From assembly GCA_009746045.1 (NCBI GenBank), contig RPFO01000015.1, forward strand, positions 1,954,998 to 2,018,997: a DNA stretch of 64,000 bases, given 5' to 3'. The position numbers and the translations under genes were made by a program. Below the pieces are notes generated by a model. The model did no database searches. It worked only from the letters and a program-made list of their open reading frames with translations, and was not told the DNA's origin. The stretch is from Mesostigma viride. Taxonomy: Eukaryota > Streptophyta > Mesostigmatophyceae > Mesostigmatales > Mesostigmataceae. Below are positions 1 through 64,000 of the stretch, in pieces (position 1 is the stretch's first letter; every line of letters begins with the position of its first letter).

Positions 1-6097
<6,097 letters not shown>

Positions 6098-6143
6098 TCC
6101 TGTGGTGGTGGTGCTGGAGCTGCCCCCCTTGGAGGGAGACTGC

Positions 6144-6664
6144 CCCTTGCCCTTGCCCTTGCCCTTGCCCTTGCCCTTGCCCTTGCCCTTGCCCTTGCCC
6201 TTGCCCTTGCCCTTGCCCTTGCCCTTGCCCTTGCCCTTGCCCTTGCCCTTGCCCTTGCCCTTGCCCTTGCCCTTGCCCTTGCCCTTGCCCTTGCCCTTGC
6301 CCTTGCCCTTGCCCTTGCCCTTGCCCTTGCCCTTGCCCTTGCCCTTGCCCTTGCCCTTGCCCTTGCCCTTGCCCTTGCCCTTGCCCTTGCCCTTGCCCTT
6401 GCCCTTGCCCTTGCCCTTGCCCTTGCCCTTGCCCTTGCCCTTGCCCTTGCCCTTGCCCTTGCCCTTGCCCTTGCCCTTGCCCTTGCCCTTGCCCTTGCCC
6501 TTGCCCTTGCCCTTGCCCTTGCCCTTGCCCTTGCCCTTGCCCTTGCCCTTGCCCTTGCCCTTGCCCTTGCCCTTGCCCTTGCCCTTGCCCTTGCCCTTGC
6601 CCTTGCCCTTGCCCTTGCCCTTGCCCTTGCCCTTGCCCTTGCCCTTGCCCTTGCCCTTGCCCTT
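6144..6664. repeat. CCCTTG hexanucleotide tandem array, about 87 units
   Basis: The array is perfectly regular. On the minus strand the unit is AAG GGC, so it encodes Lys-Gly repeated about 87 times, continuing in frame from the gag sequence ending MAEVKSLLGQMFKGK. A short non-repetitive stretch (6096-6143; encodes roughly GQSPSKGG then Ser/Thr) separates it from the CAG tract. Basic Gly/Lys-rich linkers also follow the capsid region in the plus-strand element at about 36050-36200, so this looks like an over-expanded copy of a normal gag linker. Confidence 0.95.
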
Positions 6665-7880
6665 AAACATCTGTCCCAGCAGAGACTTCACCTCTGCCAT
6701 GGTGACAGGCCTCTTGCTCCTATCCTCCCTCTCCCTATCCTCCTCCTGTCCCTCCCCCCTGACCCTCTTTACAGAGGTGCCCATGGCCCCCTGGCTGAGG
6801 GGGGCCAGGGCCAGCTTGATATAATCCAAGGCCTCCTTCATGTCCTCCCAATGCTTTGCCATTCCTGTTGCAAGCATAGCGTAGTTGTTTTTGTCAAGTT
6901 TGAGTTTCTCCAGGAAAGCATGCAGCAAGAACTTGTGATCTAGCTGCTGGACATCAGGACGGGCTTTGATGGCTAGCTCATATTTCTTGGTCTCAGCCAC
7001 ATAGTCTAAGGAGATGACCCTGTATTCCTCTACCCACCTAAATGCCCCATACATATCCACAGATGAGGGGGTGGAGAGGAGGTCAGTTAGCTCTCTCATG
7101 AAGCTCTCCCAGACTGCCTTGGTCTGCGTATCCTACCACCTGGGATACCTACGCTGGAAGACAAGAATGAGATTCTGAATCTGAGAGGAAGACTGATGGT
7201 AAAAATCCCCCTGCATGAGAGACCCAAACCAGTTCTTGACATTCAGTTCCTCCCTGGCTAACTGGAGAGAGAGAAGTACATGATTCCCCTGCTCCCTAGT
7301 ATGCCCCTCAGGCAGCCCCCTGACATTGATCCTATCCACAGGACGGTTCTCATTGTAATAATGTGGGCCACCTAGAAGGGGATGCAGGGGGAGAGGGAGA
7401 AGATGGGGGTGCTGCTGCAGCATTCACAGGAGAGACATGCTGTGTGGGAGGTGCTACTTGAGTGAGCTGAGCAGGAGGGACAAGCATGGGCTGAGTAGGA
7501 TGGGTGGGCAACAGATGGGTGGGCTGAGTAGGGTTGTGAGTATGTGTGACTTCCCGCCTCCTGCTGCGGGCCTCCTCCCAGTCATGGAAGGTGGGAGAGA
7601 GAGACACGTCATCGTCAGTAGGGTTAGTAAAGTCATGATGCAGCCAGGCAGGCAACAACCTACCAGCCCCGGACAGGATGGCATTGTGCAGGCGCTCCAG
7701 GCGTCGCACTAGGCGACCCCTGTCGCCCTGCACCCTCCTCCCTGCAAGGAGGGCCTGCAGGGCAGGCAGCAAGGCGTCACACACTGCACGTGTGTTCGCG
7801 TGGATGTTGGGCAAGCCGAGTAAGTGCGTAATGATCGCACAAACCAAACTGCCCGCCTCAGCGATGTGCAGCTGCTGAGT
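6665..7880 (-). pseudogene. Retroelement gag, downstream half (capsid region and basic linker)
   Basis: This is the 3' part of a minus-strand retroelement gag-like gene whose 5' part is at 32164-33402. Read from 7880 it encodes a Pro-rich segment. It then changes frame near 7370-7425 and gives a capsid-like stretch with GLPEGHT, NVKNWFGSL and a Phe-Gln-Arg-Arg motif. A TAG stop follows at 7133-7135, after which the same frame stays open to the Lys-Gly and serine repeats. The plus-strand gag at 35391-35950 has matching landmarks (GLPEGHT, NVRDWFASL, LYQKR), which supports homology. With one frameshift and one stop this copy is probably dead. The rest of the element lies beyond base 1. Confidence 0.75.
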
Positions 7881-7883
7881 CCT

Positions 7884-7951
7884 GGGAGGTCCCACGCGGA
7901 ATGGGGTCATTTTTGGCGCATTTTGCAAGAAAAAAACGCTAGTTTCAATCG
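7884..7951 (+). repeat. Left terminal inverted repeat of the giant element
   Basis: About 68 bp match the reverse complement of 32098-32163 with a small indel (the left copy has extra bases at ATTTTTGGCGC). Shared blocks are GGTCCCACGCGGAATGGGGT, TTTTGCAAGAAAAAAACGCT and TTTCAATCGTCCG. The downstream AT-rich sequence to about 8040 has no clear gene. Confidence 0.85.
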
Positions 7952-8177
7952 TCCGATATCTTTTTTTCGCGCGAATTTGGCGTCCGATCGCGTATTTTCG
8001 AGCTAATTTGGTGTCATAATGCTTAATTCATGTCAATTTGAGCGTACATTCCACATCGAGAGGCTTGAAAGTTAGTAATTCATGTAAATTTTACGTGGAG
8101 AGACTCGACATCATCCTAACCTTTGTATTAACCATAGGACGAGCATTGCCAGCGCATGTCCAAGTGCTAACTTTCCC

Positions 8178-8774
8178 TCACACTTTCGAGGGCCTCTTCC
8201 GTAATTTCGCTTCCGCGATCTGCTGTTCCGTTTTCGAGTTCCTCCTCTTCTTATCGATCTCCTTTGCAGGCGCCCAGACTTCCACATCCTTCCAGCTCTT
8301 GCCATCCGTCAGCTTTACCACCTTCATCGCGTAGTCCAGCGGCATCCACCACAACTTGTTCTTCAACTTCCCTCCCTTCTCCCCCTCAGCGAAAAACTTA
8401 AATGCGACGTCCCTCCACTTGGTGTCGTATCCAGACACCTGCCCATAAAGCATGACGTCTTCTAGCTTGGCATACATTGGCGTAGCCGTATCCTTGTTCC
8501 CTGCTTGCATAATGGCTGCAGTCCACCCATCACACCAAAAGGCCTCTGGTGCTCCGAACCCCATTTCCCCGTCCATAAGTCTCATTTCCAACGTGGGCTT
8601 GTCATCATCCTCATCGCCCGCCTGACTGTCTTCGGCCCCCTTAGGCTCCTCCCGTCCGGAAGTGTCAGCATGTACAGCCGCTGGTCCGAAGCCCACCGCC
8701 ACATTAGCCAAGCGAAGTAACTGCTCCACATCCTCATTACCTGCGTGCAAACCGATCATGCCATCAACGCATGA
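8178..8774 (-). CDS. Leftward gene exon 9 and stop
   Basis: It starts after a 57-base intron whose 3' end has TACTAAC 8 bases before TTTTAG. It encodes SCVDGMIGLHAGNEDVEQL through KLRKRPSKV and a TGA at 8178-8180 (199 codons including stop). Contains WRDVAFKFFAEGEKGGKL and a basic C terminus. No known domain. Confidence 0.65.
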   Translation of the reverse strand, partial: SCVDGMIGLHAGNEDVEQLLRLANVAVGFGPAAVHADTSGREEPKGAEDSQAGDEDDDKPTLEMRLMDGEMGFGAPEAFWCDGWTAAIMQAGNKDTATPMYAKLEDVMLYGQVSGYDTKWRDVAFKFFAEGEKGGKLKNKLWWMPLDYAMKVVKLTDGKSWKDVEVWAPAKEIDKKRRNSKTEQQIAEAKLRKRPSKV

Positions 8775-11700
8775 CTAAAATCGAGTTAGTAGAAATCGGA
8801 CTGCCAACCGTAAAAAATCAAAACACTCTACATACCAGAATTCACTCGCAGATTTTTTCTTACCCTTTTTGGCCTTTTCCTTCGACCTCTGCTCGCAGGT
8901 AGACCCCGTCTGGTGGTGGGGGGCAGGCGCCGGGGCGGGTTTGGCGGGCTCGGCAACCTTGGCAGTCTTCGCGGTCTTGGGTAACTTCTTGGAAGCAACG
9001 CGCTCCTTTCCCCCGTCCTCCTCCTCTCCGCCGCCATCCTCCTCCTCCTTCTCCTCCTCATCGTCCGAATCTGAAAGCACAACTGCTTTTCGACGTCGTT
9101 TCTGAGGCAGGGCAGGCTTGGGAGGCTTCCCCACCTTGGCCGATTTCTTGGAAGCAACGTGCTCCGCAGCCTTCCCACCCTTGGCGGATTTCTTGGTAGC
9201 AACGGGCTGCTCCTCCTCCTCCTCCTCCTCCTCCTCCTCCCCCTCCTCCTCCTCAGCATCGTCGTCCTCCTCCTCCTCCTCCTCCTCCTCAGCATCGTCG
9301 TCCGAATCAGCCACTGCCACAACTGGCTTACGAAGCTGCTTCTTCGGTACCTGAGAAATGGCCAGAGTCGGCGGGGGAACCCGAAGCTGCTTCTTCGGTA
9401 CCTGAGAACTGGGAAGAGGCGCCGGGGTGGGCAGAGTCGCCGGGGGAACCCGAAGCTGCTTCTTCGGAACCTGAAAAACGGGCTGCGACGCGGCAGGCTT
9501 GGAAGGCCCACCTCCATCATCCTCAACAAGTGACACGACTGCCCGTCGAGTCACTTGAGAAGCGGGCTTCTTCGCCGCAGGCGGATCCGAATCACCTTCA
9601 GGCCCCGTCATCTGTTCGGCCTGCTGCGTTCTGACCTCGACGGGGGTCTCTCCGCGGTTAGACCCTCCTGCCGGACCTCCATCCCCTCCATCCCCTCCCT
9701 CCAACAACTGTTGGTCATCCCTCTCCACCACGGCGGACAATCCCCCAGCTTCGTGGGAAGCTTTTCGCTTCTTCGCCCTTCCGAGCCTAGGCCCCCCATC
9801 ACCTTCCCCCTGTTCAAGCCGCTCCCACAATTCACTCCCTTTCCCGATCCTTTCCACTATCTCTTGAAACCCCTTAATCTCCGTCTCGGTACCAAACACG
9901 ATCACCATCGGTTCGAACCTGGAGAAAAAGTCGTGGGCGCAAGCCTTCAGCACATGATCGTACATCCCGCCCGGTTGGGGAATGTCCGAAGCTTTCGGGC
10001 AAGGACCGAACGCCCACCACCCTCTCTGAAAGTTACTCCACTTATCACCCCAAATGTTCGCCAAGTTCAGCAGGCTCAGGCACGGAAGGGACCTGCCCAA
10101 GGGAAAGGGGCGGGCTGAAGCTGAGGCAACCTCGCCTGCCACCTGCTTGACGAGCGACTTGTCATCATCATCACCGTCTAGGGCCTGACAGCAAAACCAG
10201 ACCCGGCGACGGCCCCAGTCCACACTCTGCCACTCATACTTCACGTCCCACTCCTCCTCCTCCTTCTTCGCCTCCGTCTCCTTCCCCTTCCCCTTCCCCT
10301 TCGATCCCTTCTCCAGCCCCTTCGGCCGGGCCCACTTCAAATGTTCCGAAAAGTGTGACACTTTTGGTCGTTTTTTTGACTTTTTCGACGATCGTCACTC
10401 TGCAGAGTGATTCGTCGTGCGAAATCGTGCGAAATTGTGCGAAATTTGCTGAAATCGTGTGAAATTTGCTGAAATCGTGCGAATTTGTGCGAAATTTGCT
10501 GAAATTGTGCGAAATTTCATGTGAAAAATGTCGACGGTAAAAAATTTTGATGTGCACAACGTGTGTGAATTCATGCGAAATTTTGTCAAACGTCACTCCC
10601 CAAAACGACCCTTGGTTGAAATCCATGCGAAATTGTGCGAAATCATGCAAAATTGTGCGAAATCGTGCGAAATCGTGCGAAAATGTGTGAAAATTTTGCG
10701 AAAATCACGCGAAAATCACGCGAACTCGTGCGAAATTTTATTTTTTTTTTGCAAAAAACGACCAAAAGTGTCACACGCTTGGCTTGGACGGCGGAACATT
10801 TGAAGTGGGCCCGGCCCTTCACCGGCCCCTTCATCGCCGCCTCCTTCACCCCCCCTTCGAGTAATCCAACTTGTGGAGCGTACTTCCTGAACGCTTCCGG
10901 AGCAAAAAGTGCCAAACCCACCGTCTTGTCCTCGCTCTCTTTTAGCAGAATCTCCTGAAAGTCGATCTTGCCATTACTGATATCCTTTCTCGGAATCCTC
11001 AGATGTGCGGCGTGTTTTTTGGCTTTAAGAAGGTAGGCGATGTTCCTCGTTATGATGACGGCCACATCCCAAAATTCCCGGTATCTGGCCACAATCTCCT
11101 TCCTGCCGACCGGCCGAGCGAGAGGATGGAGATTGAAGACGAGTTCGAAAATATGAGACGCCACAAACTCCTTGCCATTTGCGTCCTTGCATCGCGCTTC
11201 CAGCGTCACATCCTCCTTGAATCTGGCGCAAATGGTCAGCCGCAGGCACTCCAGCACATCCTTGGCGATCTCCACCAACTTGGTGAGCTTTTCCGGTCCA
11301 ACCTGGCAGCTCATGATGCAATCGATCACGGCGTCCATCATAGGAAGGCTGGCCAAGTTCCTGAAAGAAGTCCAAGAGACCTTCTGGCCTTTCTTCTCCC
11401 CCTCTGCATTGGCGAATTTGCACCTTTGCATCATCACCTCCTCAGGCGCGGGTTTCGTTGAGGCAGGATCATCAGTCTGCTCCTGTGTCAGACGGAGAAA
11501 CGTGTTGGCCAGCGTGCGACTGTAAGCGGAATGCACTGAAGCAATGCTGTGGGCCGGCTTTTTCTTTCCTTCTGCTTCCTCCTCGTGTACATCCACCGCT
11601 GCCGGCTCCACATTCCCTTCCCTTCCCCCCGCTTGCCGCATAGCCGGGAGGATGTACGTGAGCAGATTGGTGTAGCGGCCATCCGCAATATAGTGGCCCT

Positions 11701-14700
11701 TCCCACGCGTGACTTTGCCGTATAGATATAGCTTGTTGTAGTTCCACACGTCAAGCAACGCCTGGCCCAGCGCACGATCCGCCACGGCTAAGTCCTCCGA
11801 ATTCGCCCCCTTGGCGATGTCGAACAGCTTCTCCAGCTTGCCGGTCAGCACCGCCTGCGACATCAATTAACATCGAGCGAGCAACGACAAAACTCAGTCA
11901 TAAAAGGCCAGGGGTATAGCTGCGGATAGACCCTAACAAAATTCGAAAAAGAAACGGCCGACAATACGCAACGAAAACTCCAACAAAAAAAAGGAGAGGG
12001 TCTAGCTGCAGCGAGACCCTCGCAAAAAACTTGAAGCGCACACAAAAAACAACCACGACAAATTCCGAGGGTCTACCCGCAGCTAGACCCTGCCAAAATA
12101 GATAGCTTACATCTTCTTTTGCCTTAGGTAGATTTCGCAGCTCACTCCACGACGGGAGCAGGTCGCCACCCTTGAGAAGAATCGGATTTCTCTGAAAATA
12201 GTTTATTTAACAGCATGCGGGAAAGAAAGGGCCGCCACAACCTTGTGGCTGTACATGCAGAAAGGCTTGTTAGACGAATGGGGACGGCTTGTTGTTTACC
12301 GGGGAATCCTACTGGCAACTAGCTTTGCCTTTTGTAAGTCAGGCGCCGTTTGTTTGAACGGCCGGCCATGTGTTGAATGCTGACGGAAGTTGCGTCAAAA
12401 AGCTGTAATAAAATCTGATGTAACCAGCACTCACCAATTGATTGGTGTGCTGCTTGGTTGGGTAGTGTGTTCAGGGTTGCATTCGAAGAGTACACATGGC
12501 CTGACAGCTCAGACGTGTGACAGATGAGCTGGCTGGCTGAATTATTAAATTGTCAGCGTTACGATATTTCTGGTTTTGCCGTTTTCCATTTTGACGGTAG
12601 GCTTGATAAGCATGGTCGGCGGGTTGTGACCCGTAATTGTTTCTTTGAATGTGCTCACTGAAGCAGTATGCGCGGCCTCGCTGCTATGGCGGCGGGGCTA
12701 AAGAAAATTAGGCAAAGACCCCGTCCTTGCCTGCTATGAAGTCGCGGGCTTTGCGACTTCACGGCAGGTAGGGGCGGTTTGAACGGAACGGAAATTTCGC
12801 GTTACCAATGTGCCAAGTGGTTCTGGTTGGCACCTTGCTGGGCAGCGTCTCGGTGGTCATAGAAAGTGGGCTGGGCGCCCCGCCCCGGCTGCTGGTAATT
12901 CCAGCAGCGGAGCCAATCATGTCGACTAAGAAGTCCGCAGCTGATGCGGAAACTGTGCGAAGGTCAATAGATTAATTTGGATTCCATGAGACTGCGCTGG
13001 TAGTCAGTCAGCGGCCCACCGCCTAGGGCGCTGCATGGCGCTGCCTTCGGCTTGGTGCGCGGCCCTTTTTTGTTATGGGCCAGCGAGGGATATAAGGGTG
13101 ACGCGCGGCCGGCTAATTTCTTGCGTTCCGGAAGAAAATATATTTGCAAAATTCCCACAAAAGGAACCGAGTATCGGAAAGGCGTCTCGGCTGGCAGTGG
13201 CAGTGCCTGGCCTTGTCGTCTCTCCCTGCTCAGCACCCGGCAGGTAGCGGTTCAAACCCTGGTGGCGTCAGAATGCGAATTTTCTGGGTTTTTATCCGGA
13301 ATAATATTTTGCTGAGGCGGCTCCGCGGATTCGCTAACCTTTTATTGTCGGGCCCCTTAGGGGGTTATTATAGCCTTGTGCGGGCTGAGTCGCCATGAAG
13401 GAGATGTTGCGACACGCCCCACTTTGTGGTCTTTTATGGAAGCGGCTACCCTCGAGGCTGCTCGGAAGAGGGGGGGGGTCTTCTCCTTTTCTTTGTTCAC
13501 TGTTATTGGGGCAACAGTGATCCTATCAAGTTTTGTTTCCTGAGCGGCGACAGTGCGGGGGAGGAGGGTAATGGCGCCAGGGACTGGGGTGGATCGGGGG
13601 GCTCTTGCTCCTGCATGCGAGGGAGACGAGATGGCTACTTAAACCTGCCTTTGGCAGGGGCTCTACTCATTGTTTTCAATCAAATGCTGGTTTTCTTGGG
13701 AGCTCAAGTGTCATAATCGGATTTCTCTGAAAATAGTTTATTAAACAGCATGCGGGAAAGAAAGGGCCGCCACAACCTTGTGGCTGTACATGCAGAAAGG
13801 CTTGTTAGACGAATGGGGACGGCTTGTTGTTTACCGGGGAATCCTACTGGCAACTAGCTTTGCCTTTTGTAAGTCAGGCGCCGTTTGTTTGAACGGCCGG
13901 CCATGTGTTGAATGCTGACGGAAGTTGCGTCAAAAAGCTGTAATAAAATCTGATGTAACCAGCACTCACCAATTGATTGGTGTGCTGCTTGGTTGGGTAG
14001 TGTGTTCAGGGTTGCATTCGAAGAGTACACATGGCCTGACAGCTCAGACGTGTGACAGATGAGCTGGCTGGCTGAATTATTAAATTGTCAGCGTTACGAT
14101 ATTTCTGGTTTTGCCGTTTTCCATTTTGACGGTAGGCTTGATAAGCATGGTCGGCGGGTTGTGACCCGTAATTGTTTCTTCCCACCCATCCCACCCTTGG
14201 GGGGCTCTTGCTCCTGCATGCGAGGGAGACGAGATGGCTACTTAAACCTGCCTTTGGCAGGGGCTCTACTCATTGTTTTCAATCAAATGCTGGTTTTCTT
14301 GGGAGCTCAAGTGTCATAATGACGTTCGTACCCATGTAACCACCACGGAATTTCCGCAACAGGTCCTGGAATGCTTGCTCCGCCTCCTTAGGAGTATTTG
14401 CGAAATTGGACTCCGCCCCACCCTCGCACATCATTGCCCGAACCTCTCCCCACCCGCCATCCGGCCCCCTGAGAAACGACTTTAACCCCTTAAAGTAGTG
14501 GTTCCCATCCACCACCGCGTACCGGAGAACCAGATACGGTACCGGTACCCGTTCCTCAAAAAATTTCGGATCGTAGGACTTCATCGCAGTATTGCACAGC
14601 AGGTTGAACACAACCCGACTGCCCTCGATCTCCTGAGGCAAAACTGCGGCCACCTCGTCCACCCTGGCGTAGGTACGCCACTCAAGTCCTCTCGCGAGGA

Positions 14701-17700
14701 AAGAGGTGGTGGACTCCGTGTTAAGCCACACGTCGACTTCAGTATCCGAAAGGGGCCGGAAGTACCTGGACCCCACATCCTCCGCGTCAATCTTGGCGCC
14801 GTGGTAATGCTTCAGCCACTTGACGAAATCCGGCATGCACAAGATTTGCTTGTCGAACAGGTCAGGTTGAGATTCGGCAAGCGCCTGGAAAGGGAACTGC
14901 CAGACCGGGACAACAACCTTGAAGTGCAAGGCGTTGTCCCGCGCATTGAGGAGAATGCGGCCGTTCTCCTTAATGGTTTCAAGGTTTAAACGCCGCTGCC
15001 TCAAAGCTTCTGGCAAAATAAGCGCGTTGACCGTCTGGATCCGCATACTGAAACATCCGGTCTGCTGAAAATCGGCCGGCCGAATCCAACGCGTTTCCCT
15101 GAGAGAATTGGCCTTCCGGATGTTCTGGTCCCTGACCTCCTTGTTCGAGTCGACCTTTTTCGAAGGCTTCCAGCTTTCAATGATAGGGTCGGTGTCCGGG
15201 TTCCCACTGCTCGTGAGCACCCCCTCCTTAAAAAGCTTGTTGAGTGACCGGAGCAGCTCAAGAAAGGGGGAGAACTCGGGCCAGTTTGGCAGGTCATCGA
15301 CGTCCGCCATCCGCCTACTCGAGCAGTACTTGAGCATATCCTTCACCAGCGCGAACACGGCGTCATGACCAGGTAACTTCTTCTCCACCGTGGCGTCTTC
15401 GTCCCCCCCGTCATCCTGAAGTAAAAAATCGAAAAGGACCGCAGGATTTGCTCAAGTCAGTAATATTTAGGCCGACCACGACATCCTGTTCAGCCGGGAC
15501 GAACAAAGTTCTGTTGGAATAATACCTTACTGACACTCAACACCAAGTCCCGCAGCCAGTCAGCGTCTACCCGCAGCGAGAGGTCTAAATTTTCACAACA
15601 ATCGTACCTGTCCAGTTTTCTGCTGCTTCTTGGCCTCCTTAGCCTTCTCCTTCTCCGCCTTCTTCGCCTCCTTCTCCGCCGCCTTCGCCTCCGCGTTCTT
15701 CTTACTGTTGGCCTTTGCCACCGCATTCAGCGCCCTTTTTCCCTCAGCGGCCCGACGACGAAAATCAGCCTTCATGAATTTCTCGATCTTCTCAACCTTT
15801 GCCTCTGAGTACTCCTTAGGCTGCCACTTGAAATTCTTGGTGGCTTTCGACCTCACCAGATTTACAAATTCATATGCCAATTCACTATTAACTCGTCGTC
15901 TGTCCCTGGTCCTCTACGGAGGACTGAGTTGAACTCAGTCCTCTCTAGAGGACCGAGTTTTTGGGTTTCGTAGAAAATTCGCCCCGGTCAGAATGTTTGA
16001 CAAAAAAATTCTCTCAAAATTTATTCAAATACTACGTGAAAAGATCTTTCTTGGACATATTTTTGGGATTTTTTTGGATTTGGTATGCGCGGCTAACTGT
16101 ACGGTCAAAGTACAGGTGGTAAGGGTACTTTTCCACGTGAAACGCGAGTTCCGGAAATGCACGACCTAGCCATGGCGGCTCGCGCCCATGCATGCAGTTT
16201 ACGTTTGCGGACGAGTTAGCCGTCCAAACTCAGTAAATAGATTTAAAATGCCCTAAAGATGATATAAATCAATTTTTAGCTCGCGGGGATGCGATTTACC
16301 CAGTGTCGGCACTGTTCTTGCTGGAAAAAACTGCGATAAGGCAGGTCGACGGAATTGATTACTGCGCTTGCTTTCCGGCGCAATTTCAATGGCTGATAGG
16401 TTTCTTTCTACATGTTAACATGAGTTGCATTAGAATATATTGAGTGACAGTATAGATTTGATGATCTCGACCATTCTGTCACGTCATGGTCTATGTGCCG
16501 CAAAGTGCCACTTTTGCGGGCACCGCCTGGGCCAAGGTAACGCCAGCCGTGCCAGGTAAAGCCGGATAATCGTTGCCTCTTCGTTCCTTGATGTTCGTAC
16601 ATGAGTTTAAGCTTGCGAGGCGTTGTCAGGTTCAAGTCTTGATGCTCTTTCTTGACCGTTGCCTGCCCCTCTCTAAAACCCCCTTTTCAGATGATGTTAG
16701 CAGGCATTTGCCTTAACCCAGTGTAGTTGTGCAGGGTTTTAGGAGCTGTGCAGGTTTAAACACCTTCATAGATGTTAGTTATTCTTTTGCTACGTTCATA
16801 CTGCATGATTGTGTGGCCACGGGCTGCGTCAAGGGTGCATTCAAGCTTTTACGGGTGAGTGAAAAGTCTTGGTGACAAACCACTGCCATCATGTGCCAGC
16901 AACTATGTTGGCCACATCATGGCAAGGCAAAACAGTTATAGCCATATCTATTGTTGTTTGAAACAATGGAAATATGCTTAACCTACCCATTATATTGGTG
17001 GTTGACACTTATAACATAACCCTTTGTTGGTAGGTATCCAAGCCCATTCCCTACATGCATGCATAGGCTCTCACTACATGATAAGGTATGATATACCTGA
17101 AGTATGATGATGCAAGTGTGTTGTCCTGTAATGCTTGAAGGGAAATGAGTTGATTGGGATGGTTGGTGGCCACGGTGATGTAGTATGACCGCACTTACAT
17201 GCTAGCAAAGTTAGCAAAAGCCCCATTCCTCTCCTGAGGACTGAGAGTTTTTTAATTGTTTCAGGCAGTTGCAGTGGCCAAATGGAGCCCAGTTTTTTGC
17301 CACGCTTCAAGAACTATGTTGTTTACATGCCTATATTTTTTCTTCATGCACCAGGATTTGATTAAATTTTTCCCACTCGTTCTTATCCCGAAAAATGCAA
17401 ATTCGCGAGGGGCGCCCAACGTCCGTGTAATTTTCAGGTGTTCGGGTCAAGTTTTCACATATGCAGTATTTTTGCCAACAAAATGATATCTAGTACACCC
17501 CAGATCCACATCAAAACATTTGGGATGGACCCCCCACCTAGTCGCTACACGCGGTTGAAAATTGTCAACTCAGTCCTCCTGTGAGGACTGAGTTGGGACA
17601 GACGACGAGTTAAGGGTAGCGACACCCAACACCTCCGTATCGAAATCGGCATCGACTTCCGCCTCAAGTCGTGTCAGGTACTTGCGAAACTCGGACCCCG

Positions 17701-20700
17701 CAGGTCCCTCCGAATCGACGCCATCGGGCGGAGACTTAAGCATGATCAGGCCAACAGCAATAATATGATCCTTCGCAACCTTCTTGCGGGAATCCAGCTT
17801 TTCCCTTTCATGCTCAGTCAATGGAGGCTTCGCCGCCTTCCCCCCCGCAGTACCCCCAGCGACAGCCCCCGCCTGCATGACAAAAAAAAACGAACAAGAA
17901 GGGACTTCACCTCAGTTCGATTGTTGCACCATCGTCTCTCTGCGGAGATACCCCTCAGCACGAAAAAAATCACACGAACTCGCGGCGGATGAACGTACCT
18001 GCACAGCCACTTCTCCCTCAGCGTCTCCCCCATCCTCATCTCCTCCAGCGTTTTCATCCCCCCCATCCTCATCTCCTCCAGCGTTTTCTTCCTCTCCGGC
18101 AGCGCCTGCTGAGGCCAAACCCCCCGCCTGTCAACACCGAATACGACAGCTCATTGGAAATCAAAATTAGTCGACATTTGTATATTTCGCATAATGCGCT
18201 CACTAAAACTTCAGGCGAAATGCAGACATCCGGATATCGTTTAATGCTTACCATTTCCATCTCGAGTCCAGACCAAAGACCAGCACTGTCAACAGCCATC
18301 GCCGCAGCCGCCCCCTGAAAAAAGAAAACAGATTGGTTGGGGGCACCGTTGAAATTAGCCGAACATGTCAGTCTCAATAAAAGGGTGAGGGTCTACCTGC
18401 AGCTAGACCCCATGTAAGATGCTCGTGGAAACCCGACGGACAAGCACCCACCTTATCAACCAAGTCTGACAAATTAGGTAAATCCTCCGATACGTCCCCT
18501 GGCATGGAGCCCCCCTGCATGATATGACAGGACAAACCATGAAGGTTGGTCAGCATATAGAGCCCTATTCAGGGAATGGAAACAACCCAAATCGATAAAC
18601 GATATCGGCAAGTTAACGTACCGAAACGTAGAACTTCCACCTCCTCAAAATCTTCCCCAAAGGCCATATCGGAACTTGATGGGCTCTCTCCTTTTCCAGT
18701 TGCCGCCTCAATTCCGCCTCGAAGAACAACTCGAGGGACTGCCAATGGCCTCCCGCCTCTAAATCAGACCACTCCGTGTCTGTCTTGGTTCGGATACTCT
18801 GGAGACAATCAACCAACGAGATTTGATCCAACCATTCCTGGACGATTTCCCGGTATGGCTTATATGTCTGAATAACATGGAAGTCCTCCCGGTGCCGGAA
18901 ACTTTGGATCACCTGTCCAGCCCAATCCAAAAAGAAAGCGACCGCTTCCCGCGAAAGGCTGGCGTCCGGGCTAACAAGAAAGTCAGTCCGCCACTTAACA
19001 AAAGATTGCAGTAAGTGGTCTCTTGCCATGTCCAAATGCGCGATCACTTCATGTGCGCGCTCCTCCAATCCTCCTACGTCATTCATTCTTCCCGGCACAA
19101 TTACGATAAAGTCACTGTTGGACGTGTCAACAAATCCTTGCCTGACAATATCAAACACTTCATCTTCCGACAGTGAAGCCCTCGAATCCGCTCTCATATC
19201 TCCAGTCATGAGTTTAAAGAGCTGATGCAACGCAGTGGTTTTCAAGGTTTCCATATAGGAAGCCTCGATGCATGTGAAGCCAATGTGGACCTCGAACTTT
19301 TCAACCTCATCAAAGAGCGTCGACCATATTAAAGCACGACGGGGAAAGTAACGTCCGACATCCTCCTTCAGATTAAGGATGCACGACTGCGCGATCTTCA
19401 AAACCTCATACATGTCGTCACCAACGACCCTCTTCCCATGAATGGCTCGCAGTGTGGCTCCGAACAAAGCAAGCTGGCCGCAGCGGTCGTTCTTCCAAAT
19501 TACGTTCTGACTGGAGGACACTCGGTTGGCGACGACACCGGACTTCTCTGCAAACCCTATCTCGGCCGAAAGAAAGCGGATCAAGCCTCTCAAGCCCTTT
19601 TCGGCTTTACGACTCACCCCAGACTCAGACTCAGCCTGAGCCAGGTACTGTTTCAGAATGGCCAGCGTGTCGGGCTGCAGACAACAAGAGTAAAAAAAAG
19701 GCCACACACCGTCGTCGTCAACAACCTTAACTCCTAGGTCAACGTCTCTCCGCAGCTAGACCCTTACGATCAATGTATGACATAAAATCCACCCTTTCTA
19801 CGATACACACACGCCGTTCAAGCCATCTGAAAAATGTACGTCTCACATTAATAAACATACCTGATAATCGACTGAAAATCCTTCGTGAAGAAGGGGTGGG
19901 CTCCCGTTCTCGTCCTTCTCCCCCTCAACTGCCTTCGCAGCCTCCTCCTCCTTCCTCGCAGCCTCCTCCATCTTCCTCGCGGCCTCTTCCGCCTTCATCC
20001 TCTCCTGTCGCATCTGCAAAAAAAGAGCGGCCTCCTCCGCAAGAATGTCCTTCGCTGCCGCCTCCGTCTTCTTCTTCGCCTCCTCCTTCTGCTTCGCCAC
20101 CAGGATCCTGTGCTCCTTCTCCTGGGCAGCCTTTTTCTCCTTGTACTCCCTCTCCTCCTCCTCCCTCTCCGCCTTCTCCAGCCTCTCCTTCTCCTCCCTC
20201 TCCATCCACCCTCTCCCTCTCCGCCTTCTCGATGGCCTCCCTCTCCGCCTTCTCCTTCTCCTTGTCCTTCTTGTCGAGAGCCGCGTATTCGTCAGCAAAG
20301 CTTGCGGCCATTGCTAACAAATCGGACAACCGCTTCTGACGCGACTCCCGAACCGGCGATTCCGGGTCTTCAGGCCTCCCGTTAGTCTGATCGCGCTCGT
20401 CCTCCTCAACAAGCTCACTGATAGACTTCCTCAGCTTCCTGAGCTCTTTGGTGCGGTCGTCTTCCTCTACCCACTCGGCCGCAGGCTTACGCTTAGAACT
20501 GGAATGCTTGGGGGACGGCGAGCGGGACGCAGAAGCGGGGGACTTGGGTGGCGGCGAGCGGGACTTGGGGGAAGGAGAGCGGGACGGCGAGCGGGACGCA
20601 GTTGCGGGGTTCTTGGTTGACGGCGAGGGGGACTTGCGAGAAGGAGAGCGGGACGCGGTAGCGGGGGGAACTTTGGGCGGAGAGGGGGACTTGCGGTTCG

Positions 20701-21054
20701 GCGAACGGGTCGCAGTTGCGGGGGACTTGGGGGACTTGCGGGGCGGCGAGCGGGACGCAGTAGCTCCGGCCGACTTGGGGGGCCGCGATGGAGACTTACG
20801 GGGCGGAGAGCGGGACGGAGCGCGAGACGCAGCAGCGAGAGGGTTGGGGGGTATAATTCTGTCCAACTCGCTGGGGGGCAAGTTGGACTTGGAGGGCGAG
20901 GGGGACTCGGTGGGGGGGACCTCGCAAGAGCATTTACGGGACCGAACTGCAAAGGAGGAAACGCCTCCGTTGCCGTTCGGTCCGGCGAGGTGTTCGACGT
21001 CATCTTGGGTGAAACGGGAGTGGCCTTGACAGAATCGGAATAGGAGGACGACAT
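8178..21054 (-). CDS. Leftward gene of the giant element, 9 exons, unknown function
   Basis: Exons run 21054-19861, 19674-18622, 18514-18452, 18314-18252, 18127-17999, 17872 to 15608 (interrupted), 15415 to 12111 (interrupted), 11854 to 8832 (interrupted) and 8774-8178. Every exon length is a multiple of three once the three insertions are removed with one copy of each target duplication, so all introns are phase 0. The product would be about 2,448 residues. It starts with a Ser/Arg/Pro-rich region and a charged coiled coil; globular unknown regions follow, then an acidic Asp/Glu and Lys-rich region near the C terminus. Donors are GTATGT, GTACGT, GTGGGT, GTAAGC and similar. It faces away from the transposase-like gene. 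I recognise no domain; it may be an accessory transposition protein. The upstream start is unsure because ATG 21054 directly follows an acceptor-like CTGCAG. Confidence 0.65.
8832..11854 (-). CDS. Leftward gene exon 8, split by a 481-bp MITE
   Basis: Coding parts are 11854-10811 and 10325-8832 (348 + 498 codons). The first encodes AVLTGKLEKLFDIAKG through KEAAMKGPVKGR. The second resumes PKGLEKGSKGKGKGK, then a conserved-looking block (FFSRFEPMVIVFGTETEIKG), three SQVPKKQLR-type repeats (VPKKQLR three times), long Asp/Glu runs and Lys-rich segments like a nuclear, nucleic-acid-binding or chaperone-type tail. The donor giving an open frame is GTAGAG at 8831; the stronger-looking GTATGT four bases earlier leads to a stop in the next exon. 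Confidence 0.65.
10330..10810. mobile_element. 481-bp MITE in exon 8 of the leftward gene
   Basis: Ends are inverted repeats starting GCCCACTTCAAATGTTCCG, with a second shared inverted block TGTGACACTTTTGGTCGTTT further in. CCGG flanks both sides (10326-10329, 10811-10814), fitting a 4-bp target duplication. The interior is dominated by short GTGCGAAAT-type repeats. It has no coding capacity. Removing it with one CCGG restores the exon frame. Confidence 0.8.
11855..12110 (-). other. Intron 7 of the leftward gene with three palindromes
   Basis: 256 bases between exons 7 and 8, GTAAGC donor and GTCGCAG acceptor. Palindrome copies at 11911-11933 (degenerate), 11998-12019 and 12069-12090 make up a quarter of it. 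Confidence 0.65.
12111..15415 (-). CDS. Leftward gene exon 7, split by the tandem long+short element
   Basis: Coding parts are 15415-14318 and 12179-12111; together 389 codons. The first part starts DDGGDEDATVEKKLPGHD and runs to GGYMGTNVI. The second continues LLKGGDLLPSWSELRNLPK to a donor GTAAGC. Intervening sequence 12183-14317 is mobile DNA flanked by AAT on both sides. Globular, unassigned; includes DVGSRYFRPLSDTEVDVWL. Confidence 0.7.
12183..13714. mobile_element. Tandem element, locus 1, long copy (1,532 bp)
   Basis: It starts CGGATTTCTCTGAAAATAG and ends GCTCAAGTGTCAT, with AAT before and after. There are no terminal inverted repeats and no long ORF. It contains strong hairpins (GCTGCTGG-TAATT-CCAGCAGC near 12889; GAAGTCGC loop GCGACTTC near 12738), a TATATAAGG-like box near 13090 and a tRNA-type B box (GGTTCAAACCC) near 13250. 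A near-identical copy is at 42186-43721. Class unknown; a structured non-autonomous retroelement is one option. Confidence 0.75.
13718..14317. mobile_element. Tandem element, locus 1, short internally deleted copy (600 bp)
   Basis: The first about 465 bp and last about 120 bp match the long copy; the middle 950 bp is replaced by CCCACCCATCCCACCCTT. AAT occurs at both ends (13715-13717, 14318-14320). The same deletion junction is found at locus 2. It shares locus-specific bases with its neighbouring long copy (for example TTTACCGGGG and GTTACGAT). Confidence 0.75.
15608..17872 (-). CDS. Leftward gene exon 6, split by the TTAA element
   Basis: Coding parts are 17872-17610 and 15887-15608. The first encodes KPPLTEHEREKLDSRKKVA and ends at GVATL. 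The second continues NSELAYEFVNLVRSKA and a Lys/Ala/Glu-rich helix. Joined with a single TTAA they give 181 codons with no stop and phase 0 ends. Reading straight into the insertion gives a premature stop, so the copy is inactive unless the insert is excised. Confidence 0.7.
15892..17609. mobile_element. TTAA-flanked non-autonomous TIR element (1,718 bp)
   Basis: TTAA occurs at 15888-15891 and 17610-17613. Ends are 15-bp perfect inverted repeats CTCGTCGTCTGTCCC, followed by subterminal hairpins built from AACTCAGTCCTC and its complement. TTAA targets are typical of piggyBac and Kolobok types; the tip sequence fits neither closely. The interior is AT-rich with no ORF over about 80 codons. Excision leaving one TTAA restores exon 6. 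Confidence 0.85.
17999..18514 (-). CDS. Leftward gene exons 3-5, three small exons
   Basis: Exon 3 (18514-18452, 21 codons, GGSMPGDVSEDLPNLSDL), exon 4 (18314-18252, 21 codons, AAAAMAVDSAGLWSGLEMEM) and exon 5 (18127-17999, 43 codons, Gly/Glu/Asp repeats of the type ENAGGDEDGGD). Each has an acceptor CAG and a donor GTGGGT, GTAAGC or GTACGT, and each is a multiple of three. A 22-bp palindrome (18389-18410) lies in the intron between exons 3 and 4. Confidence 0.6.
18622..19674 (-). CDS. Leftward gene exon 2
   Basis: This 351-codon exon starts after TGTCTGCAG (PDTLAILKQYLAQAE) and ends at a GTACGT donor after KFYVS. It is mostly helical-looking globular protein with aromatic and charged residues (MYEVLKIAQSCILNL, FIVIVPGRMNDVGG). 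No stops and phase 0 at both ends. No recognised family. Confidence 0.7.
19861..21054 (-). CDS. Leftward gene exon 1: SR-like repeats and coiled coil
   Basis: It begins MSSSYSDSVKATPVS. A long Ser-Pro-Arg-Lys repeat region (units like SRSPSRKSPSP) follows, then AEWVEEDDRTKELRKLRKS, then a Glu/Lys/Ala-rich coiled coil (EEAARKMEEAARKEEEAA) ending DYQ before a CAG|GTATGT donor. The frame changes near 20911-20945, at a run of seven G, and changes back near 20210; the two shifts compensate, so total length stays divisible by three. Either the copy is decaying, these are sequence errors, or a tiny intron is missed. Confidence 0.6.
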
Positions 21055-21131
21055 CTGCAGAACAATATCAAAAAAGCAAGTTTCACAAATGTCATTCAGA
21101 ATCTGAATCGCCGGCAGAAAAACGATGGGGA

Positions 21132-21587
21132 GGGTCTCGCTGCAGCTAGACCCTTTCGTGGATTCTAAAAGGGACATTTAGTTTAATGCAAAACTTTGGC
21201 GTCTCGCTGCAGCGAGACCCTCACTTCAAGCAAAAACAAATCATTTTTAGGGTGAGCGAAAACAAGCAACCTCCCATCATGCAAACATAAAAAAGTATAC
21301 ATTCCTTGGGGTCTCGCTGCAGCGAGACCCTAACGTCAAACAAAAACAAATAATTTTTAGGGTGAGCGAAGAAAGCCCCCTCCCATCTTGCAAACATTAA
21401 AAGTCGACATTCGTAGGGGTCTCGCTGCAGCGAGACCCTAACACCGATACAAAAACAAATCGTGAGAAAAGAAAGACCCCCCCATCATGAAAACATGAAA
21501 AATTGACATTCCTTGGGGTCTCGCTGCAGCGAGACCCTTACGTCAATACAAAAACAAAATTCCGAGGGTCTACCCGCAGCGAGACCC
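21132..21587. repeat. Palindrome-headed tandem repeats, about 108-bp period
   Basis: Successive units at 21199, 21309, 21417 and 21516 each begin with a 22-bp palindrome: GGGTCTCGCTG followed by its exact reverse complement (perfect in the last three), then CAAAAACAAAT and GGTGAGCGAA blocks. Further palindromes sit at 21132-21153 and 21566-21587. This lies just upstream of the leftward gene, on the side of the divergent promoter region. Confidence 0.85.
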
Positions 21588-21596
21588 TTACGACCA

Positions 21597-22627
21597 CGTA
21601 TAAATACATGTGGGGGGGGGAAGCTACGTATAAATACATGTGGGGGGGGGATGCTATGTATAAATGCATGTGGGGGGGTGCTGGCATTAATAATTAAATG
21701 TGGGGGGGTGATGGCATGAATAAATAAATGTGGGGGGGTGCTGCCATGAATAAAAGAATGTGGGGGTGTGATGGCATGAATAAATGAATGTTGGGGGGTG
21801 CTGGCATTAATCATTAAATGTGGGGGGTGATGGCATGAATAAATAAATGTGGGGGGGTGCTGCCATGAATAAAAGAATGTGGGGGTGTGATGGCATGAAT
21901 AAATGAATGTTGGGGGGTGCTGGCATTAATAATTAAATGTGGGGGGTGATGGCATGAATAAATAAATGTGGGGGGTGCTGCCATGAATAAAAGAATGTGG
22001 GGGTGTGATGGCATGAATAAATGAATGTTGGGGGGTGCTGGCATTAATAATTAAATGTGGGGGGGTGATGGCATGAATAAATAAATGTGGGGGGGTGCTG
22101 CCATGAATAAAAGAATGTGGGGGGTGATGGCATGAATAAATAAATGTGGTGGGGTGCTGCCATGAATAAAAGAATGTGGGGGGGTGATGGCATGAATAAA
22201 TAAATGTGGGGGGTGCTGCCATGAATAAAAGAATGTGAGGGTGTGATGGCATGAATAAATGAATGTTGGGGGGTGCTGGCATTAATAATTAAATGTGGGG
22301 GGGTGATGGCATGAATAAATAAATGTGGGGGGGTGCTGCCATGAATAAAAGAATGTGGGGGGGTGATGGCATGAATAAATGAATGTTGGGGGGTGCTGGC
22401 ATTAATAATTAAATGTGGGGGGGTGATGGCATGAATAAATAAATGTGGGGGGGTGCTGGCATTAATCATTAAATGTGGGGGGGTGATGGCATGAATAAAT
22501 AAATGTGGGGGGGTGCTGCCATGAATAAAAGAATGTGGGGGTGTGATGGCATGAATAAATGAATGTTGGGGGGTGCTGGCATTAATAATTAAATGTGGGG
22601 GGGTGATGGCATGAATAAATAAATGAT
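21597..22627 (+). repeat. G-rich minisatellite with higher-order structure
   Basis: Monomers of 28-30 bp have the form GCATGAATAAATAAATG followed by TGGGGGGGTG. Four monomer types (gctggcattaataatt, tgatggcatgaataaataa, tgctgccatgaataaaag, tgatggcatgaataaatg) recur in order, giving a composite unit of about 117 bp. The first three units instead read CGTATAAATACATG. Every monomer has a run of 5-8 G on the plus strand. Confidence 0.9.
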
Positions 22628-22636
22628 ACGTAGCAT

Positions 22637-24090
22637 CACCCCCCCACATGTCAAAGAGACAACATGTATTGATACGTACGTAGCAGCACCCCCCCACATG
22701 TATTGATACGTAGCAGCACCCCCCCACATGTATTGATACGTAGCAGCACCCCCCCACATGTATTGATACGTAGCAGCACCCCCCACATGTATTGATACGT
22801 AGCAGCACCCCCCACATGTATTGATACGTAGCAGCACCCCCCACATGTATTGATACGTAGCAGCACCCCCCCACATGTATTGATACGTAGCAGCACCCCC
22901 CCACATGTATTGATACGTAGCAGCACCCCCCCACATGTATTGATACGTAGCAGCACCCCCCCACATGTATTGATACGTAGCAGCACCCCCCCACATGTAT
23001 TGATACGTAGCAGCACCCCCCCACATGTATTGATACGTAGCAGCACCCCCCCACATGTATTGATACGTAGCAGCACCCCCCCACATGTATTGATACGTAG
23101 CAGCACCCCCCCACATGTATTGATACGTAGCAGCACCCCCCCACATGTATTGATACGTAGCAGCACCCCCCCACATGTATTGATACGTAGCAGCACCCCC
23201 CCACATGTATTGATACGTAGCAGCACCCCCCACATGTATTGATACGTAGCAGCACCCCCCCACATGTATTGATACGTAGCAGCACCCCCCCACATGTATT
23301 GATACGTAGCAGCACCCCCCCACATGTATTGATACGTAGCAGCACCCCCCACATGTATTGATACGTAGCAGCACCCCCCCACATGTATTGATACGTAGCA
23401 GCACCCCCCCACATGTATTGATACGTAGCAGCACCCCCCCACATGTATTGATACGTAGCAGCACCCCCCCACATGTATTGATACGTAGCAGCACCCCCCA
23501 CATGTATTGATACGTAGCAGCACCCCCCCACATGTATTGATACGTAGCAGCACCCCCCACATGTATTGATACGTAGCAGCACCCCCCCACATGTATTGAT
23601 ACGTAGCAGCACCCCCCCACATGTATTGATACGTAGCAGCACCCCCCCACATGTATTGATACGTAGCAGCACCCCCCCACATGTATTGATACGTAGCAGC
23701 ACCCCCCCACATGTATTGATACGTAGCAGCACCCCCCCACATGTATTGATACGTAGCAGCACCCCCCCACATGTATTGATACGTAGCAGCACCCCCCCAC
23801 ATGTATTGATACGTAGCAGCACCCCCCCACATGTATTGATACGTAGCAGCACCCCCCCACATGTATTGATACGTAGCAGCACCCCCCCACATGTATTGAT
23901 ACGTAGCAGCACCCCCCCACATGTATTGATACGTAGCAGCACCCCCCCACATGTATTGATACGTAGCAGCACCCCCCCACATGTATTGATACGTAGCAGC
24001 ACCCCCCCACATGTATTGATACGTAGCAGCACCCCCCCACATGTATTGATACGTAGCAGCACCCCCCCACATGTATTGATACGTAGCAGC
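22637..24090 (-). repeat. C-rich 30-bp minisatellite, about 47 units
   Basis: The unit is CACCCCCCCACATGTATTGA plus TACGTAGCAG; length varies 29/30 through six or seven C. It includes ACATGT and TACGTA palindromes. Polarity is opposite to the preceding array, with the switch at 22628-22640. Long ORFs in several frames arise only because the 30-base unit has no stop. Confidence 0.95.
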
Positions 24091-24100
24091 ACAATTTTAG

Positions 24101-24235
24101 TCAGCCTACCATCCACGTTGCGGCAAAAGATCACCTTTTTTTGTGTTTCGGCAAAATGAAGATTTCTTGCAAACTATCGTTATGCAGGCAGGTAGCAACG
24201 TCCGATGTTATAATCCGGCAGGTAGCATGCAAACG
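24101..24235 (+). repeat. Direct repeat copy 1 (about 135 bp)
   Basis: TCAGCCTACCATCCACG, GCGGCAAAAG.TCACC and GGTAGCATGCAAACG blocks recur at 24665-24816 in the same orientation with indels. About 430 bp of apparently non-coding DNA lies between. It may be the remains of a small element in the spacer between the divergent genes. Confidence 0.7.
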
Positions 24236-24664
24236 TCGAAACGATATGAAGGGGAAAAAAAGCATCAAACAGGAGCACCGATTAGAAACGCAGCAAATGC
24301 AGTATGTGCACATCTACACCTACAACCTAACCAGACCAAAGGCATAGCAAACATGGAAAGGGTGACCCAAGTGAAAGCCTAGCACCACCATGATCGACAT
24401 GTGCGAGACCAAGAAACGCTCCATGGCAACTAGACTAAAGGGATGGATGCCAGATGTGGATTAGGATCGGCTTAGCTGACTCTACCGAGATGTCTGCAGG
24501 GTTTCGCTAGCAACGAAAAGAAGGAAGCCAGACATTTTTATCACTCTTGCTGCAACATAGAGTTTCTTGCGATGGCAGCAAGGACATGTCTTCGCCCAGC
24601 TGGCTAACTGTGTCGTCGGCGTGCATGCGCTGTTTAGTTGCCGTTTTTGATAGAACGCAGTTTG

Positions 24665-24816
24665 TCAGCCTACCATCCACGATGCGGCAAAAGCTCACCT
24701 TTTTTCTTTATGCGGGAAAATGAAGACCGATTGCCTTAATTGCTTGAAGACCGATTTCCTTTCGTTATGCACAGGTAGCAAAGCGATGTTGTAAAAAAGC
24801 AGGTAGCATGCAAACG
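24665..24816 (+). repeat. Direct repeat copy 2 (about 152 bp)
   Basis: Partner of 24101-24235; it has an internal duplication of GAAGACCGATT not present in copy 1. Confidence 0.7.
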
Positions 24817-25129
24817 GTTGCAGCTGGTTACTATTAGCTATGGGGTCTCTCTGCGGCTGCGCTTCTTTTTCGATGGGCGATGGGACGGTCGCAATTCGCA
24901 AACCGGACGCGGCGTCACAGGGCTGAACGGTATTGAAAAAATTGGAAACGTGGCATCCTCGTTCCTCCCCACGGAACTGAAAACTGGAAGCGCGGCGCTG
25001 GTGCAAAAGCTCGATCCCATCTTTTGGAACCAAGCTAGCGGATTGGACGACATCCAATATGCCGTCACCCGTGCTTGTGGCCGCAGGTATAAAAAGAGAC
25101 GACCTCCAGCCCATTTACCTGGGAACATT

Positions 25130-25203
25130 CGGATGTTTGGCTGACATCGTTACCATGCAGAAATGTTCAATGAGGTTCTGGGTTCGATTCCTGGTGTGGT
25201 CAT
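25130..25203 (+). other. tRNA-like sequence, possible SINE remnant
   Basis: It has a good B box in a plausible T arm (TTCTGGGTTCGATTCCTGG) and an A-box-like TGGCTGACATCG about 40 bases upstream. The acceptor stem does not pair, so it is not a functional tRNA gene. It sits in the spacer upstream of the rightward gene. Confidence 0.3.
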
Positions 25204-25309
25204 GGAAATAAATTTTTTTCTGCACATCTACTGAAATCAGTCATAGCACCAAACGGTCACGCTGCAGCGAGACGCTATAGCCCTGGAGGCCGCTGATAAA
25301 CCTGACATC

Positions 25310-25560
25310 CGGTATGTCTTACTATCATAGATTGCCGAACTATATAATAATAATAGTCTATACCACTTTTTCTTGTAAATCATTTACTAAATAATGATTC
25401 TATATACTTTAACATACCATATTATTAAAGTATGTGGAATTTAACCATGCTATTCACAATATATTATAAAATCTTTTGCAAAATATACTGTAATTAGTAT
25501 ATATATTTTCTGATAAACAATTTTATCAATGCTACTGTGTTATTTTTGTTATTCTCGCCA
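25310..25560 (+). other. AT-rich block with no gene
   Basis: About 250 bp strongly enriched in A/T (TATATAATAATAATAG and similar), ending in a splice-acceptor-like GCCATGCAG at 25557-25565. It could be an intron end or a melting-prone spacer; nothing else is visible. Confidence 0.4.
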
Positions 25561-25639
25561 TGCAGGTATCTGAGTGTTCTGGGAGAACTAATAAGAGAAT
25601 GAGCCGCGAAGGTGAGGAAAACCTGAAATCTTTTCGTCC

Positions 25640-25905
25640 TTATTGGGGTCTCTCTGCAGCTAGACCATTTATAACCACAAGCAATAGCTTAAATTCAAGG
25701 GTCTCGCTGCAGCTAGACCCTCTTTATGGTTGCTATAAAATTAATGAATCAGAAGTCTGTGATTTAACAATCGCACGCCGCAATGAAGGGTCTAGCTGCA
25801 GCGAGACCCCAATCTTGGTCGGGGTATGCTAAGTTCACCACATCAGGTAATCTTTTCGTCTAACGGAAAAAGCCCCTCTAAGGGTCTAGCTGCAGCTAGA
25901 CCCCA
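25640..25905. repeat. Cluster of four palindromes upstream of the transposase-like gene
   Basis: Copies near 25646, 25699, 25789 and 25881 read GGGTCT[C/A][T/G]CTGCAGC[T/G]AGACCC with arm substitutions, some compensatory. They immediately precede the ATG at 25919 and mirror the cluster before the leftward gene. Shared regulation or transposase binding is inference. Confidence 0.75.
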
Positions 25906-25918
25906 ATCGTGGTAAAAA

Positions 25919-28900
25919 ATGATACACTTTCGAACTTTGTCTGTAATTGTCGCTTTTCCCAACGATACTCGATTTGCATGGATTTCGTTGTGCCGGTCGT
26001 CATGGCATGCAGCACGCGAACGGGTGGGAGTTTTCGCCCTTGCGTCCGGTCGTCCAGGATTCAGTGCAATTAAGTTGAACACCGGGACGAAGCAGTCAAC
26101 TGGCGCAAAAAGGGTTTTCGGAGATGAGAACCAGAATCCAGCGCAGCCTGAAGCCAAGGAAGTCAAGCGGCCGGGAGAATACTCGAAATCAAAGAGGGTT
26201 ATTGGGGAATATTTCGCTGACCAGGCGTTTGAAGCGGCTCAGGCGATGACAAAACCCGAGGGGCGGGGGCCGGCTTTCGACCAGATGATTGCTGGCTTTA
26301 ACTCTAGGGCCGCTGAACTAGGTCACGGGAAGTATCATGAGGAGGCGAAAAAGCTTTACAATCAGGAGCGGATGGCAGAACTGAACAGGTTCTGGGTGGC
26401 TCGGATTAACGGCTTTTTTGATGGTCTGACCAAAAGCGACGCAGACAGAGACGTCAGGATGGTGCTGATGTCCACGCTTTACTGTGGTGACGACTTGGAG
26501 AAGGAGTTTTCGGCCGCGGAGTTGGAGAACCTGACGGGGATGGACGCCAAGAAGATTCGCGGAATTCGCGCGATACGAAGGCAGCAGAAGTTGGACTACC
26601 TCAGACACGCGCAGGCTCGCAAGGGGCGCCCTTTGCCGCAATTCGTGATTGACGCGATAGTGGACGCGTGGATGCACGATGATGAGTCGCGCGCCTCCTC
26701 CCAGATGAAGGATGTCAAGCGCACTTACAGCAGGGAGGGTCATGGCAATCGCGGGGTGCTCGTCGCCGTTGAGGGAGCGCGCTATTACATGACCTCCAAG
26801 GAGGACATGTACAATCACTTTCTCGAAAAGCATGCGTACTGGAACAAAAGGAGTGACCAGTATGATAAGGACGTGGGCATTCACGTGGGCTACACGACCT
26901 TCTGCAAATACGCGCCCGATTGCATCAAGGGCAAGTGGAAGGAGAGGAACCTGTGCGCGTGTGAGAAGCACGTCACCATGCAGTCGGCCATGGGGGCGTG
27001 GACCAAGCACTGCAATGCGAACCACGGCAAGAACTGCAAGTGTGGCGCGGAGTGTGCGGGATGCTCCAAGTACAGACAGCCGGACGGTACTTGCGGAATG
27101 TGGAAAGCCATTCACTCGACGGACTGGATCAAGCACTTTCACTGCCCGGTGTCCGCCGAGACTGACGGCAGGGATAACGGGCTGCGTGAAGGGGGCGGAA
27201 TGGGCGGGGGGATGGAAGAGGGGGAGGGGGAAGATGAATGGCGGGGACGGGACCTGGAAGACCTCGACATTTCTGAGAGGCTGGTGGAGGACGAAGATGG
27301 GGTGCCGAGGACGGAGAGGGTTCACCGCATACTGAAGATGGCGTGTGTGGAGGGGTTCTGTCCTGAGGAATCATGCGGCATCCATAATAACTGGGTGCAG
27401 TGTGATCGGGACAAGAATTCCACGGAGATTCTGAATTGGTTCAAGTTCGAGATGGTGGAGCAGACTGTGACCCGAGGGGTGAGGGTGAGTAGGTTTCGAT
27501 TTTATTTCTCCGTTAAATGTTGTTGACTTTTTGTTTTTGTGACCTATAGCTGCAGCGAGACCCTTTGTGAGTTGCAGTTATGATCGAAATGCGATTTTAT
27601 TGCAAATCGAAACTGTCTGCGGACCTTTGCGAAACAGGGCGAGACCGATGGCAGGGCGGCGAAGAAGGTGAAGCGGCCCGAGCAAGTCCAAATGAGGTCC
27701 ACCCCAGCTGAGCTGCGGGACGAGATTCTTAAGAGGTGGGACAAGTTCACCGTGCACTGCTTTACGGCCTGGTCGCAGGCGGATACAATCAAGGATCGGG
27801 AGAAGAATCTGAGAGAGGGGGACGTGCTCGTGCACGGCGACTGGGCCGAGAACTACGAGAACAGCAGCTACGTCCAACTGCAGTCGCAGTACTTCCACAA
27901 GCGCAGCCACATCCTGATGCCCATGATCGTGCGTTATCGGCTCAACGGCGAGCTGGAAAAGCGCGTCTTCTTTTTCCTGGGGGATTCCAGTATCAAGCGG
28001 GGCGAGCGCGCACTCGTATACGCTCTTCGCAAGATTCTGGAAACCCTGCGGGTAGAAGTAGGGGTAGAGGTGCGAAACCTGTACATGTGCTCGGACAACT
28101 GCGCGGTGCAGTTTAAGTCCAGGTACGTGATTAACCAGATTAACGGTCTGCTCATGGGGGATCCCGACCTGCAGGCCTTTGAGTTCCACTACATGGGGGA
28201 GCAGCATGGGAAGGGGGAGGTGGATGGTCAAGGAGCGAAGTGCAAGTGCGTCTTGAGGGAAATGCAGAGGATTCCCGAAAACCAGCACATACTTGAGACC
28301 CACCAGCTAGTCGCCTACTTGAACCAGAACTGGCAGGGCGGCAAGACATCGAGCAGGGAGTCGGCCCGCGCGCGGGCCGAGAACGTCACTCGCCACTTCT
28401 TCCTTTTACCCCCGGTACGGAATTGTGTGTTATTTCAGGTTTTAAGACGTCAACTGCCGCTGTTCTATAAAAATTCAAACCCAATAAAGGTATCTCTGCA
28501 GAGAGACCCTATATACTGTCCATGGGTTGCTTTTCTTTTAGGTATGAAATTTCGCTTGTTCTTTCGGTATGAAGGGGTCTCTCTGCAGCTATACCCTGTG
28601 TCGAATTTCGATCACTTGATATCTTGTCGTACGTTGTTATTATGATTCGAATGGGGTCTCTCTGCAGCTATACCCTGTGTCGAATTTTGATCACTTGATA
28701 TCTTGTCGTACGTTGTTATTATGATTCGAATGGGGTCTCTCTGCAGCTATACCCTGTGTCGAATTTTGATCACTTGATGTCTTGTCGTTAATTTTTTTTT
28801 TAAGGGGTCTCTCTGCAGCTATACCCTGTTTTATTGGTTTTTGGTCAATTTTGCTAATTTGAACGGTATTCTTTTTGTCCTAACTATTTGATGACAGGAC

Positions 28901-29473
28901 GTCGAGTCCGGCCGACGCGCGGAGGTTGAGGAGGTGCCTGGCATCAAGAAGGCGCATTGGTGGCGACTGGACAAGTCCGACCCTGGCCTTTTGATGATTA
29001 GGCGCTATTCCTGCTACTGTCCGCCCTGTTTGGCTGGGCGGTTTGAGGGATGTCTAAGCGAGTGGTCGTTTATCATCGAGTTCAATGATGCAGGAAGCTC
29101 GATGAAAACTGTCCGTTTGCTGCCACCGAGCCAGCCCAACCCTCCGGTTCGCATGGTGACGCGGGGGGAGCAGCTTAAGGACAAGCGGGAGGCGATGGGC
29201 CGGCAGATGAGACTCCACGACTATGTGGCAGTTCCATCGGACAAGGACACGGATCACGATCCCATCCACCCGTTCTGGTTGGCTGAGGTTGTAAGCGAAG
29301 CCGGGCCGATCGTGTTAGACGAGAACTTCGAGAGGTGGGTCGAGGGCCGGAACGGACGGGAGAAGGAGCTGTTCCTCGCCGGGAACGGCATTCTTCCCGT
29401 TCGGATTTGGAAGCGGGATAAGCATGACCCCCTGCATTTCACGCTCAACGTTGAGGATTGGCCACCTGTTTGA
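25919..29473 (+). CDS. Rightward gene: DDE/RNase H-like transposase candidate
   Basis: Exons are 25919-27484 (522 codons), 27638-28414 (259) and 28898 onward, all phase 0. It ends either at TGA 29471-29473 (971 residues) or, using a donor at 29468, in a fourth exon 30286-30453. Residues about 329-404 are Cys/His-rich (CACEKH, CKCGAECAGC), a likely zinc-binding region. Exon 2 holds three spaced motifs: HGDWAENY (Asp590), CSDNCAVQFKSR (Asp675) and HGKGEVDGQG (Glu716/Asp718), the layout of a D-D-E/D RNase H-fold nuclease. Proteins with DxAENY, SD..xQ[YF]K.R and HGKG..DG motifs exist in many eukaryotes as unnamed, transposon-like families; I recall this in general terms and do not assign a superfamily. 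It is the best candidate for mobilising the 24-kb element. Confidence 0.6.
27485..27637 (+). other. Intron 1 of the transposase-like gene
   Basis: 153 bases, GTGAGT donor and GAAACAG acceptor, phase 0. Contains a half-degenerate palindrome near 27547 (AGCTGCAGCGAGACCC). Confidence 0.7.
28415..28897 (+). other. Intron 2 with palindrome-headed 81-bp tandem repeats
   Basis: GTACGG donor and TGATGACAG acceptor, phase 0. Four units near 28573, 28652, 28734 and 28803 each begin GGGGTCTCTCTGCAGCTATA, then GTGTCGAATTT and GATCACTTGAT. A related copy is at 28492. The repeat is the same palindrome family with the right arm mutated to TATACCC. Confidence 0.75.
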
Positions 29474-30274
29474 ATTGGGAGAGGAAACTAATGGGTTTTA
29501 CACAATGCCTTGTGCTTGGCCTTGCTACCCACACACCTTGCAGGTGCTGAAAGAAAGAGAGGTTGAAGACAATTTACGTGGAAGAATAAATGGCTTTATT
29601 AGAATATAATAGTTGGAGAAGAGCTTGAATGGAGGTTGAATGGAGGTACCTGCCCTTAGGGGGCAGTTTCCTTTTATAACTTTTAGGCTAGGAAGGATGA
29701 CATCAGCAATGACATCATCACAGAAGCTTGTAGAAACATCCTAGCATATTCCTAGCATATTCCCAGCATATTCTCAGTATATTCCAGGAATATTCCTGGC
29801 ATATTCTTAGAACATTCCTAGAACATTCTAGACATGATCCAATGAGCTGGCATAATAGCTAGATGCCAAGTGTCTACATAATAATGTGCCACATAACATG
29901 ATTAATAAAGTGACACATCTCTTCTCCTTGGAGTGACAAGTGTCATGCAATGAGTCTACCCACTTGTCATCATGTAAGTGATAACATGTGTCATCATGAG
30001 CTGCCAACACTTGTCAGCTCATGGACCAAACACTTGTCCAATAGGCCATAGCACCACCTGTCAATCAAATACGTGATGCTACTAGGCTGACTCAGGTTAC
30101 AAGTCATCCATGTCCAAGTATAGGACTATGGCACATGAATATTGATCAGCTCATTGAGCCCAATTCATCTAGCTTATCAAAGCTATCAAATTCCCAGTCC
30201 ATATGGAATAAATCCAACAAGAAATAAATCAGGCTGGGATATATTGTGGCCAGGTGGATATAATATCCCTAACA
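29467..30274 (-). mobile_element. Probable solo copia-type LTR
   Basis: On the minus strand it begins TGTTAGGGATATTATATCC and ends CCCAATTCAAACA, the TGTT...AACA form of plant copia LTRs. It is AT-rich with repeated CCTAGCATATT units (about 29740-29830) and ATAAATGGCTTTATTAG near one end. Flanks CCACC and CGTCA do not match, so no target duplication is seen. It lies at the end of exon 3 of the transposase-like gene and may act as intron sequence. Confidence 0.5.
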
Positions 30275-30285
30275 CGTCACGCCAG

Positions 30286-30453
30286 CCCGAGCTTGTGAAT
30301 TGCTATCTCTGCGTCGCTCCGGCTCTCCGGCTAGAAGCACGCGTCCGCAGCGACGGAATGTGTGCCGACATCAGGATGAGCAAGGAGCTCGACAAGTGGC
30401 TTACTACGCTGGTGATCAAGGATGAAGCCCCGGAGGGGCCGGCACCGACTTAA
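30286..30453 (+). CDS. Possible fourth exon of the transposase-like gene
   Basis: After a GCCAG acceptor it encodes PELVNCYLCVAPALRLEAR through APEGPAPT and TAA. Phase 0 matches a donor after CCT at 29467. Codon character resembles the preceding exons. If the upstream TGA is used instead, this is a remnant. Confidence 0.4.
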   Translation, partial: PELVNCYLCVAPALRLEARVRSDGMCADIRMSKELDKWLTTLVIKDEAPEGPAPT

Positions 30454-30744
30454 ATTAACAAGAAATTGGGGTCTCGCTGCGGGTAGACGACGCCCTAGTT
30501 TCGGCTCGTATTATATCTTTAGAGTGGGGCTTCAGTAGGGTGTAAAAAGGTGGCCGCATATATTGTATATATTTTTCGATATCTTTCTGTGGTCAAGTTT
30601 AAGGGTAGTTGATAATTTTTTGCGGCCTTCAATTAACAGTTATTTTTTACTGCAACATAATTTTATGCTGTATATTTAAATAATGATAAGGATTTCTATA
30701 TTTTTTTGCACAATCTATTCGACATTTGTTTCTGCATGTCGAGA

Positions 30745-30959
30745 ATTTATTGCTCCACCCCCACAAAAAAAATCGTTCCGGAACTGTTCGAAGCGAATAG
30801 CACTGACAGGATTCGAACCCGGGTCCACATTAATGTTCGGAGTGAGGTAGGCCAGCCATCATGTTCCGCACTCAAATCTGGCTCGGGTCCGATCCCTTCC
30901 ATTGCTCTTCGCTTCGAACAGCTCCGGAACAAGTTTTTTGTGGGGTTGGAGCAATAAAT
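30745..30959. mobile_element. 215-bp MITE with about 55-bp inverted repeats
   Basis: Left ATTTATTGCTCCACCCCCAC and right GGAGCAATAAAT are inverted; similarity continues through TTCCGGAACTGTTCGAAGCG. The short centre carries, on the minus strand, a tRNA-type B box (GGGTTCGAATCC). No ORF with meaning. The target duplication cannot be separated from the palindromic ends. Confidence 0.75.
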
Positions 30960-31279
30960 ACTTATTTGCCGGGCGCAGTTGTCATTCCGCCTAGTACAAT
31001 TGCGTCACTAGTACAATTTTTGTCTGGGTACGGTACGAACCAATAACGCAATATTTAGTATCTAATCGCCGCTGCTCTTGCTGAATTTTATCCGGAAGCT
31101 GAAACAGGTGTCCGGTGAAGCGAATACTAGTGACTGGTGGTCGTGCCCTTCCATTACTCCTTATCGACAAATTTTGGGTTCTACCTGCAGTTATAACCCT
31201 TGCGCGTCTGGCTGTCGGGGTCACCAATTTCCTGTCGATTGCAAGCAGCCAACCTTGCCGAAATTTAACACTGTCACAA

Positions 31280-31717
31280 ATGGAGCAGAGCAATATTTTC
31301 GGTTCTCAGCATACCTATGTGATGGTCGACAAAAATGAGCACGCTGCAAACATCAGAATTGATGTAGAGTTGCTCGGACCTTCTGCACAGTGGGGTGCAG
31401 GTGTCATTGCGTTCGGCAATGGCATGATCGATCTGGTGCCACCCGATTCAGATTTGAACCCTGCTTACCAATGCGTGCCTGACAATCAGGCGAGAGTGGT
31501 GGTGGAGAGCACGGAAATTCCGGGCTCTCCCAATGTATCAATGATGCGCCTGAGGGCCGAGGCCCAGCAGGAGTTCCTGGCTGCTGCGGAGAACGGCGGG
31601 GCCAAGTGGAACACCAAAATGTATACAGGCGAGCCTCCCAACTACAGGGGAGACCAGTACCAGGGAGTGTACTCCTTCGGCGATTTTGACATCGACGGAT
31701 GGGGCACCTTTTTCTAG
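31280..31717 (+). CDS. Small ORF in the right part of the giant element
   Basis: 145 codons from ATG 31280 (MEQSNIFGSQHTYVMVDKNE) to TAG. The frame is open upstream to 31115, so it could be a terminal exon. It includes IRIDVELLGPSAQWGAG, NVSMMRLRAEAQQEF and ends DFDIDGWGTFF. No family recognised. It is plus-strand, 0.8 kb beyond the transposase-like gene and within the TIRs, so it is probably a third gene of the element. Confidence 0.45.
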   Translation: MEQSNIFGSQHTYVMVDKNEHAANIRIDVELLGPSAQWGAGVIAFGNGMIDLVPPDSDLNPAYQCVPDNQARVVVESTEIPGSPNVSMMRLRAEAQQEFLAAAENGGAKWNTKMYTGEPPNYRGDQYQGVYSFGDFDIDGWGTFF

Positions 31718-32097
31718 GCGCAATGCCTAAGTTGTCAAATACTCCGACAATGTCAAAATTGCGAATGATAAAATTACGGACATGTGCACATATATGTACT
31801 GATTCAATAAAAAATTTCGGCAATTTTGTTCCCGGCATTGATAATCAAAAGCTGCTAGCAAGCCAAGGACTTCAAAAGTGGCAATAGATCGATGTAGGTC
31901 GTCGATAAACTTGTCTAGTCGTCATATTTGGGTCGCAAAATTCGTGCGTGGCCTGCAGGCATCGGACAAAGTGCACGCAACAGCAGGAGTCGGTTGAGTT
32001 CGAAGCACGGCAGACACAAAATTTCGGCGCAAAGTCCGTCGGGCGAAAAATTCGCTCGGCTGCCAAATTTTCGGCAAGAATTTCGGCGCAATGTCCG
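31718..32097. other. Right subterminal region, no gene
   Basis: AT-rich after the ORF stop, then TTCGGC/GAAAAATTC-rich sequence leading into the right TIR. Two AATAAA-like signals near 31806 could serve the 145-codon ORF. Confidence 0.4.
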
Positions 32098-32163
32098 GTT
32101 TTCGGACGATTGAAATTAGCGTTTTTTTCTTGCAAAAATCTACCCCATTCCGCGTGGGACCAC
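32098..32163 (-). repeat. Right terminal inverted repeat of the giant element
   Basis: Inverted partner of the left end. The inward flank (31960-32097) has repeated TTCGGC-type blocks (TTCGGCGCAA twice) that could be subterminal binding sites; that role is inference. Confidence 0.85.
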
Positions 32164-33402
32164 CCTCGGACTATCAGCCAGCCCGCGGAAGGATGCTGTG
32201 GCAGCCTGAATGGCCCGCCACACTTGCTCATCCTTCAGGGTGATCATGTCACCACCTTCCAGATCACCCTCCAACACTTCTGGCAGCTGCCCCGCCTGGG
32301 TGGGACCCTCGGGCCCGCCCGGCCCTGCCAGGGCCTTGTCCTTGGGGCGCCTGGAGGGGGCCTGCCCTCCAGAGCCGCTGGAGGTGCCAGTGACACCCTC
32401 CATGGGAGTTTCCTCCCCCGCCTGCGCCGGAGGTGCTGGCGTCGCTGCCGGGGTCCCTGCAACCCCGGGAGCTGGCGTCGCCGCCGGGGTCCCTGCAACC
32501 CCGGTGGCCTCCTCAGTCACCTGGCCCCCCGCGCGGGGCGGGGGAGCCGGCTGCTGAGGCTGGACCCTCTGTCCTGCCAGAGGGTCCTGGGTGGTTTCAC
32601 CACCCGTTGGTGTGGTGGGGGCGACTGCCGCCGCGCGCCAAGCCGTAGGCGGCGTCGCAGCCGCCTCGCGCCTCTCGCTGCCCCAGCCAACTGGCGTGAC
32701 CTGGGGCCACTGAGGCAACGGGGTCAGCTCGATCTCCCGCTTGGCCACCACCTGCAGCGCCTCTCGCTGACGCTGCGCAGATGCCCACTGATCCACCGTC
32801 CCCGGATTCTGCCTCGCCCGGGTGGCGAAGCATCGCATCCAGACCACCACCTGGATCAGACTGAACGTCATCCGCAAGCGACGCTGGATCATCGCATGAA
32901 CCGGATTAACATCGAACGACGTCGCCTGCTCGTCAAAAGTCAGCTGAAACCGCTGACGAAGGACCCAGCCCGTTACGGAGATAAACTCCGGAATGTCATC
33001 TTCCCCGAGGGGGAGATGGTGGGGCTGAAGCCCGAACTCGACGGGCAACGGGACATGCTCGCCGTAGCGATCAATGTCCATAGTGGCCATTTGGCGGCCC
33101 ACCGACAAGTTGCCAGACGTCGCAGGCGTCTGAGAGGACAGCTCAAGCGAGGGCCGCGGCCTCGCGGGCGGCACCTCCCCGTCCTCCTCAGGGGAGTCGC
33201 TACGTTCACGTCCCCCGCCACCTGCGACGGGGGTGTCACGTGCCCGGGGTTCCTGCACCCCGGGTGCCATGGCGGACGAGCCGCCAGTGGCAAACGTGCG
33301 CCCTCTCGCCTGCCCCCGGGCGCCGGCCCCCACCTGCGGGGTCCGACGCCTTGGGTGGTCGGCAACCACCGTGCTGAAGGTGACGTTGGGCGTCACCCGC
33401 AC
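32164..33402 (-). pseudogene. Retroelement gag-like ORF, upstream half
   Basis: 413 codons from MRVTPNVTFSTVVADH to DSPR at the insertion point. The reading frame continues at 7880 (TQQLHIAEAG). The N-terminal half is Pro/Arg/Gly-rich. A more structured block includes MDIDRYGEHVPLPVEFGL and PVHAMIQRRLRMTFSLIQVV. Then come Pro/Ala/Gly repeats, including two copies of AGTPAATPAP. The ORF reads 15 more bases into the giant element and stops at TAG. I infer it is the N-terminal part of the gag precursor because of frame continuity with the capsid-like half. Confidence 0.6.
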
Positions 33403-33468
33403 GGTGGCGGAGGGCGAGCCCTCCGGCGAGAGGCGTGGGGAGGTGCGCCTGGTCGGCGCATTCCCCTT

Positions 33469-33601
33469 CTAGTTATGCAACACAAAGCTGGAATGCTCGG
33501 GCACTGCCAAATGGCGTGTGTGTGCGTGAACGACGTCAAGGCTGAACGGGAGAAGAAGCAGCGGAGGCGGAACGTGATCGCGCAGAGGAAGCTGCGTGAG
33601 C
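33469..33601 (+). other. Two back-to-back templated insertions
   Basis: 33469-33535 (67 bp) is the reverse complement of 40651-40717. 33536-33601 (66 bp) duplicates 34511-34576 in direct orientation. Sequences outside are unrelated. This is a patchwork of local copies joined with minimal overlap, between two retroelements whose 5' ends face each other. Confidence 0.85.
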
Positions 33602-33685
33602 TAACTAACTATAGACGACGAGCGTGCGAAACGTTCAGTTCGCAAAACACCCATTTCCATTTTTTTTTACCCATCTTTTGAACCA

Positions 33686-35323
33686 ATGGCTCCCAAGAAC
33701 AACAAGGGAAAGGCCCTTATGGGCGCGACTTCCTCGGAGGAGGAGTCGCCGTCGGTGACGAGGTACCAGTCTTCGTCGTCCCCGATGTCCGATGACTCGG
33801 GAACGTCGGACTCGATCCTGGAGAGTATGCGTCAGGAGTACCGGAACCGGGATGCTCAGGATCCCATGCATCCTGATGATGTGGCCATGGAGGCAGCGGA
33901 CCCAACGTACCGTGACGTTGTGGAGAACGTCGTGGTGCGCGTGCCCCTGATGCGTAGGGTGCGAGGGTCGACCCCGGTGGTGCGTCCGAGGGGACCACCA
34001 TATGCACCACGCGGTGAGGGGGCGGGGCCTTCCGGGTCAGATGAGCAGGAGAGTGGTGAGTCCGGCAGCGTGTCGGAAACCAGCTCGCTGGGTTTATTCG
34101 GCCTGCAGCCATCGTCGGCTGACGAGGCGCGCAGTGCACAGGTGGCAGCGGATGCTGCAATGGCGCAGAGCCTGCAGGAGCAGGAGTCCGCAGAAGAGCG
34201 GAGGTTGGCTGTGCGTGCACGTGAGCGCGCCCAACAAATGGAGGATGCTGCTCAGGTCCGCGCGGCATTGATGAGGAGGTCAGCGTCGCCGAGGTCAGAG
34301 TCTCCGACCTATGACGTGGTGAGGAGGGCGGACCTGGCGTGTTTCCAGCGCCTTCGACGGTCGGCAACGATCCCGAGGGAGATTGATGGGTGCTGCAGGA
34401 GTCGGAGTTTTCTTTGACGGGTCCGTCGGCGTCCGAAGCGGACGACCTGGTGGAGATGACGCCGGCTATGCAGGCGCGAGAGAAGGAGGCACAGAGGAGG
34501 CTCGCGGCCTTCAAGGCTGAACGGGAGAAGAAGCAGCGGAGGCGGAACGTGATCGCGCAGAGGAAGCTGCGTGAGCAGCAGGAGCGTGACAGGGCGGAGG
34601 CGCTCGCGGCCAGGATTCGGGTGAAGATGTCTCACACCAAGGTGAGGTGTGAGCGTCTCACCGCGACCTGAAGAGCTGGAAGTACCGGAAGGTCGCGGAG
34701 ATAGCACCTTTGCAGGGGCCGGCTCGCCGGGAGGCCGAGGAGCGGTACCGCAGGAAGCTGGCCGCCTGGGAGGAAAGCGTAGGTCGCCTGGAGAGGCGTA
34801 TGCTGAAGCAGCGACGCCGTATGTCGAAGAACATCAAGAAGGCTGCTGTGAGGGGATGCATGGGGGAGGCGGTAAGAGCTGAATTTGGTTTGATGCCGGA
34901 TGAACGCATTTCTACCGAGCAGCTTACCATTTTTTGTCGCAGCCAACGCATACCATCTCAAACCGAGATGGCACAGCGGCAAGGACCAGGGTGACGCACC
35001 GGGGCGAACCCGGTCCAGCGACCTTGTCGCACCGGGAAGACATCCGGAGGCAACTCCAACTGGCCCAGCAGATGCTGGACGAGGGGCGGGAGCTCACCCC
35101 GGGCGAGCATGGCCGCCTAGCAGACACGGTGGCGAGGCTGGTGGCCTCGCTGAAGCCAACAAAACGAAGGGCACCGGGGGAGGCGTGCCAGCCACAGCAA
35201 AAACGCAGGAGGGACGAGAGGGACGAGGGGGAGGATGACGGGAAGAGGGGGGGCAACCAGGGCGGGGGTGGACACGGCACCCAGGAGTCTGCACCAACAC
35301 GGCACGAGGGCGGGGAGCGGCAG

Positions 35324-35357
<34 letters not shown>

Positions 35358-36555
35358 CACAACCAGCAGGAACGACCACAACCTCCAACATGGCCTTGAA
35401 TAGGCCCAGGTTTGATCCAAAAAAGAAAGAGGACAAGCTAGTGTTTCCGGGTTTGCCAGAGGGCCACACCCAGGACGAAGCTAGGGAGTGGTTGTTTAAG
35501 TTGTCACATGCATATGCTAGCGACAATGTCCGTGATTGGTTTGCCTCTCTACGTGCGTCCACACCCATCCATCAATCTGCCAAGCCTATCCAGCAGTTGG
35601 TACAATTGTACCAAAAGCGTGCCAGCAGCGGGGTAGACGTGGCAGAAAATGTGTTGTGGGCGCAGTTCATGGTTGATCTTAGGGCACTTGTTACCACGGG
35701 GGAGCACTTAGAAGTGCTTAAGGGCTTCCAGTGGATAGAGGCCTATAAGGTCAATAAGCGTGACTATGTGAGTGACAACAAAAAATATGTCATGTACATA
35801 GAGGGAGATGAGGAGCTGAAGAAGCTCAATGCCAAGTACCTAGTACACCTATGGCTACAAAAGGCAGAACTGGACCCCACCACCCTGTCAGTAATCCTGG
35901 CAGGTCTAAGGATAAGTGGGAGGACTTTAGGAAGGCAATGGCCTATGTGCAGCAATGCCTAGAGCCGTTTGCTGCTGCAGCCAAGGAGGAAAGGTGAAGC
36001 AGGTAAAGGGGGAGGAAGCCTCAGGTACGGGGCTCTCCAAGAAGCAGATGCAGTCGCTGGTAGCCCAGGTAAAGGCGGTAATGGGGGGGATAAAAACAAA
36101 AACAACAAAAGTGGGGGAGGTGGAAACAAGGGGGGGGAAAGAACAATAACAATAAAAACAGAAAACAAAGTGGGGGAGCTAGCAAGCCAGGGGGTGCTAA
36201 GCCAGCAGGGGGGGACAAGAGGTTGCCTCATGACCCCACCAAGCATTGCACTAGGTGCCTTTGTAAGGGGCACCTAAAAGATGACTGCTGGAAAGGCAAA
36301 CCCGACTATGGTTCTGACGTTGATGTTTGTCCTGGATGCTGGAAAACACGTCACCCCATTGCAGCAGGAGCGCGCTGCACGGCACCCAGGCACAACAAGA
36401 CACGCCAGGGCGCTACAACCGCGCGGGGGCGGCAGACCAGGGTGACACCTGTAAGCTACCCTCACCATTTTTCACAAATGGTTTCCTGTTACCTTCTGTC
36501 TGCCAAGTGTTGCCTGAGTGTGATGATGTGGATTGGGAAGTGGCATATGACATGA
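33686..36555 (+). pseudogene. Copia-type element, gag region with several frameshifts
   Basis: The chain of open frames is 33686-34417 (MAPKNNKGKALMGATSSEEE), 34390-34671 (Lys/Arg-rich EREKKQRRRNVIAQRKLREQ), 34710-34994, 34934-35962, 35955-36149 and 36223-36555. The fourth carries a 12-residue Gln-rich tract (35323-35358) and a capsid-like region (LPEGHTQDEAREWLFKL, DNVRDWFASL). The last has a zinc knuckle CTRCLCKGHLKDDC (C-x2-C-x4-H-x4-C) and a second Cys/His pair (CPGCWKTRH). At least four frame changes separate the pieces, so gag is broken in this copy. The stretch 36327-36587 in another frame may be the missing link to pol. Confidence 0.65.
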
Positions 36556-36573
36556 CACTGTCACACATGATGC

Positions 36574-39500
36574 GTGACCCACCATAGCTCCCTTAGTGCA
36601 GCAGCAGAAAAGGTAATCACGTATGGTGCTCTAGCAGAGCAACTGCACAAGGTTATGGGCCATGAGGCTGTGGCTGAAAGGCTAGCCAATAAAATACAAG
36701 GCCATGATCTGGAACAGATGTGCAGGCACGTACGTAAGCACTGTGAGCAATGTCAGCTATATGCTCCTAAGCCCAGAAAATGGCATGTGGCCACACCACC
36801 ACTGGCTAGAGGCAAACTGGTTGGGGATGTTATACACGTGGTGAAGGACACGGTATACTACCTAGTCATAAAGGATGCCTGGTCAAGGTTTGTGGTAGTG
36901 GAGCCCCTGCCTGGGATGGATAAAGAGCAGCTGCACAGAGCTTTACAGATAGCCTTGGCACGTTTTCACCCCATTGAAAAAGTAATGCTGGATCAGCAGT
37001 TTCTCTGCATCCAGGACAGGAATGACCTGCCCAAGATAGAAGTGTCTGGGGCTCAAGATCATGAACGTCAGGGGTTGGTAGAACGTACCATGAGAGCCAT
37101 CAGGGATGTGATAAGAAAAATGCCATCCAGGTTGGCTGACTCTGGTAGCTATGCTGACAGGGCATCTTGGGCAGCAGGGGTGACTACCCAGCTAAACGCC
37201 AAACCAATAATGTCCTCACCTTTTGGGGAAATCACCCCAACTGGCCTTCAGTCAGGCAGCTATGCTTCAGAGGTACACACTCACTACAACACACAAAGGC
37301 AGCACTTAGCCAAGTTGCTGGCAAAGAAAGACAAAAATAATGCCAGGCCTGTGTTTGAAGTGGGGGACCATGTGTTGTTTTTCAGAGAGGGTGACAGAGG
37401 AAGAGCACACTCTGCCAGATGGCACGGTCCAGCTGTAGTCACCAAAATTCATGAAGAAGGGACTGCAGTCACTATACAACATGACAGAGAGCGTGTGGTC
37501 AGCAAGCATAGACTCAAGCTTTATTACCCACCACTGGCAGACGTGTCAGGGGTAGAATTCTTGGACATGGATTCAGAGCAGGAGTCTGGTGGATTGATCT
37601 CACCCAATGAATTGGCTAAGGACGTCATTGATGCAAGCACTAGTACCACAGTAGAAGCTCCTGTGTTCCTCAGTAGTGCAGCCCCACTACAACCCAATAG
37701 TCCACCTGGGCAGGAGGACGGTGCACAGGGTGAGCAGCAGGTAGCACCTCCCTCACACCTGGAGGAGTCACAAAATAGAGCAGATCCTGTCGTTCCCAGG
37801 AAGTCATTTGCTGAGATTCTTAAGGCCTTGCACAAGGCACACAACACTAAAGCAGTTGTGGCAACAGGTACAGCACAGGTCAATGCTGTAGGGGATGCAG
37901 GTCAAGATCCTAGTATTTTGGCTGTAGACACCCAAGCACAGGTGAGTATCATCAGTGCAGAAGCTGTATCTGGTCTGAAAATGAAGGCCTCACCATGGGC
38001 TAGAGTGTCAGATTTTTCAGGCAAAACCAAAATGCAGGTCAAAGGTCAGGTGAGCATTCAAATCTTGGGTATGCCCACTCCATTTCAGGTGGTTGAGGGT
38101 TACTCAGGGAATGCCCTGTTAGGGGAACCTTTTGTATCTTACCCTGGTGTTGTCATCTCAGCTGGGAGGTTGAGTGTGGCAGGGGTAGGACAGGTGCCTC
38201 TAGATCATTTTAAAATCCCTTTGAGCCAGATTAGCACTGGGTTGGATGCTGCCATCAATGCAGTTAAGCCCAAGTACCTCCCAGGTCAGGAACCGTGTGT
38301 GGAGGACCTCATACACTCTCAAAAGCTACACCCTTCAGCGTTTGGGCTTGGTAGATGGGATGTTGCATCCATGTCTCCCCTGTCCTATGATGATATTGTA
38401 CGGGACTGCCAGACGCAGATTGGGTTTCTTAAGTGGCTTGAGGCTTTTACCAAAGCCAGGGAGGAGTGGGTTGTTCCAGATGCACGTAGTCCCACACACA
38501 CACCACCTGTGACTCCTCTTGATGCTATGCCAGCTGGAGCCAAGAAGCTAAGGTTAAAGTTTGTGTGCAAGCATAAACCTCAGGCTGATGGGGGACCACC
38601 CATTTTCCATGCTAGGCCATGTGTTACTGAGTTCAGGGGCTCTACAGAGCTGACAGAGGCTGAGCTTTATACTCCTGGTATTCAGCAAACGTCTCTCAAG
38701 GTGTTGCTTTCCTTGTTTTTGCATCAGCTTAATACAGGGAAGGATTATGTGTGTAAAGCCACAGATATCAAAAGAGCCTTTCTAAAGGGGGACCCTGCCA
38801 TAGCACAGCAGGTCTGGAGAGGTCAGGTATACGTGGTGAATACTCCTAAGGTGTGGCACAGGGATATTGTTCAACCCTTGTTGAGGCCAAACCTGGGGGT
38901 TGAAGGGTTGCAGTCAGCTCCAAAAATTTTTAGGCTGTCTGCACAGGAGGTATTCATGAAGCTAGGGGCCACCTATGATGACATTGACCCTTGCCTGTTT
39001 GTCATCCCACACCCTGATGGAATGATGATGTTTGTCTGGCATGGGGATGATCAGTTAATCTCAGGTCCTAGAGCTGCAGTGGATGCTTTCATAGCTCAGG
39101 TGTCTGCCAGTTTTGAGATTGGCAAGCAGCTAGAGCTGGGCAAGGAGCCAGTCAAGTTCTGTGGCATGATGCTTGAGTTGCTGCAGCAGCAGGGCAGCTG
39201 GGTTTGTTCCATGCAGGCCTCTGCTGAATACATTAAGTCTTGTCTGGATGTCCTGCCTGTTCACATCACCCCTGACATGTGCCCTACCATTAGAGGCAAG
39301 CTTGGTTGGCTATGTGCTACATGTGCACCCCACCTGGCTTTTGTGAGCAGGGTAGATGATGAGGTACTACAGGAGGTAGGAGCACGGGCAATCAAGCAGT
39401 TGTTGCATGATGGTCCACCTTTGATGCTTCACTCACTGGACCTGTTTACTCCCATTCACATCACGTGCATGATGGATAGTTCAATGGAGTCCAGGGTAGT

Positions 39501-39954
39501 TACCAAGGTTCAAGCCAGAGAGGCTGGATTGTTTTTCCTGCATAACCAAGGTGGGAAGAAGTCACTAGTCTCCTGGTTCAGTAGATTGCACAAGAGGAAA
39601 GCTGTGAGTAGCAATGTAGCTGAATGCAGGGCTGTGGTATCTTCTGTCTTGCATGCAAGGTATCTCAATCACTTGCTGGTCTGGCTTCAACACCAGGCTG
39701 GTAGCTCTGCAGGAGTGAAAGCACATTTGCTGACTGACTCTCAATCTATCATCTCTTTCCTTGCCAATCCTTTGGCTGTACACTCGGACCTGGATTGGAT
39801 TGTGCTAAAACAGGAATGCAAGTACCTGGAGTCTAAAGCCCACGTCAGGGACAAAGACAATGCTGCAGATGCACTGACCAAGGTGCCACAAGCAGCAGGA
39901 CCACAATACCAGGTCTTGTATGGGTTGATGAACCCTGGTTACAGTCTGAAGTGA
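36574..39954 (+). CDS. Copia-type pol: integrase, protease-like, RT, RNase H
   Basis: An intact 1,126-codon frame. Order: pre-integrase zinc site (HKVMGH...CEQC, about residues 25-60); integrase with Asp85, Asp140 (MLDQQF) and Glu170 (GLVERTMRAI); an integrase C-terminal block (VGDHVLFFREGDRGRA); a retropepsin-like domain with Asp452-Thr-Gln-Ala and ALLGEPF (514-520); RT with DIKRAFLKGD (Asp731) and HGDD (Asp825-Asp826); RNase H with Asp968, Glu1017, Asp1055 and ADALTK. Ty1/copia elements normally have protease before integrase; here it follows. RT uses HGDD where copia has YVDD. The codon at 36574 is GTG and an in-frame TGA lies just upstream, so translation probably needs gag fusion or a frameshift. 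No paired LTRs were found. Confidence 0.85.
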   Translation: MTHHSSLSAAAEKVITYGALAEQLHKVMGHEAVAERLANKIQGHDLEQMCRHVRKHCEQCQLYAPKPRKWHVATPPLARGKLVGDVIHVVKDTVYYLVIKDAWSRFVVVEPLPGMDKEQLHRALQIALARFHPIEKVMLDQQFLCIQDRNDLPKIEVSGAQDHERQGLVERTMRAIRDVIRKMPSRLADSGSYADRASWAAGVTTQLNAKPIMSSPFGEITPTGLQSGSYASEVHTHYNTQRQHLAKLLAKKDKNNARPVFEVGDHVLFFREGDRGRAHSARWHGPAVVTKIHEEGTAVTIQHDRERVVSKHRLKLYYPPLADVSGVEFLDMDSEQESGGLISPNELAKDVIDASTSTTVEAPVFLSSAAPLQPNSPPGQEDGAQGEQQVAPPSHLEESQNRADPVVPRKSFAEILKALHKAHNTKAVVATGTAQVNAVGDAGQDPSILAVDTQAQVSIISAEAVSGLKMKASPWARVSDFSGKTKMQVKGQVSIQILGMPTPFQVVEGYSGNALLGEPFVSYPGVVISAGRLSVAGVGQVPLDHFKIPLSQISTGLDAAINAVKPKYLPGQEPCVEDLIHSQKLHPSAFGLGRWDVASMSPLSYDDIVRDCQTQIGFLKWLEAFTKAREEWVVPDARSPTHTPPVTPLDAMPAGAKKLRLKFVCKHKPQADGGPPIFHARPCVTEFRGSTELTEAELYTPGIQQTSLKVLLSLFLHQLNTGKDYVCKATDIKRAFLKGDPAIAQQVWRGQVYVVNTPKVWHRDIVQPLLRPNLGVEGLQSAPKIFRLSAQEVFMKLGATYDDIDPCLFVIPHPDGMMMFVWHGDDQLISGPRAAVDAFIAQVSASFEIGKQLELGKEPVKFCGMMLELLQQQGSWVCSMQASAEYIKSCLDVLPVHITPDMCPTIRGKLGWLCATCAPHLAFVSRVDDEVLQEVGARAIKQLLHDGPPLMLHSLDLFTPIHITCMMDSSMESRVVTKVQAREAGLFFLHNQGGKKSLVSWFSRLHKRKAVSSNVAECRAVVSSVLHARYLNHLLVWLQHQAGSSAGVKAHLLTDSQSIISFLANPLAVHSDLDWIVLKQECKYLESKAHVRDKDNAADALTKVPQAAGPQYQVLYGLMNPGYSLK

Positions 39955-40336
39955 CTGGCACGTTGTACATGTTAGCCCATGACCCCCTGCCTAATACTGC
40001 AGCTGAAAGGCTGCAGTGGCAGCTGGGTAGTTTTCTGACAGTGAGAAGCACTGGTCTAGAAAGTTGGGACATGATGAATGTGTTATTTATTGAATAAAAT
40101 TTTGTGAGACACTTGTTTGGATGACCATGACATGCTGGGGCCTGGAGCACCCATCTCACTCAGTTAAGAAACCATGCTTGAGACATGGGGCCTTTTTAAT
40201 GCATCTCTTGTACATGTGTGAGGTGACCTTTGGGTCCTAGTAGGTTATCTGACAGTTTTTTAAGGCATTGGGAATGGCTGCGTCCATTTGATGGCTATGT
40301 GTGTTTCTGTTGAAACCCAAAGAAAACTTAAAGTGG
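39955..40336 (+). other. 3' flank of pol, no gene
   Basis: Untranslated-looking sequence with AATAAA at 40094 (GAATAAAATTTTG), a plausible polyadenylation signal. A purine stretch AAACTTAAAGTGGGAG lies immediately before the TIR/LTR segment and could be a polypurine tract. Confidence 0.4.
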
Positions 40337-40748
40337 GAGTTAGTCTAAGTCTCCCGCCTGTAGCCTAAGTGGACACGTGCCAGCACCGCCGGCGCCCAAT
40401 TGGGTACTGGGACGGTGCTGGACTAGAACAGTCGTGGCATGGACACGTGGCTGTACTCAGTATGTGATGAGCCGGTACCTCAGTACCGGGACTGTAGTTG
40501 TCATGTTAGGACTGACTAGATCAGGTTGTAACTGATAGGTTAGTCCGTCCAGGATCAGTAAGTTAGTTTAACTTACGCAAAGTCTGGCCAGCCATCGTTG
40601 ACGGCTGGCCAGCAGTATATGTGCCACATTATCCTAATGCCAAGGTGTCTCGTCGTTCACGCACACACACGCCATTTGGCAGTGCCCGAGCATTCCAGCT
40701 TTGTGTTGCATAACTAGTCGGCTACAGGCGGGAGACTTAGACTAACTC
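40337..40748. mobile_element. 412-bp segment bounded by 29-bp inverted repeats (MITE or LTR)
   Basis: The left end GAGTTAGTCTAAGTCTCCCG is exactly inverted at the right end CGGGAGACTTAGACTAACTC; the match is 29 bp. Inside are GCCGGTACCTCAGTACCGG and TGGCCAGCC...GGCTGGCCA hairpins and a TATATG box near 40616. No target duplication could be separated from the ends. Position directly after a purine tract downstream of pol suggests an LTR, while the long inverted ends suggest a MITE. Confidence 0.6.
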
Positions 40749-40784
40749 TTCTTGTTGTCCTTTCCGGCATTGTTGTTTGAAGCC

Positions 40785-41099
40785 ATGTCTAACGATTTCA
40801 GTCCAAGTTGGAATGAGATGAATGCGAGAGACAACTCACGAAAGCTGAGAATGATGAGGGAGATTGTATTAGCAAATAATACAATGATCGCAATGAACGC
40901 TGAGAGCTCAGAATGGAACTGGGCAAACTCGGGTGCTGCGGCACTCCCCAGTGCTACGCCTATATGCCTATGGCAGCGCTCCACTGCAGCGCCTACCAGT
41001 GGACAACTGTACACTGCAATGCCATGCGACCACGTCACTAGCAACAGCTACACTCGGCCCGTCAGACCCGGATACCCCGGATCTGGCGGGTCGAGCTAG
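40785..41099 (+). CDS. Small ORF after the TIR/LTR segment, unknown
   Basis: 104 codons from ATG in a favourable GCCATGTCTAACG context: MSNDFSPSWNEMNARDNSRK, then a low-complexity tail. It could be the start of a gag-like gene or chance. The sequence after it to about 41395 repeats ATAGGCGACATATC twice and shows no clear gene. Confidence 0.25.
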   Translation: MSNDFSPSWNEMNARDNSRKLRMMREIVLANNTMIAMNAESSEWNWANSGAAALPSATPICLWQRSTAAPTSGQLYTAMPCDHVTSNSYTRPVRPGYPGSGGSS

Positions 41100-41518
41100 A
41101 GCCTAGGAACAGTCTGGCACGCACTACACGTCAGCCCACATGACACCTCAGTACCGTACGACCTGCCGTACAGTACTGAAGTGTCCCGCTCAGCGGCGGT
41201 GGCAATACTCGGCGCGCAGGCCGGAAATCCGTGTGTCAGCCTAAGCATCTCATCTAACTGTAGGTATAGGCGACATATCAAAGAGACAACCAGCGCAGGC
41301 CAGAAATCGGGAGAATCCGGACCATGGTAGCTCGAGCCTGCCGTTATCTTTTCCGCCCTCTCTATAGGCGACATATCTCCACCCACTGGATCCATGTTTA
41401 ATTAATTAAAAGGAAAAGCAATGAAAATTGTCTTAAGAAAAAGGATAGGAACCTAAATTGAAACAAGGAAGGCAAAAGGAAAAACCTTGACTATCCTAAG
41501 CAACAAAAACAAGTAAAA

Positions 41519-41913
41519 TCAATCCTTTTTAACCACAGTAATGGATAGGGAACCAAACTCTAAGGTGAGAGGAGTATCTGAACTAGATGAGGATGTAGCA
41601 CGTCTAGGGGGAGAAGAAGGAGGGGTAGCAAAGACTAGGGATTCCACGGGAGGACGACCATGAGGAATAGAGCGTACATGTAGGCCTAAATCTGATTCAC
41701 TATGGTCTATAAGGAACTGCTGAGCTTCTTCAAAGGTCACAAATTTCTTATACCTTAAACTACGTTATATATACGGTTCTGAACTATCTTCCTAGCGTCG
41801 GACCAAGAAAGGAAAATGGCGGACCATTGAGGCGTAATCACTACGTAATATTTGGCTAAGCTATTATCGCTGGAAGAATGGGAAGGAGCAGTAAAAGCAC
41901 GCCGCTGGCTCAT
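41519..41913 (-). pseudogene. Viroplasmin / RNase H1 N-terminal-like domain, frameshifted
   Basis: From ATG 41913 the minus strand encodes MSQRRAFTAPSHSSS, then YYVV, WSAIFLSW, a spaced Ala-Arg pair and, after a frameshift near 41755-41770, KKFVTFEEAQQFL. These are the landmarks of the small fold shared by caulimovirus-type viroplasmin and the N terminus of RNase H1, which many retroelements carry. The tail is Ser/Pro-rich and ends VVKKD. One frameshift makes it a relic. Elements with this domain are diverse; I do not assign it to a virus. Confidence 0.6.
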
Positions 41914-42185
41914 GGTAACGCACCTGGTTGGTCTTGTGTAGTCACGATAGGAGTAGAAGGAGTAGGAGGCGACTTAGCTGGGTTATCCGGAGCACCGAAA
42001 GTACGAGGGCGGCAATAGTCCAGCGCTCGTCCTAAAATCAGCGACCCAGTATTTCTGCGGGTGCGGCCGTCTAATAAACAGCAGCACGAAGGAAAAGGTG
42101 TAGTCTACTCTACCGTAGAACCGAACAATTATCCTCTATCTACGACAGTAAGCAACCATTCTCAGGAAAACAAAGCGAAGGAAAT

Positions 42186-43721
42186 CGGATTTCTCTGAAA
42201 ATAGTTTATTAAACAGCATGCGGGAAAGAAAGGGCCGCCACAACCTTGTGGCTGTACATGCAGAAAGGCTTGTTAGACGAATGGGGACGGCTTGTTGTTT
42301 ACTGGGGAATCCTACTGGCAACTAGCTTTGCCTTTTGTAAGTCAGGCGCCGTTTGTTTGAACGGCCGGCCATGTGTTGAATGCTGACGGAAGTTGCGTCA
42401 AAAAGCTGTAATAAAATCTGATGTAACCAGCACTCACCAATTGATTGGTGTGCTGCTTGGTTGGGTAGTGTGTTCAGGGTTGCATTCGAAGAGTACACAT
42501 GGCCTGACAGCTCAGACGTGTGACAGATGAGCTGGCTGGCTGAATTATTAAATTGTCAGCGTTAGGATATTTCTGGTTTTGCCGTTTTCCATTTTGACGG
42601 TAGGCTTGATAAGCATGGTCGGCGGGTTGTGACCCGTAATTGTTTCTTTGAATGTGCTCACTGAAGCAGTATGAGCGGCCTCGCTGCTATGGCGGCGGGG
42701 CTAAAGAAAATTAGGCAAAGACCCCGTCCTTGCCTGCTATGAAGTCGCGGGCTTTGCGACTTCACGGCAGGTAGGGGCGGTTTGAACGGAACGGAAATTT
42801 CGCGTTACCAATGTGCCAAGTGGTTCTGGTTGGCACCTTGCTGGGCAGCGTCTCGGTGGTCATAGAAAGTGGGCTGGGCGCCCCGCCCCGGCTGCTGGTA
42901 ATTCCAGCAGCGGAGCCAATCATGTCGACTAAGAAGTCCGCAGCTGATGCGGAAACTGTGCGAAGGTCAATAGATTAATTTGGATTCCATGAGACTGCGC
43001 TGGTAGTCAGTCAGCGGCCCACCGCCTAGGGCGCTGCATGGCGCTGCCTTCGGCTTGGTGCGCGGCGCTTTTTTGTTATGGGCCAGCGAGGGATATAAGG
43101 GTGACGCGCGGCCGGCTAATTTCTTGCGTTCCGGAAGAAAATATATTTGCAAAATTCCCACAAAAGGAACCGAGTATCGGAAAGGCGTCTCGGCTGGCAG
43201 TGGCAGTGCCTGGCCTTGTCGTCTCTCCCTGCTCAGCACCCGGCAGGTAGCGGTTCAAACCCTGGTGGCGTCGGAATGCGAATTTCTGGGTTTTTATCCG
43301 GAATAATATTTTGCTGAGGCGGCTCCGCGGATTCGCTAACCTTTTATTGTCGGGCCCCTTAGGGGGTTATTATAGCCTTGTGCGGGCTGAGTCGCCATGA
43401 AGGAGATGTTGCGACACGCCCCACTTTGTGGTCTTTTATGGAAGCGGCTACCCTCGAGGCTGCTCGGAAGAGGGGGGGGGGTCTTCTCCTTTTCTTTGTT
43501 CACTAGCTGTTATTGGGGCAACAGTGATCCTATCAAGTATTGTTTCCTGAGCGGCGACAGTGCGGGGGAGGAGGGTAATGGCGCCAGGGACTGGGGTGGA
43601 TCGGGGGGCTCTTGCTCCTGCATGCGAGGGAGACGAGATGACTACTTAAACCTGCCTTTGGCAGGGGCTCTACTCATTGTTTTCAATCAAATGCTGGTTT
43701 TCTTGGGAGCTCAAGTGTCAT
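42186..43721. mobile_element. Tandem element, locus 2, long copy (1,536 bp)
   Basis: Near-identical to 12183-13714 with scattered substitutions and small indels (an inserted AGCT near 43504, one T fewer near 43285). Preceded by AAT and followed by AAT, like locus 1. Same hairpins and B box. Confidence 0.75.
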
Positions 43722-43724
43722 AAT

Positions 43725-44281
43725 CGGATTTCTCTGAAAATAGTTTATTAAACAGCATGCGGGAAAGAAAGGGCCGCCACAACCTTGTGGCTGTACATGC
43801 AGAAAGGCTTGTTAGACGAATGGGGACGGCTTGTTGTTTACTGGGGAATCCTACTGGCAACTAGCTTTGCCTTTTGTAAGTCAGGCGCCGTTTGTTTGAA
43901 CGGCCGGCCATGTGTGGAATGCTGACGGAAGTTGCGTCAAAAAGCTGTAATAAAATCTGATGTAACCAGCACTCACCAATTGATTGGTGTGCTGCTTGGT
44001 TGGGTAGTGTGTTCAGGGTTGCATTCGAAGAGTACACATGGCCTGACAGCTCAGACGTGTGACAGATGAGCTGGCTGGCTGAATTATTAAATTGTCAGCG
44101 TTAGGATATTTCTGGTTTTGCCGTTTTCCATTTTGACGGTAGGCTTGATAAGCATGGTCGGCGGGTTGTGACCCGTAATTGTTTCTTCCCACCCATCCCA
44201 CCCTTGGGGGCTCTTGCTCCTGCATGCGAGGGAGACGAGATGGCTACTTAAACCTGCCTTTGGCAGGGGCTCTACTTCATT
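43725..44281. mobile_element. Tandem element, locus 2, short copy, 3' truncated
   Basis: Same internal deletion junction as 13718-14317. It shares locus-2 bases with its long neighbour (TTTACTGGGG, GTTAGGAT). It lacks the last about 40 bp (after GGGGCTCTACT), so no right-hand AAT is seen. A CTATAAAAGG box in the flank at 44285 is probably unrelated. Confidence 0.7.
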
Positions 44282-44353
44282 GATCTATAAAAGGATTTTT
44301 CCGCTTCGAGCAGGTCTCACGTCTAGGCAGAGCGTGTCCCGAATCGGGCAGCA

Positions 44354-44674
44354 CTACCCCCCCAGCTTGAAGGCGACCCGCCCATTACCTGTCAAGTACG
44401 TGTCGTCTTCATTTCCCTGGACGCGGAAGGGTTGATGCAAAGGCGTATGTGACAAGGGATCGTCGTCTCGCTCTCTACCTACGAAAGTTCCTCCGGAACC
44501 ATTGTTACGTCCTAAACCTCTACCGCCACCTCTACTACCTCTACCCGGCCTAATGCTACCTAAACTAGTAAGGCCGCCTCTAGTTAAACCCTTAGCGAAA
44601 GACGAACGAGACGATCCAGATCTCAATGCATTTACGTATGTACTACTATAATACGCCATAAGCCATTTACACAA
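44354..44674 (-). CDS. Small Arg/Gly-rich ORF, possibly gag-derived
   Basis: 106 codons. The middle is RGG-like (GRGSRGGGRGLGRNNGSGG), followed by FRVQGNEDD and ending GRVAFKLGG. RGG-rich tails are common in retroelement gag proteins and RNA-binding proteins. It lies on the same strand as the viroplasmin-like relic, with the tandem element between them, so both may come from one older minus-strand element. Confidence 0.35.
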   Translation of the reverse strand: MCKWLMAYYSSTYVNALRSGSSRSSFAKGLTRGGLTSLGSIRPGRGSRGGGRGLGRNNGSGGTFVGRERDDDPLSHTPLHQPFRVQGNEDDTYLTGNGRVAFKLGG

Positions 44675-44699
44675 ACCCGTTTACTCCAGGAATAGAGGA

Positions 44700-45633
44700 A
44701 GGAAACACAACTACTACACTGCCATGACCCAAGCCTATATGTGTTAATTCATTAACACACGCCGAGTGCCAACACGAGGGGTAGAACGTGCATAAATGAT
44801 CACCAACGGTCCAGCATGCTCGGGCCGACCTGGCCCTCGCCTACAAATGTACAGATGCACGCTGGTCCACTACATTCTGCCCGAAGGATAAGGACCACTA
44901 ATAAAGTACGCGGCGCGACGCCCAAAAGCATCCAACGCACCACAGTACTGTTACGAGGACAACAGTGTCCCAGTACAAACTACACGTAAACCTAGGAACG
45001 ACCGAGGCAAAGGACCTAATTTACGTCCGTAACTACAACGAATTGTTACGCGACGTAACACCGGAATTAGGATTAATTCAAGGTGGCTTAATGTAGATTG
45101 CGCTTCACGACGTGAGTCGTGAGATATCTGGCACCGCGGCTTGATGCCAAGCTAATTGTACACACTTATATTGGCTAGCAATACCAATTACAAATGGATA
45201 ATTGCCCCGGGCTCAATGTGAAGGCGTTTTCGCACTTAACAATCATCAAACCAAGAGGACGAGACTCTCGTCCTCGGACTAATTTAACCTAGGTCGGTTG
45301 CGGCGCAGATACAACGCCAATCCCTCTAGAACACGTACTCCAAGTCAATCATTCCACGTAGGATCCGGGCCGACATCGACCCTCAACTACAGGATCCACG
45401 CATAGAACTACAGACGGACCCAGAACTGGCGCGGCGCCACTGCACCGGCCCCTAAAAGGTCAACCTAGGACCAAAATAACTAGTCCAATTCACACAACAG
45501 CCAATATCCAAAAAACCCCATTACAACAGACCGAACGGCCTTAGTAATTTATTCCATTGTTACGTCCGACCAAAAGGGCCGGGACGTAACACATACAATC
45601 TCCTTGGGGGAGGGATCTTGAGCTGTGGCCAAG
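44700..45633. other. No recognisable gene; LTR-like words
   Basis: No ORF of interest. GTTACG...CGTAAC inverted words recur (near 45040 and 45560) and resemble the tips of the 594-bp LTRs further right; an old related LTR is possible but I cannot delimit it. Confidence 0.3.
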
Positions 45634-45755
45634 TGACGCTATTGGCGAGAAACTGGACTACGCATAGAAACTGGGTCTCGTAGATCAACCCCGAAATTAA
45701 ATTTGACTAGTGCAATCGACAGATCTCTCAAAGCAAATTCCAAATCTGCCCTCGG

Positions 45756-46349
45756 TGTTACGTCCGGACCTGTGATCAGACCCGGGCCGGGTCCTGATCA
45801 AGGTATCAGGAAAGAATCTTTAACCCGTTGGACAATGGGTTGCAACTTGGCAATTGCGCGTGCCAACGTCTTTATTTCATTAATAATAAACGGATCCGGG
45901 GCCAACTATAATCGGGACAAGAGGGGGAAGAACTAAATGGATGACGCAGGCTCAGGAAGCATGAACGCGTGGGAAGGTTGGGCCACCTTCCCCATCCATA
46001 TACTTTGACAACCGCGTGGCGTGCGTCGCCGCCACGCGCTACAACTTGTCTCTTGACCACACGAACAGACACCGGGCCAACCGGCCCTGAACAAACATAG
46101 ATCACACACTTAGGGTCGTTTGGCACACACACAAACTATCTGACGACTCTTGGTCGGCTCAGAAGTGTACAAAATAGTGTGCCACGACTAGACTTCTAAC
46201 ACACCAAACGGACAGTGACCGGGCCGGTCCCCTCCGATCGGCAAAAGCTAACTCTAAAAATACTTGTCCGTTTTGTCCGCTTCTAGCGGCGGACTGTCAC
46301 ACGTTGATCACTTTATCATGCTACAGTATTGTTGCCTTGGGATGCAACA
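45756..46349 (-). repeat. 3' LTR of the minus-strand element
   Basis: 594 bp, TG...CA. Differs from the other LTR at CATTAATAATA versus CATTTATAATA and TATTGTTGCC versus TATTCTTGCC. Confidence 0.92.
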
Positions 46350-46380
46350 CACCTCCCCCTCGTCACAAGGCGGGAGTTAT

Positions 46381-48176
46381 TGTCTATTTGTCATGAAAAA
46401 GGCCTCAATTGAGGCCTTTTTTTTCAGCGGGTGTCGCATGTAATTACAATGAGCCAACAAACTTTATTCCAAATATGAGTGAAGGCCATGCATTATTATG
46501 ATTGTTTTGGGGTTCCCAGCGCTTAACATCAGTCCTATAGCCCCAATACCTATTTAATTATGATTTAATAAAACAGGGTGTCGCTGCGACGGCACCATCA
46601 ACACAACATGACCATAGATACAAGCGACAAAAAGGCGCCAGTACTCAGTTCCCTCTGCATGTAACGTGTCTTTTGGACCTTTCGAGGTTTCCCCACGACA
46701 TGGTAAGCATGGCATGACATGGCATGCTCCCCAAGGGACCCCTCACACACGCTTGCACGGCCGGGGCTGTCGCGCAGCACTGCAGGCAGCAATAGCCTGC
46801 CATGGGGATTGCACGTAAACATGAGGAATCCAATGCCTCTATTACAAACACGCACAAGGATCATGCATTATAATGATAGGTGTGACCTTCCAAGCGCTAA
46901 GCTTCACTCACAAAGCCCCAATATCTAGGTTAGTAAGGTATCTTCTGACAGGGGTTGCTGCCGCGGCAGCAGATGAACAGCACATGGCAAGATATACAAG
47001 CATAACTGGACACCATTTCCACACTCTTCTAGACCTCTTAGCTTGATTTTGGGCTTTGCAAGGGTTGCCTGAGACATGGCCAGCGTGGCAGGAACTGCCA
47101 TGCTTCTTATGGAAAGCAAACACGTCTACACGGCGGGGGCCAGCCGCAGAGCACTGCACGAAGTACTATAACCTGCATTACGTCACATCGGCACTACTAA
47201 GGCGCCGATATGCAGCTAAAAACTGACGATATCACAAGCAAATCGATGCCATTACCTTCCTACCACCAGGACGCACTTACATTTCACACCCCTCACACCC
47301 AGGACCACTAAGCACGCATGTGCGCTGGCGCGTTGAACGTGGCTGCATCAGAAAAGCTGTTCAAGCTCGGCGTTTTCAAGTTGTCCGGAAGCGATGCAGC
47401 CCGCTAATCTGGCCAGACAGACGCTCCATGCGTCGTCCATTGACGTATGAAAGCGGCTGCAGCGGCATCACCAGCGCTGTTCGCATAATGGCGCTCCCAT
47501 AGCTGGGGGCGCGCGCGCGTTTATTGTCCGCATCCCAGTTTTTCCTAGCTGAAAACACCCCTTCCTCTACCTACGGATCCACGCCAAAAGGCTCGAAAAT
47601 AGCCAGTGCCCCTTTAGCCACGGCTGCCCCAACATCCCCCCCAGCCGTTCCGCTAGTCTCCTTCCCAGCATATCGAAGCACCGGCCTGCTGGCAGGCGCA
47701 CTATCAACGCCGATTACGCCCCATCTGAATTTCACTAACCTGGCATTCAGCACACAAATAACGACCCCACGAATTCAGAAATCGACTTTTGACCCATTTA
47801 GCGATCGGGCTAGCTTCACGGATAATATATCTACCCGACGCGCTCCTTCCTGGTCGAAATGATGCACGAACGTGGCCATACGGTCTATTTTACTCGAGGT
47901 CGCCATGGTCGTGCATTCGTTAAAATTCGTCGTCCGGTTGCACGAAAGTGGCCAAAATAGGTACTTTCCTCCACCACATAATTTTCAGTAACCGTTGACC
48001 CCTGTCGACCCCAACGGGTCAGGACGCTCAGCACATATACCAGATTCGCGCCACTGGGCCCGGACGACCCATAGGACCGGTCCTTCCCGCCAAAATAACC
48101 GTCCCCATGTGACCTTGGTGAAAAAGGCCTCAATTGAGCCAAAAGGCCTCAATTGAGGCCTCTTGACAAATAGACA
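46381..48176. mobile_element. TIR element nested in the LTR retrotransposon (1,796 bp)
   Basis: The inverted ends TGTCTATTTGTCA are each followed inward by GGCCTCAATTGAGGCCTTTT, which the right end carries twice. TTAT lies outside both ends, fitting a 4-bp target duplication. The interior contains two diverged direct repeats (about 46530-46640 and 46910-47010, sharing CCAATA.CTA, AGCGCTAA and ATACAAGC blocks). No transposase ORF. Confidence 0.75.
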
Positions 48177-48552
48177 TTATGGCGTAAGAGCCGAAGGGAC
48201 GAACAAATTCCTATCGCATGTTGGAGCTTCTAGACTTCGACCACAAGAGGTTCTCTGTAGGATCAAGCAGTCGCCAGAACCACGCGTCTCGTGTAACTTG
48301 GGCGTCAGGGGCGGGGGCCGGCCCACCTGACTAGAGATCGCATGAGGCGGCGGGGACTGTCCTGACACAGACGGTGCCGGGCCTCCTTCGGCCAAGGTGC
48401 GGGCGGGAACGCTACCTTGCCTGCTGGCTGCTCAATTCTCTCTAAAGAGTCATTCCCATGGTTTCCATCCTTCCAGTCCTCCATGCGGGCTATCTACCGG
48501 AAACCCTACACGAGTACAGGGTCATCCCGGGCGGCGTAAGGCCTTCTATGAT

Positions 48553-48951
48553 CTACTCCGGATCACCTTGAAACATTCCTCGGGCGTTGAGCACGGCACG
48601 AGTATAGTCGCGTTGCACGTCTCCGCGGACACCCAGGGGAGGGCGCTCGCTGCGGAGATAGACGTCCTCCCAGACGTTCTCAGGCAGCAGGCCCAGAAAG
48701 GCCCAAAGATACTGGTGGCGGGTAATCACCACGTGCAAGCGTGCCCAATCAATGAATCCACACTGAAACCTTTGCAGGAAGGGACGCACAACACGGACGA
48801 TTGCGAGGCGCATCGTATTAACGTCACTCATCGTCAGACCACGCACCATCTCAGGTGGGTACAGTACCTCGAACAATTGCTCTCCGGAACGTGGCATGTA
48901 TCTGAAGTCTCAGACGCGATGTCGATTGCCGTTCTCGGTGTAGACCCACAT
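48553..48951 (-). pseudogene. Gag-like ORF of the young LTR element
   Basis: ATG 48951 gives 13 codons then TGA at 48910-48912; the frame reopens and runs from MPRSGEQLFEVLYPPEMV to GMFQGDPE at 48553. A helical, hydrophobic/charged character (FIDWARLHVVITRHQYLW) fits a capsid piece, but I do not recognise a family. The frame is lost leftwards toward the nested TIR element. Confidence 0.45.
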
Positions 48952-48974
48952 GATCCGAGGGAGTCGAGTGAAAT

Positions 48975-48987
48975 CCTCCGATACCAA
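48975..48987 (-). promoter_or_regulatory. Primer binding site
   Basis: Minus-strand TTGGTATCGGAGG directly follows the 5' LTR. It resembles the plant copia site TGGTATCAGAGC, complementary to initiator tRNA-Met, with one or two changes. Confidence 0.65.
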
Positions 48988-49581
48988 TGTTACGTCCGGA
49001 CCTGTGATCAGACCCGGGCCGGGTCCTGATCAAGGTATCAGGAAAGAATCTTTAACCCGTTGGACAATGGGTTGCAACTTGGCAATTGCGCGTGCCAACG
49101 TCTTTATTTCATTTATAATAAACGGATCCGGGGCCAACTATAATCGGGACAAGAGGGGGAAGAACTAAATGGATGACGCAGGCTCAGGAAGCATGAACGC
49201 GTGGGAAGGTTGGGCCACCTTCCCCATCCATATACTTTGACAACCGCGTGGCGTGCGTCGCCGCCACGCGCTACAACTTGTCTCTTGACCACACGAACAG
49301 ACACCGGGCCAACCGGCCCTGAACAAACATAGATCACACACTTAGGGTCGTTTGGCACACACACAAACTATCTGACGACTCTTGGTCGGCTCAGAAGTGT
49401 ACAAAATAGTGTGCCACGACTAGACTTCTAACACACCAAACGGACAGTGACCGGGCCGGTCCCCTCCGATCGGCAAAAGCTAACTCTAAAAATACTTGTC
49501 CGTTTTGTCCGCTTCTAGCGGCGGACTGTCACACGTTGATCACTTTATCATGCTACAGTATTCTTGCCTTGGGATGCAACA
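48988..49581 (-). repeat. 5' LTR of the minus-strand element
   Basis: 594 bp partner LTR, adjacent to the primer binding site on its left side as drawn. Confidence 0.92.
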
Positions 49582-50005
49582 CTCGGGTAGTCGAAGCCGT
49601 CGGTTTCGGACCAGGTGATAGTCTTGTTACGAGACTGGCAAAAATGGCTCTTACGTCATTCTCTTACGCCAAGTAAGCCAAAGTCAAGAATGGCAAGTAG
49701 GAGGTGGGGGGGTCTGATGTCAAGTTTAAGTAGCGCAATCGATAGATCTCGGCGAGGGCAGTCAGTCAGGATCTGCCATTACAATGCCAAACCACGGTCC
49801 AAAAATGGAAGACAGGGGTAAAAAATTGTCAGAATCTGATACATTTTGGGAAAAAAATTAAATAATTCGCCAAAATGTACATTTCTGCTACGGTAGTCCA
49901 GTTTCTCGCCAATAGCGTCAGTGCAGACGCGCCAGCATTTTCTTCTGTCATTTGTACTTACGCACCATAAGTTTACGCGCCGGTGCGCGTGCGATCGATA
50001 CAGTA

Positions 50006-51042
50006 CAGGCATTCACGCCTTAAGTTGGGTTGGCTTAAGTTGGGTTCACGCCTTAAGTTGGGTCGCAGTTGGCTGCATGGCGAACCCAACTTAAGGCTGA
50101 TGGCTGTACTAGGAAAAACCCAACTTAAGGCGTGTAGGGGCTTCTAGCGCGGTGTGGCACTGATTTTTTACTGCCGCGACTTGAGTTTTTTCCCGCGCCG
50201 GTAGTCCGACAGGGTTTCTGCGCCATCCAACACTAAGGATCTATAAAATTCACTGCATGTCTTGGTCAGTTGGGCGCTGAAATCCGTCAGTCATCATTGT
50301 ATTATATACATGGGCAAACGGCTTGCTGTTCAAACGCGTTCGTCACATTATAACCCATCATAAATGCGACACAATTTCCGACAAAACTGAAAAGGCCAAA
50401 TTGAACGCACTGTTTTCGGGCAGCGGGGCAGCGTCCAGCAAAAAGCAGAAACGAGACACCACAGGCGAGAAGGCAGGTGGCAAGGGCAAGCTGTCAAACC
50501 AGCAAAAATTGAACGGCTATGGCCTTCTTGTCGTAAGGGTTGCTGCGCTCTCTGACATGGCGACATATTTCGCCGGGATCAGCAACGTTGTTGGCATTCA
50601 CGTGCACTAAACCGTTCACCGTTATTAGACCAGTCCTGGCCGGTGACAGTGGCCATGGACGGGATTACTGTTTGAGTCCGGATGCTAGGGAAGACGAGGC
50701 TAGAGAGTAAATAGCCACGATTACCGCGCATAGAACGCGCATGCCCTATGCAGCACACGGCAAGTTTTGGCTAGCACGGTGGGGTGCTTCACCTGCCCAT
50801 AGCCGGTTTGAGGACTTGCATCTAAGTTCCGACCCGAAATACGACTTTGATCAGGCTTTGATGGTGAATTCTTTAGTGCAGTTCGATCGGCCTTGACGAG
50901 AGCTTTCAAAAGACACCCTGAAGTCCTTCAGCAGGGCTGGGGGTCGCAAGTTATGGTAACGTAACGGCTTAAGTTGGGTTCACGCCTTAAGTTGGGTTGA
51001 CCCCAAGAAACCCTCGAACCCAACTTAAGGCGTGAATGCCTG
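50006..51042. mobile_element. TA-flanked TIR element (1,037 bp)
   Basis: Inverted ends CAGGCATTCACGCCTTAAGT run on through TGGGTT. TA flanks both sides (50004-50005, 51043-51044), as for Tc1/mariner-type insertions. The motif GCCTTAAGTTGGGTT and its inverse recur several times subterminally (50036, 50055, 50090, 50120, 50970, 50985). A 95-codon ORF (50323-50610; KLNALFSGSGAASSKKQKRD) inside is not transposase-like and may be a captured fragment. Confidence 0.75.
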
Positions 51043-51049
51043 TACCTAG

Positions 51050-52740
51050 ACTTCTACTAGACAGTTCGCACAGGCATCTGCGTCGGCGCCCTCAGTAGTA
51101 TGAGCCAGTAGGCTGCGCTTTCCGTTCGTTTCGTCCCTGATCACAATGTTTCCGGCTCATGCCGCCGCGTCTGCAAGCTTTACCCGTATTTATCGGTCCA
51201 CACCGTTCCTTTCGCAAGCGTTAATCGTATTTATCGACGCGTACCGTAGCCAAGCGTCATTGTCATCCGTCATCGGGTGTTTCCAACACCGGGTGTTATT
51301 TCCAAAAACCCGTGCGGCGTGGGCAAGTGGCAACAACAACAACAACCAGGCGGGCAGAAAATTTGCCAGCCGCGCTACCAATAGGGCACCGTACCGAAAA
51401 GGTGTTTATCCAAAACATCCGAGCTGATATTGTGTCATACAGTGCCACAGCACAGTGATCTTATCATTTGGCTTTCGTGGCAAGCGTACGGGCGTCGAAG
51501 TGCCGGCATATCGCCGACGACGCTCAGCCGTTTCCTAGTCATCAATGTCAGGCCGGCAGCACACAGGAGTCATCATTATTCGGTCGCGGGGTGCTCCCGA
51601 GGAAAAGGCTCGCTCACCAAAAAGAGGCTGAGTCACGCCCACCACGAAGCGGCGGGGATCTCGCTCGCCATTGCTGGGTCGGCCACCGTGACAGCAAACT
51701 GGCAATGAGCGTACGCAGCCATAGCAGCATTGGGAATATCCACGTTAGAAATCTACTGTGGAACTGCGTCATCTTGTCGCAAAGCTCGGTGCATTCTTTC
51801 ATTTCCCACGGCGTCAGACTGGGGAACTCTTTTTCATCCTGTTCAAACTGTTGGCCAATTGACGCCTTGGTATGTCACCCTTCATATCTAGGACTGTAGG
51901 CATGTTTTTCTTCTTTGTTCCAGCCAAGTTGTCCAAAAGTGTTATGTTTTCCAGCCCACCTTCACGGTATGATTGATGGGGTTGTTTCTGCCCATGCTCT
52001 CCAGCGTGCGCCCACGGTAGCAGTGCCAATGAAGGCAGCCGCTGTTGCATGTTAACATGAATGACACCGGGATTTCGCCGTCGTAGGACTACCAACCCTC
52101 CGGCATGGAAACGCGAGGATGACTCCTTTGCTCCACCGTCACTCTTTTCCGGTGGTTCACTGCTGTGGTCGACAGGATTTCCTTCCACAGGACGCTTCCA
52201 ATTCCGGCTAAAACGGCTCCCTAACATTGCCACAAGTATGACTAATACGGTGGAAACGGTAAGCCTCTAGCTTCATTTTTTTGGTCGTGGAAATGTGAGA
52301 GGGCACCCAAGGTAGCGCCTGCTGCTGTTTATGCATTATAGGGTCGGTTTACTGTCCGCGCTGGGCCACGTCGGCCAGGGTGGCGTTCACGACCTGGTTG
52401 GATACCCTCCGTCGCATGAACTCCCAATTGTGACGATGCTCGTCATTCTCCCTTGTGTTTTTGGTGCTGCCAGTGCTGCTTCCAAGTAACTCGTTAGTGG
52501 TTTTTCTTGTCAATTTCAAATCAACTTTTCTTCTCGAAAATAAATGAGTCTCACCTAGAAGCTTCAATTCCAACCAGATGAGGATGCCATGTGAAAGTAT
52601 AGTACTTTTATCCCAGCCCTTTTCCCACTGTGCTCATCACTCCTATTCATAGCTTCTCCCTCCTCCCCCCCGTGACCCCAGTTGGGCCCTTCCCAATGTT
52701 GAGCAATTGGCATACACAAAGGTCCTCGTTTTTTCTCGTC
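51050..52740. other. 1.7 kb without a recognisable gene
   Basis: Only short overlapping ORFs on both strands with no domain signal. It is the upstream flank of the bZIP gene; no clear TATA box. A C-rich stretch lies at 52660-52680. Confidence 0.4.
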
Positions 52741-52744
52741 CCCC

Positions 52745-54121
52745 ATGCACAACACTCGTCCACCAACTGACGTATCCGTCACGGTCTTCATCGTCCCCCA
52801 CCCCCGCAACAACATGCCCTCCCTACCCATGCGCCCCATAACCCCCCCCTCACCCATGCAGCAACCACCGCGGCCAAACAATGTCAAGTCCTGGGACAAT
52901 CGGCCCCTGATGCCCTGCTACGTGGCCCCAGGGACCAGCCCCAAACTGCTTGCCCCCTGGGGTGGTGCCGCCGATGCCCCCGCTTCCGCGCCCGCCATGA
53001 CCACGCCCAAGCTGGCCGCCAACGGGGCTGACAACGGGCTGGATGACCCCCCCATGGCCATCCCTGCCAGCTCCGGCCTCACGGGCTGCCTCAGCGCCAG
53101 CGCAGCGAGCGCCGCCAAGCCCTCCAACAGCAGCAACACCTCCGAGGGGACGCGGATAGTGCCAGGTGGGAGTATGGGGGGGGGTGCAGGTGACGGTGTT
53201 TTCGGCGACTGGCCTGCAGTCACCAGCGCGCACCCCAAGGGGGGGAACCACCACGCCGCTGCCCATACAGCATCCACCAGCCACCATCATGCGGCCAGCG
53301 GTGGTCACTCCCAGGCCAGCGCGCACGGTGACCAGCATAACAAGAGCAGCAGCAACGGTAGCAGCAGCGCTAACGAGACTGTGCCTGTGGAGCAGGCCAA
53401 GGGGGGGGATGCGCAGCAACACCCATTGGTCGCTACGGCCACCCCCGCCCCCGCGGCCGCCACGCCTCCGGTCCTGTGGCAGCTGTTCGGCGGTGTCAGC
53501 GCGGTCCCCTCCATCCCCTACGCCAATGGCAGCGCGCCATCTGGCAAGACCGCGCCTTCTGCGCGCGTGCCCCAGGGCTCGCCCGCCACGCCGCAAGCGA
53601 GCAAGCAAGCGGCTTTCCCGAGCGTGCAACCGTCGCAATCCGTGACGGGCGGCACGGCTGCTGCCCTTCCCTCCTCCCTGGCGTTGCCAGCATTCCCCCG
53701 CCCTTTGGTTGCGGCGCCTGCAGTGGGCACACCGGCAGCAGTGCCTGCGATAATATCTGTCACGGCCTCCGTCGCGCCCAACATCGTGCCCACCGGAACA
53801 ACAAGTAACCCCACCCCCTCCCCCACGTCCGCTGTTCGTGCCTTCGCGGTCGCTGCCCGCAGCGGCGGCACGTCCATTCCATCGGCGCCCGCCACGTCGC
53901 CACATGGCACCGGCAACAGCGGCCCCATGCCCAGCAGCAACGACGGCATGGCAGGGAATTCAAAGGCGGCCAACCGGTCCCCTTCGTTTTCTGCTGCCGC
54001 TGCCACCAATGCCGGTGGTCTGCACGTGGGGGGGGGCGCCTCGGTGGGGTCCTCCGTCCCGCACCCGTCACAAGGGGGCGGTGCCAGCAGCCGTCGTCAG
54101 AACAACAACAGCGGCAGCTTC

Positions 54122-54179
<58 letters not shown>

Positions 54180-54859
54180 GCAGCAGCAGCAGCATGAATG
54201 GCCACGACAGCAACCGCGGGAATAGCAACGTGAACGGCAACAGTGGTAATAATGCCAACAACGGCACCAGCACCGTGACCAGCGCGGGCGGGGCGCCAGG
54301 TGGCGGCCGGTCCAAGGAGCCCCGCGTGGATGTGGATCGGCGCAAGCGCGTGCGGCACATCAAGGGGTGGGTCGTCTTCAAGAGCAACAACAACAATAAC
54401 AATGGGTTTAACAACAATGGGCCGGAGGGGGCCAAGGGGGGGGTTGATGAGGCGGCTGCCCGAGGGGGTCGGCGCGAAGAACGGCCCTCCAACCATGCCA
54501 CGAAGAACCATACTTCTGGCGAAGCAGATCACGCCGGCACGTGTGCAGCCTCCTCTCAAGCGCAGAGCAAGGAGGGGGGGGAAGCCGCGGTGGCCCAAGC
54601 AAAGGTGGGCGCGGGCAACGGGGGTACCATTGCGTCGGCGGGCGCGGGCCGGCCGTCGTCGAGCGCGGTGGGCGGTGGCACAGAGGCGCAGGGCACGCAC
54701 GATGGCGCCGCACATGGGTCGAACGCGGGCGGCAGCAACCAGCACAACGGCAACGGCAGCAGCCACGGGAACAATAACCATGGGAATGGGGGGGATGGCC
54801 ATGAGCCGGGCGCCAGCAGTGACGGGGGGCATTCGTCGCACACCGCCGAGTACCAGCAT
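52745..54859 (+). CDS. bZIP gene exon 1, low-complexity N-terminal arm
   Basis: Starts MHNTRPPTDVSVTVFIVPHP. Pro-rich at first, then Ala/Ser/Gly/His-rich, with an Asn run (54122-54178) followed by Ser. The block EPRVDVDRRKRVRHIKGWVV (near residue 530) is the most ordered-looking part. Ends EYQH before GTGAGT. Confidence 0.8.
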
Positions 54860-57800
54860 GTGAGTTGCAGTGTTGCTAAATGTCGACATTGGTTCTTGTT
54901 TTCACAGTTGGCATCGCGGTTGGCATCGCGTTCCTGATCGTCCCACTTTCCATCCATCCAATTTTTCATTATTCATCCATCCAGTCCCCTTCACGAGTCA
55001 TCCATTCTCCGTTCAGGATTCCTCCGTCCATCCACAGATTGCACGTAAGGTCATGTCACCCATGTCCGTCTCTCTTTGGCCCATCCTTCCCGTACGCCCG
55101 CACCCAGCTAATGGACAAGGACCTTCCTCGCCCTTGCCGTGTGTCTCTCTCCTTGTTGTGTGGGCGCCAGCTGACCGACAAGGACCTTGCTTGTGCTTGC
55201 CTTGTGTTTCACTCCCTGTTGCATGTGTGCCAGCTGACCGACAAGGACTTACGGCTTCTCAAGCGCAAGCAGGCCAATCGGGAGTCGGCGCGCCGCTCCA
55301 AACTGCGCAAAAAGGTGAGGAAGAAGATCCGCTACTGTGCTATCTGTTGCGGTTGCTATCTATTGCTGTTGCTATCTGTTGCTGCTGCTATCTTTTGCGT
55401 GTTGCTATCTGTTGCTGTTGCTATCTATTGCATGTCTCAAGGCTGCTCGTCTTGTTGCTGCTTCTCTTATGTGCTGCTATTTCAGTCTCACAATTGCCTT
55501 TGCTGCTCATCGCGCTTTTGGCTGCTGCGCGCGTGCCCACAGGAGGAGAGCGAGGGCCTGAGCATGAAGGCCAAGTCGCTGGAGCTGGAAGGGCAGGCGC
55601 TGCGACAGGTGAGGGGGCGCGGTGATGCGGATGATGGTCATGTAAGAGTGTAAGATTGTTTCCCTCTTTCAGCCCCACGCTTGGCAAGAGATGCCCGCTG
55701 CTGATTCACCATGCGTGATGCATTGCCTGCCTTGTGTTGCCCTTCCCCCTGTTGTTCCTCGCCCATGTCCCCCTGTCGTTCATCGCTGGTGTCCATCGGT
55801 TCCATCCCATGCAGGAGCTGCTGTCCCTCCAGTCCCTCTGCAACTCGCTGGTGGTGGAGAACCGATCGCTGCAGCTGGAGGTGGGTGATTGTAACGGGGT
55901 GCCTTGCAAAGCAGCAGCACAGTGACGAGTGGTGGATGTGGGTGCCGTGCTTTGGTGGGTGTGAGGTAGGCTTGCGACCCGCACGCATGTGTCATTGCTT
56001 TTTCGTGCGTGTTCGACGGAAATAATCACCAACCCTGGCCGTTTCCCTGATGCTTCCACCCCCGTGCCCGAGCCCCCCCCCCAGATGTCCCCCGCCCCAA
56101 GATGCGTGGGTAAGGGGATTTTATCAACATCTACCCATTTCCCTACTTGTTGCCCCCCCACACACACACACCTCAACCCACAAGATGCGTGGGTAATTTA
56201 GTCCTCAATTCCCCTATTTGTGCCCCCCTCCCGTCCACACACACACACACACACACACAGACAGACAGGCACCTGCACACAAACACACACGCACAGGCTT
56301 GCACACACACACACACACACCAAACTAGGCATCAGCCCTAACCATTTTGGCCTCCTTGTCCCAACCACCCCATCCCCCCAACCACCCTTTTTGCACCCCA
56401 CCCCCCACCCCCCACCCCCACTCGCCCAGATGCGTGCGCGGTGCGGCGACCTGCTCCCCCCTGCCATCATGGAGAACAGCGTGACCGCCGCCATCGCCGC
56501 CACGCTGACCGGCAACGGGGGGCTCGCCAACAACCTCAGCAATGGCCCCTGCAACGATGTCCTGCGCATGCTGCTCGGCGCGGCCGCGTCCGGGACCGGC
56601 CCCGGTGCGGCGTCACTCCCCCCTCACCAGCACCAGCACAGCGCGAGCGACGGCAGTTCCACCAGCAGCAGCCACACCGCCCAGAGGGAGCACGAGCGGG
56701 GGGGGATGTCCAACCTGGGCGGCACCAGCAACAACAGCAATGCTTGCAACAGCGGGCTGACTGCCCCAGGCCTCCCCTATGCATCCTGCGGGAGCAAGGA
56801 GGCTATGGCCGGTGGCGCCAACAGTCACATCCATTCGGCCAACCCGATGAGATCGGCCTCCTCCCCCCGGTCTGCCTGCAAGCGTGAAGGGTCCCTGGGG
56901 GACGAACCCGCCGCCGTGTCCAGCGGCAACAAGCCCTGCGGGGGGGACTACAATAACAACAATAACGCCATCGACCGCAACTTTGCCGGTGACACCCACC
57001 ACCGGATGGCCCCCTCGGGCGGCTTTGTCGTCCGCCCCACGCCGGCGTCCTGCTCCGCTTCTGGCGGCCGAGGTGTTGGCCCCGTGGGCTCGCGCGTTGC
57101 GTTACCTGCTGACACACGCGATGCCCAGGAGGGGGCAGCCGCGGCTATTGCGTTTACCAGCGGAAACCGGGTTCCCGGTTCCCCCCTGGGGGCCGTGTCC
57201 GCGGTCCTGGCAACACCGTCACCCCTCGCGCGCATGGGCTCGTCCTCGTGCGGCGACGCGGTGGCGACGGCAATGGATCGCGATGCCTCCGCCGGCTCCA
57301 AGGCGCGGGATACTTGGGACGGATTCTCCTCGCCACCATTCGCGCCCGGGAAGGTGTTTGCGTGGGCTTTCTCCCCAGGGGGGCTACCTGCCAGCGGCTG
57401 CGTTGCTGCCACGGCTGTGTTGCCGATGCGAGGATGGGCACTGGGTGATGCATCGCGGCCGCGGGGGGCTGATAGCCCGGAGGAGGGTGTTGCCTGGGGA
57501 GGCAAGGGTAGCGGGAGGCAAGGTGCGGGGGGGCACGGTCATGAGGACAAGGCAGGCGGCGTCAGCTTGACGGCAGAGGATGCGGCGGCCGCGGAGGTGC
57601 TGATGTCAGCGTCCGGTAGCCGCAGTGGCGCGCTCCACTACGCCAACGGCCACAAGAGCAATGGCATGGGTGGTGGCCCGGAGGCAGGTGAGGGAAAGGG
57701 GCAGGACGGCAAGGGCGTCCACGCTAGGCAAGAGATGCACGCGTGCAGTGGGGGCGTGGAGGGTGCGGCAGCCCCGCCTGCGCGCAAGCGGCAGCGGAGG

Positions 57801-58652
57801 CGGTCGGGGTTGGAGGGGGATGCCGCCAGCATCAAAGCAAACGGACCCGTCTCAGCGAATGCATGCACCCAGGGAGTGACAACGTCAGCCCATGGAAATG
57901 CCACCGCGGCGACCAGCGGTGGCCTCGGTCGCCCGGTTGCGGGGGGTAGCGTCTCCGCGGCCGCACCCACCATGCTCGCTTGCGGGGGTGGCAGCGTGAC
58001 AGGTGGTGGCATCGGGGGCTCTGCTCTGTCCTCGCTGGCGCGCCAGCCGAGCGCCGCATGGGCGTGCGCCAGCAGCTGTGGCAGCGTCGGTGGTGCGGTG
58101 GCCCGAGCGGGATGCCATGACTCCTCGACTGGTGCCCTGGCCCACAATACCACCAATGGCCACGACAGCGGCAGCAGCAACCTTGGCCTTCATGCGATCG
58201 CTTTACACGGCCAAGATGGGTACAGTGCGAAGGAGGGCAGTAACCACGGGGGCTCGCTCTCGTCCCCCTCTGGCCCCAACCAAGCCGTGGAGGCAGCGGC
58301 AGCGGCGCGCCTCGAGCGCAGCATGGGCATGCCTTCGCAGCCCATGGGGTCCACCTCCAGCTGGATCGCGTCGGCCTGCAACGGGGATCCCGCCACGCAC
58401 GCAACCAGCAGCGGCGGCACCACCAGCAGCAGCAACGGGCAGCTCTTCTTCCCCACCCCTTGCCGCAGCGGGGGTGCCTTCTCCCCTTTTGTGTCGGGGT
58501 CGGTCGTTCGGCCGGTTGCATCGGTGGCGGTGCGGTGCGGCGAAGTGGGCGGTGTCGTCGCCAGTAGCCACGGTGGAGTGGCCCAGGGTTGTGCCGGGGA
58601 GGGCCAGGCGCTTTCTATGCCGATCGACAGGGACGCCAAGACGGGGGCGTGA
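52745..58652 (+). CDS. Large plant-type bZIP transcription factor, 5 exons
   Basis: Exons 52745-54859, 55234-55314, 55543-55608, 55815-55880 and 56430-58652 give 705+27+22+22+740 codons, about 1,516 residues; all introns are phase 0 with GT-AG ends. The DNA-binding region KRKQANRESARRSKLRKK (715-732) has the N-x7-K spacing, and leucines at 738, 745, 752, 759, 766 and 773 form a perfect heptad zipper. The basic region resembles plant G-box-binding factors. Both long arms are Ser/Gly/Asn/Ala-rich, with an Asn run near residue 460. Typical GBFs are about 300-400 residues, so the arms are unusual. It should act in the nucleus as a dimer on ACGT-core sites. High GC and third-position G/C contrast with the transposon-rich neighbours, and no insertion breaks it: probably the only host gene here. 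Confidence 0.85.
55234..55880 (+). CDS. bZIP gene exons 2-4, DNA-binding and zipper region
   Basis: Exon 2 (55234-55314) holds the basic region, exon 3 (55543-55608) the first three zipper leucines, and exon 4 (55815-55880) the last three. Introns cut exactly at the basic/zipper hinge and mid-zipper, all phase 0, so the exons are modular. Confidence 0.88.
56430..58652 (+). CDS. bZIP gene exon 5, low-complexity C-terminal arm
   Basis: Begins MRARCGDLLPPAIMENSVTA after a CGCCCAG acceptor. 740 codons rich in Gly, Ala, Ser, with patches such as ARKRQRRRSGLEGDA that could be a nuclear localisation signal. TGA at 58650-58652. Confidence 0.8.
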   Translation: MRARCGDLLPPAIMENSVTAAIAATLTGNGGLANNLSNGPCNDVLRMLLGAAASGTGPGAASLPPHQHQHSASDGSSTSSSHTAQREHERGGMSNLGGTSNNSNACNSGLTAPGLPYASCGSKEAMAGGANSHIHSANPMRSASSPRSACKREGSLGDEPAAVSSGNKPCGGDYNNNNNAIDRNFAGDTHHRMAPSGGFVVRPTPASCSASGGRGVGPVGSRVALPADTRDAQEGAAAAIAFTSGNRVPGSPLGAVSAVLATPSPLARMGSSSCGDAVATAMDRDASAGSKARDTWDGFSSPPFAPGKVFAWAFSPGGLPASGCVAATAVLPMRGWALGDASRPRGADSPEEGVAWGGKGSGRQGAGGHGHEDKAGGVSLTAEDAAAAEVLMSASGSRSGALHYANGHKSNGMGGGPEAGEGKGQDGKGVHARQEMHACSGGVEGAAAPPARKRQRRRSGLEGDAASIKANGPVSANACTQGVTTSAHGNATAATSGGLGRPVAGGSVSAAAPTMLACGGGSVTGGGIGGSALSSLARQPSAAWACASSCGSVGGAVARAGCHDSSTGALAHNTTNGHDSGSSNLGLHAIALHGQDGYSAKEGSNHGGSLSSPSGPNQAVEAAAAARLERSMGMPSQPMGSTSSWIASACNGDPATHATSSGGTTSSSNGQLFFPTPCRSGGAFSPFVSGSVVRPVASVAVRCGEVGGVVASSHGGVAQGCAGEGQALSMPIDRDAKTGA

Positions 58653-59810
58653 GGGGAATTTCTTTACTACATTTACTCTTCCCTGCCCCATGGAGTCGGT
58701 CTGGGGGGAATCGGTTGGTCACATCATTCGATGGAACTTACTATCTCATCCCCATGATATCATCCCATGCCTCCCGAGGGGAACGGCTTTTGTTTCTCTG
58801 ACGGCCTGCCGATTTTGGAGCAAGGGGAACAGGCAGCAGCGGAGGACCAGGAGGGGTGGGCGATGCCAGGTGGAGTGGGCAAAATGGGGTGGGCACGTGA
58901 GCGGGCACCGCGGGATGGTAATGGGCCGTGTGGGTTAGAAAAGTGACCAGGCGAGGAAAAGGGGTGGCCCCCATGTGCTTGCTTGGAACCTGGGTCTCTC
59001 GCCTTGTCTCTCGCGCGGTCACGTCCATGCCCTCTCGTCCGGTCGAGCCCTCTTGCGCGGTCACGAGCAAGCCGTTCGCTTTTCATAATCGGCCCCGTCC
59101 CACAGGCAGCGAGATGAACGCTGCGACTTGGTGGTGTGGGAAACCGGCCTGTAAACACTGTACGTAGCGAGGAAACACGGTAGTCAGGGGTAGGGGCAGC
59201 GGGGGATGCTGTTCCGATGCGCAGCGTTGCGCGTGTGGCGTCCTAGCAGTTGTGTTTGCTTGCAGCCGGGGTGTCAGCGGAGCGGACACCTCAGAGATGG
59301 CAGCAGGACTAACTCTTGGGATTGCCAGCAGTTATGTACCACAAAAAAAAGGGGGCCTTGCGAAGCCGTAGCATGCCCACTGGGGACTTCTGCGGTTGAA
59401 AGGGTCCCGGTAGGATTAGAGCGTGGGACTTTTGGCGGTGGAAATGGCAGCGTTGCCAGGCATCCGATGTTGGATTGGGGAAGAGTGTTGATGCCCGTAA
59501 AACTGCGGCTGAATAGCTTGGATACTAGCTGGCAACCCTGCCTTGTCGTTGCTGCACTTTTAGATGAGGGTATATTGTGCGGGGCATAGGTCTGTACTTG
59601 TAATCCCCGGGTAGAGAGCAGTTGGTGTATCTGCTGATTAGAGACTACCCTCTATCCCTGGGTTAGTTAATCCCTGGGGTAATATGACTAACTTATTTGT
59701 GTAGGCTAGTTGTTTGCATAGCTCTAGGTATTTGATGAATGCATTTTCTAATTAGTATGTATCTCAATTCCAATGTGTATGACCTAATTTCATTCATGCA
59801 TGTGACTATC
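58653..59810 (+). other. 3' flank of the bZIP gene
   Basis: No convincing ORF. TGTAA words, used as polyadenylation signals in several green algae, occur at 59150 and 59597; the gene's real 3' end cannot be placed. Confidence 0.35.
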
Positions 59811-59988
59811 TCCAGGAATTAAATGAAATAGGAACATATCTCCGTTGGGAGTACATGTAGCACATATCCCTGACTGTCATGGCTGTATTTGTCGCGCGCC
59901 GGTTGATGGAGGAGGTGCGTCGCCTTCGCCCTGATGGTTTGCCGCTGGTCTTCATTTTTGTCGACTATATCAAGGCCTTTGACACGGT

Positions 59989-60121
59989 TGTTAGATAGAT
60001 GTAGTATTTAGCCAATGTAGATAGATTAGACCGGTAGGAATGTGTGCGCCCATCCATCCATTCATCGGGGTTAATGCTCCGTGACTCCCCAACGGGAGCA
60101 CGAGTCTAATTAATTAATTAA
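59989..60121 (+). mobile_element. 133-bp insertion with TTAA-rich tail
   Basis: Flanked by TTTGACACGGT on both sides (59978-59988, 60122-60132), an 11-bp target duplication. It ends in ATTAATTAATTAA and contains CTCCCCAACGGGAG like the LINE 3' ends here: a short LINE tail or SINE that uses the same machinery. Confidence 0.8.
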
Positions 60122-60349
60122 TTTGACACGGTCCTCTGGGAGGCTCTTTGGGCCATCCTAGCTCTGGACCGGGTACCACCAGCGTTTATTGCTGCCATTC
60201 GTCGACTGTATGAGGGCTCACAGGCAGTAGTGTGGACTGCGGAAGGCACCACCCCACCATTCCCCCTTCCTTCACCACGGGGTGTGGCAAGGTTGTGTCC
60301 TGTCCCCATATCCGTTCATTATTGTCGTGGATCACGTCATGCGCCGGGC

Positions 60350-60608
60350 TCTTGCTTGGACTGCTATGCAGGACAAGCAGAGGTGGAAGACCATTGTCCA
60401 GGCTCATACGCCCGCCCCTGTGGGCAAGCCCCCTCCCCCCAAGCGGAAGGGGCGCTTTGCTGAGTAGAATAGGTAGGGTTTTCAAGATTAGATATTAGCT
60501 TAGAGTTAGATTAGTTCGGTTTTGCGGCTTTGTCCCCCCTCCATCCATCCACGGGAATACGTGCTACATGATCTCCCAACGGAGTCATGTTATAACTTAA
60601 TTAATTTA
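60350..60608 (+). mobile_element. 5'-truncated LINE 3' end (259 bp) in an older LINE
   Basis: Flanked by ATGCGCCGGGC on both sides (60339-60349, 60609-60619). It encodes the last LINE residues (MQDKQRWKTIVQAHT, PVGKPPPPKRKGRF), then a 3' UTR with CTCCCAACGGAG and a TTAATTAATTTA tail. Confidence 0.85.
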
Positions 60609-60646
60609 ATGCGCCGGGCACGTGCGCATTTTACTGCTCTTAACCT

Positions 60647-61055
60647 GTGTTTTTTTACAACGCGATGTATCGCGTTGTAGGGTTAGAACGCGATGTATCG
60701 CGTTGTAATCTGACACGTGGCAGAAACAGTAGATACGAGATTTTCGGTCTGAAACTTGGTGGACGGCCTCCTTACATCCCGTAGAACTCAAGAAAAAATC
60801 CTGGTATTTTTTGGATTTCTTTTTGTGACAGCTGCAAACAAATATTAATTAATTAATTAAATCAACATCACTCCGTTGGGAGTAAATGTAGCACATATCC
60901 CTGACTAGATATAGCTTAGAGTTAGGTTAGTTCGATTACGCGGCCTCCTCCACACCACCCATCCAACCTGGAATATGTGCTACATGATCTCCCAACGGAG
61001 ACATGTTATAATTTAATTTAATTTAATTTTTTTTAATATCCCTGAGAAGGGGCAT
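60647..61055. repeat. Direct palindromic repeats and LINE 3' tails
   Basis: AACGCGATGTATCGCGTTGTA occurs twice in near succession (60659, 60687). From about 60850 to 61035 is a LINE 3' UTR on the plus strand with the CTCCCAACGGAG hairpin and an AATTTAATTTAATTT tail, facing the tail of the minus-strand LINE. Confidence 0.6.
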
Positions 61056-63721
61056 TAAAAATTAAATTAAATTAAATTAAATTATAACATGCCTCCGTGG
61101 GGAGGTCATGTAGCACATATTCCATGATGGATGGGGTGGAGGAAGCCGCGTGATCGAGCTATACTAACTCTAAGCTATCTAGAAAATCCTAACTACACTA
61201 CTCATCAAAACTCCTCCTCCGCTTGGGGGGAGGTGGCTTGCCCACAGGGTCGGGCGTGTGCGCCTTGACAATCTTCTTCCACCGCGTCTTGTCCTGCATG
61301 ACAGTCCAAAGACAGGAGAGAGAGTGGATGCGGTGCTCAAACTGGGCTGGGACCACTAGGTCGTCCAGCAACATCTGAACGTAGTTCGTGACAGGTTTCC
61401 CAACCCGTTTGGGAATGTCCGCGGGGCCAGGCCAGGTCAGAATGTGCCGCCCTGGCTGGCCAAGCCGCTGGGGGCCGGCCAGACCGAGGGTGGTGTCGAC
61501 CTGGCTGGTGCGGGCAAGGTGTCCTACAAATGCTATCCTACGCTGCCTAATCTCGTCCGAAACACGAGGCATGCCATGATACAAAGACTCTGATGACGGA
61601 CGCTCGGAAAAACCAACGTTAAGGACCTGTCGGAGCATCCTGTAAACCGTGCCGTCTAGCCTAGCTGCCAGTTTGGGTGGGAGGGTCCACGCCTCGGCGC
61701 CATACGTGAGCACCGTGAGGACGAGGACCTTGAAGAGCATGCGCTTGCGGTGCCCGCCCAGGCCCTTCGAGCGCCAGTAGGGTGTGAGCGAACGGAGCTT
61801 GGCCCAGGCAAGGCCGATGCGGGTGTCCACATCGTCGGCGGTGTCAGGAAGCCAGCTCCCCAACAGCTTGAAGCGGTCGCGGAACCGGACCTCCGTCCCA
61901 TCGAGCAGGCGCGGCAGCGGTGGTTTACTGGAGGCCCCAATCACCATCGCCTCGGTTTTGACACTAATCTCCAACCCCACCGCCCGCGCCTCCAGGCCCA
62001 GGCAGTCCAGCCAGGTCTGAATGTGCTCGGGGCTCTCGATGAGGGTGGTATCATCCGCATAAATCAGGTCGGCAAGGCGGTAACCAGGTCTAACCCCGCC
62101 GTGCTCTTTCACGTTAAGGATGTCCAAGCCTGGCTCAAACCCCTTAAGAGCAGTAAAGCGCGCACGTGCCCGGCGCATGACGTGATCCACGACAATAATG
62201 AACAGGTATGGGGACAGGACACAACCTTGCCACACCCCGTGGTGAAGGGGGAATGGTGGGGTGGTGCCTTCCGCAGTCCGCACTACTGCCTGTGAGCCCT
62301 CATACAGTCGGCGAATGGCAGCAATAAACGCAGGTGGCACCCGATCCAGAGCTAGGATGGCCCAAAGAGCCTCCCAGAGAACCGTGTCAATTTAGGCTTT
62401 GATGTAGTCAACAAAAATGAAGACCAGCGGCAAACTGTCAGGGGGAAGGCGACGCACCTCCTCCATCAATCGGCGCGCGACAAACACAGCCATGACAGTG
62501 TTACGACCACGACGGAAACCCATCTGAGACTCACTGGCCCAGGTGTGGGTCCAGCGCGGCGCGGAGCCTGTGCAGCATCATGCGCATGAAGACCTTCAGC
62601 GCGGCGCTCTGGAGGCAGACACCCCGGTAGTTACCGGGGTCAGCAGCAGAGCCCTTCTTGTACAGCATGACGCGGATGGCCGTCTGCCACTCAGCAGGCG
62701 GAGGCTCGTCAGAGAGCAGGACACGGTTGCAGAACGCCAGCAGAAGGGCCTTAACCGCCAGATCAGGGGTCTTCAGCAGCTCAGCAGAAAGGTGGTCGGC
62801 ACCGACCGCCGCATCGTACCGCAGGCGAGCAAGGGCGCCGTCCAATTCCTTCAAAGTGAAGGGGTGGACGACGTCGTCAGTGGCAAGGCAGCCCTCCTGC
62901 AAGGCGGGGACGTGGTAGTCCGCGGCCGAGGAGGGGGGCGCTGGCGGCGGCGGGGGTCCGGCGACTACCCGAGGCGGGCGGCCGTCTCGGGGTGAAGCGG
63001 CGGGGGGGGGCGCGAGCCCCACCGGTCAAGGAAACATTGTGGGCCAACCAGCGGTCAAGGCTGACCGGCGCCGTGCCGTCCCCCGTGTGCTCCACCGGGG
63101 TGCGCTGCCGCCGGCCGCCGAGCCGGTCGAGGTGGTACCACATGTCCTTGCCCTGGTTGCGAGCCTGGCAGGCCTTGGCATCCGCGATGCACTGGGCCGC
63201 CTCCGCGTCCTGAGCGTGCTCGTAGGCCTCCACAAGGGCGGCCTGGAGCAATGGTTTCTGCAGCGGGTCCCGGTTACGCTTGAGGCGGTGCCGGGCGGCC
63301 AAGACCTTGGGGTCCTGGCGGTAGAGCGGGCCGGGGCGGCGGCGGGGCATGACCGGCAGGTGCCGAGCCGCCAGCAACGGAGCACGGGCCGCAAAGCCCG
63401 CAAAAATGGCGGCGTTGGGGGCACCCTTGTCCAGCTCGTCGACGTCCGCCCGGGCGTCCAGGGCCGACAGGTACTCCTGGCGGCACCGGTTCCGCTCGTG
63501 CTCGGCGTCCGTCCAGTCCTCAGGATCTCCCTTGACCGGGCGTAGAGCAGACCAGTCAGGGCGGACCACTGGGGCGCGGCGCGCGGGGACGTGGAACCGG
63601 AGCCGAAGGGTCGCGCGCACCAACCGGTGGTCAGAGCACACCGTCGGCGTGTCAAACACTCGGGTGTCCAGGACCGAGGTGCACCTGGACTGCCGTACCA
63701 CCACGTAGTCCAAACAGGCCT
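61056..63721 (-). pseudogene. LINE with APE-type endonuclease and reverse transcriptase
   Basis: Minus strand. The endonuclease C terminus (63713 on: DYVVV, TVCSDHRLVRATLRLRF) is followed by a linker and the RT (LYKKGSAADPGNYRGVCL, GFRRGRNTVM, FIFVDYIKA, VWQGCVLSPYLF, LIYADDTTLI near 62050-62065), then a C-terminal RRIAFVGHLARTS segment and a Lys/Arg/Pro end at 61198. It has frame changes near 62900-63000 and at 62525 and a TAA at about 62395 where the plus-strand copy has Phe. It ends in a 3' UTR and ATTTA-repeat tail. Endonuclease N terminus and any ORF1 are missing. Clade not assigned (CR1/L2/RTE-like in general form). Confidence 0.82.
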
Positions 63722-63872
63722 GACGCGACGGGAGCTATGGCCGACCTACCTCCAGCTCCGGCAGACCAAGGCGGGGCAGCCGGTGTACTGGAAGGGGGCG
63801 GCCATCTACGTCGGCCACAAGCCCTGGCAGGCGACCCCCGCGGCCCCAGCGACTCCAGACGCCCCAGCTTAG
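63722..63872 (+). pseudogene. Plus-strand coding fragment at the LINE 5' end
   Basis: Encodes LTRRELWPTYLQLRQTKAGQ, then PVYWKGAAIYVGHKPW and a Pro/Ala end with TAG. It begins exactly where the minus-strand LINE coding sequence ends. The orientation switch fits a 5' inversion during LINE insertion, the fragment being an inverted upstream piece of the same element. Sequence after it to 64000 shows no gene. Confidence 0.4.
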
Positions 63873-64000
63873 GGGAATACAGCAGTAGTAGTGTAGAATA
63901 GATAGACCGTGACCATGTACATGTACGCCTCCTACAGGCACTATACCAGCTGAGCCACGAGCATTATTTAACCATGCATATGTGTGCCTATGATGTGCCA

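Follow-up and report, generated by a model that had tools for sequence, protein, structure and literature searches.

The 64,000-nt stretch of DNA analysed here (the window) contains an interval of 24.28 kb (7884-32163) that carries terminal inverted repeats (TIRs) at both ends and interrupts an open reading frame. What kind of entity is it, and do its contents belong together? A sequence-only reading proposed a TIR transposon of 24.3 kb, with multi-exon genes in divergent orientation and repeats of its own, and, from the one copy in the window, this proposal is well supported. Our best explanation, which we hold to be likely as a whole, is that a giant eukaryotic cut-and-paste DNA transposon has inserted into a gag-like, protein-like reading frame.

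Ends and probable insertion site

The left TIR (7884-7956, plus strand) and the right TIR (32102-32163, minus strand) pair in two blocks. The first, perfect over 20 bp from 7888, is the exact 20-mer GGTCCCACGCGGAATGGGGT, found at 7888-7907 on the plus strand and at 32142-32161 on the minus strand; the second lies beyond an indel and aligns 7921-7956 with 32137-32102 at 97.2% identity over 36 bp. The matching inverted ends reported earlier are thus real. At up to three mismatches, the 20-mer occurs at just these two sites in the window and at none in 100 shuffles, and local alignment of the two ends scores 128, whereas 300 control pairs, resampled so as to keep the dinucleotide steps, reach at most 86. 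The GC content is 0.474 in the first 500 bp of the element and 0.46 in the last 500 bp; outside, it rises to 0.72 over the 500 bp on the right-hand side and, on the left, to 0.594 over 7350-7883.

The triplet CCT, read earlier as flanking the element on both sides, is indeed present at 7881-7883 and 32164-32166, but as a putative target-site duplication it is weak and register-dependent. At this register the tips are unequal (GGGAGGTCCC versus GTGGTCCC), and no flank match longer than 3 bp was found within 4 bp of either tip. Sampled flanks put the chance of a 3-bp match at about 0.02 with the register fixed, and at 0.66 when both tips are allowed up to 4 bp of movement. Because 66% of these flanks match over 3 bp with a free register, the CCT duplication is weak evidence, compatible with chance. 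With this weak duplication and a single copy seen, one might suppose a chance inverted repeat around ordinary host genes, but the TIR match goes far beyond that of shuffled sequences, and the palindromes described below are confined to the interval bar one match with six mismatches; we regard such a coincidence as very improbable.

The interrupted frame lies on the minus strand, with its upstream half at 32164-33468 (435 codons) and its downstream half at 7350-7883 (177 codons and a stop). When the flanks are joined, the frame remains open over the junction, as had been claimed, giving 612 codons with both CCT copies kept and thus 611 with a single CCT. GC is lowest at codon position 2, in the same frame on either side of the element. 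The codon table of the rightward gene does not favour this frame on the left side (-0.23 versus -0.04 in a plus frame), and a plus-strand ORF of 590 codons is likewise open across the right junction.

The rightward gene and the third ORF

The rightward gene (25919-29473, plus strand) is modelled with three exons, the first ending at 27478 and the others spanning 27638-28414 and 28898-29473. Its product has 970 aa counted from the first ATG, with an uncertain start codon and an alternative ATG at 26246. In this model, D588, D673 and E714 give a D-84-D-40-E spacing and are accompanied by SDN..QF and HGKGEVDG motifs. A cysteine/histidine, zinc-binding-like motif (CACEKH and CAGC) lies upstream of the triad, while, past E714, CPPC occurs at 820 and HDPIH at 899. 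Judging from these motifs, the gene, described earlier as transposase-like, probably encodes a DDE transposase. HGKG..DG and CxCxxH motifs are also known from transposase-like proteins of animals.

A single-sequence model of exon 2, of low confidence (mean pLDDT 36), runs from residue 63 as strand, strand, strand, helix, strand, helix, strand, with extra elements flanking this RNase H-like run. D588 falls directly after the first strand and D673 directly after the fourth, and E714 is placed in coil rather than in a helix. Among the best 50 of 407 matches in a fold search with exon 2 there was no transposase; these matches, mostly acetyltransferases and methyltransferases at E values of at least 0.095, were treated as noise. 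Pfam yielded no family for the transposase, either with the whole model (E up to 1) or with three pieces of it (E up to 10), and NCBIfam gave no match at E up to 1; PDB sequences gave none for exon 2 or for an 861-aa model of the transposase at E up to 10, and tblastn of the exon-2 ORF against phages was empty at E up to 0.01. The name DUF7869, a guess, was also tried for the transposase and led to no paper.

It could be argued that the element is a large non-autonomous or hitch-hiking one whose TIRs depend on a different transposase, with the right gene being something else. For instance, passages of PMC12477816 describe several giant Ectocarpus families in which all genes carried lack transposase homology, and the transposase call made here rests on motifs and spacing. 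However, the D..D..E order is right around the predicted strands and the zinc-binding-like motif lies upstream, and we find this alternative rather unlikely.

The small third ORF noticed earlier is there as well (31280-31717, plus strand, ATG at 31280, 145 aa). It is either a separate small gene or the last exon of the right gene, to which the exon-chaining script joins it through a weak donor. It has no match in Pfam, NCBIfam or viral contigs, and its single-sequence structure model has a pLDDT of 44.

The leftward gene and the interior as one unit

On the minus strand, the exon-chaining script models a large accessory gene of about 2,300-2,400 aa, the core of which spans 8178-21139. Its larger exons are 20938-21139, 20210-20491, 19861-20157, 18622-19755, 17633-17872, 15608-15884, 14332-15415, 10775-11854, 8864-10334 and 8178-8740, with small ones besides; two doubtful extra exons (25119-25128 and 24324-24429) were modelled, and one exon model includes a further doubtful exon at 11985-12082. 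A large multi-exon gene had been expected here, but its size differs from the approximately 2,448 codons first given, with two models having 2,383 and 2,399 positions including the stop. The script behind the left exons was trained in part on ORFs of the left gene, while the codon table used to check them was derived from the right gene alone. This table selects the modelled frame as the best of six in all 10 left exons tested out of 19, the other nine all being shorter than 120 nt and exon 10775-11854 being scored from 10893. The left and right genes share codon usage.

As for the identity of the left protein, the pieces searched have no Pfam or NCBIfam match at the curated cut-off and no relative in viral contigs or prokaryote genome contigs, and no ParB or methyltransferase domain was found in them with Pfam. 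The best hits below threshold were all taken as chance: BSP_II at an E of 0.012, where the matched stretch is acidic and of low complexity, VSG_B at 0.09, and three at 0.19 (Bromo_TP, Nrap_D6 and oligo_HPY). A methyltransferase partner like that of Sola1-1_Ec32 was considered and rejected: a [DNS]PP[YFW] scan confined to element ORFs longer than 100 codons returned two SPPF hits, neither in a modelled coding frame.

The private palindrome family and the minisatellites of the sequence-only reading are both present. The 22-bp palindrome GGGTCTCGCTGCAGCGAGACCC, at up to six mismatches, has 26 copies in the window, 25 of which are dispersed within the element between 9644 and 30490, and none was found in 10 resampled sequences; the sole copy outside is a six-mismatch match. 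Most of the copies inside are clear of modelled exons (21 of 25; 19 when the doubtful exon 11985-12082 is included). Many transposases bind subterminal sites; the palindromes here differ in placement, stopping 1.7 kb short of each element end. Their arms show no covariation (154 of 198 pairs, versus a shuffled mean of 154.3), so DNA half-sites fit better than a selected RNA hairpin, and selection for such a hairpin is unsupported. Between the divergent genes lie two arrays of a 30-bp minisatellite, a more diverged one (21594-22625, 84%) and one of 47 copies at 99% (22677-24092), inverted relative to the first. Taken together, the confinement of the palindromes and the shared codon frame preference show that the interior behaves as one unit.

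Size and TIRs would also fit an integrated virus or a Polinton-like element with terminal inverted repeats. Nevertheless, no Polinton/Maverick polymerase B, integrase or capsid gene and no packaging ATPase domain was found in the element proteins searched (Pfam, NCBIfam), the genes are readable only with introns, and viral contigs held no relatives in protein scans that reach close relatives only; this origin seems to us extremely unlikely. Viral contigs scanned with the TIR likewise gave no relatives, scans of prokaryote genome contigs were equally empty, and Rfam (gathering threshold) and tRNA scans of the window returned no hits.

Within a left-gene intron, 12180-14320 is a nested repeat insertion, and its part 12180-14275 shows a 99.1% match to 42183-44282, which lies beyond the element. 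Two further insertions are probable: an AT-rich one with TG..CA ends at 29548-30275, which by eye resembles a solo LTR and shows no clear target-site duplication, and a 200-bp, MITE-like foldback at 30750-30950. Because nested insertions are present, this copy is not newborn; it later received one clear and two probable insertions, all in non-coding parts, and the modelled frames of both genes stayed open.

Relation to known superfamilies

Passages of PMC12477816 describe giant DNA transposons of Ectocarpus (KDZ, EnSpm and Sola-1) that are generally larger than 10 kb and can exceed 30 kb, with KDZ reaching 30.3 kb and EnSpm 15.2 kb; many carry accessory genes, and most have nested insertions. 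For example, Sola1-1_Ec32 has 21.5 kb and a 1,104-aa opposite-strand protein, and the same source refers to a mobile KDZ element of 31.7 kb in Chlamydomonas, as well as to giant EnSpm members with accessory genes in red algae (PMC12477816). Given these published multi-gene giants of Ectocarpus and Chlamydomonas, a size of 24 kb is not unprecedented, and the earlier view that such elements are rare at this size has been overtaken. The present element resembles those of Ectocarpus, as described there, in size range, TIRs, accessory genes (on the opposite strand in Sola1-1_Ec32) and nested unrelated transposable elements, but it differs in having a transposase without a match among Pfam families, left-gene pieces in which the search found no ParB or methyltransferase domain, and a private palindrome family. 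The sequence-only reading recognised no described superfamily; for the transposase, Pfam and NCBIfam give no match, and it may still belong to a described one.

Pfam holds KDZ and Harbinger nuclease models, and an ISAzo13 model is present in the Pfam/NCBIfam libraries. With Pfam, neither the whole transposase model (E up to 1) nor its three pieces (E up to 10) matched a KDZ (Kyakuja/Dileera/Zisupton) transposase domain, which sets the element apart from the likewise giant and algal KDZ of Chlamydomonas, nor was a Harbinger nuclease domain found in the transposase. As to target sites, Zisupton is described with an 8-bp duplication (PMC12730594), whereas the longest tip match here is 3 bp; CCT does not fit the TNA or ANT target given for PIF/Harbinger (PMC12477816), but the duplication itself is insecure. 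Zator, with a 3-bp duplication and similarity to ISAzo13 according to PMC10045372, would agree with a possible 3 bp here, but the transposase has no Pfam or NCBIfam match. Dada, as covered in passages of PMC3706591, likewise has a DDE transposase whose gene contains introns and whose N-terminal part carries a zinc-finger motif; however, D567, D635 and E811 of Dada-U6_DR give gaps of 67 and 175, in contrast to 84 and 40 here if E714 is the last catalytic residue, and Dada inserts into small RNA genes, duplicating 6-7 bp, whereas the target here is a protein-like ORF.

EnSpm/CACTA shares the possible 3-bp duplication and the occurrence of giants with accessory genes. Its tips, within CMCT, are mostly CAC or CA..TG according to passages of PMC12730594, unlike those found here. 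Between its second D and last E it has C(2)C and H(3-4)H; neither lies between D673 and E714 here, a difference that holds if E714 is the last catalytic residue, CPPC and HDPIH being located further downstream. Overall, we lean towards a divergent member of a described superfamily with giants (Sola-1, KDZ, EnSpm or similar) that lies below the reach of Pfam. Giants with accessory genes and nested insertions and with a similar layout are documented (PMC12477816), and EnSpm makes 3-bp duplications (PMC12730594); against this stand the lack of a transposase domain by Pfam, tips of GGG/GTG or GGT rather than CAC, the absence of C(2)C between D673 and E714 and a tip flank match of at most 3 bp. Such an affiliation would mean a new family rather than a new superfamily, refining rather than excluding a giant cut-and-paste transposon.

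For that transposon, we propose that the putative transposase, with D588, D673, E714 and its zinc-binding-like motif, would bind the ends of about 60 bp and excise the element, which would be joined at a short staggered target, probably of 3 bp. The 2,400-aa left protein may be an accessory factor that binds DNA or chromatin, and the scattered 22-bp dyads may be binding sites for it or for the transposase. A tentative and on balance unlikely extension is a new DDE superfamily, in which a D-84-D-40-E transposase has a 2,400-aa partner that reads the dyads. The catalytic core would be flanked by CxCxxH...CxxC upstream and CPPC downstream, and the dyads would act as independent half-sites, not hairpins, that label all 24 kb as a single unit and might also provide 3′ splice sites at the edges of some exons (predicted for 21139, 19755 and 17939).

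In algae and fungi, cut-and-paste transposons of giant size that carry accessory genes have been documented as a class in recent work. An element with clear boundaries, a transposase outside curated profiles and a binding-site-like repeat confined to it would open the question of how such long elements come to be recognised as single units, and it would also allow one to ask what oversized partner proteins do.

Inverted ends and the interrupted reading frame

The two ends of the 24.3-kb candidate element (7884..32163) match in inverted orientation, as the sequence-only reading had claimed. The 20-mer GGTCCCACGCGGAATGGGGT lies at 7888-7907 (+) and 32142-32161 (-), with no other site in the window within 3 mismatches and none in 100 shuffles, and beyond a 9-10-bp indel both ends share a second matching block of 36 bp at 97%. 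Aligned locally end against end, they score 128, the maximum among 300 resampled pairs being 86. GC content falls at the right border from 0.72 in the 500 bp outside to 0.46 in the last 500 bp inside, and at the left border from 0.594 outside (7350-7883) to 0.474 inside.

The CCT reported on both sides is indeed present when the element is bounded at 7884 and 32163, but it is weak evidence of a duplication. The tips at this register, GGGAGGTCCC and GTGGTCCC, are unequal by 2 bp, and the probability of a 3-bp match, sampled from real flank sequence, is 0.022 at a fixed register and 0.66 when each tip is free to shift by 4 bp, so the CCT duplication alone proves little. The proposed in-frame continuity of the interrupted minus-strand gag-like frame (32164..33468 and 7350..7883) held: the joined flanks form a single open frame of 612 codons, to which the right flank contributes 435 and the left flank 177 (611 in all with one CCT copy only), where chance would keep the frame over a junction one time in three. 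GC in this frame is lowest at codon position 2 on both sides. A codon table from the rightward gene discussed below ranks it top of six frames on the right side (0.17); on the left side it is not favoured (-0.23, versus -0.04 for a plus frame), and a plus-strand ORF of 590 codons is also open over the right junction.

Genes carried by the element

The rightward gene, a probable DDE transposase (25919..29473), has three exons with GT-AG introns and a product of 970 aa counted from the first ATG, or 861 from the ATG at 26246. CACEKH and CKCGAECAGC lie in its upstream part, followed by HGDWAENY (D588), CSDNCAVQF (D673) and HGKGEVDG (E714), with gaps of 84 and 40 between the triad residues, and then by CYCPPC. 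In a low-confidence structure predicted for exon 2 (pLDDT 36), the order from residue 63 is strand, strand, strand, helix, strand, helix, strand, flanked on both sides by additional structural elements; D588 falls immediately past the first strand of this run, D673 past the fourth, and E714 in coil.

For the leftward accessory gene (core 8178..21139), we ran our own exon-chaining script with a nested insertion unmasked or masked. Each run gave 19 exons, differing in one small exon, and 2,383 (unmasked) or 2,399 (masked) positions including the stop. The sequence-only reading had put this multi-exon gene at about 2,448 codons. The first two modelled exons, beyond the minisatellite, and the very small ones are doubtful. 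The right-gene-only codon table placed the modelled frame top of six in all 10 of the larger exons tested among the 19, one of these in part. The same table scores the small third ORF (31280..31717, +, 145 aa) best in its own frame (0.17). Using a weak donor, the script favoured splicing this ORF onto the rightward gene; the ORF may be the last exon there or a gene in its own right.

Palindromes, minisatellites and insertions

The element also carries the private palindrome family and the minisatellites noted earlier. The 22-bp palindrome GGGTCTCGCTGCAGCGAGACCC has 26 matches in the window at up to 6 mismatches, 25 of them inside the element, and none in 10 resampled versions of it. Several copies belong to 79- and 99-bp tandem repeats, so not all are independent. 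Against a list of 20 exons (16 left, 4 right) that covers 42% of the element and omits three doubtful left exons, 21 of the 25 copies lie outside exons, 3 at predicted exon 5′ edges and one, with 5 mismatches, within an exon; the omitted exon 11985-12082 contains or touches two further copies. The predicted 3′ splice sites at 21139, 19755 and 17939 of the leftward gene sit within palindromes, as if these supplied acceptors to the modelled gene. Among 18 distinct copies, the arms pair at 154 of 198 positions against a shuffled mean of 154.3 (matched or exceeded by 1,185 of 2,000 shuffles), and pairing no higher than in shuffles favours constant half-sites over a hairpin that is being maintained.

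Between the two large genes, related 30-bp units form a pair of inverted arrays, the right-hand one with 47 copies at 99%. A repeat of about 2.1 kb in an intron of the leftward gene (12180-14320) is 99.1% like a copy outside the element (42183-44282); it is recent and tandem-like and occurs both inside and outside the transposon. An AT-rich solo-LTR-like piece, judged by eye, and a 200-bp foldback at 30750-30950 (predicted energy -125.5 kcal/mol, 240 bases folded) are probable further insertions. The modelled frames of both genes are still open.

Neighbouring repeats and comparison with known transposons

The window opens (1-6664) with about 2,032 near-perfect CTG repeats and then 87 CCCTTG copies. 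Copia-like gag and pol occupy 34904-39954, with a single ORF that has the order integrase (residues 81-142), protease (best E 0.042) and reverse transcriptase (653-852), all four matches falling under Pfam curated cut-offs; the usual copia order places protease first. A perfect 67-bp inverted repeat (33469-33535 / 40651-40717) encloses this region and is adjoined by a perfect 66-bp direct repeat (33536-33601 / 34511-34576). Direct repeats of 595 bp (45756-46350 / 48988-49582), 99.7% identical, are likely the LTRs of a recent 3.8-kb element, and a minus-strand fragment at 61198-62391, in a region with inverted repeats, has an RVT_1 reverse-transcriptase domain above cut-off.

We checked the 24.3-kb element for features (domain, tips, duplication or spacing) of KDZ, EnSpm, Harbinger and Dada; for each of the four, one or more of those checked disagreed. 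Zisupton and Kyakuja are reported from Chlamydomonas and its relatives (PMC8226300). The likeness of the Mesostigma viride element to algal giant transposons concerns layout only; the one copy described here fits a giant cut-and-paste transposon.
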